Source: Gammaproteobacteria bacterium | Lineage (GTDB): Bacteria; Pseudomonadota; Gammaproteobacteria; Chromatiales; Chromatiaceae | Length of the DNA stretch: 64,000 nucleotides | Direction of reading: 5' to 3' | Assembly: GCA_024275295.1 (NCBI GenBank) | Contig: JAJRZI010000116.1 | Span: forward strand, 1 to 64,000 | Shown: positions 1-64,000 of the stretch, one piece after another | Layout: each line of letters starts with the position of its first letter | Position numbering within the stretch: position 1 is the stretch's first letter | Translations under genes and position numbers: made by a program | The notes under the pieces: model-generated | Databases searched by the model: none | Told to the model about the DNA's origin: nothing | What the model saw: only the letters and a program-made list of their open reading frames with translations

Positions 1-1160
1 CCAACGGTGCGGCCACCTTCACGGATAGCGAAGCGCAGCCCCTCTTCCATTGCGATCGGTGCACCCAATTTGACAACCATCTTGACGTTGTCACCCGGCA
101 TGACCATCTCTACGCCTTCTGGCAGGTCGCAGGCACCGGTTACATCGGTGGTCCTAAAGTAGAACTGTGGACGATAGCCGTTGAAGAATGGGGTGTGACG
201 TCCACCTTCGTCTTTGCTCAGGATGTACACTTCGGCTTCGAAGTGGGTGTGCGGGGTGATGCTGCCCGGCTTTGCCAGTACTTGACCACGCTCGACATCT
301 TCACGCTTGGTGCCACGTAGCAGCACACCAACGTTGTCCCCCGCTACACCTTCGTCCAGCAGTTTGCGGAACATCTCTACACCCGTGCAGGTGGTCTTGA
401 CGGTGTCTTTGATGCCGACGATTTCGATCTCTTCCCCAACTTTGACGACGCCACGCTCGACTCGGCCGGTGACTACGGTACCGCGCCCGGAGATGGAGAA
501 GACATCTTCGATTGGCAGCAGAAAGGGCTGATCAATGTCGCGCTCTGGCTCTGGGATGTAGCTGTCCATGGCTTCTACCAGCTTGATGACAGATGGGACA
601 CCAATCTCAGAGGTGTCGCCTTCCAGTGCTTTCAATGCAGAACCGACGATGATGGGGGTGTCGTCACCTGGAAATTCGTACTGATCCAGCAGTTAGCGTA
701 CTTCCATCTCTACCAGTTCAAGCAGCTCTTCATCATCGACCATGTCTGCCTTGTTCAGGTAGACGACGATGTAAGGCACGCCGACCTGACGCGACAGCAG
801 GATGTGCTCGCGCGTCTGAGGCATGGGGCCGTCAGCTGCGGAGCAGACCAGGATGGCGCCGTCCATTTGGGCAGCACCGGTAATCATGTTCTTTACATAG
901 TCAGCGTGACCCGGGCAATCCACATGGGCGTAGTGACGATTCTCTGACTCGTATTCAACGTGGGCAGTGGCGATGGTAATGCCGCGCTCGCGCTCTTCCG
1001 GGGCGTTGTCGATCTGGTCGAAAGCCTTAGTTTCACCGCCATGTACCTCGGCCATGACCTTGGTCAGGGCAGCGGTTAGCGTGGTTTTACCATGATCAAC
1101 GTGGCCGATGGTGCCGACGTTCACATGTGGTTTTGTGCGTTCGAATTTTTCCTTGGACAT
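1..1160 (-). pseudogene. tuf: Elongation factor Tu (tufB-type copy), interrupted by an in-frame stop and cut by the window edge
   Basis: EF-Tu is the GTPase that delivers aminoacyl-tRNA to the ribosome. The start [20 protein letters not shown], the P-loop GHVDHGKTT, the DCPGHADY switch II and the NKADM guanine motif are all visible. At 693-695 a TAA codon follows MEVR, where the family has Glu. The same frame then continues with [13 protein letters not shown] and stays recognisable to the C-terminal REGGRTVG at the window edge, so nothing but this one codon breaks it. The ATG at 1160 matches the family start. It lies downstream of tRNA-Tyr, -Gly and -Thr, the usual tufB context. Gammaproteobacteria often carry a second tuf copy, so loss of this one could be tolerated; a sequencing error is equally possible. 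Confidence 0.93.
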
Positions 1161-1220
1161 TGAGAGTGATCTCCGAAAATTTGCATTTAAAGAAATTTCA
1201 TTTATTAATAAAGATAAATC

Positions 1221-1240
1221 CGTGCGTAAAAGCACGCACG
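1221..1240 (-). other. Small hairpin in the tRNA-Thr/tuf spacer
   Basis: CGTGCGT and ACGCACG form a 7-bp stem with a 6-nt loop, between the 3' end of tRNA-Thr and the tuf start. In tRNA-tufB operons the spacer is part of the co-transcript. This could be an RNA-processing or leader structure, but nothing beyond the stem supports a role. Confidence 0.35.
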
Positions 1241-1253
1241 CCACCTATAAACC

Positions 1254-1329
1254 TGGAGCCCATGAGCGGATTTGAACCGCTGACCTCACCCTTACCAAGG
1301 GTGTGCTCTACCAACTGAGCTACATGGGC
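1254..1329 (-). tRNA. tRNA-Thr (GGT anticodon)
   Basis: A full cloverleaf can be read on the minus strand. The acceptor GCCCATG pairs with CATGGGC before an encoded CCA. The anticodon stem CACCC/GGGTG encloses TTGGTAA, giving anticodon GGT. The T arm contains GGTTCAAATC. It is the last tRNA before tuf. Confidence 0.96.
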
Positions 1330-1380
1330 TAATAAAGTTCGCAAGTCAGCGCTACACTATCTCAACTTGCTACTAAACTT

Positions 1381-1454
1381 TGGAGCGGGTGATGGGAATC
1401 GAACCCACACCATCAGCTTGGAAGGCTGAGGTTCTACCGTTGAACTACACCCGC
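1381..1454 (-). tRNA. tRNA-Gly (TCC anticodon)
   Basis: The acceptor GCGGGTG pairs with CACCCGC, and CCA is encoded. The anticodon arm TCAGC-CTTCCAA-GCTGA gives TCC, and the T arm has GGTTCGATTCC. It is the middle gene of the Tyr-Gly-Thr-tuf cluster. Confidence 0.96.
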
Positions 1455-1489
1455 GCTAATCTTGTGTGGCCCTGTCAGCCGCTTAAATC

Positions 1490-1574
1490 TGGTGGAGGGG
1501 GGAGGATTCGAACCTCCGAAGGCTGAGCCGTCAGATTTACAGTCTGATCCCTTTGGCCACTCGGGAACCCCTCC
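1490..1574 (-). tRNA. tRNA-Tyr (GTA anticodon)
   Basis: This is a class II tRNA with a long variable arm. The acceptor GGAGGGG pairs with CCCCTCC, the anticodon stem CAGAC/ (T)CTG encloses TGTAAA giving GTA, and CCA is encoded. It is the first gene of the tRNA-tuf operon. Confidence 0.95.
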
Positions 1575-1589
1575 GAAAACAAGCCCGCT

Positions 1590-1618
1590 ATTTTGATTGA
1601 CCAGCTGCCCAGTGTCAA
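1590..1618 (-). promoter_or_regulatory. Probable sigma-70 promoter of the tRNA-tuf operon with GC-rich discriminator
   Basis: On the minus strand a perfect -35 TTGACA (1613-1618) is followed by a 17-nt spacer and a CAAAAT -10 (1590-1595, four of six consensus bases). Immediately downstream is AGCGGGC (1583-1589), a GC-rich discriminator of the kind linked to growth-rate and ppGpp control of stable RNA genes. tRNA-Tyr begins about 10 nt further on. The 1575-1724 gap holds nothing else I can recognise. Confidence 0.6.
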
Positions 1619-1724
1619 CAGCGGAATTGACTTAATTTCACTCTACAGTCAACTGATTTTGATCTATTTTAGTTTTTGCGGCACAAACTCATCGACACAC
1701 GCTTTTGCTCAGCAAATCTAACGA

Positions 1725-2321
1725 CTAAGAGAGGGATTTGCTGTGCAAAATATTCATCGCCTTTTGGAACTCGCCTGCCACAATGAGCTGGACAGTGTCG
1801 GCCGCCTTTTCCAATCCCACACAGATAGCATCATGATCATCACGGGAAGGGCGGGATAGAACATAATCAGAGACCCGGTTTCGGTCGCCAGGGTGATCTA
1901 TCCCCACTCTTAACCGATAAAAGCCGCCACCCATTGCACTCATAATGTCACGCAATCCATTATGCCCTGCATGGCCGCCAGCCTTCTTCAGGCGCAGCTC
2001 CCCAGCCGGAAGATCCAACTCATCATGTACCACAAGCACATTTTCTACAGGAATCTTGTAATATCGCGCCAAGCTGGAAACCGATTGGCCACTGCGATTC
2101 ATAAAGGTCGACGGCTTTAGCAGCCAGCACTCCCCGTCACCCACCCGAATCCGGCATGCTGCGCCATGAAAGCGGGACTCACTCTTGAAAGCACCGTCAA
2201 ATCGTTGTGCCAGCAAATCAACAAACCAAAAGCCTGCATTATGGCGGGTATCTTCATATTGACTGCCGGGATTGCCCAGCCCAACAATCAGTCTGATGCC
2301 AGATGAACGGTTACTGCCCAT
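1725..2321 (-). CDS. pth: Peptidyl-tRNA hydrolase
   Basis: Pth cleaves peptidyl-tRNAs released by stalled ribosomes and recycles the tRNA. The 198-residue length is normal. Seen are the N-terminal LIVGLGNPGSQYEDTRHNAGF (nucleotide-hydrolase fold with the conserved Asn and catalytic His), KPSTFMNRSGQSV, VVHDELDLP and GGHAGHNGLR. The first residues, MGSNRSSG, are an unconserved extension. It follows rplY on the same strand, the standard order, with a terminator-like hairpin between them that may let pth be expressed at a lower level than L25. Confidence 0.97.
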   Translation of the reverse strand: MGSNRSSGIRLIVGLGNPGSQYEDTRHNAGFWFVDLLAQRFDGAFKSESRFHGAACRIRVGDGECWLLKPSTFMNRSGQSVSSLARYYKIPVENVLVVHDELDLPAGELRLKKAGGHAGHNGLRDIMSAMGGGFYRLRVGIDHPGDRNRVSDYVLSRPSRDDHDAICVGLEKAADTVQLIVAGEFQKAMNILHSKSLS

Positions 2322-2336
2322 AGGTCTGCCCTGAAC

Positions 2337-2378
2337 AAAAAAGCGGGGGCAAGCCGCATGCCGACCTGCCCCCGCTTT
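2337..2378 (-). terminator. Rho-independent terminator after rplY
   Basis: On the minus strand AAAGCGGGGGCA pairs perfectly with TGCCCCCGCTTT around a 15-nt loop and runs into further T residues. It lies just after the rplY stop and before the pth start, so it probably attenuates read-through into pth. Confidence 0.75.
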
Positions 2379-2390
2379 GAGGTCACGCCA

Positions 2391-3020
2391 TTAGCTCTCG
2401 GCTTCTTCCTCGCCTTCAGCTTCAGCCTCCTCATCACCGCCAGCACGCGGCGCATGGATGGCAACCACAGCCAGATCATGGGTGGGAACCTGAGCCAAAG
2501 CAGGAATCTCAACGCCTTCTGGCAGGTTGATTTCTGACAGATGAATCGCTTGCCCCACTTCCATTGCTGCGAGATCAACCTCGATGAATTCAGGTAGATT
2601 CTTGGGCAGACAGCTTACCTCAACATCGGTAAGCGTATGCGAAATCCGACCGCCAGCCTTCACCCCTACCGCACTCTCTTCATTCATGAAATGCAGTGGC
2701 ACATGCACACGGATGGTCTCTTTTTCATCAATACGCAGGAAATCAGCATGCAGCACAAAAGGCTTACTTGGGTGACGCTGCAGATCCTTCAGAACCACCT
2801 TCTCTTTCTTGCTCCCCAGCTTGATGCTAAGAATATGCGAATAGAAGGCCTCCTGTTCAAGGTTGTGGATCAGCTCATTATGCGGCAGCGTGATCATCAC
2901 GGGATCTGTATGGGCGCCATAAATAATGCCTGGCACCAGGCCTGCATGACGTAGGCGGCGGCTCGCACCTTTCCCCGTATCATCACGCAGCTCTGCTTCA
3001 AATTCAAAACTGTTGCTCAT
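2391..3020 (-). CDS. rplY: 50S ribosomal protein L25, Ctc-type (TL5)
   Basis: L25 binds 5S rRNA in the large subunit. At 209 residues this is the long, two-domain Ctc/TL5 form, not the ~95-residue E. coli form. The N-terminal 5S-binding domain has [26 protein letters not shown] and LHADFLRID. The C-terminal beta domain has [22 protein letters not shown] and [24 protein letters not shown]. The tail is acidic, rich in Glu and Ala. It sits between prs and pth, the conserved order, and ends at a strong hairpin terminator. Confidence 0.97.
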
Positions 3021-3129
3021 TGGTTACTCTCCAAACGACTTTGGTTAAAAAAACGCCGCCAATCCGCGACCAGAGAGGCGACTGTTATTAAGCAGGCTTG
3101 CTCAAGCCCACTTGAATTCTTAATTCAGA

Positions 3130-4067
3130 TCAATCGACAAACAGGGAGCTAACAGACTCCTCTGTGCTGACGCGGCGCATCGTCTCCGCTAAAAGCTCCG
3201 CTACACTGAGCTGACGTATCTGGTCACAGGCACGGGCATCGGGTTGCAGTGGAATCGTGTTTGAGACCACCAGCTCATCCAGCTCGGAACCTGAGATATT
3301 AGAGACCGCAGGCCCCGACAACACAGGATGGGTACAATAGGCTACAACCCGGGCAGCCCCATGATCCTTCAACGCCTTGGCCGCCTGGCAGAGGGTTCCT
3401 GCGGTATCGACCAGATCATCAATAATGACACAGGAGCGTCCTTCAACATCACCGATGATATTCATCACCTCGGCCTGATTGGCCTGGGGCCGACGTTTAT
3501 CGATGATCGCCAGATCCGCATCATCCAGCCGCTTGGCCAATGCCCTGGCACGAACCACGCCACCCACATCAGGCGACACCACCATCAGGTCAGGATACTT
3601 CTGACGCCAGACATCACCCAGCAAAATCGGCGAAGCGTAGACATTATCCACCGGGATATCAAAAAACCCTGGATCTGATCTGCATGCAGATCCATTGTCA
3701 GCACCCGGTCGGCACCGGCACAACCAATCATTTTCGCCGTAAGGCGGGCGGTAATGGGCACCCGGGCAGAGCGAGAGCGACGATCCTGGCGCGCATACCC
3801 ATAGTATGGGATCACCGCCGTAATGCGCCGCGCAGAGGCCCAACGCATGGCATCAATCAACACCAACAACTCCATCAGGTTGTCATTGGTAGGGGCGGAC
3901 GTGGGCTGGACGATAAAGATATCCTTACCACGAACATCCTCCTGGATCTCAGCCATCACTTCACCGTCGCTGAACTGGCCAACAACAGCCTTGCCCAGCG
4001 GCAGATTGAGATGACTTACAATTTCTGATACCAGTTCGGGATTGGCATTACCCGAAAAGACCATCAT
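3130..4067 (-). pseudogene. prs: Ribose-phosphate pyrophosphokinase, one-base frameshift
   Basis: Prs makes PRPP from ribose 5-phosphate and ATP for purine, pyrimidine, His, Trp and NAD synthesis. The N-terminal half ([49 protein letters not shown]) and the C-terminal half ([32 protein letters not shown], the PRPP loop DDLVDTAGT) are in different frames. They join exactly at a run of six T (minus strand, 3661-3666); seven T would restore GFFDIP and a protein of about 312 residues. Prs is nearly always essential, so a homopolymer sequencing error is the simplest explanation. I chose ATG 4067 by family alignment; the 6-nt MM pair leaves a 3-nt ambiguity. Confidence 0.9.
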
Positions 4068-4173
4068 GCTGCTGTCATGCACGGCAACCACCTTAACATC
4101 GACTGAAAATGACACGCTGCAAACAGCAAGAAAAACCGGCAATGTGCAGCTTGCGGCTTGCAACTTTAGAAAA

Positions 4174-4249
4174 TGGCTGGCCCGCCTGGACTCGAACCAG
4201 GAACACCCAGAATCAAAATCTGGTGAGCTACCAATTGCTCCACGGGCCA
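4174..4249 (-). tRNA. tRNA-Gln (TTG anticodon)
   Basis: The acceptor TGGCCCG pairs with CGGGCCA, and GCCA is encoded at the end. The anticodon stem CCAGA/TCTGG encloses TTTTGAT, giving TTG, and the T arm has GGTTCGAGTCC. Its position between ispE and prs is conserved in many gammaproteobacteria. Confidence 0.96.
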
Positions 4250-4297
4250 ATTACGAGGTCGGGAATCATACCAGAAGCGCGGTTTCCCTCAAGTACT

Positions 4298-5143
4298 TTA
4301 TTTCACAGAATTAAACAGTGGCGAGTGGTTCATTCCCCGCCCCACCAAACCCTGATACGGCTCTGGCACCTGTTTTAACAGCTGCCTGGCACCCGACTCA
4401 TCCTCAAAGGCAGCAAACACGCAGCCACCTGTGCCAGTAAGCCTGGCCTGGGCATGCTGATTCAACCACTCAAGCGCAGCCGCCACCTCAGGGTAATGCT
4501 CACAGACAACCGGCAGACAGTTGTTGTCAACACACCCCGAAAGAAAATCATCCAATGCAATAGGAGGCGAGTTTCTATCCAACTTGGGGTCAGAGAAAAT
4601 TTCGGCGGTCGAAACATGGCAGGGTGGAACCAGAATCAGATACCATGGCTCAGGCAGATCAACAGGCATCAATGACTCACCAACACTTTCAGCCCATGCC
4701 GCATGCCCTCGAATAAAGACCGGGACATCCGCACCCAACTCAAGCCCCAGTTCAGCCAGTCGATCCTCACTCAATCCCACATCCCAGAGCGTATTCAGCA
4801 CCACCAGTGTGGTCGCAGCATCAGAACTGCCACCACCCAGGCCGCCCCCCATCGGCAGCTGTTTATCCAGCCTGATCTCAGCGCCCAGCGTGGCGCCCGT
4901 CACCCGTTGCAGCAGGCGGGCAGCACGCACCACCAGATCCTGATCCTCAGACACGCCTGCCAGCGGGGAGGCACGCTTTATTACACCATCCATGCGCAGA
5001 TTGAAGCTCAGCTGGTCAGCAATATCCACAAACTGGAATACCGTTTGCAGCAGATGGTACCCATCATCTCTGCGCCCCACGATACGCAATAACAGATTAA
5101 GCTTGGCCGGTGCTGGCCAGGACTTATTTAACAGTGCATTCAT
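4298..5143 (-). CDS. ispE: 4-diphosphocytidyl-2-C-methyl-D-erythritol kinase
   Basis: IspE phosphorylates CDP-ME in the MEP route to isopentenyl diphosphate. The 281-residue length is typical. GHMP-kinase features are visible: WPAPAKLNLLLRIVGRRDDGYH at the N-terminus (catalytic Lys region), the ATP-binding loop PMGGGLGGGSSDAATTL near residue 95, a GADVPVF segment, and the C-terminal LTGTGGCVFAAF. It follows the TPR lipoprotein by 33 bp. In Pseudomonas and E. coli lolB precedes ispE here; it is absent from this locus. Confidence 0.96.
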   Translation of the reverse strand: MNALLNKSWPAPAKLNLLLRIVGRRDDGYHLLQTVFQFVDIADQLSFNLRMDGVIKRASPLAGVSEDQDLVVRAARLLQRVTGATLGAEIRLDKQLPMGGGLGGGSSDAATTLVVLNTLWDVGLSEDRLAELGLELGADVPVFIRGHAAWAESVGESLMPVDLPEPWYLILVPPCHVSTAEIFSDPKLDRNSPPIALDDFLSGCVDNNCLPVVCEHYPEVAAALEWLNQHAQARLTGTGGCVFAAFEDESGARQLLKQVPEPYQGLVGRGMNHSPLFNSVK

Positions 5144-5176
5144 TAATGGATTCAGAACCGGATATCAAAGAGCAGA

Positions 5177-6955
5177 TCAGGGATTGAAACGCTGCATCGT
5201 ATCCAGCAGGTACCTATTTTTGGGGTGCCGCTCCGAGACATCTCTCCAGATCTTTGCCGCCTCTTCATGTTCACCAGAGACCCACAGCACCTCACCCAGA
5301 TGGGCTGCAACCTCTGGGTCTGGCAACTTTTCCATCGCTTGACGCAGATAACGCAGGGCCTCTGCATAATTGCCCAGACGGTACTGCACCCAACCCATGC
5401 TATCGAGGATGGCGGCGGCATCCGGTTTCAGCGCAAGTGCTTTTTGAATATATCCCAATGCCTCCTGATAGCGGTTAGTCTGGTCGGCCAGGGTATATCC
5501 AAGGGCATTCAGGGCATCTGCATGCTCAGGGTTTTGCAGCAGGATTTTTGTCACATCCCGCTCCATGAGATCCAACCGGTTCAGCGATGCCGCACTCAAT
5601 GCCTGGAGGTAGAGCAAGCTCTGACTGTCTGGATACTGCTCCAATGCCTTCTCCAAAAAAGCCACGACCTTTTCATGCATCTCCAACTCCTGGAGAATCT
5701 CACCCTCAGCCAAAAACAGGGATTCTGCATGATGTGGCATGGATCTCCGCAACTGCTGCAACATATCCCTGGCCTTTTTCAACTCACCTGAAAGCGCCAG
5801 CAATCTGGCAATCCGGGTACGCGCCTCAGCAACATAATCACCACTGGATACCTGCTCATACCATGAAATGGCCTTATCAGGTTGATTCTCTACCTCATAG
5901 GTGCGCCCCATAAAATAGGTGGCGTCCCCCAACCGCTTTCCACTCCCACTCTCTATCAGCCGCTGCAGATAATCACGCGCATCGGCCAACCGCTGAAGCT
6001 CAATAGACAATACCCCCAAGGTGTAGAGCACATCAGGGTCATCCGGCATCAGCTGCTCAATCTTCTGAAACTGCTCATAACCCTGCTGAAGTTTTGCAGC
6101 CTGCATCAGCATGCGGGCATAGGCGGTGAGCAGCAGCCGGTTTTCCGGGTCATTAGCCAGCGCCTCTTCCAGCATCTGTTCCGCATCCGCTGCATTACCC
6201 TGTGAATAGAGGACATTACTCAATAAGATATGGATCTTGGCTCTGTCCGGATACGAGTCCAACAGGCCTCGAATCTCTTTCTCAGCAACTGCATACTGTT
6301 GTGCAGCAACGGCCACCAGCGCCAAGGCATAGTGTGCCTGCTGCTCATTCGGATAGGCCTCAACCAAACGACGCATCACCTGTAGGCCCAACTGCTGATT
6401 CACCGAGCGGCCAACCACAGCGACAGCGCGCATAAACCCGTCCTGCCCCAGTGCCTGACTGATCTTCACTAACGCAATAAGATGCTCTGCTGCCGGTTCC
6501 AACTGCCCAGCCTGCAGATACAACATCACAGCAGTCGCCCTAGCCTGCGACAGATTTGGGGCCAGCGCAACCCACCGTTCTACCGCTGCAACGGAACGAT
6601 CCACATCCCGCATGCTGGTCGCAATACGGGTGGCCTGCTGCGCTGCCCGTGCATCACCCGACAGGCTGGCACCATATATATAGTGGGAGTAGGCCAACTC
6701 CGGGTCACCACGCTGCATGGCCAACTCAGCAACCAGAATGCTATAGACAATGTCTGGGGTTAATGTTTTATCCTGCACGGCTTCAGGCTCTGGAAATGGC
6801 AGCGTGATTGGCACAATAGATTTTACAACCACATCCTCATGCGGTTTAACAACCTGCGACCCTACCTCTTGCTTATGCACAGCCGTGCCGCAGCCAGCCA
6901 GCAGAAAAGCAACCACAAAATACGTCAACCATCGAATTAACACTGCTCTCATCAC
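5177..6955 (-). CDS. TPR-repeat outer-membrane-type lipoprotein
   Basis: This 592-residue protein starts with a hydrophobic signal ending in the lipobox LLAGC, so Cys21 should be lipidated. The rest is a solenoid of tetratricopeptide repeats (for example EAYPNEQQAHYALALVAVAAQQY, LGYIQKALALKPDAAAILDSMGWVQYRLGNY and YAEALRYLRQAMEKLPDPEVAAHLGEVLW). TPR arrays are protein-binding scaffolds, and its partner is unknown. It is divergent from hemA and upstream of ispE, the position held in Pseudomonas by a TPR protein of similar size beside lolB. I infer a periplasmic, outer-membrane-anchored scaffold. Function is not established. Confidence 0.88.
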   Translation of the reverse strand: MMRAVLIRWLTYFVVAFLLAGCGTAVHKQEVGSQVVKPHEDVVVKSIVPITLPFPEPEAVQDKTLTPDIVYSILVAELAMQRGDPELAYSHYIYGASLSGDARAAQQATRIATSMRDVDRSVAAVERWVALAPNLSQARATAVMLYLQAGQLEPAAEHLIALVKISQALGQDGFMRAVAVVGRSVNQQLGLQVMRRLVEAYPNEQQAHYALALVAVAAQQYAVAEKEIRGLLDSYPDRAKIHILLSNVLYSQGNAADAEQMLEEALANDPENRLLLTAYARMLMQAAKLQQGYEQFQKIEQLMPDDPDVLYTLGVLSIELQRLADARDYLQRLIESGSGKRLGDATYFMGRTYEVENQPDKAISWYEQVSSGDYVAEARTRIARLLALSGELKKARDMLQQLRRSMPHHAESLFLAEGEILQELEMHEKVVAFLEKALEQYPDSQSLLYLQALSAASLNRLDLMERDVTKILLQNPEHADALNALGYTLADQTNRYQEALGYIQKALALKPDAAAILDSMGWVQYRLGNYAEALRYLRQAMEKLPDPEVAAHLGEVLWVSGEHEEAAKIWRDVSERHPKNRYLLDTMQRFNP

Positions 6956-7085
6956 CTATTTAATCCGCGCATTCTAAAATTAATGATTAATTGTAGCCTT
7001 ATATTACAGCTGAGGCATCACTAATGCTTGAATTTAACCCGTTGATAATTCACAATTTCGGATTCGCCCAAAATGACATAAATCC

Positions 7086-8357
7086 ATGCAGCTGCTCACA
7101 CTAGGCATTAACCATAAAAGCGCCCCGGTAGATATCCGCGAACGCCTGACATTTGGCCCGGATATCATCGTGGCTGCCTTGCGAAGCTTATTAGAGCAGC
7201 AAGCAGTTACCGAAGCCGTTATCCTATCCACCTGTAACCGCACCGAACTCTATTGCGCTCTGGCAGGTGGCGACAAAGAAGATATATACAACTGGCTGGC
7301 AACATTCCATGGCATGGAGGTTGAAACCATTAGCCCCTATCTGTATGGGCATGAAGGCAGAGATGCCGTACAGCATCTGCTTAAGGTCGCCAGCGGCCTG
7401 GACTCCCTGGTGCTGGGCGAACCGCAGATTTTGGGACAGGTACAAGCCGCCTATCAAACCGCCAATGATGCCGGGGCCACACGCAAACTACTGGGCCGAC
7501 TGTTTCAACACACCTTCTCAGTCGCCAAACAGGTGCGCACCGATACCGCCATTGGCAACAGCCCCGTCTCCGTTGCCTTTGCCGCTGTCAGCCTGGCCCG
7601 CCAGATTTTCAGCGACCTCTCCTGCCAAACCGCCATGCTGATCGGTGCCGGTGAAACCATCGAGCTTGCTGCCCGACATCTGCACCAGCACGGTATCGGG
7701 CGCATGATAGTGGCCAATCGCACCGTCGAACGGGCACACACGCTGGCTGGCCAGTTTGATGCCTATGCCATTGCGCTGACCGAGATACCGGCGCATCTGG
7801 CCGAGGCTGATATTGTTATATCCTCAACTGCCAGCCCACTGCCTGTTCTGGGTAAGGGGTCAGTTGAAAGCGCCCTGAAAAAGCGCCGCCACCAGCCCAT
7901 GTTTATGGTGGATATCGCCGTTCCCCGCGATATTGAGGCTGAGGTCGGCAATCTGGACGATATCTACCTCTATACGGTAGATGATCTGGACGAGGTGATT
8001 CAGGAGAACCTGCGCTCACGCCAGGAGGCTGCCGGGCAAGCCACTGAGATTATTGAACTGCACGTTGAAGAGTTTATGGGCTGGCTGCGCTCACTCGATG
8101 CCTTCGACATCATTCGGGACTACCGGAACCAGGCGGAACAGACAAGGGATGAGGTCTTACAACGCGCCCAACGCCTGCTGGAGAGTGGCAAATCTCCAGA
8201 CGAAGCGCTCCAGTTTCTGGCACACACACTGACCAATAAGCTACTGCATACCCCCAGCACAAGTCTCCGCCAAGCGGGCTTTGACGGCCAGTCCGACCTG
8301 CTTAAAGCGGCCAACACCCTCTTTCAGATCAACAAACCTCACTCCAATAAAGAATGA
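7086..8357 (+). CDS. hemA: Glutamyl-tRNA reductase
   Basis: HemA reduces glutamyl-tRNA(Glu) with NADPH to glutamate-1-semialdehyde, the first committed step of tetrapyrrole synthesis in the C5 pathway. The 423 residues include [15 protein letters not shown], the catalytic Cys in [12 protein letters not shown], the substrate-binding [17 protein letters not shown], the NADPH-binding motif [15 protein letters not shown], and a C-terminal dimerisation helix. It overlaps prfA by four bases (ATGA), the usual hemA-prfA coupling. Haem demand should be high if the giant multihaem proteins in this window are expressed; hemC and hemD lie near the other end. Confidence 0.98.
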
Positions 8358-9433
8358 AACCCTCCATACGCAGTAAGCTGGAGCAGCTTGCAGAGCGCTT
8401 CGAAGAGATCACCGCGCTACTTGCTGAGCCGGAGGTTCAAGGCAATCAAAACCAATTTCGTGCGCTCAGCCAGGAGTATGCCCAGCTGGAACCTCTGGTC
8501 AGCTGTTATGCCAAATACCAGGCACTGGAGGAGGAGATCACAGAGGCCAAAGAGATGCTGGGCGATCCAGAGATGGCCGATCTGGCCAAAGAGTCTCTTC
8601 AAGATGCTGAGCAACGCCTTGCCGAGCTTGAGCCTGAGCTGCAACTACTGCTGATTCCACCCGACCCCAACGATGAGCGCAACATCTTTCTTGAGGTTCG
8701 CGCCGGCACCGGAGGCGCTGAAGCTGCACTGTTTGCCGGCGATCTATATCGCATGTATCTGCGCTACGCTGAATCACAAGGCTGGCAGGCCGAAACCATC
8801 AGCGAAAGCCTGGGCGATCAAGGCGGTTATAAAGAGATCATCTGCCGCATCAGTGGTCGAAATGTCTACTCCCAGCTGAAATTTGAATCCGGCACCCACC
8901 GCGTGCAGCGTGTACCCGAGACCGAATCCCAGGGGCGCGTTCACACCTCTGCCTGCACCGTCGCCATCCTGGCCGAAGCCGCCGAAATTGATGAGATTGC
9001 CATCGATAGCAAAGACCTGCGCATCGACACCTTCCGTGCATCAGGCGCAGGTGGCCAGCATGTCAACAAAACCGATTCGGCCATACGCATCACCCACCTG
9101 CCCAGCGGCGTAGTGATCGAGTGCCAGGATGAGCGATCTCAACACAAAAACCGGGCCAGAGCCATGTCTCTGTTACAGGCAAGGCTACTCTCCAGTGCCC
9201 AGGAGAAGCAGGCCTCTGAGCAGGCGAGCGCACGCAAACTCCAGGTGGGAAGCGGTGACCGCTCGGAGCGCATCCGCACCTATAACTACCCACAAAACAG
9301 GGTCACTGACCACCGCATCAATCTAACCCTCTATAAGCTGGATGAGATCATGCAAGGCGACCTGAAGCAGGTTGTTGAACCGCTAATTCGAGAGCACCAG
9401 GCCGAACAGCTCACCGCCATGGCCGAGAGCTAG
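8354..9433 (+). CDS. prfA: Peptide chain release factor 1
   Basis: RF1 reads UAA and UAG and releases the finished peptide. It is 359 residues long, with the stop-codon recognition motif in [15 protein letters not shown] (the PxT tripeptide is PET) and the catalytic GGQ in [20 protein letters not shown]. The C-terminus is normal. All the premature stops in this window are UAA or UAG, which this intact RF1 should recognise, an argument against genome-wide recoding of those codons. It is translationally coupled to hemA. Its stop codon overlaps the outer arm of a long palindromic element that separates it from prmC. Confidence 0.98.
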
Positions 9434-9698
9434 TACCCCAACAAGGTTATATTGATGGGTACAGCATTACTGTGGTGTTCCGCAACAAGGCACAGCATGC
9501 AGGCAATGGCCATAGTCCTTGTCAAATGCTGTAACGCCGTGGCGGGACACCACAGTAACGCCCGAAGGGTTGGTCTGTCAGCATCCATGGCTGCGTTATG
9601 CCTCTTGCTATGGACTAAGGCCATTAACTGCGAGACATGCCTTGCCCTGAACACTGACAGACCAACTGTATCCATCAATGTAACCTTGTTGGGGTACT
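9432..9698. repeat. 267-bp three-armed palindromic element between prfA and prmC
   Basis: The outer arms 9432-9464 and 9666-9698 are inverted copies matching at 31 of 33 positions. Inside them sit two further inverted repeats: 9464-9483 with 9542-9561 (18 of 20), and 9569-9581 with 9654-9666 (13 of 13). They enclose two arms of 98 nt each. The arm interiors (for example GGCCATT and GCCTTG segments) look like diverged inverted copies of one another. The element fills the whole prfA-prmC gap and would fold in the operon mRNA into a three-way junction. No transposase is present, and short reading frames inside it are by-products of the symmetry. It may be a MITE or composite REP-like repeat. Confidence 0.8.
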
Positions 9699-9702
9699 GG
9701 CA

Positions 9703-10551
9703 TTGAACCACCGCACAATTCGAGACGCCCTGCAGGAAGCCCAACAACAACTCGCTGCTCTACCTGAAACTGAACCCCGGCTGGAGGCAGAGATCCTGCT
9801 TGGATTCAGTCTAAACAAACAACGCAGTTACCTCTATGCCTGGCCTGACAGATCACTGGAACCACGCCAGCTAACTCGGTTTTTGGAGCTGGTTACACGC
9901 CGTATCCGGGGCGAACCTATTGCATATATTACCGGGCATAGGGAGTTTTGGTCACTGGACCTGAAGGTCACACCCGATACCCTGATCCCACGCCCAGAGA
10001 CGGAATTATTGATTGAGCTTGCACTGGAACTCATCCCATCAAACTCATCTTTCACCCTCGCCGACCTTGGAACAGGTAGCGGTGCCATTGCAGCGGCCAT
10101 TGCAGCTGAACGCCCCACCAGCCGCATTGTCGCAACCGACATATCACCACCAGCACTCCGTGCAGCCAAATACAATTTTAAGCACCTTAATCTTATAAAC
10201 ATTCAAACCCACGAGGGCGCATGGTGCAAGGCATTACCTCAGGGTCATAAATTTAATCTTATTATCAGCAACCCACCCTATATCCCCGACAGCGACCCTC
10301 ATCTGACACAAGGCGATCTACCCTGGGAACCAAGAGATGCCCTGGCCTCAGGTGCCGATGGACTGAATGACATTCGTCACATTATCGAACAGTCACCGGA
10401 TCATCTCGCTACAGGTGGCTGGCTACTGCTCGAACACGGCTATGATCAGGGCTCAAAAGTACGCAGGCTTTTTAAGGCTCACGGCTTCAGACAGGTCAGC
10501 ACCCGGCAAGACCTGGCCGGGCTGGATCGCGTATCAAAAGGACAACTTTAG
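9703..10551 (+). CDS. prmC: Release factor glutamine N5-methyltransferase
   Basis: PrmC methylates the Gln of the GGQ motif in RF1 and RF2 using SAM. The 282 residues include the N-terminal release-factor-binding domain (GEPIAYITGHREFWSLDLKV), the SAM motif LADLGTGSGAIAAAIAAE, and the catalytic NPPY in IISNPPYIPDSDPHL. The start I use is TTG at 9703, four bases beyond the palindromic element; no ATG gives a better family alignment. A TTG start directly after a strong RNA structure suggests weak translation or coupling through the structure. Confidence 0.95.
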   Translation: MNHRTIRDALQEAQQQLAALPETEPRLEAEILLGFSLNKQRSYLYAWPDRSLEPRQLTRFLELVTRRIRGEPIAYITGHREFWSLDLKVTPDTLIPRPETELLIELALELIPSNSSFTLADLGTGSGAIAAAIAAERPTSRIVATDISPPALRAAKYNFKHLNLINIQTHEGAWCKALPQGHKFNLIISNPPYIPDSDPHLTQGDLPWEPRDALASGADGLNDIRHIIEQSPDHLATGGWLLLEHGYDQGSKVRRLFKAHGFRQVSTRQDLAGLDRVSKGQL

Positions 10552-10630
10552 TCTCACATGAGGTACTTGAGGCTTTTCAACATACTGTTATAGTCACGCC
10601 ACCCACAACCACAACCTAAAGCTTAAACCA

Positions 10631-11371
10631 ATGGATGACGAACAACTGCTGCGCTACAGCCGACAAATCATGCTGCCGGAGATCGGCTTTGAAGGGCAAC
10701 AAAAACTGCTTCAATCCAGGGTTTTGATCATCGGACTTGGCGGCCTCGGCTCACCTGCCGCCATGTACCTGGCTGCCGCCGGGGTGGGCGAATTGGTGCT
10801 GGTGGATTTTGATCAGGTTGATCTGAGCAACCTGCAACGGCAGATCATCCATAACTCCGATAGCATCGGCCTGCCAAAGGTGGAATCAGCACGTCATACG
10901 CTGGCCAATATAAACCCTGAGTGTAAGATTCACTGCATCAACCAGCAGTTGGATGGTGAAGCGCTCTCTGAGCAGGTGGCACAGGCCGATCTTGTCATCG
11001 ATGCCAGCGATAATTTTGCCACCCGCTTTGCCCTGAATGAGGTCTGCGTGGCCACACAAACCCCTTTGGTCTCTGGCGCAGCGATTCGTATGGAGGGGCA
11101 GGTATCCGTCTTTACCGGCGCACCTGGAGACCCCTGCTACCGGTGTCTGTATGGCGACACGATTGAGGTTGAGCAGACCTGCTCTGAAAATGGCGTACTT
11201 GCACCGGTTGTCGGCATCATCGGCAGCATCCAGGCCACCGAGGCCATAAAGGTTCTGACAGGAGCAGGCACTCCACTAAAGGGCAAGCTACTGATACTGG
11301 ACGCCCTGCACATGCAGTGGCGGAGTCTAAAACTCTCTGTCGATCCTGCTTGTCCGGTCTGCCAGGGCTAA
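10631..11371 (+). CDS. moeB: MoeB/ThiF-family sulfur-carrier adenylyltransferase
   Basis: This E1-like enzyme adenylates the C-terminal Gly of MoaD or ThiS before sulfur transfer. It is 246 residues long with the ATP-binding LIIGLGGLGSPAAMYLAAAGVG, the DFDQVDLSNLQRQ segment, the catalytic-loop region, and two zinc Cys pairs (CYRCL and CPVCQ). The MoeB name rests on length and its position after prmC; ThiF or HesA roles are possible because neither moaD nor thiS is nearby. Its stop overlaps by three bases the stop of the convergent giant NHL protein. Confidence 0.93.
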   Translation: MDDEQLLRYSRQIMLPEIGFEGQQKLLQSRVLIIGLGGLGSPAAMYLAAAGVGELVLVDFDQVDLSNLQRQIIHNSDSIGLPKVESARHTLANINPECKIHCINQQLDGEALSEQVAQADLVIDASDNFATRFALNEVCVATQTPLVSGAAIRMEGQVSVFTGAPGDPCYRCLYGDTIEVEQTCSENGVLAPVVGIIGSIQATEAIKVLTGAGTPLKGKLLILDALHMQWRSLKLSVDPACPVCQG

Positions 11372-14300
11372 TCAAAGTCTTTTCTTTGATCGAAGCTTCT
11401 TGCCGGGCGCTGAAAACCTGTATTGCCTTTTCTCGCCCAGCCCTTACGCTGCTCGAAAGAGTGGTTTCGCGCTTTAAAGCCGCGCCGCTTTTCAAAGGCA
11501 CGCTGTTTCCTGTCAGATTCCTTGTTTACTCCCTTTTTGGGTACTGCCGCTATGCTTCTACAGCCCCTGGAACCTCTGGTCTTTACTGCTTTACTGCTGG
11601 CAAATGCTGAACCATCATACTCACCACCACCATCACCATCTGAGTCATAATCCAAGAGATTAATCAAGCCATCACCATCTAAGTCACGATTCCAGCGAAC
11701 CCCCCAGTACGCTACCTCTTTGCCATCATCCCAAAAATCACCATCTGTATTAGCCAGATATGGATTTGTACCATATTTATTTCTCTCCTCATCATCAGTT
11801 AAGCCATCACCATCACAGTCATCCACTGACTTACAGGGAGCAGCCTGTTCAGAGAGCACCAGATAGCCAATCTCCTCTGCCGAAGATGAGGTGAACTCGG
11901 TTGTCCGTGGTGATTTCTCCTGATCAATCAGCACACGCACATCACCTTTGTTTTTATCTTTCCAACGCAGATTGGCGGCATCGCTACTATCTGCTGTTTG
12001 CAGATCTGCAACAAACAGTGGAGGCTCGGTATAACCACCCAAAAAGCCAACCTCTATAAATTGCTGAGTTTCCGCCTCACCTACACAGCTGGCCTCAAAA
12101 CTCACCCCATCCTGTCTGCCTGTTGAGGGTTCCCAGGCAATATATGAGACCGTCTCTGTGGCATGGCCTGCCGTGCTATCGACCTGGTCTGCCTGCTCCT
12201 GCAGCATGTATTGAAATCCCCCCTCATCAATCTCTTTGATTCGACCAATGACCGCATCCTCCTCGTTATAGCTGACCACACTGGATACCACTATGGGCGG
12301 GACACGTTTAGGTCGGTTGAACTGCACGGCATCAAAGGCATACGTATTACTGGCTTCAAACCAGCCCGCCTCAATCAACGTGCGGTCACTCAAGACATGA
12401 GGGCCACTCTCCATAACGATATAATTGACCAGCTCCTCAGCATCATGTACTCCATCAAGGTAGCCCCACTCCTGAATCTTGATATCAAAGCCAAGAGTGC
12501 TTACATTGCGGATCCTCACTACAGCTGGGGCATCATCATTCCTGCTGGCCGGCTTGGCAACCACGACAGGGTCGGCATAATACCTGTCAAGCACTACATG
12601 CTCCCATGTATGACTTACTCTTACTTCACCTGTAGTTATATCTGTCAGTTTAAAGATATCAGGGACAAAAGTAGCCGATATAGTATGGTTGGCACCTATA
12701 TTTGAAAACTCATACCCTCCATCAGGAGCCTGTGGCTTATCATCCACAGTGACAGTATCAATGCGGTATCCAGCATCGGCAACAATCTCATAGGACTGTG
12801 TTACCCCCTCGTTCACTACCGTCTCACCCGGCGGGGTGATACTGCCGTTTAACCCGGCCGTCGCAGTAATGGTGTAGGTGATCACATCAAACCGCGCAGT
12901 CACCGTAATGGCCTGATCCATGGTGACAACACACTCTGCTGTGCCACTGCAGCCACCATCCGACCAACCGGCAAAGAGTGAGCCACTCTCCGCTACGGCG
13001 GTCAGTGTCACCTCAGTGCCATAGCTGTAACTACTGCTGCAGCTTGTGCCGCAGTCAATATCCTGTGCCTGTGTCTGCACCAAACCACCGCCCTGGCCCG
13101 CTTTCCCTACCGTCAGGAGAGGCATATTGACTGCGAAAGTAGCGGATATCTCATGATCAATATTCAGGTATGGAAACTCATACGTATCTATAGTGCCTCT
13201 TAGGACACCATCCACTGTGACATTAGCAGTATGGTATCCCGCATCAGCCGTAATGGTGTAGATGCAGCTTGTGCCCGCATCCACTACCTGTTCGCACTGT
13301 GATGTGATTGAACCATTTGACCCTGCACTGGCGGTTATGGTGTAGGTGATAACATCAAATTGCGCAGTCACCGTAATGGCCTGATCCATAGTCACAGTGC
13401 AGCTTGTTGTGCCACTGCACCCTCCACCAGACCAGCCGACAAAGCGTGAGCCACTCTCCGCTACAGCGGTCAATGTGACCTCAGTTCCATTACTGTAGGT
13501 ATGGCTACACGTTGCACCACAGTCAATATCCTGTGCCTGTGTCTGCACCAGACCACTGCCAGAACCGCTTTTTTCTACCGTCAGTGGCCACATATCAACA
13601 GCAAAGATGGCCGATATAGAACGGTTACGACCCAGTGCCGGAAACTGATAACTTGCTTTTACACCGACGGACTCACCATCCACGGTGACATCAGCAATGT
13701 GGTACCCCGTATCAGCCGTAATGCTATAGGTGGGAGTCGCGCCCGCATTCACCACCTGCTCACCCGCTGGCGAGATCGTGCCATTTGATCCAGCACTGGC
13801 GGTTATGGTGTAGGTGACAGACGGGATTTCATCCACATCGAATAGCGCAGCTATCGTATGATTCGCATCAATATTTACAAACTCATAGCTCGCTACTGCA
13901 TCCTGTGATGTACCATCCACTGTGACATTAACAATGTGGTATCCCGCATCAGCAGCAATGTTATAGATAAGGCTTGAACCTGCATCTACTGACTGCGCAC
14001 CCGGTGGCGTAATGGTGCCATTTAATCCAGGATTGGCGGTTATGGTGTAGGTGACAAGGGGAGCCTGTACAAGATCAAAGGTTGCAGTAACGGTAACCGC
14101 CTGATCCATGGTGACAACACACTCTGCTGTGCCACTACAACCACCAGACCAACCGGCAAAGAGTGAACCACTGTCCGCCACAGCCGTCAGCGTGACCGAA
14201 GTCCCATGACCATAACTTGTGCTACAGCTTGCACCGCAATCGATACCCTGCGCCTGCACCAAGCCACTACCTTGTCCCGATTTCTCTACTGTTAAGCTGT

Positions 14301-16881
14301 GTGACTGCATATCAGCCGACCACAGAATCAGATAGCCCACGCCTTCTGTGGAGGGTGTTGGAGGGACTGGGGGCAGGCCCGTCAGGATACTGCTCATAGT
14401 GCTGCTAGACCGCTCTTGATCAAGCAGGATACTAACCCCCGTAGCACTCTTATCACTCCAGCGCAGGTTGACTGTATCGCCATTGGTTGTCTGTAGGTCA
14501 GCAATAAAGAGTGGCTGGCTCAGGTAACTGCCGGTAAAGTCAACCGCACGAGTCTGCTGTGTTGGCACATCATTGACTGTGCCCACTTCAAAACTGATGC
14601 CGTCCTGTGAACCCTGTGATGGCTCCAAGGCAATAAAGGAGACGCTCTCAGTCACATGTTCCGGGCTACCGTACCCTTGCTCCTGCAACATATAACCAAA
14701 GCCCGTAGCATCCACATTGCCCATCCGGCCAATAACCGCCATATCTTCATTATAGGTAACAACACTTGACATCACGATGGGAGGAACCATGAACGAGTGA
14801 GCAAAACCAACGCTCCCAAAGTTGGTGGTTGCATTCGTATTAAACCGGCCTGCCTCAATCCGTGTGCCATCGGTCAGTGCATAGCTTCCTCTCTCCATCA
14901 CAATATATCCAACCTGCTCTTCAGCGTGGGCTGCATCATTTCCGGTCAAGATCAGGTAGTCCCACTCCTGAATACGCACCTCAAAGCCTTGTGCATTAAC
15001 ATTGCGCACCCGAACTACCGCAGGCGAGCTGTCATTCAGGCTGGCAGGCTTGATCACGACCACAGGATCGGTAAAGGTATTAGTGAACGCAACCGGCTTC
15101 CACTGATCCCCCACGCTCACCGCGCCCATTTCAACGGAAGAGAGCTGGAGAGACTGGGCATTCGCCGTAAATTCCGCTGCAATCGTGTGGTCAGCACCTA
15201 GGCTGTCAAAGCTATAGCTGCCCACAGCACCCACAGAGACGCCATCCACCAGCACATCCGAGATACTGTAGTCGGCATCTGCTGTAATACTGAAGGCCAC
15301 CGTAGCGCCTGCATTGTGCGTTACCGTACCCGCCGGGCTGATGCTGCCATTACTGCCTGCACTGGCTGTTATGGAATAGGTGACAGGCGGCGGTGGATTA
15401 AGATTAAAGGTTGCAACTACCGCAATCGCCTGTCCCATGGTCGCCGCACAGGTTGTTATGCCTGAGCAACCTCCACCAGACCAGCCCACAAAGGTGGAGT
15501 CACCATTTGCTGATGCGGATAATGTAACTACCGTTCCATCGGCATAATCTGCAACACAGGTTGTGCCACAATTTATCCCGCTGGCCGACACGGTGCCACT
15601 TCCAGTGCCACCCTTAGAGACCGTTAATCTATATTGTTGCGGATCTGCACTGCCGCTCAATGCCACATCCATCACCGGCGCATAGAGATCATCTGAGGCA
15701 ATCGACAACGATGCACTCTTGCTGCCTGTTGCAAGCGGTCGGAACTGCACCTCTAGCGTGCAACTGGCCGTGGGCGCCAGGGTCTTGTCTGCACAGCTAT
15801 TGGGGGCAATAGAGAATTCAGAGGCATCGGCACCCGTTAGCGTAATCGATCCGACAGCAAGACCCCCACTACCACTGTTAGAGAGCGCAAAGCTCTGGCT
15901 TGTCGACACATCGTTAACCGTAACCGCACCAAAATCATGCGATTGGGGTGAGACAGCCATATCGCCATAGACGTTATCAATACCGAGGGTTTCAACCGTA
16001 TGCGTATTCAGGGAGGCTATAAACAGCCGACTGGTGCCCGGTGCGAAGGCGATCCCCTGCGGGTTACGTAGCGGGCGGTTGCTGTCAAAGAGTTTGCCGA
16101 GGTAGTTCCCCTGCGTGCCGTATACAGTAACCACATTCTGGTAACCATCCGTGACATAGATTCGGCCAAGGGTATCCACTGCGATACCGTACGGCCTGAG
16201 AAAGGCAACCGTCTCACCCTGATCATTCATGCCCGTTGTGATAAAGCTGCGCAGAAACATGCCATTGAGATCAAACACCTGCACCCGAGCCGAGGTACTC
16301 AATGCAACCAGATCAGAAATCAATATCTCACTGGTAGCCTCATTAATTGCGATTGCGGTAGGCGTCTGGAACTGACCATTACCTGTTCCCGCACTGCCAA
16401 AAGAGGATTTGAAGGTACGATCTGCATTATAGATACTGACCCTGTTAGCACGACTATCGACCACATAGATCAAGTCGGCACTATCTACAGCAATCCCAAC
16501 TGGAACCCGGAATTCACCATCACCCAACCCCAGCTTACCGATAAGCAAACGATCAGGGCCATAGACTTCAACATTGCCTCTTCCGGCATTGCCGATATAT
16601 ATCAGCCCTGTAGTATCCACGGCCACTGCCGCAGGCTTATCAAGCCCCACAATAGAGCTTTGGTATTGCCCAGACTTGCTAAACAGGCGCACCCAATGTT
16701 GAATGGACGATGCGACATAGATCTTTTCATCACCCCCTACTGCTACTCCAGATGGCAGATTCAGATGAGAGCTAATGGGAGGGAGAGTTTCAACCGTTGG
16801 TAGTGCTGCTGAGGAGAGATTGGGGGCAAGCAATAACAAAAAGATAATAAATAGTACACACTGCATCATCACAGCATGCAT
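11368..16881 (-). CDS. Giant secreted NHL-beta-propeller / InlB-type repeat protein with calcium-binding C-terminus
   Basis: The frame is open to 16995, but ATG 16881 begins a clear signal peptide (MQCVLFIIFLLLLAPNLSSA), giving about 1837 residues. In order, using frame-start numbering: NHL-type propeller repeats to about 345 (GDGEFRVPVGIAVDSADLIYV); a choice-of-anchor-D/ASH-like domain to about 450; alternating divergent InlB-type repeats, four with four Cys each (SLFAGWSGGCSG) and five Cys-poor (TITASAGSNGSI); and two copies of a ~240-residue module (PVVVIKPASLNDSSPAVVRV) with weak H-type-lectin likeness. The end has thrombospondin-3-like loops (CDGDGLTDDEE, DLDGDGLINLLDYDSDGD) near 1725 and a basic tail. 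It is probably a surface adhesin or carbohydrate binder, convergent with moeB and lacking an export partner nearby. Confidence 0.88.
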   Translation of the reverse strand: MHAVMMQCVLFIIFLLLLAPNLSSAALPTVETLPPISSHLNLPSGVAVGGDEKIYVASSIQHWVRLFSKSGQYQSSIVGLDKPAAVAVDTTGLIYIGNAGRGNVEVYGPDRLLIGKLGLGDGEFRVPVGIAVDSADLIYVVDSRANRVSIYNADRTFKSSFGSAGTGNGQFQTPTAIAINEATSEILISDLVALSTSARVQVFDLNGMFLRSFITTGMNDQGETVAFLRPYGIAVDTLGRIYVTDGYQNVVTVYGTQGNYLGKLFDSNRPLRNPQGIAFAPGTSRLFIASLNTHTVETLGIDNVYGDMAVSPQSHDFGAVTVNDVSTSQSFALSNSGSGGLAVGSITLTGADASEFSIAPNSCADKTLAPTASCTLEVQFRPLATGSKSASLSIASDDLYAPVMDVALSGSADPQQYRLTVSKGGTGSGTVSASGINCGTTCVADYADGTVVTLSASANGDSTFVGWSGGGCSGITTCAATMGQAIAVVATFNLNPPPPVTYSITASAGSNGSISPAGTVTHNAGATVAFSITADADYSISDVLVDGVSVGAVGSYSFDSLGADHTIAAEFTANAQSLQLSSVEMGAVSVGDQWKPVAFTNTFTDPVVVIKPASLNDSSPAVVRVRNVNAQGFEVRIQEWDYLILTGNDAAHAEEQVGYIVMERGSYALTDGTRIEAGRFNTNATTNFGSVGFAHSFMVPPIVMSSVVTYNEDMAVIGRMGNVDATGFGYMLQEQGYGSPEHVTESVSFIALEPSQGSQDGISFEVGTVNDVPTQQTRAVDFTGSYLSQPLFIADLQTTNGDTVNLRWSDKSATGVSILLDQERSSSTMSSILTGLPPVPPTPSTEGVGYLILWSADMQSHSLTVEKSGQGSGLVQAQGIDCGASCSTSYGHGTSVTLTAVADSGSLFAGWSGGCSGTAECVVTMDQAVTVTATFDLVQAPLVTYTITANPGLNGTITPPGAQSVDAGSSLIYNIAADAGYHIVNVTVDGTSQDAVASYEFVNIDANHTIAALFDVDEIPSVTYTITASAGSNGTISPAGEQVVNAGATPTYSITADTGYHIADVTVDGESVGVKASYQFPALGRNRSISAIFAVDMWPLTVEKSGSGSGLVQTQAQDIDCGATCSHTYSNGTEVTLTAVAESGSRFVGWSGGGCSGTTSCTVTMDQAITVTAQFDVITYTITASAGSNGSITSQCEQVVDAGTSCIYTITADAGYHTANVTVDGVLRGTIDTYEFPYLNIDHEISATFAVNMPLLTVGKAGQGGGLVQTQAQDIDCGTSCSSSYSYGTEVTLTAVAESGSLFAGWSDGGCSGTAECVVTMDQAITVTARFDVITYTITATAGLNGSITPPGETVVNEGVTQSYEIVADAGYRIDTVTVDDKPQAPDGGYEFSNIGANHTISATFVPDIFKLTDITTGEVRVSHTWEHVVLDRYYADPVVVAKPASRNDDAPAVVRIRNVSTLGFDIKIQEWGYLDGVHDAEELVNYIVMESGPHVLSDRTLIEAGWFEASNTYAFDAVQFNRPKRVPPIVVSSVVSYNEEDAVIGRIKEIDEGGFQYMLQEQADQVDSTAGHATETVSYIAWEPSTGRQDGVSFEASCVGEAETQQFIEVGFLGGYTEPPLFVADLQTADSSDAANLRWKDKNKGDVRVLIDQEKSPRTTEFTSSSAEEIGYLVLSEQAAPCKSVDDCDGDGLTDDEERNKYGTNPYLANTDGDFWDDGKEVAYWGVRWNRDLDGDGLINLLDYDSDGDGGGEYDGSAFASSKAVKTRGSRGCRSIAAVPKKGVNKESDRKQRAFEKRRGFKARNHSFEQRKGWARKGNTGFQRPARSFDQRKDFD

Positions 16882-16995
16882 GCTGTAACCTATTGTACAG
16901 CTCACGTTGGCTGTCACAGATGACCTCTGTACCAGATTAATCTGCTCTTTATCTCTTTTACATTCTACTTTTGCCATCATAATGTAAAGCTCCAC

Positions 16996-17899
16996 CCGCC
17001 CAGCATGCGGTCAATCTGCCAATGTTATTCTTATACCTAAATGTCAGCAGGAGGCAGGCTGACAGTGAGTATAACATCCAGAAACTCTCTCCCTGAGTTT
17101 TTAGTCTGGTAATAACATCCGCCCAATCTGGCCACATGGCCCAGCTGTTTTCCCCAGTAAAGGCCACATTCAATACGCACCATTGGTCTCACAAAGACCC
17201 TCTTCTATTTAGCTATCATCACAAGCAACGCCACTCATAGAGAAAAACCCACTGGCCCCTTCTCACTGGAGAGTTCCGTGACATAGCCCTAATTAACCTT
17301 GCTTATCAAGATGTAATGCCAAGATACAGGATTCAGGCCCGACCTTACAGTTTTATCATAAGCACAAGCAGCCAACGCTGTAGACACCTGCATATTCAAT
17401 AAGCTTAGCGACTCAGCACATGGAAGCTTTAACCCTACCAAGAAGCGGCCCTTGGAACCAACATGCCAAAATTTGGATATTTCTCAATACTTTATTTCCC
17501 AATATTTAGAGTACTCCCATGGCTATATTTATAACCAGCCCCATTAAGAAAAACATCAATACACATACAGGACAACTTAATAAACAGAGCTAATACCATG
17601 CAATATATGGGTTTTTTATACTTATCATGGGTAACACACTTATCAAGGAATCTTACTGTTTTTCAGCAACCAGCAGGCTGACATTGATATACAGCCCGCT
17701 TAAGTAGTGCCACTAAAAATGTCTGAACTGCATTCCCATAATTCAGGAACTGAATTCGGCACCTCCTCAATAAAACAGATCATCCATTAGAAATATCCTT
17801 GTCTTATAGCATCTTTTTTTCGTGCTACCTTATTTAATACAGCAGCACCCACTATATTCATACTGAAGAACCCAATCAGGAAAAGAGGCTATCATTAAA
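16996..17899. other. ~900-bp AT-rich intergenic region
   Basis: The gap lies between the start of the giant NHL protein and the small SAP-like gene. It must hold the promoter of the NHL gene (minus strand) and of the SAP-like gene (plus strand). I see no convincing coding sequence, RNA gene or long inverted repeat. A 71-codon minus-strand frame at 16958-17173 has no recognisable features. Confidence 0.5.
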
Positions 17900-18097
17900 A
17901 TGAGTGAGATTCGTAAAATCGCAGTCGTACAGGGCGTCAAACCTAAAAGGTTATCCAAAGCTGCACTTATAAAAGCCATCCAGTTAAACGAGGGAAACTT
18001 CGACTGCTTTGGCTCAGCCACGGCAGGGGAATGCGATCAAGACAACTGTCTTTGGAGCGAAGACTGTAAAAAGCAGTCAGCTGCCAATGCAGCCTAA
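17900..18097 (+). CDS. Small SAP-like protein with Cys-rich CLW motif
   Basis: The product is 65 residues. The N-terminal half (IRKIAVVQGVKPKRLSKAALIKAIQ) fits the helix-extended-helix pattern of SAP or Rho-N type nucleic-acid-binding motifs. The C-terminal half carries four Cys in CFGSATAGECDQDNCLWSEDC. I recall similar short proteins with a CxQxxCLWREDC signature in sulfur-oxidising and magnetotactic bacteria, but no function is known to me. Nucleic-acid binding plus a metal or disulfide knot is an inference. It stands alone between a large gap and convergent ggt. Confidence 0.75.
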   Translation: MSEIRKIAVVQGVKPKRLSKAALIKAIQLNEGNFDCFGSATAGECDQDNCLWSEDCKKQSAANAA

Positions 18098-18136
18098 GCC
18101 CTCTTTAACTACTCAATCGGAGAATGCAAATACAAA

Positions 18137-19806
18137 TTAGCGCACAAGCGCCTGACCAATGCCACGCGAGTCACTGGCGGCTGAAACAACATTACTGCTC
18201 TTATTCCAGTAGACCACCTGCATATTGCCGTAACGCTGTTTTAGCGGCTTAAGCCGATGACCCAAGCGGGTGAGCGCCATAACCTCATCCGCAGTCAAGG
18301 CCCCTGGCTCAAACTGCACCTCATCTGGCAGATACTGATGATGAAAGCGTGGTACATTTACCCACTCCTTTGGCCCACCACCCGCCTGAAGCGCCAATAT
18401 GCCATGCAGTAACATGGTTATAATCCGGCTGCCACCTGGCGTCCCCAAAATAGCGACGCCCTCTGCTGTTTCAACAAAGGTTGGCGTCATACTGGAGAGC
18501 ATGCGCTTGCCTGGCGCTATGGCATTTGCCTCCCCACCAATCAGACCATAAATATTTGGCTCTCCGGGACGGGCAGAAAAATCATCCATTTCATCATTGA
18601 GAAGAACCCCGGTACCCGCTGGGACAAAACCCGATCCAAAGGGGTAGTTAATACTCAATGTTGCTGCAACCCGATTGCCCTCCCTGTCCAGGATTGAGAA
18701 ATGAGTTGTATCTTCCCCCTCACTCCGCCACTCTTTTGCAGGTGGCACTTTACTTGGGGTAGCACGATCTAGTGCAATATCCCTGGCTAATCCCGCTGCA
18801 TAGAGTGGATGAATCAACTGCTTAACCGGCATATCCACAAAATCAGGATCACCCAGATATTCAGCCCGATCACGATAGGCCCGACGCATCACCTCTATCA
18901 GCAGGTGTTTACGCATCACCGGAGAATAGGCATCCAGCTCAAAGCTAGAGAGAATATTCAACATAGCCAACAACACCACACCGCCTGATGAGGGCGGTGC
19001 TGCACTGGTTCACGTTCGACAGGCTGATACGCCGCCAGATCCTCAAGTGTCCAAATGCCACCGTTAGCACGCACCTCTGCTACCAACTGCTGCGCTACAC
19101 GGCCTTTGTAAAAACCATCCCGCCCCAGCTCAACCATCAGCTCCAATGTTTTGGCCAACTCAGGTTGGCGCAGGTTGTATCCCACCGGAGGGAGATCCCC
19201 ACCCACCAGAAACAGCGATGCCGCAGAGGGGGATTGGCGCAATGCATCCAACCGCCACTGCGCCATACGCCGATAATACTCATCCACCGGAAACCCCTCG
19301 CGCGCCAGTCGAATGGCGGGGGCAAGCGTCTGTTTTAAAGGGAGTTGACCATATTTTTCAGCCAGATGAACCAAGGCTGCGGGTTGCCCCGGGATACCCG
19401 CAGCCAGCGGGCCATTGATGGAGAGATTGGGTATAACCTCACCCTGATCATTCAGATAGAGATCCCGATGCGCTGCCAGCGGCGCACGCTCCCGACCATC
19501 CAACATGGTTTCAAAGCCGTCCCTGGCCCGATGCAGCAGCCAGAAACCACCGCCACCCATCCCTGAGCTATAGGGTTCAACCACTGCCAACACAGCACTG
19601 GCAGTGACCGCAGCATCAAAGGCATTACCACCTGCTGCCAGAATTGCATGCCCTGCCTGGGTAGCGAGCGGGTGAGCACTGGCAATGGCTGCAGCAGGTG
19701 GTTTTTCTGCCGCCAAAACAACCTGTGCCAGCAAGCAAAAAGCCAAGGCACAAAAAAGGCCCCTGAACGGAGCCTTTTTTATATCCGGTGACAAACCGGT
19801 AACCAC
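18137..19806 (-). pseudogene. ggt: Gamma-glutamyltransferase, disrupted by a small deletion with frameshift
   Basis: GGT is a periplasmic enzyme that transfers or hydrolyses gamma-glutamyl groups of glutathione; it self-cleaves before a catalytic Thr. The N-terminal part (signal peptide ending AAEKPP, GGNAFDAAVTAS, EPYSSGMGGGGF, DGRERAP) runs to AYQPVEREPV. The C-terminal part begins with SSGGVVLLAMLNIL and carries the autocleavage Thr in DTTHFSILD. They are in different frames, joined near 19000-19007, and the roughly 11 residues normally between EPV and PPSSGG (the YRGY segment) are missing. This is a frame-shifting deletion of about 30-35 nt rather than a homopolymer slip. The start is uncertain: GTG 19806 or TTG 19794. 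Confidence 0.85.
19752..19780 (-). terminator. Terminator after the ferredoxin gene, lying inside the ggt signal-peptide code
   Basis: AAAAAAGGC and GCCTTTTTT form a stem with a short GC-rich top, ending in a T run on the minus strand about 30 bp past the ferredoxin stop. The same bases encode the first residues of the GGT signal peptide, so transcripts of ggt must read through it or start inside the gap. Confidence 0.6.
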
Positions 19807-19810
19807 CTGC

Positions 19811-20068
<258 letters not shown>

Positions 20069-20086
20069 CTAACTATGGGTAAAAAT

Positions 20087-20566
<480 letters not shown>

Positions 20567-20644
20567 TTAATCCACCTGCAATGGAACGAATAATAGTTCC
20601 AGATTGGCTAAAGAACAAATTTCCTGTTCCATCATCACCCGCCT

Positions 20645-21220
20645 CTATTGGCAGGCGAGCAGATAATAGGCCACCTGTCCGCTCTTTTTTTCACGTAATA
20701 GCTGCCACTCTGGCGGAAAAAAAGAGTGGGATTTTACCACATCCATCTCAAGATACACCCGCGCATTTTCAGCTAACAGGCCACTTGATGCAAGCAGCTG
20801 GCAACAGGGTTCCAACAGACCATCACTAAATGGCGGGTCGATAAAGACAATATCAAAAGAGAGGTTTGGCGGAGGTGCTTGCAGCCAGCTCAGTGCATCT
20901 GCCTGCACCACCCTGACCCGGTTCAGCCCTAAATCTGCAATATGCCGCTGCAGTTGACGAACCACTTGGGGCGCTTGATCCAACAGGATAACCTCTCCCG
21001 CACCACGGGATGCGGCCTCCAGCCCCAAGACCCCACTACCCGCAAAAAGATCCAAACAGCGGGCGCCCGGAAGTATGGGTTGCAGCCAGTTAAACAGCGT
21101 CTCACGAACCCGATCACCCGTAGGACGCAACCCTGGCAAATCAGGAAAGACCAACCGGCGGCCACGATGCTGGCCGCCAATGATACGCACCTGATTGGGT
21201 GCCTTACGCTTTGCCTTCAC
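20645..21220 (-). CDS. rsmD: 16S rRNA (guanine966-N2)-methyltransferase
   Basis: RsmD methylates G966 of 16S rRNA on the assembled small subunit. The 191 residues include the family start VRIIGGQHRGRRLVF, TGDRVRETLFNWL, the SAM motif CLDLFAGSGVLGLEAASRGA, and the catalytic DPPF in DIVFIDPPFSDGLL. GTG at 21220 is the likely start, directly abutting the TGA of the upstream M16 peptidase gene, so translation is probably coupled. Confidence 0.96.
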   Translation of the reverse strand: MKAKRKAPNQVRIIGGQHRGRRLVFPDLPGLRPTGDRVRETLFNWLQPILPGARCLDLFAGSGVLGLEAASRGAGEVILLDQAPQVVRQLQRHIADLGLNRVRVVQADALSWLQAPPPNLSFDIVFIDPPFSDGLLEPCCQLLASSGLLAENARVYLEMDVVKSHSFFPPEWQLLREKKSGQVAYYLLACQ

Positions 21221-22573
21221 TCAGTCACCTGGCGCAGCTTCTGAGTTACCCACCACAACCGTGATAAAGCGATCAGGATGCAGCCGCCGCTGGAAGGCAT
21301 CTTTAATCTGCTTAGCCGTTACAGACTCAATCTTTCCGACAAAGGTATCCAGATAGTCCAGCGGCAGACCATAAAAACCCAGCATCGCCAGATACCCGAC
21401 AATATCCTTGTTGCTGGCGATACGCAGTGGAAAGCCGCCGGTAATATTCTGCTTGCTGGCGGTCAGCTGCTCTTGGGTTGGCCCTTTATCGATAAAATCC
21501 TGCAGCGTCTTGCGCATCACGGCCAACGCCTCTTGTGCCTGAACATTTTTGGTTTGCACGCCCATGATAAACGGGCCGGCTTGACGCATCGGGTTGAAAT
21601 AGCTGTAGACACTGTATGAGAGGCCACGCTTTTCCCGCACTTCATCCGTCAACAGTGAAACCAATCCACCACCACCCAGAATGTGGTTGCCCACATAGAG
21701 TACAAAATAATCAGGATCACCCCGACTGATGCCGGGCTGGCCCAACCGGATATGAGACTGCGAAGAGGGGAAATTGATCTGCTTCATCACCCCTTTAGCC
21801 AACACGGGAACCTCTGGCAGTACAGGAGCAGGCTGCCCCTCTGCAAGACCAGCCGTAAGCTGTGTGGCAATCTTTTCAGCCTGCTGCCGGTCAACCGCAC
21901 CCACAATCGCCACCACAGCATTGCGCGCCACATAGTAGGTTTTATGCATACGCACAAGATCATCCCGCACCATGGCAGCAAGTGATTCCTGGGTGCCATT
22001 CGGGTCAGAGGCATAGGGATGCCCGGCAAACACCGCAGCAAAGAAGGCCTTTGATACCACAGCCCCGGGGTTCTGCTCACTCTGGCGCAGCCCGACCTGC
22101 ATCATTTCACGCACCCGGTTAAAATCCACCGCCTCAAAACGAGGTTTGGCAATCACGGCTGACAGGGTCTCCAGTGCCGTATCCAATGCCTTGGGTTCTG
22201 TCAGGCTGCGCACCGTTGCCCAGGCCATATCCCGCGCAGAGCCGGTACTAAAACTTGCCCCGACTCCCTCCATCCGCTCCGCCAGCTGGTTAGCATTCCA
22301 CTCCACGGCACCCTGACTCAACAGAGATGAGGTCAACTGCGCCAGCCCAGGCTTGTCGCCATCACGGGCGCTGCCGGCATCAAATACCACCCGAATATCC
22401 ACCATCGGCAACTCAGGGGCGGCAACAAACAGCACCCTTGCACCGTTTGCGCTCTTCCAGCTCTGGATCTTTGGCCCCGCAAACAGGGTTGATGAACCCA
22501 GCAATGCAGTAATAACAACAACGGATGAAATCCAGATTTTCACAGCAGCGGCTCTTTTATTATTAGTGACCAT
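21221..22573 (-). CDS. M16-family zinc-peptidase-like protein, non-catalytic partner
   Basis: This is a 450-residue exported protein (signal VVVITALLGSSTLFAGP) with the two-half M16 fold. The first half (MVDIRVVFDAGSARDGDKPGLAQLTSSLL) lacks the HxxEH zinc motif. The second half carries the substrate-handling R/Y region (EVREKRGLSYSVYSYFNPM). Such proteins pair with an HxxEH partner to form a heterodimeric processing-type protease; the partner overlaps upstream by 11 bp. It is probably periplasmic, and its substrate is unknown. Confidence 0.93.
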   Translation of the reverse strand: MVTNNKRAAAVKIWISSVVVITALLGSSTLFAGPKIQSWKSANGARVLFVAAPELPMVDIRVVFDAGSARDGDKPGLAQLTSSLLSQGAVEWNANQLAERMEGVGASFSTGSARDMAWATVRSLTEPKALDTALETLSAVIAKPRFEAVDFNRVREMMQVGLRQSEQNPGAVVSKAFFAAVFAGHPYASDPNGTQESLAAMVRDDLVRMHKTYYVARNAVVAIVGAVDRQQAEKIATQLTAGLAEGQPAPVLPEVPVLAKGVMKQINFPSSQSHIRLGQPGISRGDPDYFVLYVGNHILGGGGLVSLLTDEVREKRGLSYSVYSYFNPMRQAGPFIMGVQTKNVQAQEALAVMRKTLQDFIDKGPTQEQLTASKQNITGGFPLRIASNKDIVGYLAMLGFYGLPLDYLDTFVGKIESVTAKQIKDAFQRRLHPDRFITVVVGNSEAAPGD

Positions 22574-23930
22574 GACGACCTCCAGCAGCAGACTTTATGG
22601 GCTGTTTCATCTCCATCGGCAACGGCACCAGTTCCGCGACTGTCAGATGCTCTTCCACCAGATATTTTTTTGCTACCGCCTGCACCTGCTCTGGCGTAAC
22701 CGCCTTCAGCCGGTCAATATATTCATCATTCAGACGCCAATCCAGGCCAATGGTCTCCAACATGCCGATCTGCATCGCCTGATAAAAGACCGAGTCCTGC
22801 TCATAGACCTTACCGGCAATCACCTGGGCCTGAATCCGTTCCAGCTCCTGCTGACTTACCGGCTCGGTTTTTATGCGCTCCAGCTCGGCCAGCAGCGCTG
22901 ACTCAAGCTCAGCTATCGAGTGGCCTTCAGCCGGTGATCCATCCAGCAGCAGCAGGCTGGAGAGCCGGGTAAAGGCGCTATAGCTTGCGCCTGCCGATAC
23001 CGCAAGCTCCTGCCCACGCACCAGGTTACGGGCAAAACGCGCACTGGAACCACCATCCAGCACCGCAGCCAGCATCTCCAGCGCATAAGGTTCCCACTCC
23101 GCTGCTGCAGTACCCACCACTGGTGTTTTATAGCCCATTAAAAAATAGGGCTGACGCGCTGGCGCACGTACCTTTAGCCTGATCTCCCCAAGCTGGGCAG
23201 ACTCCTTTGAGGGCTTGGAACCATTGATCTTTTCAGGCTTGAAGGCGCCAAAATGCTTTTTCACCAAGGCAAACACCGCCTTTGCATCCACATCACCCAC
23301 CACAACCAGGATGGCATTATTCGGGGCATACCAACGTTGATACCAGGCCCGCAGATCCTCCACTTTCATGTTATTCAGATCATTCATCCAGCCGATAACG
23401 GGGTTACGATATGGTGAACTGCGAAAGGCCACGGCATTGAACTGCTCATAGGTCAGGGAGGTCGGCTTATCTTCGGTACGCAGACGCCGCTCCTCCTTCA
23501 CTACCTCTACCTCTTTGGCAAACTCCTCTGGCAGCAGGATCAGATTACGCATGCGATCCGCCTCCATCTCGAAAGAGACCTCCAGCCGATCCTTGGAGAG
23601 CGTCTGAAAATAGGCGGTGTAATCCCGGCCGGTAAAGGCATTTTCCCGCCCACCATTGGCGGCAATGATGCGTGAGAACTCACCCGGTGGATGTTTTTTT
23701 GTCCCCTTGAACATCATATGCTCCAAGACATGAGAGACACCCGTGATACCCCGGTGCTCATAGCTTGAGCCTACCTTGTACCACACCTGAGAGACCACAA
23801 TCGGTGCCCGGTGATCCTCTTTCACAATCACCTTCATGCCATTACCCAACTGAAATTCATGCACCTGCGCACTCGCAAATACCACAGTGCTACAGCAAAA
23901 CAGCAACAATACCCAAATAGAGCGTCTCAT
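22563..23930 (-). CDS. M16-family zinc metallopeptidase, catalytic partner
   Basis: The protein has 455 residues with a signal peptide (LLLFCCSTVVFASA). The inverted zinc motif is in VSHVLEHMMFKGT (HxxEH), with the third ligand Glu expected in the EFAKEVEVVKEERR segment about 75 residues on. The C-terminal half has the M16 second domain (RFARNLVRGQELAVSAGASYS). The tail is His/Gly-rich (GGRHGH). It is the first gene of the M16-M16-rsmD run and is divergent from ftsY. Confidence 0.95.
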   Translation of the reverse strand: MRRSIWVLLLFCCSTVVFASAQVHEFQLGNGMKVIVKEDHRAPIVVSQVWYKVGSSYEHRGITGVSHVLEHMMFKGTKKHPPGEFSRIIAANGGRENAFTGRDYTAYFQTLSKDRLEVSFEMEADRMRNLILLPEEFAKEVEVVKEERRLRTEDKPTSLTYEQFNAVAFRSSPYRNPVIGWMNDLNNMKVEDLRAWYQRWYAPNNAILVVVGDVDAKAVFALVKKHFGAFKPEKINGSKPSKESAQLGEIRLKVRAPARQPYFLMGYKTPVVGTAAAEWEPYALEMLAAVLDGGSSARFARNLVRGQELAVSAGASYSAFTRLSSLLLLDGSPAEGHSIAELESALLAELERIKTEPVSQQELERIQAQVIAGKVYEQDSVFYQAMQIGMLETIGLDWRLNDEYIDRLKAVTPEQVQAVAKKYLVEEHLTVAELVPLPMEMKQPIKSAAGGRHGH

Positions 23931-24101
23931 TTAGCCTTCCTAGGTCACGATTGGGATAGGGAGATCCCCACCAAAATGTTAGGATTCACCTTTTTACAGA
24001 TGACTGGATCTGAACCCGGCATTTTTTCAGAGCCTGAGACAGATGTCCAAAGTCATTAAAGACTCACTACCTTGATTAAGGTTCCAGCTGGATAACAAAT
24101 C

Positions 24102-25472
24102 ATGTTTGGATTTGGCAGACGAAAGAGAAAGAGAGAAGAGGCTGAAGCCGCTGCAAAAGCAGCTGCCGAGGAGGCTGCAAAAAAACTTGCTGAAGAGGCA
24201 ACTGCAGACGACACTGATGAAACATCTGCTGTAGCAACAACAGAATCAACCGAATCTCAGCCTGCCCCCACACCCGAAGCAGAGGCAGCGGCCACAGAAG
24301 AGACCGCTGAATCAGCCAGCACACCCATCCCTTCCAATGAAGCAGAACAGGAAGAGTCCATCGAAGCATCTGCAGAATCTGTAGTCATCAAAGAGCCTGC
24401 AGCTCAGGAAGCTTCACCAGAGTTGCCTCAGGCTGACACGGCTGAACCCATCACCCCAGAACCTGCTGAAGAGCTTCAGGAAGAGATCACCACTGAAACA
24501 CCCGATACGCCAGTCTCAGAAGAGAGACCCGTAGAACCCGCACCAGACAACAAACCCGGCTTTTTTAAGCGCCTGAAAACACGCCTCACTCGTACCCGCA
24601 GCAACTTTGCCGATGGCCTGGCCAATCTGGTTCTGGGACATAAAGAGATCGACGATGAGCTGCTTGAAGAGCTTGAGACCATGCTGCTGGTCGCTGATGT
24701 GGGGGTTGAGGCCACCACCCGCATCATCAACGACCTCAATGGCCGAGTACGCCGCAAAGAGCTGTCTGACCCCAGCGCACTCTCTTTGGCGCTAAAAACA
24801 CAGCTGCAGGATATCCTGGAGCAGTGCGGCACACCCGTACTGCAACCCTCCCCCGGCAAGCCTCAAGTTATCCTGATGATCGGCATCAACGGCGCAGGCA
24901 AAACCACGACCATCGGCAAACTGGCCAAACATCTGCAGGAAGAGGGCAACAGCGTCATGCTGGCCGCCGGAGATACCTTCCGTGCCGCTGCCGTGGAACA
25001 GCTCCAGGCCTGGGGCGAACGCAACAGCATCCCGGTTATTGCCCAGCACACCGGCGCAGACTCCGCTTCTGTCATCTTTGACGCACTCCAGGCCGCCACC
25101 GCTCGTGGTGTCGATGTCCTCATTGCCGACACCGCCGGACGCCTGCACACCAAAAGCAACCTGATGGATGAACTAGCAAAGATCGCCCGGGTGATGCAGA
25201 AGATTGATCCCGATGCCCCGCATGAAGTGATGTTGGTGGTAGACGCCACCACCGGGCAGAATGCCCTCAATCAGGCGATTCAGTTCAATGAAACAATCCC
25301 CCTGACCGGCATCACCCTGACCAAGCTGGATGGCACCGCCAAAGGCGGCATCCTGTTTGCCATCGCCGAGCGTATGCACATCCCCATCCGTTTCATCGGC
25401 GTGGGCGAGGCGATTGAAGATCTACGCTACTTCAACGCCAAAGAGTTCGTTGATGCGCTGTTTGAAGAGTAA
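24102..25472 (+). CDS. ftsY: Signal recognition particle receptor FtsY
   Basis: FtsY is the SRP receptor GTPase that docks ribosomes making membrane proteins. In 456 residues it has an acidic A domain (about 1-145, rich in Glu, Ala, Thr, Pro and starting MFGFGRRKRKREEAEAAAKA) followed by the NG domain (GFFKRLKTRLTRTRSNF). GTPase motifs are GINGAGKTTTIGKLA, DTFRAAAVEQL, DTAGRLHT and TKLDGTAKGG. It begins the ftsY-ftsE-ftsX run, 20 bp ahead of ftsE. Confidence 0.98.
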   Translation: MFGFGRRKRKREEAEAAAKAAAEEAAKKLAEEATADDTDETSAVATTESTESQPAPTPEAEAAATEETAESASTPIPSNEAEQEESIEASAESVVIKEPAAQEASPELPQADTAEPITPEPAEELQEEITTETPDTPVSEERPVEPAPDNKPGFFKRLKTRLTRTRSNFADGLANLVLGHKEIDDELLEELETMLLVADVGVEATTRIINDLNGRVRRKELSDPSALSLALKTQLQDILEQCGTPVLQPSPGKPQVILMIGINGAGKTTTIGKLAKHLQEEGNSVMLAAGDTFRAAAVEQLQAWGERNSIPVIAQHTGADSASVIFDALQAATARGVDVLIADTAGRLHTKSNLMDELAKIARVMQKIDPDAPHEVMLVVDATTGQNALNQAIQFNETIPLTGITLTKLDGTAKGGILFAIAERMHIPIRFIGVGEAIEDLRYFNAKEFVDALFEE

Positions 25473-25492
25473 CTGCCAATAGCTGATATTTC

Positions 25493-26164
25493 ATGATCCA
25501 CTTCGAGAATGTAACCAAACGCTATCCCGGCGGATATGAAGGACTGAGCAATGCCAACTTCCACATCACACCGGGGGAGATGGTATTCCTGACAGGCCAC
25601 TCCGGGGCCGGAAAAAGCACCCTGCTCCGCCTGATTGGCCTGCTTGAGCGTTGCACCAGAGGCCAGGTGCGGGTGGGTGGACGTAATCTCGCCAAGATCA
25701 AACGCAGCCAGATCCCCTACCATCGCCGTGAAGTGGGGATGATCTTCCAGGATCACCGGCTACTGCACGACCGCACCGTATTCGACAACGTTGCCATGCC
25801 GCTGGTGGTGGCCGGACTGCGCCACCAGGAGATAGGCCGCCGGGTGCGCGCCTCTCTGGATAAGGTCGGCCTGCTGAACAAAGAGCGCGCCTATCCGATT
25901 ACACTCTCCGGCGGTGAACAGCAGCGTGTTGGCATCGCCCGGGCCGTGGTCAGCAAACCACCTGTGGTACTGGCGGACGAACCCACCGGCAACCTGGATC
26001 CTGCGCTCTCACAAGAGATCATGGATCTGTTCAGCCAGTTCAATCAGGTCGGCGTCACCCTGCTCATCGCCACGCATGATCTTGATCTTATCTCAAACAT
26101 GGGCAGGCGCATTCTCACCCTGAGCCATGGCCGCCTGAAACGTGATATTGCAGGAAGCACATGA
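25493..26164 (+). CDS. ftsE: Cell-division ABC transporter ATPase FtsE
   Basis: FtsE powers FtsX, which activates periplasmic amidase regulators at the septum. The protein has 223 residues with Walker [18 protein letters not shown], the Q-loop region [11 protein letters not shown], the ABC signature [15 protein letters not shown], and Walker [14 protein letters not shown]. It overlaps the ftsX start by four bases. Confidence 0.98.
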
Positions 26165-27102
26165 GCCTCAGCAAACCACGCCTACACCTTGATACCTGGG
26201 TACTGCGCCACCTGCAGGTGGCACTGGCCAGCCTCGGCCGACTCTGTCGCACACCGCTGGCAACCCTCATGACCACTGCCGTCATCGGTATTGCACTCGC
26301 CCTGCCCACTGGCATGCATATCGCTTTGAGTAATATCCAACAGCTGGCTGGCGGCTGGGATGGCGCAGCCACCCTGTCACTCTTTCTTAAACAGGATGTC
26401 AGTGAGGAGCAGATCATCAAGCTGACAAACAGACTGAGCAAACACCCACAACTGGCTGAGGTGCAGCTAATCAACCCCGATCTTGCACTGGATGAGTTTC
26501 AGCGCCTTAGCGGCTTTAAAGGTGCCCTGAAGGCACTGGACAGAAATCCACTACCCACCGTACTTATCATCGAACCCCTTCAGGAATACAGCACCCCTGA
26601 AGCCGCAGAACAGCTGATGAAAGCATTTAATCAGCTGGCCGAGGTGGACTTCACCCAGCTTGACCTGCAATGGGTGCGCCGTTTTCACGCCATCACGGAG
26701 ATTGCCCAACGCGGTGTCATGGTGATTGGCCTACTGCTGGGGCTGGCAGTGCTGCTGATCGTAGGCAATACCATCCGGCTGGAGATCCAGAACCGCAAAA
26801 GCGAGATTGAGATCACCAAGCTGATCGGAGGTACAGACGCCTTCATCCGTCGCCCCTTCCTCTATAACGGACTCTGGTACGGGCTCTCAGGCGGCATCCT
26901 CGCCTGGCTGCTGGTCACGCTCTCACTGTGGATGCTCAACGGGCCAGTTGAGCGTCTGGCTGGACTCTATCGCAGTGAATTCGACCTCTCAGCCATCGAC
27001 TTCCAAACCCTGGGGGTTCTCCTGCTGGGCAGCACCCTGCTGGGGCTGTTTGGCTCCTGGATTGCGGTGGGGCGGCATCTCAGCGACATTGAACCCAGTT
27101 AA
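26161..27102 (+). CDS. ftsX: Cell-division protein FtsX
   Basis: FtsX is the four-TM permease partner of FtsE. In 313 residues there is a first TM near 40 (PLATLMTTAVIGIALALPTG), a periplasmic domain of about 100 residues, and three more TM segments after the coupling region (MVIGLLLGLAVLLIVGNTIRLEIQNRKSEIEI). It starts within ftsE. Confidence 0.97.
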   Translation: MSLSKPRLHLDTWVLRHLQVALASLGRLCRTPLATLMTTAVIGIALALPTGMHIALSNIQQLAGGWDGAATLSLFLKQDVSEEQIIKLTNRLSKHPQLAEVQLINPDLALDEFQRLSGFKGALKALDRNPLPTVLIIEPLQEYSTPEAAEQLMKAFNQLAEVDFTQLDLQWVRRFHAITEIAQRGVMVIGLLLGLAVLLIVGNTIRLEIQNRKSEIEITKLIGGTDAFIRRPFLYNGLWYGLSGGILAWLLVTLSLWMLNGPVERLAGLYRSEFDLSAIDFQTLGVLLLGSTLLGLFGSWIAVGRHLSDIEPS

Positions 27103-27124
27103 TACCCCAGAACTTTTTTGGAAA

Positions 27125-27151
27125 TTAGCACTCTCTATAGTAGACTGCTAA
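27125..27151 (+). promoter_or_regulatory. CIRCE-like HrcA operator upstream of rpoH
   Basis: TTAGCACTC, nine bases, then GACTGCTAA. The CIRCE consensus is TTAGCACTC-N9-GAGTGCTAA, so the left arm is perfect, the spacing is exact and the right arm has one mismatch. A TATAGT that could be a -10 lies in the spacer (27136-27141), so bound HrcA would block RNA polymerase. The site is 67 bp ahead of the rpoH ATG. That HrcA is the regulator is inferred from the site alone; hrcA is not in this window. Confidence 0.75.
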
Positions 27152-27158
27152 AAAGAGA

Positions 27159-27188
27159 TCTACACTCAGCATAAAAAGAGAGTGTAGA
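27159..27188 (+). promoter_or_regulatory. Hairpin in the rpoH leader
   Basis: TCTACACTC and GAGTGTAGA are a perfect 9-bp inverted repeat around 12 nt, between the CIRCE site and the ribosome-binding site (AAGGGAGAGAG) of rpoH. It would form in the 5' leader RNA. It could modulate translation or be a second protein-binding site; there is no direct evidence for either. Confidence 0.5.
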
Positions 27189-27217
27189 CAACTGTTTAAT
27201 CCAATTAAGGGAGAGAG

Positions 27218-28066
27218 ATGAACAAACAACTCGCGATACCCGTCAGCCTGCCTACGGGCAGTATCGATGCCTACATCGGTGCAGCCTATCAACTCCCCAT
27301 GCTAACCGCTGAGGAAGAGCACGATCTGGCTGTTCGCCTGCGTGATAACAACGATCTTGAGGCCGCACGCATCATGGTCATGTCTCATGTTCGCTTTGTC
27401 ATTCGCATCGCCCGCGGCTACTCTGGCTATGGTCTGGCCCTGCCCGATCTGATCCAGGAGGGCACCGTCGGCCTGATGAAGGCCGTGCGCCGCTTCAATC
27501 CCGATATGGGTGTGCGCCTGGTCTCTTTTGCCGTCCACTGGATCAAGTCAGAGATCCATGAATTCGTCCTGCGCAACTGGCGCATCGTCAAGGTGGCCAC
27601 CACCAAGGCGCAACGTAAACTCTTCTTCAACCTGCGTAGCGCCAAGAAACGCCTGGGCTGGTTCTCACAGGAGGAGGTGGAAGGAGTCGCCAAAGATCTC
27701 GGGGTTAAACCTGAAACGGTACTGGAGATGGAGTCCCGCCTCGCTGGACAGGATATGGCCTTTGATCTTCAAGAGTGCAGCGATGAAGAGCGCCCGGTCG
27801 CCCCTGCATCCTTCCTGCCAGACATGCGTATGGAGCCATCGGCCCAGTTGGAGCAGGCGGACAGCAGCAGCCATGAGCAGGCGCTGCTCTATACCGCACT
27901 GGATGATCTGGATGACCGCAGCAAGGCCATTCTGCAGGCCCGCTGGCTATCAGAGGAGAAGGCCACCCTGCACGAACTGGCCGACCGCTATGGTGTCTCT
28001 GCCGAGCGTATCCGCCAGATCGAAAAGAATGCCATGAACAAGATCAAGGCACAGCTTATAGCCTGA
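27218..28066 (+). CDS. rpoH: Heat-shock sigma factor RpoH (sigma-32)
   Basis: RpoH directs RNA polymerase to heat-shock promoters. The 282 residues include region 2 ([22 protein letters not shown] and [20 protein letters not shown]), the RpoH-box area ([19 protein letters not shown], a hallmark of sigma-32), and the region 4 helix-turn-helix ([23 protein letters not shown]). It follows ftsX, a standard order, but has its own control region with a CIRCE-like operator and a leader hairpin, a good Shine-Dalgarno (GGGAGAGAG), and a terminator after the stop. Confidence 0.98.
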
Positions 28067-28083
28067 TTCCACTTGCCCTCTAT

Positions 28084-28119
28084 AAAAAACGGCCTCCCAT
28101 CTTAAAGAGGCCGTTTTTT
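28084..28119 (+). terminator. Rho-independent terminator of rpoH
   Basis: A-run plus CGGCCTC pairs with GAGGCCG plus a T-run around a 10-nt loop, immediately after the rpoH stop. It is symmetrical, so it could work in both directions. Confidence 0.85.
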
Positions 28120-28196
28120 ATTCTCTGATATACAAACATAGCCTTAAAGAGAATAATTACCTACCATTACCAAATATAGACAGCAGGTAAAACGTA

Positions 28197-28559
28197 ATGG
28201 GATTTGTAGACCAACTATTAGGGCCACGATCAAAGTATGATGAGCGACTGCCTTATACCTACGAGGCAAGAATGCCCATCTTTGAGGGCGAAGAGGAGTA
28301 TAACTCCTATATGTCCGATACCATCTGCGGCCTGATAAAGTATCTGGCTGAAAGTGGCGTAGATCCATTGGAAGTGGAGATCTATGAGATCTTTACCGAT
28401 GGAGAGAGGATCATCCCTAAAGCGCTATATATTTCAGAAAAGGGCGTCTGGATGCAACGAAAAGAGATTTGCCAATCATTTAAGGATCATTATGACCGGC
28501 ATATCTATGAAGGCGGCTGCGCATTTGCTGATCGTAACTGCAAAGGGACAGGGCCTTAG
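28197..28559 (+). CDS. Conserved-looking small hypothetical protein (120 aa)
   Basis: I do not recognise this family. The 120 residues are soluble and acidic, with no signal peptide or TM. It begins MGFVDQLLGPRSKYDERLPY and contains a compact alpha/beta-like stretch (YMSDTICGLIKYLAESGVDPLEVEIYEIF) and two Cys near the end (GGCAFADRNCKG). It lies between the rpoH terminator and the convergent giant cytochrome gene, with a plausible AGCAGG ribosome-binding site. Codon use looks like that of its neighbours. Confidence 0.7.
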   Translation: MGFVDQLLGPRSKYDERLPYTYEARMPIFEGEEEYNSYMSDTICGLIKYLAESGVDPLEVEIYEIFTDGERIIPKALYISEKGVWMQRKEICQSFKDHYDRHIYEGGCAFADRNCKGTGP

Positions 28560-28608
28560 CCATAAATAAAGTCAGCAATCCACCATCTCGCCCTGATTAA
28601 AATCCGAT

Positions 28609-31600
28609 TCACGGGGAAGCCACCTCATAAGCCCCCATGGTATAACCTGCACCACTGGGTCTTGGATTGCCATCATAATCATCCAGCGGCGTCAGTGGAT
28701 CCAATGTATCACCACCCTGCAGCACCAGGTCAAGCACGGCATCCGGCGTGTAGGCATACCCCTGAAGGTGATAATCACCTGCTATGATAGGTGCATTGGC
28801 AGCCGGTATTGGCAATACAAACTTCGGATCATTCATCTTGTTACCTGTCCCGGCATACCCCCCCTGAACCACAGAGTAGGTCACATCATAGCCAGCAGCC
28901 AATTGATCTTCCGGGCTAAAGCATTCATCCAGATTGCCCCAGAAGATGCTGTATTTGGCCGTCACCGAACCAGGGCCTTTAATAGCACCGCCCTTCTGCG
29001 CCCGGTTGCCTGCAAAGGTGCTGTTGATGATGGTTGCAGAGCATCCTGAAAGTACATACAGCCCCGCCCCCTCATTGGATTGACCCGATTTACCATTCCC
29101 ACTCACAAGGGCATTAATCAGCGTTACCGTACCCACACGGCAGTAGATACCTGTACCCTCATCGCCATTATTACCTCTGATCCAGCTGCGTTTGAAGACG
29201 GGATTTCCAGAGAAAATATAGACACCCGCACCATGCGCATAGGTATAGGTAAAGTTGTCTTCAACGATGGACTGCTCAATCGTCGGTGAGGCACCAAAGA
29301 TATAGATACCACGGGAGTTGTTGCCACCACCGGATCGGGCATTATCAAGCGTGAAGCCCTGTATGGTAGAGGTATTGTTGCTGCGAATATCCATAACCGG
29401 GCTATCTGCACCCGTGCCCGTGACCGTGACACTACCGGCACCATCACGCGACTTGAGGGTGATGTTTACATAGTCAGCACCTCCAGGGCCATCCGTACCC
29501 AGCGTCAGGTTCTCGGCATAGATGCCTGGCAATACCACAACAAGATCACCGTTACTGGCTGCATCTATCGCCGCCTGAATCGTGCTGTGGTAAGGCCCGA
29601 TACCGGAGCAGTCAGTCTGGCAAACCACCTGATCACCATAGGGTATATAGACTGTTGCCGTCTGTTGCGGGAAGCCAGCAATAAACCCATTGCTATCATG
29701 GAACGTCATCCGCACATCGTACGTCTTACCTCCTTCTAATCCCATTATGGTCGTCGTAAAGGGCGAGGGTACATGCGGATGGCTGTTTGAACCCCAGGTT
29801 ATCCAACCTTCGGTATTACTCGGCTTATACTCGATACTGTAACTGTTATCAGCATTCACATCCTGCAGATAGGGCATTGATATATTGATGGCTCCACTGC
29901 CTGCGTATGAGGCAGACGCCATCAGGGCTATGGTGCCGTTATTAACCAGCTCAATATTGCTTATCATCTGCGTGGGTGGCTCTCCACCCACAAAGCCGTC
30001 CGCATCATTGTAGGTCATGCGCACATCATATATCCCACCCACGCTGAGACCTGTAATGACCGCAGTAAATGGCGATGCTGCATGTGGCTGCGGATCTGGC
30101 ATCCATCTGTTCCAGAGAGTTTCACTGCTTGGCTTATACTCAAGCGTGTAGCTGTTACTGTCATTGGCATCGTTGGCATACGGCATGCTGATATAGAGCG
30201 AATCGACACTGCGCGCCGAGGCCATCGCCACACCCGACGTGGTTCCATTGTACGGCAGTGTAATATCCGATATTTCAACCGGATTTGCGCCACTCACCGC
30301 ATCATCGGCGTACGTCAGCTGAACCCTGTATGTTTCACCAGGTATCAACCCCGTAATCGTAGTGAGGTAGGGTGGGGCCACATGCGGCGCATCAACCACA
30401 TGATCAGTCCAACTGCCACATGAGTTCTGCAGACAGTATCTGACGGTATAACTGTTATCGGCATCGGCATCGCCGCTGTACCCCATACTCACATCGATGG
30501 AATCATCTGCACCCGGTGTTACTTCTGCACGAGCCGTTGTGATATTGGTTGAATTGTCCATTGGCTTATAGGTTACATACTGCAGACACTCCCAGCTAAT
30601 GTTGCCAAACCCACCATAAATATCAAGGCCCGTTATATCATCGCCGGTAGAAACAATGGTTGATTTGCCATTAAATGGATTCCCCTCAATGCATGCGATC
30701 AGGCTATCACCCGGAGAGTAGAGAGCCGGAATGATATAGACACCATTCGTTGTCACACCAGACCCGGCCATCATGCCATTGTGCACCAGACGAACGACTG
30801 AACCATCAGCGATAGGCGTTATGCCGCTGTCTATATAGACAGTCCCGGAAACCGTCCGGGTGAAATTGATATTAAGGGTGCTGTCAGACGTTGCCGCACC
30901 TGTTGCCTCTGTGGTATTGCTTAATGCAAAAAACCGATAGTTTATATTTTCATCACCCGCAGCAGAAAGCATCAGTGTCTTCGAGTAGATCTTGCCATCT
31001 GCATAGTTATCATCCGACTGATCCGATGCCAGCATGTCGTGCTTTTCATTTGATTCATAGAGGCCATTATCATTGGCATCCAGCCATAACTGAATCGGTG
31101 AAGGGGGCCGGTTCAACGGATCTGCATAGTTAACACGAAATTCAAAATTTGCACTGCCCATCGCCGTATCTGGATAGACACCATCTGAAAGATAGTAGGC
31201 TTCACCTGTCCAGTTTAGCGTTGATGCTGTGCTGACAATGACATAGCGGGAATAGCGCTCTTTGGCTTTGTCTACATTGGTTGGCTCACCCGTTGCTGTG
31301 CTCTTGCCATCCGTAAAGTAAAAACGATAGCGCAGACGCTCGTCACCAGAACTGTATATAGTGATAGGTGATGAAACATATAATTCACCATTTCGGTAAT
31401 CCACACCTGCGCCTGCTTTATTCAGATTGTGTTTCTCTGCTTCTGAATAGATATAATCATCATTGGCATCAATCCAGACTTGTGACACCCTGGGCGCGTC
31501 ACCATCGGCATCTCTGTATTTGACGCGAAAGACAAAAGATCCGCCCGCTGCGCCCTTATTAGGGTGCACACCATCATTTTCAAAATTTGTATCACCTGAC

Positions 31601-34600
31601 CAAATCAACAGTGGGACACCATTATCCACCATGACCTGCTGGGTTACGGCCGGAGCGCCCATAGCCGCATGCCCCCCTGCCGCAGAGAAGAGACGGTAGT
31701 TCACTGCACCGTCACCCAGATGATACAGTTGTGCTGTATAGCTATAGCGTTCACCGTTACTGAAATCACCGTCATCGAAGGTACCGGTTGCGCCGGCCAA
31801 CTTCATCATGGTGTGCTTTTCACTCTCCTCAAAGGCGCCATTATCATTGGCATCAATCCATACTTCCATGGATGCCGGAGGGACGCCACCCGCATCGGTG
31901 TAATCGACCCGAAACTCAAAACTCGAACCACCCGGTGCCCGATCCGGGTTGACGGCATCTACTGTAAAATTGCTCTCCCCTGTCCAGGTCAGGATCGGGA
32001 TGCGGTTTATGCCCTGATACTCGTAGGCGCCGATATCCGCATCGGCTCTGGCATTGCCATCACGATCATCAGCAAGCGCTCCGGTACCGGCATGATTAAT
32101 CGCATCCGATAGGGGCTGGATATGGTAATCACGGCCTGCAGCATTTGAAAAGTTGGGGTCATTTTCCGACAGATAGCCACCTGTGGTCGGCGAATTTGAT
32201 GCTGGCGCAAAGACCGGCTCATCAAAGAGATCGACATCGCCATCATTTTGCACAATGGCATCAGTGATTGTCAGTGTGCCGCCATTGGAATAGACGGCAT
32301 GCCCTGAGGCTGAACCGGAGCTATTATTCCAGAGAATGCTATTGGTCAGAGTTATGGTACCGCTATTGCTGAAGATCCCCCCACCCGATGTTGATGCGGT
32401 GTTATTGGCCAGCGTACTGTTGTTCAGCGTCAGACTAACACCTCCATTCACCATAAAACCGCCACCCCTACCAACAGCTGTATTATCCGTAACCACACAG
32501 TTATCAAATAAACTTGCTGCACTGACGTAGGCTGCACCACCCTCGCCTCCAGCCTGGTTGCCAGAGAGACTGCACTGGGTGGCATTGACACTCTTGCCAT
32601 TTGTATAGAGGGCGCCACCTGCCGCACCTGCGGTATTATCCGTCATGGTTACATTGGTCAGTGTCAATGCACCCGTTATATTCTGGAGAAAAATGGCGCC
32701 ACCCGCATTACTCACGGAATTATTGCTGAGTACCGTATTGGTAAAGACGGGGTTCGATCCTCCATTAAAGGCCACACCACCACCGCGCCCTGCGGTATTT
32801 GAATAGATCTCGGAATCAGATACCCGCAGGGTAACGTTTCCGCCCAGGTAGATACCGCCACCATCCCCGCCACTGCGGTTATTACCGTGGATCTTGCTGT
32901 TCCTGACATCCATGGTGCCGCTGTAATTCGTGGATATGCCGCTAAGACCACCGGTGATCTGGAAGCCGTCAACGATGATGGTTCCCCAGACGCCTTGCAG
33001 GTAGATCACGTTATTTGCCGGGGCGGTGGCCTGTATGGTAGTGAGATCCGCGCCGCAGATGGATTGCAGCCTGGTGTCGTTGTCATTGCCATTGTTGGAC
33101 TGAAGGTAGAGATCCTCCACATAGACCCCCTGATCGACCAGCACCGTATGTGCGCCATCCACTGCATCAATGGCTGCCTGAATGCTGTTGTACCAGGTTG
33201 GGCCACTGGAGGCAGGGGTTTTGCGAACGCCCTTTGTCGTCCCACTGCTATCATAAACGGTGAGATATTTATCCGCAGTGGCGGGATCACCAATAGCGGC
33301 ATCGGCGTGGCCACCTGCCGGGCCAACATCAATCGCTGAAAAACGGTATTTCAGGCTGCCGCTCGCCGTTGGTGTGACGGTTGCCGTGTACTGCTCTCCT
33401 GTCGTGGCCCAATTGCCACCGCCACCAACCAGGGTCATGGCAACCTCTTCACCGCCACCATCGTAGGTGCCGTTGCCATTGAGATCGACCAGCAGTTTTA
33501 CCGCTCCGGGGCCGGCACCCCAATCATCCACATCGGTATATTTGAGCCTGAATTCCGTCGCCACCGATTGCAGGGTTCTGTTTGGTCTTGCACTATCAAC
33601 ACGGCAGTCAGAGGCATCCGTCACCCACTGCAACACCGCCGGTGAGTTGCTACTGGAGAGCACTGAAAAGCTGCTCCAGCGGGTGGGATCACCCACGGCA
33701 TCATCCATACCATCACTGGCGCTAAAGGCATATTGGGCAGAACCGGCAGCAGTGCTCGCATAGCTGACACTCTTGGTGTAGGTGTAGATCTTGCCTGCGA
33801 GGTAATCGCCACCCGCCACCGGGGTCATGGCATAGCTGGCATCCGCAACGCCATCGTTGTTCAAATCCTCCAGCATCAGGATGGATGCAGGGGGTTCGCC
33901 ATCCCCATCGGAATAACTCACCCGGAAGGTAAGACGAGTGCCATCGCCGCCCGTATCCGGGTGGACGCCATCACTCTCGTACTCGCTTTCACCACTCCAT
34001 ACCAGCTGTGGCGCAATATTCACAACCCGTACCGTATTCACTATCGTGGCAGGGCCGGTGGCGACACCATCTTCATCAACCGCCTCAAAATAGTATTTGA
34101 TCAGACCGTCACCCACCCTGGAGAGAGTCATGCTTTTGCTGTAGTCCCGACCATAGCTGTAGGGCATGGTCTGACCCGCCACCTCATCCATCACAAACCG
34201 CTCACTCCCGACATCGAACAGGTCATCGTTGTCGATATCCACCCAGAGGTAGATGGAACGTGGTGCTGCCTGATCCGGCGCATCATTATCCCAGTCCTTG
34301 TACTTCACCCGGAAGGTGATATTGGTGCCCGGCTCTACCGCATCCGGGCTGACGCCATCATGCTCAAAACCTGTGGTGCCTGCCCAATCCAGAATGGGGA
34401 TCTGTTCTGTGTTCTGAACCGGGGTGCGGGTCACTTCATAAATGGTGCTGCCGTGGCACTGCTCCGCACAGTAACCGTAGGTTGCGACCGGCCCCCAGAA
34501 ATAGGAGCGGTTACTGGCCGACAGCGTCAGGTTTGGCGGATCTGGCGGGATGTTGCCGTTTGGCCGGGTGGTGATGTTTGAATTGCCATACCAGACCCTG

Positions 34601-36732
34601 ATCCCCTTTTTCTGCGCCGCACCGGCATTGGGATCGACCTCCAGTATCTTGCCCGTGCGGATCATGGCAAAGTTGCTGGTACCATGAGGGTTATGGCAGA
34701 CGATACAGGTCAGTTTACTGTTCCAGCTGCCACTCCAGTCACTGCTCACATTGATGGCGCCCCTGGAGAGATGCCTGTAGTGCAGGTTTCGATAAGGGGA
34801 TTGCGTATCATCGTAGTAGTTTGATGTCTGAGGGCCATTGCCACCATCCGCTGTATCCGTAATGGCCTCAAAATCATGGCAGCTGAAGCAGAGCTGATAG
34901 TTGGACTCCTTGGGCGGAATATAGCCATCGGTCAATGGCATCTGCATGGGATATTTCAGCCGGTAGCTGTTCTGATATTCCGTCGGATCGCAGCCATCGG
35001 CGCAATCATAGGAGCGCTGGTTGCCGTCAATATGTGGCAGTCTGGGGTCATGACAGTCATTACACTCCCGCCCGGGGCCGGGCTTCGAGCCACCACTGGA
35101 GGGTATGCTTTGATCACTCGGCAGGCCGTGCCCGGTCTTGTAAAAACCCCAGCCAACGCCGTAGTTGTAGGGGGCATCCTCATCACCGATAACCGGGGGC
35201 GCAAAGACATCAACATCACGCATTATCCCGGCCTCTGCATCCCAGGCCGTTGTATTGATATGGGATGAGTTGGGCGCTGATGCCTGCCACTCATCATGAC
35301 AGCCCGCACACCACTTCTCTTTACCCGGCTTGAGGGTGGTATTATCGGCGCGGTAGACCCCATTGGAACGCCAGTTATCCTTGGCACCCACTGAATTCCC
35401 CACCGTGTTCACGCCGTTGTAGCTGCCCTCCGGGCTGTGACATGCATCGCAAACGTCGGTCTCGTCCAGGGTGAAAAGTCCGTCCTCATTGCGATCCACG
35501 CCTGACTTGAAGGTCGGCATATTGTAGATGTCATGACAGCTATTGCAGTAGATACCGGGGCCACGCCGGTCATCTGCACCAGCACTGGCCGGGGTGGTCT
35601 TCCCCCAACCCTCTCCAGAGGTGATCCAGCTTTCGGTGTGGGTGGAGTGGGCGGTGGTGGAGCCAAAGCCGCGCGAGGGCGCTTGCGACAGGCGTGATGG
35701 ATCATCCGGGTTGTAGGGGTATTGCCCGTCGATCATGTAGTAGGTGCCCTCTTCATGGCCGTGGCACTCGACACAGAGGTCAACGCGGGTGTAGCCCTTG
35801 CCGTGGCCAAAGCCCCCGATGTGTTTGTGACATTTAGCGGTACAGGTCTCACCTGCCGTGCCGTTGGGGTCGCCCCGGTCGGCATTGCGGTGCATCTGGT
35901 CATCGCCGGTGCCATCATTTCTGAAGTGGCCGGTCTTGGTGTGGCAGACCTGGCAGACACCATCCAGGGTGCTGTCGCTGTCAGCGTAGGAGTTGGCGCC
36001 ACTGTTCCTGAAGAATTTAACCTTTTTCCAGGTTCCCGGTTCGCCGCTGCCCGGTACTTTGATCGCGTCTTTAATCAGTTTGCCGTAGATGATGGCGTAG
36101 GTGTCGCCGGGCGCAATACGGGTGAGGTCGATACTGCCATCGAGGGTCAGGGTGGTGGCGGTGTTACTGAGCACTCTGTAGCTGAGGTTGTCGAGTGGAG
36201 TGCTCGGGTTTACCGGGTTCTGGGCATTGATGTTGGGGTAGATCACCCGTCCAGCGTGTTCATCCACTTGCCAGTTTGCCCCGGCGTCTGTCAGGGTGCT
36301 GAACATGGGGCCGCTGGTGGCTTGAGTCAGGGTGCCTGAGGCAAGGTAGGATTGCTCGCCGTAGACCTTGAACTGGAGCTGGGAGTGTGGCCAGTGACAG
36401 GTTCGGCATTCGATAAACCATTCGCCAAACTGGTTGCCGGTCTGCTGACTGGAGTGTGGCACCCGGTAGGGGGCCAGTTGGGGGCCGGTGTGGCAGCTCC
36501 AGCAGAGGTTGTTGGGGTTGGTATCATCCCCATCCATTTCGGGGTGGGGCGTTGAGGGTTTGAGCAGCTTGGCCTCTATGCTGCTGAGGTCGTGACAGTT
36601 CAGGCAGCTGAGGCCAGGGAGTATGGGATTGGATGGCTCATGCGGAAAATCCAGGCCACTGGCCACCAGTGCGATCAATGTCAGTGGCAACGCAAGCATT
36701 AATCTTGCAAAAATTGTTATTGTTCCCTTCAT
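28609..36732 (-). CDS. Giant exported multihaem protein A: 13-haem-motif domain, Ig-like calcium repeats, two beta-helices
   Basis: The 2707-residue protein has a signal peptide (LMLALPLTLIALVASGLDFP). From residue 43 to about 757 it has eleven CxxCH motifs (CLNCH, CWSCH, CRTCH, CQVCH and so on) plus two CxxxCH (CTAKCH, CAEQCH). Between motifs 7 and 8 lies an EF-hand-type loop, DRNEDGLFTLDE (residues 413-424). Then come about six Ig-like repeats with D-x-N-D-N-G loops (about 777-1160 and 1577-1955), split by a right-handed beta-helix (about 1164-1570); then fibronectin-like repeats (about 2060-2360) and a second beta-helix to the end. No C-terminal anchor motif is evident. I infer a periplasmic or cell-surface electron-transfer protein with a long stalk. 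Protein B at 39905-49903 is a paralogue. Confidence 0.92.
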   Translation of the reverse strand: MKGTITIFARLMLALPLTLIALVASGLDFPHEPSNPILPGLSCLNCHDLSSIEAKLLKPSTPHPEMDGDDTNPNNLCWSCHTGPQLAPYRVPHSSQQTGNQFGEWFIECRTCHWPHSQLQFKVYGEQSYLASGTLTQATSGPMFSTLTDAGANWQVDEHAGRVIYPNINAQNPVNPSTPLDNLSYRVLSNTATTLTLDGSIDLTRIAPGDTYAIIYGKLIKDAIKVPGSGEPGTWKKVKFFRNSGANSYADSDSTLDGVCQVCHTKTGHFRNDGTGDDQMHRNADRGDPNGTAGETCTAKCHKHIGGFGHGKGYTRVDLCVECHGHEEGTYYMIDGQYPYNPDDPSRLSQAPSRGFGSTTAHSTHTESWITSGEGWGKTTPASAGADDRRGPGIYCNSCHDIYNMPTFKSGVDRNEDGLFTLDETDVCDACHSPEGSYNGVNTVGNSVGAKDNWRSNGVYRADNTTLKPGKEKWCAGCHDEWQASAPNSSHINTTAWDAEAGIMRDVDVFAPPVIGDEDAPYNYGVGWGFYKTGHGLPSDQSIPSSGGSKPGPGRECNDCHDPRLPHIDGNQRSYDCADGCDPTEYQNSYRLKYPMQMPLTDGYIPPKESNYQLCFSCHDFEAITDTADGGNGPQTSNYYDDTQSPYRNLHYRHLSRGAINVSSDWSGSWNSKLTCIVCHNPHGTSNFAMIRTGKILEVDPNAGAAQKKGIRVWYGNSNITTRPNGNIPPDPPNLTLSASNRSYFWGPVATYGYCAEQCHGSTIYEVTRTPVQNTEQIPILDWAGTTGFEHDGVSPDAVEPGTNITFRVKYKDWDNDAPDQAAPRSIYLWVDIDNDDLFDVGSERFVMDEVAGQTMPYSYGRDYSKSMTLSRVGDGLIKYYFEAVDEDGVATGPATIVNTVRVVNIAPQLVWSGESEYESDGVHPDTGGDGTRLTFRVSYSDGDGEPPASILMLEDLNNDGVADASYAMTPVAGGDYLAGKIYTYTKSVSYASTAAGSAQYAFSASDGMDDAVGDPTRWSSFSVLSSSNSPAVLQWVTDASDCRVDSARPNRTLQSVATEFRLKYTDVDDWGAGPGAVKLLVDLNGNGTYDGGGEEVAMTLVGGGGNWATTGEQYTATVTPTASGSLKYRFSAIDVGPAGGHADAAIGDPATADKYLTVYDSSGTTKGVRKTPASSGPTWYNSIQAAIDAVDGAHTVLVDQGVYVEDLYLQSNNGNDNDTRLQSICGADLTTIQATAPANNVIYLQGVWGTIIVDGFQITGGLSGISTNYSGTMDVRNSKIHGNNRSGGDGGGIYLGGNVTLRVSDSEIYSNTAGRGGGVAFNGGSNPVFTNTVLSNNSVSNAGGAIFLQNITGALTLTNVTMTDNTAGAAGGALYTNGKSVNATQCSLSGNQAGGEGGAAYVSAASLFDNCVVTDNTAVGRGGGFMVNGGVSLTLNNSTLANNTASTSGGGIFSNSGTITLTNSILWNNSSGSASGHAVYSNGGTLTITDAIVQNDGDVDLFDEPVFAPASNSPTTGGYLSENDPNFSNAAGRDYHIQPLSDAINHAGTGALADDRDGNARADADIGAYEYQGINRIPILTWTGESNFTVDAVNPDRAPGGSSFEFRVDYTDAGGVPPASMEVWIDANDNGAFEESEKHTMMKLAGATGTFDDGDFSNGERYSYTAQLYHLGDGAVNYRLFSAAGGHAAMGAPAVTQQVMVDNGVPLLIWSGDTNFENDGVHPNKGAAGGSFVFRVKYRDADGDAPRVSQVWIDANDDYIYSEAEKHNLNKAGAGVDYRNGELYVSSPITIYSSGDERLRYRFYFTDGKSTATGEPTNVDKAKERYSRYVIVSTASTLNWTGEAYYLSDGVYPDTAMGSANFEFRVNYADPLNRPPSPIQLWLDANDNGLYESNEKHDMLASDQSDDNYADGKIYSKTLMLSAAGDENINYRFFALSNTTEATGAATSDSTLNINFTRTVSGTVYIDSGITPIADGSVVRLVHNGMMAGSGVTTNGVYIIPALYSPGDSLIACIEGNPFNGKSTIVSTGDDITGLDIYGGFGNISWECLQYVTYKPMDNSTNITTARAEVTPGADDSIDVSMGYSGDADADNSYTVRYCLQNSCGSWTDHVVDAPHVAPPYLTTITGLIPGETYRVQLTYADDAVSGANPVEISDITLPYNGTTSGVAMASARSVDSLYISMPYANDANDSNSYTLEYKPSSETLWNRWMPDPQPHAASPFTAVITGLSVGGIYDVRMTYNDADGFVGGEPPTQMISNIELVNNGTIALMASASYAGSGAINISMPYLQDVNADNSYSIEYKPSNTEGWITWGSNSHPHVPSPFTTTIMGLEGGKTYDVRMTFHDSNGFIAGFPQQTATVYIPYGDQVVCQTDCSGIGPYHSTIQAAIDAASNGDLVVVLPGIYAENLTLGTDGPGGADYVNITLKSRDGAGSVTVTGTGADSPVMDIRSNNTSTIQGFTLDNARSGGGNNSRGIYIFGASPTIEQSIVEDNFTYTYAHGAGVYIFSGNPVFKRSWIRGNNGDEGTGIYCRVGTVTLINALVSGNGKSGQSNEGAGLYVLSGCSATIINSTFAGNRAQKGGAIKGPGSVTAKYSIFWGNLDECFSPEDQLAAGYDVTYSVVQGGYAGTGNKMNDPKFVLPIPAANAPIIAGDYHLQGYAYTPDAVLDLVLQGGDTLDPLTPLDDYDGNPRPSGAGYTMGAYEVASP

Positions 36733-36991
36733 ATATTTACCCTTGCCTGCCGCCTGGATTTTACTTTTAATCGCATATTACCATACTCAGCCAGGTGAAT
36801 TTATCCGACCCACAGGTCAATATTCAAGCCCTATAGCGCAAAATGAGATATTACTTCCCCTTTAACCTGAAATTACAAAGGGTCATTTTTTATCTGGATC
36901 CGCTGGTTTCTGGTATAACTAAAGCCAATGACAGACCCCATTGAAATCAGTTAAATGCCCATCAAAAAACTTGATACAAAAAATAAAAATC

Positions 36992-37879
36992 ATGCGCACA
37001 CTTACAGCACTCATTCTGTTTTTGATTACATTTCATAGTTATGCAGAGAGCCTTGCATATCAACAGGGCAGAGAAGAAGCAGACAAAGGGAATTATGATC
37101 AGGCTTACACTATTTTTTTAAATGCAGCCAAACAGGGAGATGCATGGTCACAGTTTGGGCTGGGAGTGCTTTATCTCAATGGAGAGGGAACACCTGTAGA
37201 TATAACCAGCTCTACTCACTGGTTTCAAAAGGCCGCTACCCAAGGTCTCTCTTTCGCCCAATTCAACCTTGGCAATGCCTATCTGCATGGCAGAGGGGTT
37301 GAACCTGACCTGACCAAAGCTGCATTTTGGTGGCAACAGGCAGCAGAACAAGACAATGCAAACGCTCAAAGCAACCTGGGCACATTAATGTACTTTGACT
37401 ACGCCACCGAAACCAGCAAAAGACTGGGGATAGCCTGGCTAATGGTTGCTGCCAATAAAGGTGATAATGCAGCACGCACACGGTTGGCACAAATCAACAA
37501 CACCGATAGCGATGATAACAACTCAATCTGGCAATCAGATCCAGAGCTAAGTGAAGTCAAAATCCTGAGCATGCCATCCAATCATTTCAGCATTAACTTG
37601 TTTACTGCAAAACAGCAAAACTCTGTAGAGAATTTTCTACGCAAATATGATCTGGGGGGCAAAGCCTATATATACCGGCTTCCTCGGGATGACTCATTTT
37701 TATACGGCATTTTATATGGCAGCTATCCCAGTAGAGAAGCTGCAAAAGAGACCATCAGTAACATGCGCCCAGAGCTGCGTAAACATGCCCCCTGGTCAGT
37801 CACGCTTAACTCTATTCAAAACAGTATTCGCACCATACAAACCAGGCAACTGGAACAAGTGGCCGCATCAAATCACTGA
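36992..37879 (+). CDS. SEL1-repeat protein with SPOR-like C-terminus
   Basis: I chose ATG 36992, which opens a signal peptide (MRTLTALILFLITFHSYAES), giving 295 residues. The frame is open upstream to a TTG at 36941. Residues 25-160 contain SEL1 repeats (GDAWSQFGLGVLYLNGEGTP, AQFNLGNAYLHGRGVEPDLT). The C-terminal part (FSINLFTAKQQNSVENFLRK and FLYGILYGSYPSREAAKETI) has the look of a SPOR peptidoglycan-binding domain. It is probably periplasmic and may mark septal peptidoglycan or scaffold other proteins. It is divergent from giant protein A and converges, with a 7-bp overlap, on the TMTC-like gene. Confidence 0.85.
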   Translation: MRTLTALILFLITFHSYAESLAYQQGREEADKGNYDQAYTIFLNAAKQGDAWSQFGLGVLYLNGEGTPVDITSSTHWFQKAATQGLSFAQFNLGNAYLHGRGVEPDLTKAAFWWQQAAEQDNANAQSNLGTLMYFDYATETSKRLGIAWLMVAANKGDNAARTRLAQINNTDSDDNNSIWQSDPELSEVKILSMPSNHFSINLFTAKQQNSVENFLRKYDLGGKAYIYRLPRDDSFLYGILYGSYPSREAAKETISNMRPELRKHAPWSVTLNSIQNSIRTIQTRQLEQVAASNH

Positions 37880-39852
37880 ATAAGCTGCTGTAAGCGCTGT
37901 TGTGTAGCCTGCATATCAGGATTAATACTCAATGCTATTTTATAGTGCGCAATTGCTTTTTCTTTCTGTCCAACAAAGGCATAAGAGATACCCAGCCAAT
38001 CATGTGTTGCTGGGTTATTTGGCTCCAGCTCCAATGCCAGCTGAAAATGTTTAATTGCCATCTCAATATCACCCATTTCACCATAAACCCGCGCCAGGTT
38101 AGTGCGTGCTGCAAGATAAAAGGGATTGGCATTGACCGCCCGGGTAAAGTGCTCAATCGCCCTTTTAAAATCGCGCTTTGAGAAATAGACACTGCCTATA
38201 TTATTGTTCACCTCATGGTGATTGGGACTGACAGCCAAGGCACGTCGGTACTGCTTAATGGCCTGATCCAGCTTGCCCTTAATCTGAAACACATTGCCCA
38301 GGTTATTACGCGCCTCAACATGATCTGGGAACCGGGCCAGCACCTCCTGGTAATCTGCCACCGCTTTGTCGTACTCCTGTTTGCCAAAATAGGCCACACC
38401 CCGGTTATTGTAGGCCTCAAACTTATCCGGCTTTATTCTGATCGCCTCACTGAAGTGCTCAATCGCCCGATCAAAATCCCCCGCATTTTTATAGGCCAGC
38501 GCCAGATTGTTATGGGCATAATGCGCATTGGGCGCATACTTCACGGTATGTTCGAATACCGTCATGCTGTTCTTCATATAGCCTACCTGTTTATAGGTAC
38601 AGGTCATCAGCAGCAGGGTCACCATCACACCCGCCACCATCAATGGCTTCTGTCGGCTTTTCCAATTACGGGAGAGGTAGGCAATACCCCACACCACGAT
38701 GATGGCAATACCGATCAACGGCACATAGGTGTAGCGGTCAGCCCTCGCCTGGATACCCACCTGAACCAGACCAATCACCGGCACCAGCACCCCAAGATAT
38801 AGGAACCAACCCACCGGCAAAAAGCGGTGCCGCCTGCCATGCCGCAGCACAAACAGCGTAATGGCTGTCAGCAGTAACAGTGCCAACAGCGGTTGCCAAA
38901 GGGGCAGTTCCCCAGGGTGGGGGCGAAAGATGATCAGTGGATGCGGCCAGAACATATCTGAGAGATAGGCTGTATAGGAGACCAGTGCATTGCCAATGCG
39001 CCCCCAGATGGTGAAGTCCTGCACTGTCTGCACATCACCGATCAAAACAGTGATCAGGGCCGATATGATCGTCAGCACAAAGAAGGGCAACTTTTCTAAA
39101 ACCAATCGTTTGACTGTTATTCTAAGTTCTGAAACAGGTTGTTTCGCATTCTCAAAAGCAATCCGATTGAGCGGCCAATAATCCAGTAGCAACAGCACAA
39201 ATGGCAACGTCACTAGCATCGGTTTTGACATCAACCCCAGAGTAAAAGTCGTCAGAGCCAACAGATACTTGCTCTTCTTTTTATGGGTTACAAAATCAGC
39301 ATAGAACCAGATAGTCAGCATCCAGAAAAAGGTGCTCATCACATCCTTGCGTTCTGACACCCAGGCCACCGACTCCACATGCAGTGGGTGAATGGCAAAC
39401 AACATGGCTACACAGGCGCTACACCAGTGGGCACTGGTCAGCCTTTTCAGTAACAGAAACAGCAGCACCGTATTGAGCAGATGGAATAGCAGATTCGTTA
39501 CATGATGCCCCCCAGAGCTCATACCATATAGCTCACAGTCCAGCATATGCGAGAGCCAGGTCAGCGGATGCCAGTTGGTGGTATGGGTTGTGGTAAAGGC
39601 CCAGCGCAGACCATGCAGGGTCAGACCAGATTGAACCTCAGCATTTTCAGTGATGTGTTGCCCATCATCAAAATTAAGAAAATCATGATCAACAACCTGC
39701 CAATAGACGGATGCTGTACAAATAATCAGTAAAAAACAGGTAGCAAGATTTAACCAAAAATTAGGGGAGGCTAGCACCTTCTGTTTTATTGAAGTTGATG
39801 ATCGTTGTTCCGCCTCTTTTCTCTGTTTTTTGTTGCGTGCTTTTTTCCCCAT
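37873..39852 (-). CDS. TMTC-like polytopic membrane protein with C-terminal TPR repeats (putative GT-C glycosyltransferase)
   Basis: The protein has 659 residues. A basic N-terminus (GKKARNKKQRKEAEQR) precedes about ten TM helices up to residue 410. The first luminal/periplasmic loop has VYWQVVDHDFLNFDDGQHI, whose DD pair resembles the catalytic Asp region of GT-C enzymes, followed by NWHPLTWLSHMLDCELYG and HPLHVESVAWVSERKD, as in the TMTC/O-mannosyltransferase-like family. Residues 430-659 are TPR repeats (HYAHNNLALAYKNAGDFDRA and others). In animals TMTC proteins O-mannosylate cadherin Ig-like domains. Lying on the same strand as and between two giant Ig-like-repeat proteins, this one may glycosylate them; that is inference. 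Confidence 0.85.
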   Translation of the reverse strand: MGKKARNKKQRKEAEQRSSTSIKQKVLASPNFWLNLATCFLLIICTASVYWQVVDHDFLNFDDGQHITENAEVQSGLTLHGLRWAFTTTHTTNWHPLTWLSHMLDCELYGMSSGGHHVTNLLFHLLNTVLLFLLLKRLTSAHWCSACVAMLFAIHPLHVESVAWVSERKDVMSTFFWMLTIWFYADFVTHKKKSKYLLALTTFTLGLMSKPMLVTLPFVLLLLDYWPLNRIAFENAKQPVSELRITVKRLVLEKLPFFVLTIISALITVLIGDVQTVQDFTIWGRIGNALVSYTAYLSDMFWPHPLIIFRPHPGELPLWQPLLALLLLTAITLFVLRHGRRHRFLPVGWFLYLGVLVPVIGLVQVGIQARADRYTYVPLIGIAIIVVWGIAYLSRNWKSRQKPLMVAGVMVTLLLMTCTYKQVGYMKNSMTVFEHTVKYAPNAHYAHNNLALAYKNAGDFDRAIEHFSEAIRIKPDKFEAYNNRGVAYFGKQEYDKAVADYQEVLARFPDHVEARNNLGNVFQIKGKLDQAIKQYRRALAVSPNHHEVNNNIGSVYFSKRDFKRAIEHFTRAVNANPFYLAARTNLARVYGEMGDIEMAIKHFQLALELEPNNPATHDWLGISYAFVGQKEKAIAHYKIALSINPDMQATQQRLQQLIQ

Positions 39853-39904
39853 GGGTTCTATTCTGACGGACTAATCCGCGCTACTCCACCACAACTATTC
39901 CGCA

Positions 39905-42900
39905 TTATGGAAGGTATTTAACTTCCAGGGAGATCTCTGTTATCACCATATCCGTGGCATCCGTATGGTCAACAATGGCAACCAGCGCATTGATCGCTGC
40001 CCAGCTCCAGGCAGCGCCGGTATTTGGATCAGTCGTATAGAGCGCACCTGAATAGGTAGTAAAGGTGGTTGAGCTGGTTGTATGGTTGGCATTATCACTG
40101 ACCGTTGTGGCTCCCGATTTGAGGTCGATATCAAAGTTAATAGTGCCACTGACACTTCTCACTAGCGCCTTAACCTGCACTGACTGAATAGTGCCTGTCA
40201 CAGCCGGGTTGTCCATCTCCAGATAGTAATCATTGGCACTACCATTAGAGCGACCATAGGAGGTAAGGCCATCATTGGTGTCATAGACTGTGGCCGCTGT
40301 GCCACCGACGTAACTGCTGGCAGTGTCACTGGCATTTGCGCCAGAAGGGTGCAGCGTCAAGATGCTGGGGGCAACGGTGGTTATCACACTCGGCACATTG
40401 GAGGAACCGCTGGTATTAGGCACCTCATCCAGGGTTTTTATGGCGAAATAATAGAGTGTCTCTGGATTTAGACCTGTTACTGTAAAGGTCTCGCTGCTGC
40501 CTGCAACCGATGGAGTTGGCTCACCTGCAACTTGGGTGGAGGTACCCCAAGAGGCCGATATCAGCGGCACCGTGTTGTAGCGAATATCATAACTGGTGGC
40601 CGTACCCGTAGCGCCATCATCACCGGGCGCTGTCCAGCTGAGCTGCACGGTTGCATCCGTGACGGTACCGATTGTCAGATCGGTCACCGCGGCAGGCCGC
40701 ACATCTTCAGGCTGATGATTGATCGTGATATAGAGCTCACTGATCCGCATATCATCGAGATCCGTATGATCAACGATTGCCACCAGATCATTGACCTCAG
40801 ACCAAGTCCACGCCAGCCCAGTACTCGGGTTTGTGGTGTAGGTCGTGCCCGCCTTTGTTATATAGCTGGTGGAGGTGTAGCTCAACGCTGCACTGAAATA
40901 CTCTGTGGCATAGGTTTTCAAACCCAGACGGAAGGAGGCATAGTTGAAATCCTCACGCCGCCCTACGGCCTTGACGGTAACTGAATTGATGACACCCGCC
41001 GGTGACGGATCATCCATCTCTGAATAGGAGTCCGTCGTTGCATCGTTGTACCAGCCATATGAGGTGCTGCCATCATTGCTGTCCATCGCCGTTGCCGCCG
41101 TGCCGCCCACATAGGAGATATTGTCGCCCGTTGCGGCAGCCGAGGGGTGGATATTGGTATCCAGTGGCGTTGGTGGCGTGTCGTTAATTACCACATAGAC
41201 CTCAGTGACTCGCATGTCGGTTCGATCCCGGTGATCAACGATAACCATCAGGTTGTTAACAGCATCTGCCGTCCAGGCCGCACCGGTACTAGGGTCGGTG
41301 GCATAGACCTTACCTGCAAAGGTTGCATAGCTTGATGTGCTGAGGCTGTGGTAGGCGTTGTCACTGTCCCGGGTGCCGCCCGACTGGATATCGATATCAA
41401 AGTTGGCCGTACCGGATGAGCCATCACGCCGCGCCACAACGAATACCTGCACAGAGTTGATGGTACCAGCCGTACTGAGATCATCAATATCCAGGTAGTA
41501 ATCATAGCTGGAACCTGTCGAACGGCCATAGGAGGTGCTGCCATCATTGCTGTCCAATGCGGTTGCTGAAGTACCACCAAAATAGCTGATATTGTCTGCA
41601 ATTGCAGTGCCTGATGGGTGCAACACAGCCTTGCCCGTACCTGGCAGCACGATGCCGAAGACCGTCTGCGGATTGGTGCCGGTAACGCCGTTGATGTCGT
41701 TGTAGGTCATGCGCACATCATAGGTCTCACCTGCGGTGAGGCCGGTAATGCTGGTGGTATAGATGCTGGGCACACGCACCGCATTGGTGACCCAGTTGCT
41801 CCAGAGCGTGGGTTCACTCGCCAGCTTGTAGTCCACCGTGTAGCTGTTGTTAAGGTTGCCATCACCCGTGTACGGCATCGTCACATCAATCGAGGTATTG
41901 CTGGCCATAATGGCCGATGCCATCCCTGCCGCAGTGCTGTCACTGGCATCGACATGCTCATCCGCGCCAATATCAACCGCAACGGAGCCATTGCCATCAC
42001 CATCGACCGGACGGTACTGCGCTTCAACATCATCCGCTGGCACATTGGCACCACCACCGATATCAATCAGGGTGGAGATGCTCTTCAGATGATAGTCACC
42101 ACCCGTTGTCGGCGTACCGATAGAGGCCTGGTCAACCAGCACAAACTCTGGGTCGATCGGCGTTGGGTTGGTCGCTCCGCCCGCTGTCCAGCCACCGATA
42201 TCCGAGTAGGTCACCTCTGCCGAGGTCAGCGCACCGTACAGGTCAGCCCCCGTATTACGGGAGGTATTGCCAAAGATGATGGTGTTCTCAACCCTGACCG
42301 TCGTAATCGCATCGGTATAGAGTCCACCGCCATTATTCTGCGCATAGTTACCCGAAATGGTGCAGCTGTAGAGGTTAAGTGTCGCCGTGCTTTTGTTAAA
42401 GATGCCGCCACCATTTTCATAGTCAGCATCACCGCCCACATTACCCGTGATAATGGTATTGGTCAGCGTTGCTGTGGCCGTGCCCGTATTGTAGAGACCA
42501 CCACCAAATCCGGCTGATTTATTACCTTTGATATAGGATCGATTAAGACTCAGGGTGGAGGATTGATTCTCAATACCCGCACCACTTGAGCTGGAACCAA
42601 TATTGCTGATGATCGTCGTATCAACAGCCGTTACCGAGGCACCATTTTGGGTGTAGATACCCACACCGCCCGTGGCGCTATTATTGCTGATCGTGCTCCC
42701 GGTAATATTGGCAATAGATGCGGCCTGGTTGAAATGCAGACCACCGGCTTTTGCGGATGCACTGTTGCTATCAATCGTGCTATCCATCATGGTCAGTGGT
42801 GCGTTACCCATATAGATCGCACCACCATACTGTGCTGAATTATTGCTGATGGTTACGCTATCCAGGATAGCGGGGTTGGTTATCGTTGACAGATAGAGCG

Positions 42901-45900
42901 CGCCACCATAGGCCGCCGCCGTATTTGAACTGAGCGTGCTGTTGCTGATCGACAGTGGCAGTGCAGCGGTAGAGCCCGTCATATAGATGCCCGCACCACG
43001 CGAGCCGCTATGGCCTGTCACGGTACTGCCATCCATCTCCAGCGCAGCCGCCGAGCCACTCAGGAAGATACCCGCACCGAATTTAACGCTCGGTATCACA
43101 TTAGCGGATATCGTCGAATCCTCAATAGCGATCGGTGACGTGCTATAGATGCCACCACCATCTGCATTCGAAGCCGAGTTATTGCTGATGATTGCATTGC
43201 TCAACGTGACCGTTGCTATCGTCCCGGTCAGGTAGAGGCCGCCACCCTGATTCGGTGTGGAGTTATTGGCCAGCGTGCTATTGGTAATATCGACAACACC
43301 ATTAAAACTGGTTAGATTGATGCCCGCCCCAGAGGTGTTGACGGTGTTGTAGCTGATGGTGCTGTTGCTGATGGTCAGATTATAGGGGCCACCGGCGGCT
43401 GTCCGGGCATAGATGCCACCACCAAATTCACCATTGTTGCCACCTCCGGCCGTGGTAGAACCGATACGGCTATCTTCAATGGTAGCACCACCCTGGGCGA
43501 TATGGATGCCCGCACCGATATTGGCATTCCACACATCCACCCGATTACCAGCGATCACGGAGTTCTTGATCGTTGGGTTGGCTCCATTTTCAATGAAGAT
43601 GCCATTCGACAGCGTGCCATCATGTTTCTGATTATCGATGGTAAAGCCATCCAGCGTGGGTACAGGTGTGACCGCTGCGGTAAACTTGACCACCGGCAGG
43701 TTGGTAGCGGTACTTGCCCCCCTGATGGTCACAGAGCCAAAGCCACCATCCGACTTCACATAGACACCGTCATCAAGGGCATCAAATACAATATTTTCAC
43801 TGTAAGGCGAGCCAGAGGCCTTGACCTCAACCATATCACCCGATGCCGCCGCATCAATGGCCGTCTGGATAGTGGTATAGCCGCAGCCGGAGGGACAGAC
43901 TGTATGTACGGTCGGCATGGTGACATTCAGGATGGTTTGCGTACCATTGGTGCCATTAATGCCGTCTGCATCGTTATAGGTCAGTTTGACATCATAGCCC
44001 TCGGCTGCAACCAGGCCGGTAATGGTATCGGTGTAAGGGCTGGTTGCATGCGCCTTCGGATTGGTTCCCCAATTGATCCAGCTGCCCTGTGGCGTGTTGA
44101 TCCGGTACTGGATGGTGTAGGTATTGTTGCCATTACCATCATGGCTGTATGGCATGGAGATATTAATCGAGGGATCACTGCCGGCAACCGCTGTCGCTGT
44201 ATCCGGTGTCGTAGCATAAACTGGCAGGGTGACAGACTCTGTAACAGCCGCCGTGCCCAGTACACCATCAGGATCACTGAAGGTCATCTTGACATCGTAG
44301 GTCTCACCACTGATCAGCCCGGTAATCGTCGGCGTATAGGGGCTGCTTGGGCTGGTCGCAGTGGCCCAGGTAGTCCAGCCATTGGTATCACCCGGTTTCA
44401 CGCCATACTCAACCTTGAGCAGATTATCGCTATCCTGATCACCCGTATAGGCCATGCTGACACTCAGACTGGTACTGCTGGCTGCAGCCACCGAGGTCAC
44501 ACCCGCATTGGTCTTGTACTCTTCAACCTTGAAATACCGGGAGTAGCGCTCTTTTGCCAACTGCTGTGAGGCGGGGGCACCCGTGGCATCATCAACGCCA
44601 TCGGAGAAGGCGAAGCGGTAGTAGATGCGGCCATCACCCGCCTTATAGATCGGTTTGGTGAAGGTAAAATATTCACCATTACTGTAGACGCCATCACGGT
44701 ACTGGGCGGCATCCGGTGTCTCCACCGTCATATTGTTGTACTCATTGGAATCGTAGAAGGTGGAGTCATTCTCATCAATCCAGACCTGGGCAAGTACCGG
44801 TGGGGTATTGTCTGGATCGGTGTACATAATGCGGAAGACGTAGCTGCTGCCCGAGTCTGATACATCGGGGTGTACGCCATCTGCGGTGTAATTGGTATCA
44901 CCCGGCCAGCTCACGGTGGGCACTCGGTTACCCACAAAGACCCTGTTGACCGCTACCGGCAGACCACTGGCAGCAGTGATGCCATCCGAGGCGATGATCC
45001 GGTAGTTGAGATAGCCTCCTCCAGGGCGGGTCAGCACCAGTGACTTGGTATAACGCTCGCCATTGGTATAGTTGCCATCACCGTACTGGCCGCCACCACC
45101 CGCCGCGGTCATCACATATTTTTCGCTGGCCTCAAAGGCATCATCCGCATCCTCATCAATCCACAGCTCGATAATGGCTGGGGCGATACCCTCCGCATCG
45201 GTGTAGTCGACACGGAACTCAAAGCTGGTGCCACCCACGGCATCATCCGGGTTGACACCGTCACTGATGAAGTTGGCCTCACCCGTCCAGGCCAGGGTAG
45301 GCTCCCCACCACCTGTGCCAGAGGCCATGTATTCATAGGCACCAATATCAGGATTTGAACGAAGATTGCCATCCCGATCATTGGCGGGCGCACCGAGGCC
45401 TGCATTGTCAATGGCATCCGAAGGCACCTGAAGGTGGTAATCACCTGTGGCAACATCCACAAAATTGGGATCATTGGCGGAGCTGTAACCGGTCAGCCCA
45501 AATGTGATATTGGCACTGTAGGGGTAGGGCGCATCGTTGAGGATGCCATCACCATCATTCTGAATGACCACATCGGCCAGGGAGACAGCGCCGCCGTTGG
45601 AGAACGCGACATGCCCCGTGCCGCTGGCGGAGTTGTTCCAGATAATGCTGTTGGAGAGGGTGGTCGGCCCATTCTGGTTCCACAGGAGTCCCCCATCACC
45701 GCCATTGGCGGAGTTATAGGCCAGGGTGCTGTTGACAATATCCAGCGTACCACCGTTGGTGGTAAAGGCACCGCCCTTGACTGTCGCTGCATTGCCCGCC
45801 ACCACGCAGTTGGTCAGGGTGCCATTACTGCTGCCATTGCCCAACGCCCAGGCTCCGGCATCCGTACCTGCGATATTGCCGGTGATGGTACAGTCGGTGA

Positions 45901-48900
45901 TGTTGACCGTGGTGCCGTTGCTGTACATGCCGCCACCCGCCGCCGAGGTCGAGTTATCCTTGATAGTGACATTGGTCAGGGTGGCCGGCGCAACCAGGTT
46001 TTGCCAGAAGATGCCTGCACCTGCGGTGGTCGCCGTGTTATTGCGCACCGTCAGATTGGTGAAGGTATAGCTGCCGCCATTGGTGGTGATACCGCCACCT
46101 GAGTTGTTGTAGATCTCGCTATCCAGCAGGGTTACCGTGGTCTGCAACTGGGCACCATAGCCTGCATTGCCATAGATCTTGCTGTTTTTGATGGTGATGC
46201 TGCCACCGTTGGTCACTACACCACGGCCACCACCGCCGGTGAATGAGAGGCCATCAAAGGTGGTGCCGAAGCTGTCTGCGGTAAAGAGCGCATCACCCGT
46301 TCCACCCGCACTGATGAGGGTTGAGTCGGCTCCACAGGTGGAGAGGATGTTCCAGTTGTCGTCACTGTAAGAGAAGCTGACCGCACCATAGGTGCCGGGA
46401 TCGACCAGCAGTGTGGTATTACCAGCCAACGCGGTAATGGCCGCCTGCACCGAGGTGTAGTCACCCCCTGATGCCTTGACCGTCTTGGCGTTGTAGACAT
46501 CAACCGTGCCACCCGTGGTGACCGGATCACCCACCGCATTGTCAGCGGCGATGCCATCGGTGGCATGAAATTCATAGGCAATGCCGGTATTGGGCGTTGT
46601 AATCGAGACAGCACCACTGCTGTAGAGTTTGCCGCCACCGGCGGTTGTGCAGTCAACATCGCCCGCATCCACCGCAGTGAGGTTGATCTTTTCAGAGATG
46701 GCATAGGCACTGTCATTATTCTTGTCCACCCAAACCTGGATATCAGCCGCCGCACCACCGGTGGCACACTGGCCATCATCATCGGTGTAGTTGACGCGGA
46801 ATTCAAAGGTGGCGCTGCTGGCTCCCCTGGGTGGTGTTACCCCAGCGGTGCGGCAACTCTCGGTAATCCACGCCAGCACCGGCACGGTGTTGGCATCCGC
46901 AGCCACGGTGACGGTGCTGTTACTGGTTGCTGGCGCACCGGTTGCCGCATCCGTACCATCGGAGGCATAGAATTTGTAGTTGTGTGAACCCGCGGCGGAG
47001 AGGGTGGTCGTGTAGTAATAGAGCTTGCCACCACCCGCCGTGGTGCAGTTGGTATCACCTGCACTCACCTCGGTCATGTTGAATTTTTCGCCCGCCTCAT
47101 AGCCGTTGTCATTGGCATCGATCCAGACCTGGATATTGATTGAACCACTGGCCGGACAGCTATCGCCGTCATCATCAATATATGTGACCCGGAAGCTGTA
47201 GCTGCCACCGTTGGCGCCGTTATCGGGGTGTACGCCATCACTGCTGTAATCTACCGACTCTGCCGTCCACTCCAGGGTAGGTGGGGCATTCTGGATCTGC
47301 AGGGTGCTATCGAGGGTGGGGGCACCGCTGGCAGCGCCGTCCAGATCTGCGGCGCTGAACTTGTATTTGATGATATTGTCACCCGCCTTGCTCAGGGTGA
47401 TATTGGTTGCATAGTCCACACCCAGGACATAAGGTGCTGATTCAACGGCCACCGGCTGCAAGGCATGTTTTTCCGCAGGATCTTCATAGGTGCCATTATC
47501 ATTTGCATCCAGCCACAGATAGATAGCGGTGGGGGCATCGTTGTCATAGTCCAGGTACTCAACCTGGAACTTGAATAGGCTGCCCGCCGCCGCCGCATCC
47601 GGGCTGACACCATCATTCTCAAACTCGGAGATACCCGCCCAATTTAATAACGGTGTCTGATCCGTCGCCTGAAAGGGGGTGCGGGAAATCTCTCGCCAAT
47701 TGCCTGCACCGTGGCACTGAGCCGCACAGTAGGGGTCAACACTGTTACTGATCAGGATGGATTCATTACTGGCAGCCAGGGTGACATTGCTCGGATTGGG
47801 TGTGCCCGGCGGGTTGGGGAGCGGGCCAAAGGCGGTATTCCAGAACCAGAGGCGGATCGGGGTGTAACCCACCAGTTCACCCGTGCGGATCATGGAGTGG
47901 TTTTTGGTGCCATGGGGATTGTGGCAGGTGATACAGGTCAGGCGGCTATTAAAGGTGGCTCCCCAGTCCGCCTTTATCAGGTTGGGAATATGGCTGAGAT
48001 GTTTGTAGTGCAGACTGCCGCCCGCCGCCAGGTCATAAAAATTCGAATTGGTGGCCGCCGGATCGGTAAAGGCGGTGGTGATGTCACCATGACAGCCAGA
48101 ACGCAGACAGAGCAGGAAGTCCGTGGTCTGCACCCCACCGCCAATACGTGGCATCTTCAAGGGAGCTGAACCGGCAAAGAATCGCATTCGATAGCTTGTG
48201 CCGTACTCATTCGAGTCGCAGCCATCGCTGCAATCAAAGGTTCGGGCATTTCCGTCAATATGCAGCTTTATACTTTGGTGACAATAGGTGCAGCTCTTAT
48301 CCGGCCCAGGCTTGATGCCACCGGTGGCGGGAAGGGTCGTGCTGCTGGGCGTGCCATGGCCGGTCTTATAAAACCCCCAGCCAACACCATAGTTAAACAC
48401 CTCCTTCTCATTGCCGATCACCTTGGGTGCGGTAACATCAATTCCCCGGTCAGCAATAACGATATGTGAGGGATCACTGTCATGACAACCGGCACACCAC
48501 TTCTCTTTGCCTGGCTTGAAATTGTAGTCGGCATCATAGATACCCTCTGAGTGCCAGTTGTCCTTGGCCCCCACCGAGCCATCCACCGAATTCACCCCGT
48601 TATAGTCCCCACCAGGACTATGGCAGCCAGCGCAGACACTGGTTTCGGCCAGACTGATCTTGCCATCCCCATTGGTGTCATCAGCCGCATAGGCGCCATC
48701 CTTTCTGAAGGTCGGCATGTTGTCGGTATCATGGCAGCTGCTGCAGTAGATGCCGGGGCCGCGCAGGTCATCATCACCCGCCCCGGCCGGTTTGGTGGTC
48801 TCCCAGTTGGCGCCATTGGTGGTCCAGCTCTCAGTATGCGTGGTGTGTGGGATGACTGAACCAAAGCCCCTGCTGGTTTTGGTACTGCCATTGGGAAAAT

Positions 48901-49903
48901 AGGGGTAGGTGCCATCCGGGTCGTAGATCGTACCCTCTTCATGACCATGGCACTCAATACAGAGATCAACCTTAGTGTAGCCCTTGCCATGACCAAAGCC
49001 ACCGATATGCTGGTGGCACTTCTCGGTACAGTTCTCACCCGCTGTTCCGTTGGGATCACCCCGATCACCATTGAGATGCAGTTGATCCGCACCTGTACCA
49101 TCATTCTTGAAATGACCCGTTTTGGTATGACAGACCTGGCAGACACCATCCAGGGTGGCATCACTGTCAGCAAAGGAGTTGCTGCCGGTTCGGCCAAAGA
49201 ATTTAACCTGTTTCCAGGTACTGGTGCCTGGCACCTTGATTTGATCCCGAATAATTTTTCCATAGATGACACCATAGGTATCACCCGCTGCAATATAAGA
49301 GGTGTCAACAGTACCATCCAGCGTCAGGGTGGTTGTGGTGTTGCTCAGTATCCGATAACTGAGATTGCCAACAGGTCGGCCACGGCGGTCACGCACATTG
49401 ACATCAGGGAAGACAACACGGCCTGCATGCTCATCGGCAGTCCAGGTTGCACTGGCATCAGTCAGAGTACTGGTTGCACCTGAAGTGACTGCTGTCAGGG
49501 TGCCGGTAGCCAGGTAAGCGGCGCTGCCATAGGCCTGTATCTGCGGTTGATTGTGGGGGTTGTGGCAATCTTTGCACTCCATATTCCAGGTGCCATGCTG
49601 CTGGCTGATTTGGTCACTGGAGTGTGGCACCCGGTAGGGGGCCAGTGCCGGGCCGGTATGACAACTCCAGCAGAGATTGTTCGCCTCGGTATTATCACCC
49701 CCCATATCAGGGTTGGGGGCCGAGGCCTTCAGCAGACTACCCAATGAACCATGCAGGTCATGGCAGCTGAGGCAGCCAATATCAGGGAGTATGGGGTTGG
49801 AGGGTTCGTGGGGGTAATCCAGTCCATAAACAACTGAAGCCATAGTGGCTAAAACTAGAGCTAGAGCACCATGCTTAATGAATAGTATTACCTTTGCTGC
49901 CAT
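39905..49903 (-). CDS. Giant exported multihaem protein B: 13-haem-motif domain, Ig-like calcium repeats, two beta-helices, C-terminal repeat modules
   Basis: The 3332-residue protein is a paralogue of protein A, with the same mature N-terminus (GLDYPHEPSNPILP). Residues 44 to about 728 have ten CxxCH motifs, two CxxxCH (CTEKCH, CAAQCH) and one CxxxxCH (CLRSGCH). An EF-hand-type loop, DTNGDGKISLAE, sits at 409-420 just before motif 8. Then come three Ig-like repeats with acidic loops (about 753-1140), a beta-helix (about 1145-1500), two more Ig-like repeats (1534-1790), fibronectin-like repeats, a second, longer beta-helix (about 2001-2560), and a C-terminal array of three ~150-residue modules (NISYFGGTSATALDSNDGST type; starts near 2761, 2918 and 3183) with one fibronectin III domain (about 3071-3170). 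The C-terminal modules are absent from protein A. Secretion route and function are unknown. Confidence 0.92.
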   Translation of the reverse strand: MAAKVILFIKHGALALVLATMASVVYGLDYPHEPSNPILPDIGCLSCHDLHGSLGSLLKASAPNPDMGGDNTEANNLCWSCHTGPALAPYRVPHSSDQISQQHGTWNMECKDCHNPHNQPQIQAYGSAAYLATGTLTAVTSGATSTLTDASATWTADEHAGRVVFPDVNVRDRRGRPVGNLSYRILSNTTTTLTLDGTVDTSYIAAGDTYGVIYGKIIRDQIKVPGTSTWKQVKFFGRTGSNSFADSDATLDGVCQVCHTKTGHFKNDGTGADQLHLNGDRGDPNGTAGENCTEKCHQHIGGFGHGKGYTKVDLCIECHGHEEGTIYDPDGTYPYFPNGSTKTSRGFGSVIPHTTHTESWTTNGANWETTKPAGAGDDDLRGPGIYCSSCHDTDNMPTFRKDGAYAADDTNGDGKISLAETSVCAGCHSPGGDYNGVNSVDGSVGAKDNWHSEGIYDADYNFKPGKEKWCAGCHDSDPSHIVIADRGIDVTAPKVIGNEKEVFNYGVGWGFYKTGHGTPSSTTLPATGGIKPGPDKSCTYCHQSIKLHIDGNARTFDCSDGCDSNEYGTSYRMRFFAGSAPLKMPRIGGGVQTTDFLLCLRSGCHGDITTAFTDPAATNSNFYDLAAGGSLHYKHLSHIPNLIKADWGATFNSRLTCITCHNPHGTKNHSMIRTGELVGYTPIRLWFWNTAFGPLPNPPGTPNPSNVTLAASNESILISNSVDPYCAAQCHGAGNWREISRTPFQATDQTPLLNWAGISEFENDGVSPDAAAAGSLFKFQVEYLDYDNDAPTAIYLWLDANDNGTYEDPAEKHALQPVAVESAPYVLGVDYATNITLSKAGDNIIKYKFSAADLDGAASGAPTLDSTLQIQNAPPTLEWTAESVDYSSDGVHPDNGANGGSYSFRVTYIDDDGDSCPASGSINIQVWIDANDNGYEAGEKFNMTEVSAGDTNCTTAGGGKLYYYTTTLSAAGSHNYKFYASDGTDAATGAPATSNSTVTVAADANTVPVLAWITESCRTAGVTPPRGASSATFEFRVNYTDDDGQCATGGAAADIQVWVDKNNDSAYAISEKINLTAVDAGDVDCTTAGGGKLYSSGAVSITTPNTGIAYEFHATDGIAADNAVGDPVTTGGTVDVYNAKTVKASGGDYTSVQAAITALAGNTTLLVDPGTYGAVSFSYSDDNWNILSTCGADSTLISAGGTGDALFTADSFGTTFDGLSFTGGGGRGVVTNGGSITIKNSKIYGNAGYGAQLQTTVTLLDSEIYNNSGGGITTNGGSYTFTNLTVRNNTATTAGAGIFWQNLVAPATLTNVTIKDNSTSAAGGGMYSNGTTVNITDCTITGNIAGTDAGAWALGNGSSNGTLTNCVVAGNAATVKGGAFTTNGGTLDIVNSTLAYNSANGGDGGLLWNQNGPTTLSNSIIWNNSASGTGHVAFSNGGAVSLADVVIQNDGDGILNDAPYPYSANITFGLTGYSSANDPNFVDVATGDYHLQVPSDAIDNAGLGAPANDRDGNLRSNPDIGAYEYMASGTGGGEPTLAWTGEANFISDGVNPDDAVGGTSFEFRVDYTDAEGIAPAIIELWIDEDADDAFEASEKYVMTAAGGGGQYGDGNYTNGERYTKSLVLTRPGGGYLNYRIIASDGITAASGLPVAVNRVFVGNRVPTVSWPGDTNYTADGVHPDVSDSGSSYVFRIMYTDPDNTPPVLAQVWIDENDSTFYDSNEYNNMTVETPDAAQYRDGVYSNGEYFTFTKPIYKAGDGRIYYRFAFSDGVDDATGAPASQQLAKERYSRYFKVEEYKTNAGVTSVAAASSTSLSVSMAYTGDQDSDNLLKVEYGVKPGDTNGWTTWATATSPSSPYTPTITGLISGETYDVKMTFSDPDGVLGTAAVTESVTLPVYATTPDTATAVAGSDPSINISMPYSHDGNGNNTYTIQYRINTPQGSWINWGTNPKAHATSPYTDTITGLVAAEGYDVKLTYNDADGINGTNGTQTILNVTMPTVHTVCPSGCGYTTIQTAIDAAASGDMVEVKASGSPYSENIVFDALDDGVYVKSDGGFGSVTIRGASTATNLPVVKFTAAVTPVPTLDGFTIDNQKHDGTLSNGIFIENGANPTIKNSVIAGNRVDVWNANIGAGIHIAQGGATIEDSRIGSTTAGGGNNGEFGGGIYARTAAGGPYNLTISNSTISYNTVNTSGAGINLTSFNGVVDITNSTLANNSTPNQGGGLYLTGTIATVTLSNAIISNNSASNADGGGIYSTSPIAIEDSTISANVIPSVKFGAGIFLSGSAAALEMDGSTVTGHSGSRGAGIYMTGSTAALPLSISNSTLSSNTAAAYGGALYLSTITNPAILDSVTISNNSAQYGGAIYMGNAPLTMMDSTIDSNSASAKAGGLHFNQAASIANITGSTISNNSATGGVGIYTQNGASVTAVDTTIISNIGSSSSGAGIENQSSTLSLNRSYIKGNKSAGFGGGLYNTGTATATLTNTIITGNVGGDADYENGGGIFNKSTATLNLYSCTISGNYAQNNGGGLYTDAITTVRVENTIIFGNTSRNTGADLYGALTSAEVTYSDIGGWTAGGATNPTPIDPEFVLVDQASIGTPTTGGDYHLKSISTLIDIGGGANVPADDVEAQYRPVDGDGNGSVAVDIGADEHVDASDSTAAGMASAIMASNTSIDVTMPYTGDGNLNNSYTVDYKLASEPTLWSNWVTNAVRVPSIYTTSITGLTAGETYDVRMTYNDINGVTGTNPQTVFGIVLPGTGKAVLHPSGTAIADNISYFGGTSATALDSNDGSTSYGRSTGSSYDYYLDIDDLSTAGTINSVQVFVVARRDGSSGTANFDIDIQSGGTRDSDNAYHSLSTSSYATFAGKVYATDPSTGAAWTADAVNNLMVIVDHRDRTDMRVTEVYVVINDTPPTPLDTNIHPSAAATGDNISYVGGTAATAMDSNDGSTSYGWYNDATTDSYSEMDDPSPAGVINSVTVKAVGRREDFNYASFRLGLKTYATEYFSAALSYTSTSYITKAGTTYTTNPSTGLAWTWSEVNDLVAIVDHTDLDDMRISELYITINHQPEDVRPAAVTDLTIGTVTDATVQLSWTAPGDDGATGTATSYDIRYNTVPLISASWGTSTQVAGEPTPSVAGSSETFTVTGLNPETLYYFAIKTLDEVPNTSGSSNVPSVITTVAPSILTLHPSGANASDTASSYVGGTAATVYDTNDGLTSYGRSNGSANDYYLEMDNPAVTGTIQSVQVKALVRSVSGTINFDIDLKSGATTVSDNANHTTSSTTFTTYSGALYTTDPNTGAAWSWAAINALVAIVDHTDATDMVITEISLEVKYLP

Positions 49904-49992
49904 ATCTAAACACCAATTTCACAGTACCCATGACCAAGCCACTGATGCATACAGCCAAAGCACTACTGCAGCACCCCACACAATAAAAGAGC

Positions 49993-50057
49993 GATAAAAG
50001 CGGCCGCACAATGCACAGATCAAACCCCTGTTTTGATCTGCAATCCGCTTTTTTATC
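49993..50057 (-). promoter_or_regulatory. Nested inverted repeats upstream of giant protein B
   Basis: The inner repeat is CAGATCAAA (50016-50024) with TTTGATCTG (50032-50040), perfect over 9 bp with a 7-nt loop. The outer repeat is GATAAAAGCGG (49993-50003) with CCGCTTTTTTATC (50045-50057). It lies about 90-155 bp ahead of the start of giant protein B. It could be a leader structure, an attenuator or an operator. Confidence 0.45.
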
Positions 50058-50308
50058 ACCCCTTAAACTGCTGATCGGTAACACAGCAGAAATCTTTAGC
50101 ATTACCAGTCTTTTAAATCACACAATCTACAAGTGGTATTTTTGATTACTTGGAGCCTGACCTACATATATGCCGCAATCAATCAGCGATTTTAGAGATG
50201 GGTATGCTACATAAGAATATAAACCGCATTACATATAAAAAAGCTGATCAAAATAGTATTTTACTTCTGCCTGCCTGCTCTAGCCGGTGGTTTAAATAGC
50301 CCAAAAAG

Positions 50309-50324
50309 TGTGATGCTTGTCACA
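50309..50324. promoter_or_regulatory. Perfect CRP/Vfr-type palindrome
   Basis: TGTGA-TGCTTG-TCACA matches the CRP half-site consensus in both arms with the standard 6-bp spacer. It is about 405 bp from the start of giant protein B and about 470 bp from the XRE gene. A class I adenylate cyclase gene (cyaA) is in this window, so cAMP-CRP signalling is likely to exist in the organism. The distance to either gene start is large, so which one it serves, if any, is uncertain. Confidence 0.5.
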
Positions 50325-50704
50325 AATTACCACACAGAAAAACATACATTTTTATAGTAAAAAAACCGGGACAATGCATATAAAGCACGCCCTCATACAG
50401 CATTGGCTATTACTCTATACTTCACTCCATCTTGACCACTTTTCAGCTTGTTTTTTATCTCAAAAATGCATATTAAATACCAAGGATTCACTCAGAAAAC
50501 AATTATAACTTTATGTTTTTAATAACTATTCATCAACAAGAAGAGGGCTTCATTTGCATTGTACAAATCCGTCATAAAAAACATACAGCCCACCTCAGCA
50601 CTCTCGCCAGCACCGTATAAACCCATCAAAAGCAGGCAAAACACTATTGCTTATCTACCGCCCTTAATTCAATCAAATCTTAATTTTTGTCACCTCTTAT
50701 GTAA

Positions 50705-50719
50705 TTTAGGGAACCTAAA
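50705..50719. promoter_or_regulatory. Perfect 15-bp palindrome upstream of the XRE gene, candidate auto-operator
   Basis: TTTAGG-GAA-CCTAAA lies 77 bp ahead of the XRE start codon. Small XRE repressors commonly bind palindromes of this size at their own promoters. The link is inferred from position. Confidence 0.45.
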
Positions 50720-50795
50720 GATCCCTCACTTTTATGCCGCTAGCTTCAACGACACTTGAGTTAACGCAAAATTTTCCCGGAGAGGGAGTTTATTT

Positions 50796-51149
50796 ATGAC
50801 TAACATTAACAGAATAGCCGACTATCAAATTTCACTTGGCGAGAGATTACGCTGCAGACGCCGCGAGAAGGGCTGGACACAAGATCAGCTGGCTGCACAT
50901 GCCGGCACCAATCAGGCAGTAATTCAAAAGATTGAGAATGGCCGCAGTTTGCGCCCAAGAAAGATTAACGAAATTGCATCTGCACTTGAGGTTACACCCT
51001 CCTGGTTGATGTTTGGTGAAGAGCCAAACAACAACCTAAACACTGAAGCACGCACTGTCGCTGAAGCATGGTCACGCCTTCCTGAACCTTTCCGCTCACG
51101 CATCAGAGCTGAAATTCTGCATTACGCCCAGACAACTCTCTCCAATTAG
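50796..51149 (+). CDS. XRE-family transcriptional regulator
   Basis: The protein has 117 residues with an N-terminal HTH_3 domain (LGERLRCRRREKGWTQDQLAAHAGTNQAVIQKIENGRSLRPRKINEIASALEVTPSWLMFGE), the classic five-helix Cro/C1 pattern. The C-terminal 45 residues (RTVAEAWSRLPEPFRSRIRAEI) are helical and probably mediate dimerisation. It has a strong ribosome-binding site (GGAGAGGGAG) and its own terminator. It is not obviously in an operon, and its targets are unknown; the adjacent giant-cytochrome promoter region is the nearest candidate. Confidence 0.93.
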   Translation: MTNINRIADYQISLGERLRCRRREKGWTQDQLAAHAGTNQAVIQKIENGRSLRPRKINEIASALEVTPSWLMFGEEPNNNLNTEARTVAEAWSRLPEPFRSRIRAEILHYAQTTLSN

Positions 51150-51175
51150 CTGTTATTAAGACAGCACATAACAGA

Positions 51176-51225
51176 TAAGCCCGCTCCGGATCACCCTATT
51201 TGGTGAAACCGGGAGCAGGGGCTTA
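51176..51225 (+). terminator. Long hairpin terminator after the XRE gene
   Basis: TAAGCCC-GCTCC-GG and CC-GGGAGC-A-GGGGCTTA form a long imperfect stem whose top is TCACC/GGTGA around CTATTT. There is no strong T run, so termination efficiency is uncertain; it may also be a structured 3' end. Confidence 0.55.
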
Positions 51226-51396
51226 GAGCACCTACCCTATCAGGTATTCCACTCTATCCTCTGTTGCAGATAAAATGGCCTCCTGTCACTGTGAACAGAT
51301 GGGCAGGACAATGCATGCGGATATTCCACTCTTTCGATCTACTGGTGGGATATTGCCTCAACTGATCCCTAATCAACCATTTTTGAGACACCTTTC

Positions 51397-52158
51397 ATGT
51401 GCCAACTACTCGGTATGAACTGCAACGTGCCAACCGATATCTGCTTCTCATTCAAAGGCTTTAGTGAGCGCGGCGGGGCCACCGATGAACACAAGGATGG
51501 TTGGGGTATCGCCTTTTTTGAGGATAAGGGCTGCCGCTCATTCCTGGATCCATATCCATCTGCCAGCTCAACCGTATCCTCTCTGGTTAAAAGTTACCCT
51601 ATAAAATCCTGCAATGTTATTTCACATATCCGCAAGGCCACTCATGGGGAGGTCACCCTTGATAACACCCACCCCTTTACCCGTGAACTCTGGGGGCAAT
51701 ACTGGGTTTTCGCCCATAATGGCGATCTAAAATCATTTCACCCCGACTTTCAGGGAGACTATCTTCCAGTAGGCTCCACCGATAGCGAGCAGGCTTTTTG
51801 CCTGATACTCTAACAGCTAAAGCAGCGCTTTCCTGAGAGGCCAACCGCACAGGAGATTGCAGATGAACTCCAGAGATGTGCTGACAAGATTGCCACTCAT
51901 GGCATATTCAATTTTCTTCTCTCCAACGGAGTCTGCCTGTTTGCATACTGCACCACCAGTCTCTCCTATCTGATAAGGCAATACCCATTTTCAACGGCGC
52001 AGCTTAAGGATAGAGATATTGAATTGGATTTCAGCAAGATTGCCGGGCAGGATGATCGGGTAGCCGTGATTGCCACAGAACCATTAACAACCAATGAAGC
52101 GTGGAAAGCATTTCCAAAAGGGCAGGTGCTCATTTTTCAAGATGGTGCCGTTATATAG
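51397..52158 (+). pseudogene. YafJ-type class II glutamine amidotransferase, interrupted by an in-frame stop
   Basis: This Ntn-fold family uses Cys2 as nucleophile ([14 protein letters not shown]). The N-terminal half shows [46 protein letters not shown] and [16 protein letters not shown] at 51811-51813 then interrupts. The same frame continues for 114 codons with recognisable family sequence (FPERPTAQEIADEL, HGIFNFLLSNG, VAVIATEPLTTNEAW) to TAG at 52158, for a total of 253 codons, close to the usual ~255. The terminal TAG is formed at the junction with a MITE-like element, so the last residues may also be altered. Substrate is unknown for the family. Confidence 0.85.
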
Positions 52159-52297
52159 AGACCTTTGCACGAAGATGAGATTTTCGTGAGAGCAAGGCAA
52201 AAACAGGCGAAAAAGCGGAGTTTACTCAAGTAAATGAGCATTTTGAGCCTGTTTTTAACGCCGCTATCGCGGAAAGATCGCTTCGTGCAAAGGTCTC
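52158..52297. mobile_element. 140-bp MITE-like element with 17-bp terminal inverted repeats and 5-bp direct repeats
   Basis: The ends GAGACCTTTGCACGAAG and CTTCGTGCAAAGGTCTC are perfect 17-bp inverted repeats. They are flanked by ATATA on both sides (52153-52157 and 52298-52302), a likely target duplication. Inside, AAAAACAGGC and GCCTGTTTTT form a second stem capped by TTTACT-CA-AGTAAA. There is no coding capacity. GAGACCTTTGCA-type ends are, from memory, shared by certain IS families, so it may be mobilised in trans by such a transposase. It overlaps the 3' end of the amidotransferase frame. Confidence 0.8.
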
Positions 52298-52310
52298 ATA
52301 TAGATTATCA

Positions 52311-53576
52311 TCAGCCTGCCTCACGATAGAGTCTACAGGCTGCAATCCGCTGTTCAATCTGCTGTTTTAGCTTATTAAACGCGGGGCTGCCAATCTCTCC
52401 AAAGCGCTGTTTAAATTCCTTTTCTGTCATATTTTCCGGTAGATCACGCACCTTAGGCATCAGATCCTCTTCAGCCGCACCACGGGCAAGCAGGCGTTGT
52501 ACCCTGCGGGCATGATCTGCTGACAGGGTTGCTATCTCACCAAAGCGCGTGCCTGCCCTGTCTGCGGCCAGATCAGTAAAACTAAATCCACTCCGCCCTT
52601 TTGAATCTATAACCTCTTTGTACAACCCAACAGCATCTGCCAATTTTGCATCGCCGGTTGCTGCCAATGCTGCTGACCCCACAAAATGCTCAACAAAATC
52701 TTTACGCCGATCCAGTGTCAGAACAAATCTGCGGGGTAGAGGCAGATCTGACGTCTTGGGCATCAGTACATTAAAACCTCTTGGCATAACATAGGCAGCC
52801 AACACTGTCAGTGCCGCCCGGTTCTCTGCAACCGGGTCGCCATTTTTTGAACGCCGCTGAGCATAGGCAAACAGCGGACGCATGATGTACATAACCGATG
52901 ACCGGTGCTTCAGTCCCGGTTGCCGTGTCAGCTCTGCCATCTTGCTGTAGTAGCTGCGGATACGCGCTCTGTCCTGCGGTGAAATCAGATGTGATTTAAC
53001 CTTGGCAATCAGCTCTGGCTTCCACCTGTAGACAACCTGCATGGTGCCATTTGAAAAGCTTAATTTTTTGATGGTCTCTTTGATAAGCTGTCTGTCTTCA
53101 CTATGGAAGAGGTATTGCATAATCTCAACTAAAACAAAATCTGCAAGACGCCCCGGTATAGAAACCCGGCCAACATGCAGTTCAGAAACAGTGGTTTTGC
53201 CCTGGGTTTCTGCAACTGTTAGCTGTAGATTTATATAGTTATTTACGGGGTTTTGAGGTAGTTGAATGCTGGCTTGAAGTTTGAGCTGCCCGGGTAGCAG
53301 TTTGATAACAGCACCACCAGAACCTGTGTTTTTTATCAGGTAGTTGGCTGCCAGCGTGAGATCCTTTTCACTCAGATTCAAAATATGCAGCGCACCTGCT
53401 CGCAACCGATAGGGGTTATTCTGAGCAATGATCCTGCGCGCCCGTTCAATATCCCGGTGGGTAAGGGTATCAGCGGCCTCAATCCTTGGCATGGGTTCGA
53501 GGCCAAACCATACTAGAAGCCCAAGCCCCAGTGGCAACAGTGATAACAACAGCAGACTAAAAAAAAGGCGCCGCAT
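52311..53576 (-). CDS. Membrane-anchored hypothetical protein (421 aa)
   Basis: I do not recognise a named family. The N-terminus has one TM or uncleaved signal (FFSLLLLSLLPLGLGLLVWFG), so most of the protein should be periplasmic. The N-terminal half is beta-rich (GGAVIKLLPGQLKLQASIQL). The C-terminal half is helical with a conserved-looking segment (VEHFVGSAALAATGDAKLADAVGLYKE, then GFSFTDLAADRAGTRFGE). It lies directly downstream of lysA on the same strand (30 bp), so it is probably co-transcribed with it. Confidence 0.75.
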   Translation of the reverse strand: MRRLFFSLLLLSLLPLGLGLLVWFGLEPMPRIEAADTLTHRDIERARRIIAQNNPYRLRAGALHILNLSEKDLTLAANYLIKNTGSGGAVIKLLPGQLKLQASIQLPQNPVNNYINLQLTVAETQGKTTVSELHVGRVSIPGRLADFVLVEIMQYLFHSEDRQLIKETIKKLSFSNGTMQVVYRWKPELIAKVKSHLISPQDRARIRSYYSKMAELTRQPGLKHRSSVMYIMRPLFAYAQRRSKNGDPVAENRAALTVLAAYVMPRGFNVLMPKTSDLPLPRRFVLTLDRRKDFVEHFVGSAALAATGDAKLADAVGLYKEVIDSKGRSGFSFTDLAADRAGTRFGEIATLSADHARRVQRLLARGAAEEDLMPKVRDLPENMTEKEFKQRFGEIGSPAFNKLKQQIEQRIAACRLYREAG

Positions 53577-53606
53577 ATTCTAATCCATTAACCACAAATG
53601 GGCAGG

Positions 53607-54854
53607 TCAAGGCAGTATCGATTCGCCCCGATAGAGATCCGTAATTTTTTCCCGCTCACGCACAAGGTACATCTGATCACCATCAACCATCACCTCAGCC
53701 ACGCGGGGTCTGGAGTTATAGTTGGAGCTCATGGTAAATCCGTACGCACCACTGGATCGCACTGCCAGCAGCTCTCCATTTTTAAGCTTCAGCTCCCGCG
53801 CCCTGCCCAGAAAATCACCTGTTTCACAGACTGGGCCAACCAGATCAAAGCAACCCGGTATGCCATCATCACTCTGCACCACAGGGATGATCTCCTGGAC
53901 AGCCTGATAGAGTGACGGGCGCAGCAGATCATTCATGGCGGCATCAATGATTGCAAAGTCTTTATTTGGGGTCGGTTTGATGTACTCAACCTGGGTCAGC
54001 AAAATACCCGCATTCCCGGCTATTGCACGGCCAGGCTCAATGCAGATCTCTAAAGCAGCATCACCCAAACGCTCACACAGCGCAGTTGCATACTCAGCAG
54101 GCAGCGGCGGCTCTTCATCGGTGTAGCGGATACCCAGGCCGCCACCCAGATCCAGATGATCCAACACAATACCTCTGGATTTTAGCTTTTTGACCAGCGC
54201 CAACACACGATCCAGAGCATCCAGAAAGGGGGGCAAAGAGGTCAGCTGAGAACCAATATGGCAGTCGATTCCAGAAATTCGGATATTCTCCAGCTTGGTG
54301 GCTCGATTATAGACAGCCAGCGCCTGATCAATCTCAAGACCAAACTTGTTCTCTTTTAATCCTGTTGAAATATAAGGGTGAGTGCCCGCATCGACATCCG
54401 GGTTGACCCGTACCGCAATGGGCGCCCGGAGACCCATCTCACCGGCGACCTGATCAAGGCGCTCAAGCTCAGGGGCAGATTCGACGTTGAAGCAACGGAT
54501 ACCCACCTCCAGCGCCCGACGCATCTCATCCGCCCGCTTGCCCACACCTGAAAAGACCACTTTACCGGCATCACCACCCGCAGCCAACACGCGCTCCAGC
54601 TCACCCACCGAGACGATGTCAAAACCGGAACCCAGCTTAGCCAGCACATTTAATACCGCCAGATTGGAGTTGGCCTTGACGGCAAAACAGACCAAATGCG
54701 GCTGCGCTTTAAAGGCCTCATCAAAGGCACGCCAATGGCGCTCAAGCGTGGCTCTGGAGTATACATAGCAGGGCGTGCCCCAACGCCGGGCAATCTGCTC
54801 TAATGGCACATCTTCGGCATACAGCCGGCCATCGCGATATTTAAAGTGATCCAT
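53607..54854 (-). CDS. lysA: Diaminopimelate decarboxylase
   Basis: LysA converts meso-diaminopimelate to lysine with PLP. The 415 residues include the PLP lysine in VCFAVKANSNLAVL (about residue 60), the GSGFDIVSVGEL turn, HIGSQL, LDLGGGLGI, the EPGRAIAG phosphate-binding loop, and the active-site Cys/Tyr motifs GPVCETGDFL and GAYGFTMSSNYN. It is 13 bp from lptM, as in Pseudomonas; dapF, often next, is not found here. Confidence 0.98.
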   Translation of the reverse strand: MDHFKYRDGRLYAEDVPLEQIARRWGTPCYVYSRATLERHWRAFDEAFKAQPHLVCFAVKANSNLAVLNVLAKLGSGFDIVSVGELERVLAAGGDAGKVVFSGVGKRADEMRRALEVGIRCFNVESAPELERLDQVAGEMGLRAPIAVRVNPDVDAGTHPYISTGLKENKFGLEIDQALAVYNRATKLENIRISGIDCHIGSQLTSLPPFLDALDRVLALVKKLKSRGIVLDHLDLGGGLGIRYTDEEPPLPAEYATALCERLGDAALEICIEPGRAIAGNAGILLTQVEYIKPTPNKDFAIIDAAMNDLLRPSLYQAVQEIIPVVQSDDGIPGCFDLVGPVCETGDFLGRARELKLKNGELLAVRSSGAYGFTMSSNYNSRPRVAEVMVDGDQMYLVREREKITDLYRGESILP

Positions 54855-54867
54855 AATTGATGCTGCT

Positions 54868-54996
54868 CTACGTCTTCTCTTCTTGTTCCTGCTGTGGTGC
54901 CTGTTCCGGCATATACAGCGATCCTTTCTGCCCGCAGGCGCTCAACAAGCTACTCATCACAAGCAATAAAATTACAAGACAATGCGTGGTTTTCAT
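54868..54996 (-). CDS. lptM: LPS-assembly lipoprotein LptM (YifL)
   Basis: The product is a 42-residue lipoprotein. The signal MKTTHCLVILLLVMSSLLSA is followed by the lipobox Cys and the family hallmark CGQKGSLYMP; the tail is Gln/Glu/Pro-rich. LptM stabilises the LptD-LptE outer-membrane LPS translocon. The small size and position just upstream of lysA match the yifL-lysA or yifL-dapF arrangement of other gammaproteobacteria. A GAGAGG ribosome-binding site is near the start. Confidence 0.93.
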   Translation of the reverse strand: MKTTHCLVILLLVMSSLLSACGQKGSLYMPEQAPQQEQEEKT

Positions 54997-55047
54997 TTGA
55001 AAAACCTCTCTACCTTACACAAGAGAGGAAGTATAAACTGCTGCAGA

Positions 55048-57897
55048 TTATGCGGGAAGCTTTGCTAACGCTTGATTGAGTTTCATTTCCAGACGCTTCT
55101 TGAGATGAAGCATTTCAATAATGCCGTTACTGTGATTTGCCGTCACCCCGGAAAGCTCTACACCTGTAAGGTAGAGCGGATAGTTTTTGTTGCCCGCCCG
55201 CCAGGCCTGCACCTGTTCAGCTACAGCAGAATAGAGCTGATCACCGTACTCGATAGCGCTGAACTATTTATCGCGGCAGAGCAGACTAAAATGCCCTTTT
55301 GCCAGATTGGCACTATCACTGAGCAGGCGCAGCTCAAGATAGTTGAAGGGGATCTCGCCAATGGGTGGACGCCGATCTATCAGCCGCCATCGTCCATCTG
55401 AATTTTTAGCGAGACGGAAATACTGCACGCATTCACTGGAATGCATTGCCCCTGCAGCAGACAGAAGATCACGCCGGTCAAGGTACTGCTCAAAAAAGCG
55501 TTGCAGCTGAACCAGCAGGTGATGCTCATCAGCACCCTCTATCTGCTGGCTGAACAGTGCACCCTGCTCATCCAGAATATAGAGATCGGTATAACCCCTT
55601 GCAGTATAAAAAAAGAGCTGGATCTGCTCAGCCCGGTTCTGCTGCAAAATGGCAGGAATAGGACTCTCCATCAACGTCTGCGGGTCTACCACCGTGGCAC
55701 GGTAATGACTCAACGGCTGTCCAAGCTCTTCCAAAAGTGCCTGCAGATCATCCATCTCAAACCATGAGAACTCCTTCTCGTTACGCTGAATAATATAGTA
55801 ATTATCATCAATCTGAATAACATAACGGCTATCCAGGCCGTTCCTGCACTGGCTAAAATTGAGATACATATCCCGATATACCTGTTCAATCCGCTGTGCA
55901 ATGCTGCTGGCCCGGCTTGAGGAGAAACCCCGCGCATTGACAATAGGCGGCGGCATCCCGGGAGGCGCCTGCAAGGCAAGCACCAGATATTGGCAAAGAC
56001 TATCAAGCAACCCGGCTTTGCCATCATGCCTGACTACTAGCAGCTCACCACAGCTGGTGGTGATAAGCTGCTCCAGGTTACACAGCAGACTGACATGCAT
56101 CGCACCAAAGCTAAGCGGATTACAACGGTTACTGGTCAGCTGCTTCCCCTGTTTTGCCAGGTGCGCCATAGGGTCTTGCCCCACATTGACAAACAGAGAA
56201 CACGAGACGGCATACGGCACATTGGCCAATACCGTTAACGGCACCTGGGGTCGCTGATCGTATGGGCAGAGGGCGCGCAATGCATCCAACAGGGAGCCGA
56301 TGTCTGCCGAGGTTACCGGGCAGACATCAGGATAAAGCCTGAAATGGGTACCGCGACTGGTAATATGATTCACATGGCACCAGGTCAACAGCTCTACCAG
56401 GCTGGTACTGCTCTTTAGCGGCTTGTGATAACCCCGCTCTGACGCGTCAATCTCACCCCGATAGAGAAGCCAGATATCCTCTCCATCCTTGCGCGTCAAC
56501 AGATGCAGCGTAAGCCGCTCCTCCAGCATATCTTTGGATATGCCTGGATTCAGATGCTCAATCTTGCCGGGACGACGCTCCAAAGCCGCATAGAGTTTGC
56601 GTCCCAGCAGATTAAGTTCAGCCGGGTCTACACGGTACTCCTGCGCATGCTCCCGCGCAAAACTGGTCAGCAGACGGTAGCTGTATGACAGCTCCTGTAC
56701 CAGCCGATTCCGCTCTTCTATTACACGATCAATCTTCCAGCTGTCTCTGGAATCCAATGAGGCAAACTCCTCCTGCCCCCAGCCCCACTCTTTGGATAGC
56801 GACAACAACAGCGCCGCCTTCCAATTCCCTTTCTGTCTGCTCTGCTTGTGACTCAGAGATTGTTCGGTTTTGAAATAGAAGCAGCGCCGTGCCAGCTCTA
56901 ATCGATTGGGTTCGCCACGTTCAAGCAGATATTGCTCAACCCGCAGATAGAGACGCACGTAGGGATCCAGCTTGGCAAGATCGGTGCAACCATCGTAGAT
57001 AGCAACCTTTGCCTCCTGACATAACCATCTGATATCAGGATATTCACGCGCATAGGCCTCCATCAAAAGAATCTTGAGCACCGCCTTATAGGGTGATTCG
57101 ATCCCTTTAAAGAGCTGCCAGCGCGCAGCACTAAAAAACTCTTCAATTGAAATCTTTTGCAAGCCACCAAAATCCAGGCAGTCATGCTTATCGACAAAGC
57201 GGTTTTCCAGCAGACGATTGGCATAGCTTCGATAGTTGGATTCATGCTCCGGAGGCACCAGCCACCACAGCGGATATCGCCCGGCAATCCGTATGCCCGT
57301 GCGGTAAAATTCCTCCAGCAGCAGACGCTGCTGAGTGGTGCCACTGCTGTCATGGGAGATGGCCGCCCGATCCCCCCGCCGGAAGGATTCCACATCCATA
57401 ACAAAAAAATGCACTTCCAGCCCCAGTTCATCACCCCAGGCCTCAAGCAGGCTGGCCTTGGTGCTCAGTGTATTTCTCTGTTCCGCATCCAGCTGTGGAT
57501 CATGGATAAGCCAGATATCAAAGTCACTTTGATGGGTATGCGCAATGCTGCCCATGCTGCCCATAAGGTAGATGCCATGGATCCAGTGGCGGCGATGGGC
57601 GCGCCTCTGGTAGGCAAAGCTCCGGCTGATGGATTTGGCAATGCGGATCTGCTCATTGGATGGCGAAAAATCAGACAGCCCTGCGGGTGTCTCACTGTTT
57701 ACATACCCAGGCAACATAGGATGATTGATATGAAACAGCAAAGACAACAGCTTGATATAGTTCTGCTGATGGGGTGACAACTCCGTCTGTATGCGCTGCA
57801 GGCGCTCCTGATGCAGGCCTTGAAAACGATGGCGGATTTTTTGTAGCACCTTTCGGTCAATATCCTCTCTGGGAGGCTGCCCGGAAATAGAAGCCAC
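55048..57897 (-). CDS. cyaA: Class I adenylate cyclase, with an in-frame stop near the C-terminus
   Basis: CyaA makes cAMP from ATP. The nucleotidyltransferase motif is in YLMGSMGSIAHTHQSDFDIWLIHDP near residue 120; the rest shows the class I pattern (FVDKHDCLDFGGLQKI, VQELSYSYRLLTSFA). A TAG at 55264-55266 ends the first frame after 877 residues (LLCRDK). The same frame continues for 71 codons with the family's usual end (FSAIEYGDQLYSAVAEQV, NYPLYLTGVELSG) to TAA at 55048. The C-terminal half of CyaA is regulatory and the catalytic part is intact, so the shortened protein may still work. cyaY, often beside cyaA, is absent. Confidence 0.9.
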
Positions 57898-57920
57898 CGC
57901 TCTATATACCCATTAGCAGG

Positions 57921-58679
57921 TCAGGATGCCATTGACGTTTCTGCCGCATCCAATGCCTGTTCAACCTGCTGGGTAAACCGTTTTGTATCTAGCCCTTTAC
58001 CCCATGCAGCCAGACCAAACCGCAACCGAAACTCTGGCGCCTGTTGCCCTCCTGCTGTGGCAAGATCCTCCACCCCGTTGCTAATATTTTCAATCAGGGT
58101 GATGGCAGCCTCTTCAGAGGTCTCAGGCAACATCAGCATAAACCGATAGCCATCCCAGCGACCCAGAACATCTGCCCATCTCAACCGGTCACGCAGATAG
58201 TTACTCACTTTGAGTATCAGCTCATCCGAAATAGCCTCTGAGTTCTGTGGAAGAATTTCTGTAAGCGCCAGACTGAGTGGGTTCTGATAACGGCGACTAC
58301 GCGTCACCTGCGCATCCAGCATCTGAGTCAGCGCACGACGATTGGTCAGACCAGTCAATGCATCGGTGATAGATAGCTCTTCCATTTGGCGGGTCAGCTG
58401 CTCATTTTGCTGCCGCAGCTGATACACCTCAGTCACATCCTGAAAATAGAGCAGCGTAATCCCTTCGCCTTTCAACTCTCGTGTCTCTCTCTGCAACCAG
58501 CAGTCAACCCCTGAAATATGCAGATGCACAAGATCCACGTTTTCCAGCAGTGGGCGGTGAATAGCTGAAGGCAGATTTTCCTGGTTGTGCCCCAGAAAAT
58601 CCGCTGCCGAAAGCCCGGTCATTGCCTCAATCACAGGATTTACACCACAGATATTGCCCTGACTATTTAATGCCATCAA
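57921..58679 (-). CDS. PAS-GGDEF protein with degenerate GGDEF motif
   Basis: The protein has at least 252 residues with an N-terminal PAS domain (NICGVNPVIEAMTGLSAADFLGH) and a C-terminal GGDEF-type fold (DALTGLTNRRALTQMLDAQV). The signature GRYGGDEF is replaced by GRWDGYRF, so the key metal and nucleotide residues are lost and c-di-GMP synthesis is unlikely. It may be a nucleotide-binding or purely structural signal protein. In-frame PAS-like sequence continues upstream (EQEWFKSCPIGL) without an ATG, GTG or TTG start other than the TTG next to this ATG, so the N-terminus may be truncated or use a rare start. Confidence 0.82.
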   Translation of the reverse strand: MMALNSQGNICGVNPVIEAMTGLSAADFLGHNQENLPSAIHRPLLENVDLVHLHISGVDCWLQRETRELKGEGITLLYFQDVTEVYQLRQQNEQLTRQMEELSITDALTGLTNRRALTQMLDAQVTRSRRYQNPLSLALTEILPQNSEAISDELILKVSNYLRDRLRWADVLGRWDGYRFMLMLPETSEEAAITLIENISNGVEDLATAGGQQAPEFRLRFGLAAWGKGLDTKRFTQQVEQALDAAETSMAS

Positions 58680-58830
58680 GCCAATGGGGCATGATTTAAA
58701 CCACTCTTGCTCTGAAATGTTAGTTTGATTTATAGCAATCTCTTTAAATCCTTTAATTTAGCTGAGGATATGTAATTGACATGTATAGTACGGGGACAAT
58801 AGCGGCAATTCCGAATAAAACTTAAACCTT

Positions 58831-60231
58831 TTATTCAGCGACCTCTATTTTCTGACGCGCCCGGACAATCGCCTGCCGAACCTGATTGGGGGCCGTGCCG
58901 CCAATATGATCACGGGCCACGACTTAACCCTCCAGGGTCAGCACATCAAACACATCCTGCTCAATGTCAGCGGAGAACCGCTGCAACTCCGTCAGCGTAC
59001 AGGCCGAGAGATCCTTACCCTTTTCAATACAAAAGGCCACCGCCTTGCCGACAACCTCATGCGCATCACGAAAGGGCGTCCCTTTGCAGACCAGATAGTC
59101 TGCCAGGTCGGTCGCCGTTGCAGAACCCTGCATCGCAGCACTACGCATATTGTCATGCCTGCACGCTATGGCCGGGATCATATCGGCAAAGACCTTGAGG
59201 CACCCCTTGAGGTTATCAATGGTGTCGAACAGCGGCTCTTTATCTTCCTGATTATCTTTGTTGTAGGCCAACGGCTGACCCTTCATAAGCGTCAGCAGCG
59301 ACATCAGATGGCCAAAGATCCGCCCCGTTTTTCCGCGCACCAGCTCAGGCACATCCGGGTTTTTCTTCTGCGGCATAATGGAAGAGCCGGTGCAGAAGCT
59401 GTCTGAGAGTTCAATAAAGCCAAACTGGGCAGACGACCAGATGACCAGCTCTTCAGAGAAGCGGGAGAGGTGCATCATAATCAGCGATGCCGCTGCGCTG
59501 AACTCGATCGCAAAGTCACGATCACTGACCGCATCCAGCGAGTTTTCCGCAGGCCGCTCAAAACCCAGCAGCTCTGCGGTGTAGTGACGGTCAATAGGAT
59601 AGGTGGTGCCCGCCAGCGCGGCAGCGCCCAGCGGCATGATATTGACCCGTTTGTTGCAGTCCGCCAGCCGCTCCCGGTCGCGTTGCAGCATCTCAAACCA
59701 GGCCATCATGTGGTGGCCAAAGGTGACCGGCTGGGCCGTCTGTAGATGGGTAAAACCGGGCATCACCGTATCCGCCTCCCGCTCGGCAATATCCAGCAGC
59801 GCCCGCTGCAGACGCAGGATCTCAGCACGGATCACTTCAATCTCATCACGCATGTAGAGTCGGATATCGGTAGCCACCTGATCATTGCGGGAGCGCCCGG
59901 TATGCAACTTTTTGCCGGTGTTGCCGATACGCTGGGTAAGGGCAGACTCCACATTCATGTGGACATCTTCCAGCGAGATGGACCAGTGGAATTCACCGCG
60001 CTCAATCTGATCGCGAACAGCCTCCAGACCGGAGATGATCTCGTCGCGCTCTGCCACTGTCAGAATGTCGGCCCTGGCCAGCATGGTGGCATGGGCGATA
60101 GAGCCCTGAATATCGTAGCGATAGAGCCGCCGGTCAAAGTCTACAGAGGCGGTAAAGGCCTCGACAAAGGCGTCCGTTGGCTCATTAAATCGGCCAGACC
60201 ACGGTTTTGCAGGTATATTATTGTCACTCAT
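58831..60231 (-). CDS. argH: Argininosuccinate lyase, with an in-frame stop near the C-terminus
   Basis: ArgH splits argininosuccinate to arginine and fumarate. The sequence includes [18 protein letters not shown], the [13 protein letters not shown] motif, the catalytic His region [14 protein letters not shown], and the fumarase-superfamily signature [21 protein letters not shown] at 58924-58926 falls after FDVLTLEG, where the family usually has Ser. The frame then resumes with [20 protein letters not shown] to the natural TAA at 58831, for a total of 466 residues, the usual length. ATG 60231 is chosen because the family start follows it. The lost tail is conserved, so the truncation, if real, could reduce activity. 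Confidence 0.92.
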
Positions 60232-60287
60232 TAAAATGCTTCCTGGGTGCTTGATACCGGGGATTATACCCAAGAGTTGAAAGTGAG

Positions 60288-61358
60288 ATGCGTAAAAAGC
60301 AGAAAAAAATCATACCCAAGAGCGCACAGGGAACAGGCTTTTTGCCTGATTTCTGCACGCTGCGCAGTATGCTCATCACCATCGTCTCAGCAGAGCTGCT
60401 GACCATGGTGCTCACATTAAGCACAGATATTGCCTCAAATGAACTGCTGCATGAACTCAGCCTGCGCTCCCTGTTCGTTCAGTGGATAGCCCTCGCCAGT
60501 ACCGCCCTACTCTGCATATTTCGTCCCTGGCTAAACCGGCAGGGCAACATTAAAGCCGGTATTTTGGCCTGGTTGATCATTCAATGCATTACCTTGATTA
60601 TCAGCGAAGCCGCCTTTCAACTGCTAAATGATACTGATCGGTCATTGGGGGTAATAAACAACCATAGCGACTTTCTATTTCGAAGCCTTGGGATCAGTAT
60701 CATCGTATCAGCCCTGGGGCTACACTACCTGCATATCCAGTTTTTATGGCGACAACAAGCCGTGGCAGAGTCACAGGCCCGCCTGCAGGCACTGCAATCA
60801 CGCATTCGCCCACACTTCCTGTTTAATAGCATGAATACCATCGCCAGCCTGACCCGTACCCACCCAGAGATTGCAGAAGAGGCGATACAGGATCTGGCGG
60901 ATCTGTTCCGGGCATCACTCTCATCCGCAGAAACCCAATCCACCCTGGGGGACGAGCTGGAATTGGCACGTGGCTATCTGCGCATTGAAAAGCAGCGCCT
61001 GGGGGAACGCATCCAGATCGAGTGGGATCTGGATGAGCTGCCCGAGAACGCCAGCATGCCACAGCTGGTACTTCAACCCCTGTTGGAGAATGCGGTCTAT
61101 CATGGCATTGAGCCATCACCGGAAGGGGGAAAGATTCAGATAACCGGCCGCTACCGTCGTAACCGGGTCAATCTGGGCATTAGAAACTCCCAGCCACCAG
61201 AAGGCAGTACCCGACATAACAGTGGCAACCACATGGCACTGGAGAACATTCGCCAGCGGCTTGAAGGGCTGTTTAGCGGAGAAGCCCACCTGACCATGAG
61301 TGAGATTGAGGGTGATTATCAGGTTCGGCTGGTTTTCCCTCATCCCTGGAAACCGTAA
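60288..61358 (+). CDS. algZ: AlgZ/FimS-type sensor histidine kinase (LytS family)
   Basis: The 356-residue protein has four predicted TM helices (first 150 residues, for example [17 protein letters not shown]). A His_kinase domain follows with the phospho-acceptor motif [18 protein letters not shown] and the ATP-binding N box [14 protein letters not shown]. This family lacks the classical HisKA H box. In Pseudomonas aeruginosa, argH-algZ-algR-hemC is conserved; there AlgZ/AlgR control alginate and type IV pili. The stop of algZ overlaps the algR start by one base. Confidence 0.93.
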
Positions 61359-62101
61359 TGAAAATACTGATTGTTGATGACGAACCCCTGGCACGGGCAC
61401 GACTGCGCAGCCTGATGGATGAGATTGGCGCCCCTTATGAAGTGGCCGGAGAGGCAGAAAATGGCACTGAGGCACTGCAAAAATGTGCGGCAACCGGCGC
61501 CGACCTGGTATTGATGGACATCAGCATGCCCGGCATGGATGGCCTGACAGCCGCTGCCCAACTGGCCGAGCGCAAGACACCACCTGCCGTCATCTTCACC
61601 ACGGCACACAGCGACCATGCCCTGGAGGCATTTGAACGCAGTGCCGTAGATTATCTACTGAAACCCATCCGGCTTAGCCGCCTGCGCAAGGCACTGGAGA
61701 AGGCGCAGGCCATCAATCGCGTTCAAATCCAGGTTCTGGAGCAGGCTCAGGAAAAAGAGAAAGCCGCTGCTGACAGCTATATCTGCGCCAATATTCGGGG
61801 CGGCATTCAGCGCATCCCTGTCGCAGAGATCATCTATTTCATAGCTGATCAGAAGTATGTGTGCGCTTACTATCAAGGTGGAGAGGTACTGCTGGAAGAG
61901 CCACTGTGTTCGTTCGAAGAGCGCTTTGGCGAGCAGTTTATACGCATTCACCGCAACGCCCTGGTATCCAGTAAACATCTGATGGGGATAGAGAAAAACA
62001 GTAGCAATCAAGCTGTTGCCACACTCCACGGCACCCATCAACGGCTGCAGATCAGCCGACGGCACCTGCCCAAGGTACGACAGTGGCTAAAAGGTAAATA
62101 A
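61358..62101 (+). CDS. algR: AlgR-type response regulator with LytTR DNA-binding domain
   Basis: The product is 247 residues. The receiver domain has acidic pocket VDDEPLARARL, phospho-Asp in DLVLMDISMPGMDGL and the switch Lys in VDYLLKPIRLSRL. After a short coiled linker comes a LytTR domain (IRGGIQRIPVAEIIYFIADQKYVCAYY and FIRIHRNALVSSKHL). It pairs with AlgZ upstream and is followed by hemC, the Pseudomonas order. Targets here are unknown; surface structures would be a reasonable guess. Confidence 0.95.
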   Translation: MKILIVDDEPLARARLRSLMDEIGAPYEVAGEAENGTEALQKCAATGADLVLMDISMPGMDGLTAAAQLAERKTPPAVIFTTAHSDHALEAFERSAVDYLLKPIRLSRLRKALEKAQAINRVQIQVLEQAQEKEKAAADSYICANIRGGIQRIPVAEIIYFIADQKYVCAYYQGGEVLLEEPLCSFEERFGEQFIRIHRNALVSSKHLMGIEKNSSNQAVATLHGTHQRLQISRRHLPKVRQWLKGK

Positions 62102-62160
62102 GAGATCTGGCCTTTAACCTTTTCACGTTAACCGATAACATTGCGCTTTTTTATAATTGA

Positions 62161-63099
62161 GTGCGACCCATGCCTGAGCAGACCATCCGTATTGCCACCC
62201 GTAAATCTCCTCTTGCCATGTGGCAGGCTGAACATGTTGCAGCCGAGCTAAAGAAGGCTCACCCCGGACTCAGGGTTGAACTGCTGGGCATGAGCACCAA
62301 AGGTGACCGCATCCTGGATGCACCATTAGCCAAGATTGGCGGCAAGGGTCTGTTCGTAAAAGAGCTGGAACAGGGCATGCTGGAGGGCACTGCCGATATT
62401 GCCGTCCACTCAATGAAGGATGTCCCCGTTGAGTTGCCAGAGGGGTTGCACCTCCCCATCATCATGCAGCGCGAAGACCCACGCGATGCCTTCGTCTCCA
62501 ACAGATACGCCAGCCTGGATGAACTGCCCCAAGGTGCCTGCATCGGCACCTCAAGTCTGCGCCGCCAATCTCAGCTCAGCGAAAGACGCCCTGATCTGGT
62601 GATAAAACCACTGCGAGGCAACGTCAATACCCGGCTGGCCAAGCTGGATGCCGGTGAATTTGACGCCATCATTCTCGCCTCGGCCGGCCTGATTCGCCTC
62701 GGCTTTAGCGAGCGCATCGCCTCATTCATCAGCGCAGAACAGAGCCTGCCCGCCATTGGCCAGGGTGCCGTTGGCATCGAATGCCGGAAAGATGACGAGC
62801 GCATAAACAGTCTGCTGAAACCACTTCACCACGAAGAGACCGCCATCTGTGTACGCGCAGAGCGTGCAATGAACCACCGCCTGAATGGCGGCTGTCAGGT
62901 ACCTATAGCCGGCTATGCCGAACTGGAGGAGGGAAAAATCCACATGCGCGGACTGGTCGGCGAGCCGGATGGCAGCCATATCCTGCGAGCTGAGGCCGTA
63001 GGTGATGCCACGAAAACAGAGCAGCTGGGCATCCAGGTGGCAGACGAGCTACTGAGCCGTGGCGCCGACCGCATACTCAAAGCACTGTACGACAAATAA
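62161..63099 (+). CDS. hemC: Porphobilinogen deaminase (hydroxymethylbilane synthase)
   Basis: HemC joins four porphobilinogen units into hydroxymethylbilane. The 312 residues include [19 protein letters not shown], the catalytic Asp region [36 protein letters not shown], and the dipyrromethane cofactor Cys in [17 protein letters not shown]. The start is GTG 62161 or the ATG three codons later. It precedes hemD directly. Confidence 0.98.
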
Positions 63100-63118
63100 T
63101 CAGCGCTGGACGCCATCA

Positions 63119-63904
63119 TTGCCAAAGTCAGAGTGTGATCTTGCTGGAACAGGTGTGCTGGTTACCCGGGCAGCGCACCAATCCACCCCCCTGTGCGAAC
63201 TGATCCGCAGCCATGGGGGGTATCCCATCACCTTCCCGGCCCTTGAAATATGTGGCCCGGAAAACCCCAGCATCACCCAATCACAGCTTGCCCGGCTTGA
63301 CCGCTTTGATATTGCCATCTTCATCAGCCCGAATGCCGTCACCCATGGCCTGGCAATGCTGGAAGAGAGAACGCCATTAAACAGACTAAAAATAGCCGCG
63401 GTAGGTAAAAGCACAGCCCACGCATTGGAACAGGCGGGCCTGACTGTTGACATCACCCCGACAGACAGATTTGATAGTGAAGCCCTGCTGAAAACCCCGG
63501 AACTGCACCATGTTGAAGGCATCCAAATCATCATCTTCCGTGGCAATGGTGGTCGCCCCCTGCTTGGCGACACCCTGCAACAGCGCGGTGCAGCGGTCAC
63601 CTATGCAGAGGTCTACCAACGCACCTGCCCGGCAGCAGACCCAACCGAGCTACTGGCCATTTGGTCAACCACCGTACAGGTTGTCACCGCCACCAGCATC
63701 GATATTCTGAACAATCTTGCCACTCTATTAGGGGCGAAAGGGATGCAGAAGTTACGCAGCACCCCGCTACTTGTTATTAGTGAACGCATGCAAACAGAGG
63801 CGCAGAAACTGGGGTGCCAGAATATCATCCTCGCGCAGCGAGCAGACGATCCATCGCTACTAAAAGCACTATGCAATTGGGTAGCTACAAAAAAATCTCA
63901 GTAG
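63119..63904 (+). CDS. hemD: Uroporphyrinogen-III synthase
   Basis: HemD cyclises hydroxymethylbilane with inversion of ring D. The family is poorly conserved; visible here are TGVLVTRAAHQSTPLCELI, FDIAIFISPNAVTHGLAML, AAVGKSTAHALEQAG, and VQVVTATSIDILNNL. The frame is open from 63059, inside hemC, but the likely start is TTG 63119 or GTG 63155, just before the conserved GVLVTR; no ATG is available. The length of about 260 residues is normal. Confidence 0.92.
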   Translation: MPKSECDLAGTGVLVTRAAHQSTPLCELIRSHGGYPITFPALEICGPENPSITQSQLARLDRFDIAIFISPNAVTHGLAMLEERTPLNRLKIAAVGKSTAHALEQAGLTVDITPTDRFDSEALLKTPELHHVEGIQIIIFRGNGGRPLLGDTLQQRGAAVTYAEVYQRTCPAADPTELLAIWSTTVQVVTATSIDILNNLATLLGAKGMQKLRSTPLLVISERMQTEAQKLGCQNIILAQRADDPSLLKALCNWVATKKSQ

Positions 63905-64000
63905 ACGCAGTTTCTATTGATCATTTAATCGTGTTACTTTATCGTATCTGACTATAAAAAATATGCTCGGAGCATAATCAGTTAGAGATTTGGAAAATGT
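63905..64000 (+). other. Spacer after hemD, possible start of next gene at the edge
   Basis: AT-rich sequence follows the hemD stop. An ATG near 63996 lies at the window edge. In related bacteria a hemX-like gene often follows hemD, but too little is visible to say. Confidence 0.3.

Follow-up and report, generated by a model that had tools for sequence, protein, structure and literature searches.

The window analysed here, a 64,000-nucleotide stretch of contig JAJRZI010000116.1 from a gammaproteobacterium of the family Chromatiaceae, carries two giant paralogous genes, P0001 and P0002, with two smaller genes between them (Table 1). A sequence-only reading of this DNA had described the giants as exported proteins of 2707 and 3332 residues, each joining a 13-motif haem domain to Ig-like repeats, fibronectin-like (fn3-like) repeats and two beta-helices, with a SEL1/SPOR-like and a TMTC-like gene lying between them. 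Both open reading frames were present exactly where that reading had placed them, both intervening genes were found, and both giants start with a hydrophobic signal-peptide-like segment, in keeping with export. The domain composition was likewise borne out by Pfam, by our own profiles, by AlphaFold modelling and by structure matching, the second beta-helix of P0001 being recognised by paralogue similarity.

Table 1. Position of the genes and protein domains within the 64,000-nucleotide window.
Feature	Residues	Position	Strand	Basis
P0001, 13-haem / Ig / fn3 / double beta-helix protein, 2707 aa		28609-36732	-	whole gene
P0001 signal-peptide-like segment, no lipobox	1-26	36655-36732	-	hydropathy; cleavage site inferred
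P0001 haem domain, 11 CxxCH + 2 CxxxCH	27-775	34408-36654	-	motifs, Pfam, alignment
P0001 Ig-like repeats 1-3	779-1161	33250-34398	-	own profile, E 4e-33 or better
P0001 beta-helix 1, choice-of-anchor-Q match at end	about 1165-1575	32008-33240	-	NCBIfam, model, structure match
P0001 Ig-like repeats 4-6	1579-1957	30862-31998	-	own profile
P0001 linker domain, unnamed	1958-2065	30538-30861	-	remainder between profiles
P0001 fn3-like repeats	2066-2367	29632-30537	-	Pfam, own profile
P0001 beta-helix 2 (putative)	about 2369-2707	28612-29628	-	local similarity to P0002 helical regions
P0003, Sel1-repeat + weak SPOR protein		36941-37879	+	Pfam; divergent from P0001
P0004, PMT_2 + TPR (TMTC-like) membrane protein		37873-39852	-	Pfam; between giants
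P0002, 3332-aa paralogue of P0001		39905-49903	-	whole gene
P0002 signal-peptide-like segment, no lipobox	1-27	49823-49903	-	hydropathy; cleavage site inferred
P0002 haem domain, 10 CxxCH + 2 CxxxCH + 1 CxxxxCH	28-747	47663-49822	-	motifs, Pfam, alignment
P0002 Ig-like repeats 1-3	751-1138	46490-47653	-	own profile
P0002 beta-helix 1	about 1142-1530	45314-46480	-	Pfam, NCBIfam
P0002 Ig-like repeats 4-5	1535-1787	44543-45301	-	own profile
P0002 fn3-like repeats	1800-2000	43904-44506	-	own profile
P0002 beta-helix 2	about 2003-2655	41939-43897	-	Pfam Beta_helix, E 2e-32, best stretch 2131-2313
P0002 third fn3-like repeat	2659-2757	41633-41929	-	own profile
P0002 C-terminal part, 3 copies of unnamed ~135-aa repeat, Pfam fn3 between copies 2 and 3		39908-41581	-	Pfam, own profile

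The two proteins share one order of domains, namely haem domain, three Ig-like repeats, beta-helix, three further Ig-like repeats (two in P0002), fn3-like repeats and a second beta-helix, beyond which P0002 alone continues with a further fn3 and the C-terminal repeats. Iterated profiles built from the proteins' own repeats gave P0001 six repeats of the Ig-like and three of the fn3-like kind, and gave P0002 five and three, respectively, plus three C-terminal repeats; beyond the fn3-like repeats found in this way, Pfam placed an fn3 domain at residues 3072-3161 of P0002. Above curated cut-offs, Pfam recognised an MtrC/MtrF-like domain II/IV, paired CXXCH motifs and fn3 in both giants and Beta_helix in P0002, to which NCBIfam added choice-of-anchor Q; neither database holds a named family covering the fusion. 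The unnamed C-terminal repeat of P0002 also terminates 10-haem cytochromes at two other loci (L098 and L099). Besides the signal-like start, neither giant has a second strongly hydrophobic segment or a C-terminal hydrophobic anchor, and no lipobox was found within the first 45 residues of either.

The haem domain

Each giant contains 13 haem motifs, all located before residue 760, when CxxxCH and the single CxxxxCH are counted with CxxCH. Shuffling the same residues 2000 times gave a mean of 0.12-0.14 motifs and a maximum of 3, so that the 13-motif domain claimed for each protein stands far above chance. The remainder of the chain (the stalk, roughly 1,950-2,600 residues) contains no haem motif in either protein. 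The motifs predict that P0001 and P0002 are loaded with haem. Across seven aligned haem domains, 12 of the 13 motifs were invariant, as were 15 histidines lying outside the motifs, enough to provide each haem with a second axial ligand, which would make the coordination bis-histidine.

The MtrC/MtrF-like profile PF22113 scored above its curated cut-off in both giants (E 9e-11 and 8e-13). As it also matches many other multihaem genes of the same genome, the link to MtrC is weak. A PDB profile search with the haem domain returned no cytochrome at E up to 5, the filament cytochromes OmcS, OmcE and OmcZ included, and a GFP-like protein that did appear was dismissed as a chance hit. An AlphaFold model of the haem domain built from seven sequences was unreliable (pLDDT 29.1, pTM 0.24).

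The stalk

An AlphaFold model of the Ig-helix-Ig region of P0001 reached pLDDT values of 84-96 over most of beta-helix 1, and the modelled helix matched solved right-handed beta-helices with Z scores of 24-31. The best matches were AlgE4 (Z 31), RbmB (Z 28), phage tailspikes (Z 24-27) and PfbA (Z 25.8), that is, beta-helices that act on polysaccharide or are adhesive (AlgE4 is an epimerase, RbmB a lyase and PfbA a pneumococcal adhesin). These proteins share the fold of P0001 beta-helix 1; they differ in having no haem domain and are 8-19% identical to it. Regular beta-helix coils are thus present according to Pfam, the model and the structure match, whereas the second beta-helix is supported by Pfam in P0002 and by paralogue similarity in P0001. 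A PDB profile search with P0002 gave weak stretches only, to antibody light chains, around residues 3114-3193. Ig or fn3 domains span about 4 nm each and a helix coil 0.48 nm; by this rule of thumb, the stalk would be roughly 50-70 nm long. Its parts are of kinds that in other proteins bind or process polysaccharide or mediate adhesion. The pectin-lyase fold by itself points to no particular ligand.

Distribution, origin and selection

Two short peptides from the haem domain served as queries in a narrow scan of some 85,000 species genomes; the six loci recovered all lie in metagenome-assembled genomes, most of them labelled Gammaproteobacteria or Sedimenticola. The haem profile matched 12 of the 210 genomes of the family, in 5 of its 61 genera; the order-level sample consisted of the identical 210 genomes. 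A phylum-wide sample of 398 genomes added only two marginal matches of about 20 bits, and hence no convincing member from outside the family, and a scan of viral contigs gave no match.

Four of the five other genomes of the genus carry members of the giant-protein family. Orthologues of P0002 occur in G003, in G004 (where the contig end cuts the gene) and in G005, those of P0001 in G005 and in G002, where the gene is a broken remnant; G002, G003 and G005 also carry a third type, 1654-1662 residues long. The G002 remnant (L072 4210-5024, contig C21) is short and has an internal stop, and its Sel1/SPOR neighbour is intact. In a second genus, genome G078 encodes two proteins of 2325 and 2327 residues that have 13 motifs each, followed by three Ig-like repeats, a beta-helix, three Ig-like repeats and a beta-helix. 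On its contig C143, one giant stands in tandem with a 13-haem protein of 1087 residues and with the end of a third copy. In a haem-domain tree, the G078 proteins and the three types of the genus studied here formed one fully supported clade, outside which fell 16-motif relatives such as those on contig C161. Given this single clade and the shared plan, the fusion would most simply have arisen once, before the two genera split. A relative from the second genus (L099) has ten CxxCH motifs, a lipoprotein-type signal (ITAC) and the C-terminal repeat of P0002, a combination that points to the cell surface.

Between orthologues, dN/dS was 0.06-0.22 in every domain, these ratios being rough owing to high dS; by this measure, all domains are under purifying selection over the full protein length. 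The haem domain had the highest identity of all domains between orthologues (81% and 90%), and the stalk domains diverge more.

Neighbouring genes

The Sel1/SPOR gene occurs in exactly three genomes of the genus, those with P0001 or its remnant (a small count, from six genomes), and, more tellingly, it always adjoins the P0001 orthologue or remnant in divergent orientation. In G005 the pair lies at another locus, beside phosphate-transport-like genes, so the two genes have stayed linked through a move. Judged from gene order, the Sel1/SPOR gene belongs with P0001 as its conserved partner. No orthologue of the TMTC-like gene lies beside any relative's giant, the nearest homologues (25-43% identical) being located elsewhere; the gene was thus rejected as part of the unit, and with it the idea of a glycosylation partner acting on an Ig-domain substrate, since the glycosyltransferase gene is not conserved beside the relatives' genes. 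The P0001 and P0002 orthologues of G005 are on separate contigs, indicating that the side-by-side arrangement seen in the window is not conserved. Of the co-occurrence that the earlier reading had put forward for checking, the part concerning Sel1/SPOR and P0001 stands and the part concerning the TMTC-like gene falls, and the proposed four-gene paired system was not upheld, with the giants apart in G005 and the TMTC-like gene not conserved with them.

In relatives, the stretches next to the rpoH-like gene and a small HTH gene hold various multihaem genes. On contig C46 of G017 (L079 2-4877), from another genus, a different multihaem gene lies directly beside the rpoH-like gene, where the window has P0001.

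Redox and secretion genes elsewhere in the genome

The genome is rich in other multihaem genes. It also encodes GspD, part of the type II secretion machinery, by which the surface cytochromes of Shewanella are exported. No MtrB_PioB match was found in the genome, in which a different porin is possible, and no porin gene was recognised beside the giants. On contig C17, a 587-residue protein (L033 17904-19667) without a Pfam match starts with a signal-like segment and has the look of an outer-membrane beta-barrel; its surroundings include many multihaem genes and one for a PQQ-like repeat protein, and it is a candidate porin for an electron conduit.

Proposed role and alternatives

We propose, with about even confidence, that P0001 and P0002 are secreted redox adhesins consisting of a 13-haem head on a haem-free tethering stalk. 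The proteins would reach the periplasm by Sec, be loaded with haem c and then leave for the surface, with type II secretion as the most likely route. There, the Ig and fn3 repeats together with the beta-helices would bind polysaccharide (matrix, or the cell's own or a foreign envelope) or a solid surface and so keep the head close enough to an extracellular partner for electron transfer. The head may pass electrons, in either direction, between this partner and other outer cytochromes of the cell, with the stalk acting as an insulating tether; the Sel1/SPOR protein could be a dedicated helper of P0001, perhaps in assembly or export. This reading draws on the number and conservation of the haem motifs, the fold of beta-helix 1, the missing lipobox and C-terminal anchor, purifying selection, the recurrence of the plan in a second genus, L099, GspD, and the other multihaem genes, those on C17 and the Rieske / cytochrome b / multihaem set on C161 among them; the failure to find an MtrB/PioB porin, or a solved cytochrome similar in sequence to the haem domain, speaks against it. 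Because the stalk has no haem motif, it cannot carry electrons, and conduction along the protein, as once suggested, is excluded for a single chain. The companion suggestion of surface anchoring with the haem domain as a redox head agrees with the fusion to an adhesive-looking stalk, apparent export and conservation; its extension to host tissue is without support, and host-tissue adhesion was considered and rejected.

The MtrC/MtrF-like module in both giants raises the alternative of a terminal cytochrome anchored at the surface in the manner of MtrC/OmcA, its head docking on the outer-membrane porin conduit of its own cell and its stalk only spacing it or stabilising it in the envelope. The homologous 10-haem lipoprotein-type relative L099 and the beta-barrel-looking protein that C17 encodes alongside multihaem genes fit this arrangement; P0001 and P0002, however, lack a lipobox, and neither a porin gene beside them nor an MtrB/PioB match in the genome was recognised, and we consider it unlikely. 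We attach a lower probability still to recognition of a partner or host, whereby the beta-helices would bind the envelope of another organism with which the head exchanges electrons. The authors of the ANME work propose the same for the analogous MHC-C domain (PMC9012536), and the greater divergence of the stalk domains than of the haem domain between orthologues counts in its favour, but all stalk domains are under purifying selection and the haem profile is confined to just 12/210 genomes and 5/61 genera of the family.

A role outside electron transfer, in which a large adhesin would use haem c to fold, to store haem or metal or to withstand stress, has no direct evidence in its favour; the 13 conserved sites, the extra conserved histidines, the highest identity falling in the haem domain and the cytochrome-rich genome speak against it, and we hold it to be very improbable. 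A polysaccharide-processing enzyme, with a catalytic beta-helix (lyase or epimerase) and haems as electron source or sink, draws on the top structural matches, AlgE4 and RbmB, both of which act on polysaccharide. At 11-17% identity, however, a match in fold is no evidence of activity, and neither giant contains a YGFDPH-type motif like that of AlgE (search patterns Y..D.H or DPH); of the explanations weighed, such an enzyme seems to us the most improbable.

Relation to known systems

The closest precedent found is ANME MHC type C, a very large multihaem cytochrome with a pectin-lyase-like domain from methane-oxidising archaea, for which recognition of the partner's wall has been suggested (PMC9012536). 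Compared by description only, it and the giants are alike in combining a large multihaem cytochrome with a pectin-lyase-like fold, and in having neither an S-layer domain nor a C-terminal membrane helix (PMC9012536). The archaeal protein has its pectin-lyase-like region at the N-terminus, whereas the bacterial giants have the haem domain N-terminal and the helix C-terminal, with two helices alternating with Ig-like and fn3-like repeats.

OetF of the sulfate reducers that partner ANME resembles the giants in joining cytochrome c to fibronectin domains, is thought to bind matrix or partner, and is reported to belong to an Oet conduit cluster (PMC10553843); the accessible part of that report does not mention beta-helices in it, whereas the giants have beta-helices and no conduit genes beside them. 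The Pfam domain II/IV match at residues 295-486 (P0001) and 290-479 (P0002) is the point of likeness to Shewanella MtrC/MtrF. In contrast to these decahaem proteins, the giants have 13 motifs, no lipobox, a stalk of ~1,950-2,600 residues, no mtrAB neighbours and no sequence match to the solved MtrC/MtrF chains. Planctomycete-type cytochromes, which occur with CBM and Big_2 domains (PMC5615132), likewise combine a cytochrome domain with carbohydrate-binding or Ig-like domains; they have PSCyt domains rather than the 13-haem module, and the accessible part of the source reports no beta-helix.

None of the literature searched described an N-terminal haem head combined with a stalk that alternates between Ig and helix and with a Sel1/SPOR partner; the terms multiheme and 'parallel beta-helix' together retrieved no paper, the ANME precedent being worded 'pectin lyase-like'. 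The earlier suggestion of an undescribed fusion can thus be kept for the bacterial arrangement, which was unmatched in that literature and belongs to no Pfam or NCBIfam family, but not for the fusion as such, given ANME MHC-C (PMC9012536). Three features look new: the order in the bacterial proteins, the alternation of Ig and helix along the stalk, and the partner with Sel1 and SPOR. More tentatively, and with rather less than even confidence, the giants may represent a class of bacterial redox adhesins with an origin separate from that of ANME MHC-C, in which a 13-haem head on a 50-70 nm beta-helix/Ig tether is fixed in matrix, on a mineral or to a neighbouring cell, has a dedicated Sel1/SPOR partner, and was duplicated and diversified within one gammaproteobacterial family.

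Research on extracellular electron transfer has yet to explain how cytochromes outside the cell are kept in position. With anchor and redox head in one chain, the question becomes testable, stalk fragments being assayed for binding and heads for electron exchange. Should the archaeal and gammaproteobacterial proteins prove unrelated, the cytochrome/beta-helix fusion would be a repeated invention.

Additional observations

A DNA pattern for two close CxxCH motifs was too strict and gave no match. Contig JAKISI010000049 (L045) is titled Candidatus Polarisedimenticolaceae (Acidobacteriota), a label that is probably wrong, since the same contig (L072) carries genes that are 72-93% identical to, and in the same order as, gammaproteobacterial genes of the window. 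On contig C161 of the window's own genome, Rieske, split cytochrome b and 8-motif multihaem cytochrome genes lie in a row (L032 5092-8097) and may encode a quinol-to-cytochrome complex. The same contig also has a second multihaem set (L009 7128-12569 and 12902-19936), in which an 1813-residue protein combines 16 motifs with fn3, a small protein has 5 motifs, and a large multihaem gene is broken into frames of 413 and 1563 aa, either by a frameshift or by an assembly error. Finally, the window encodes a protein of 1875 residues (11368-16995, reverse strand), a possible further secreted partner, which is similar to a 788-residue protein with NHL repeats, a weak H-lectin match and TSP3 (L009 4749-7115 on C161, also L075) that adjoins multihaem genes on C161 and in G001.
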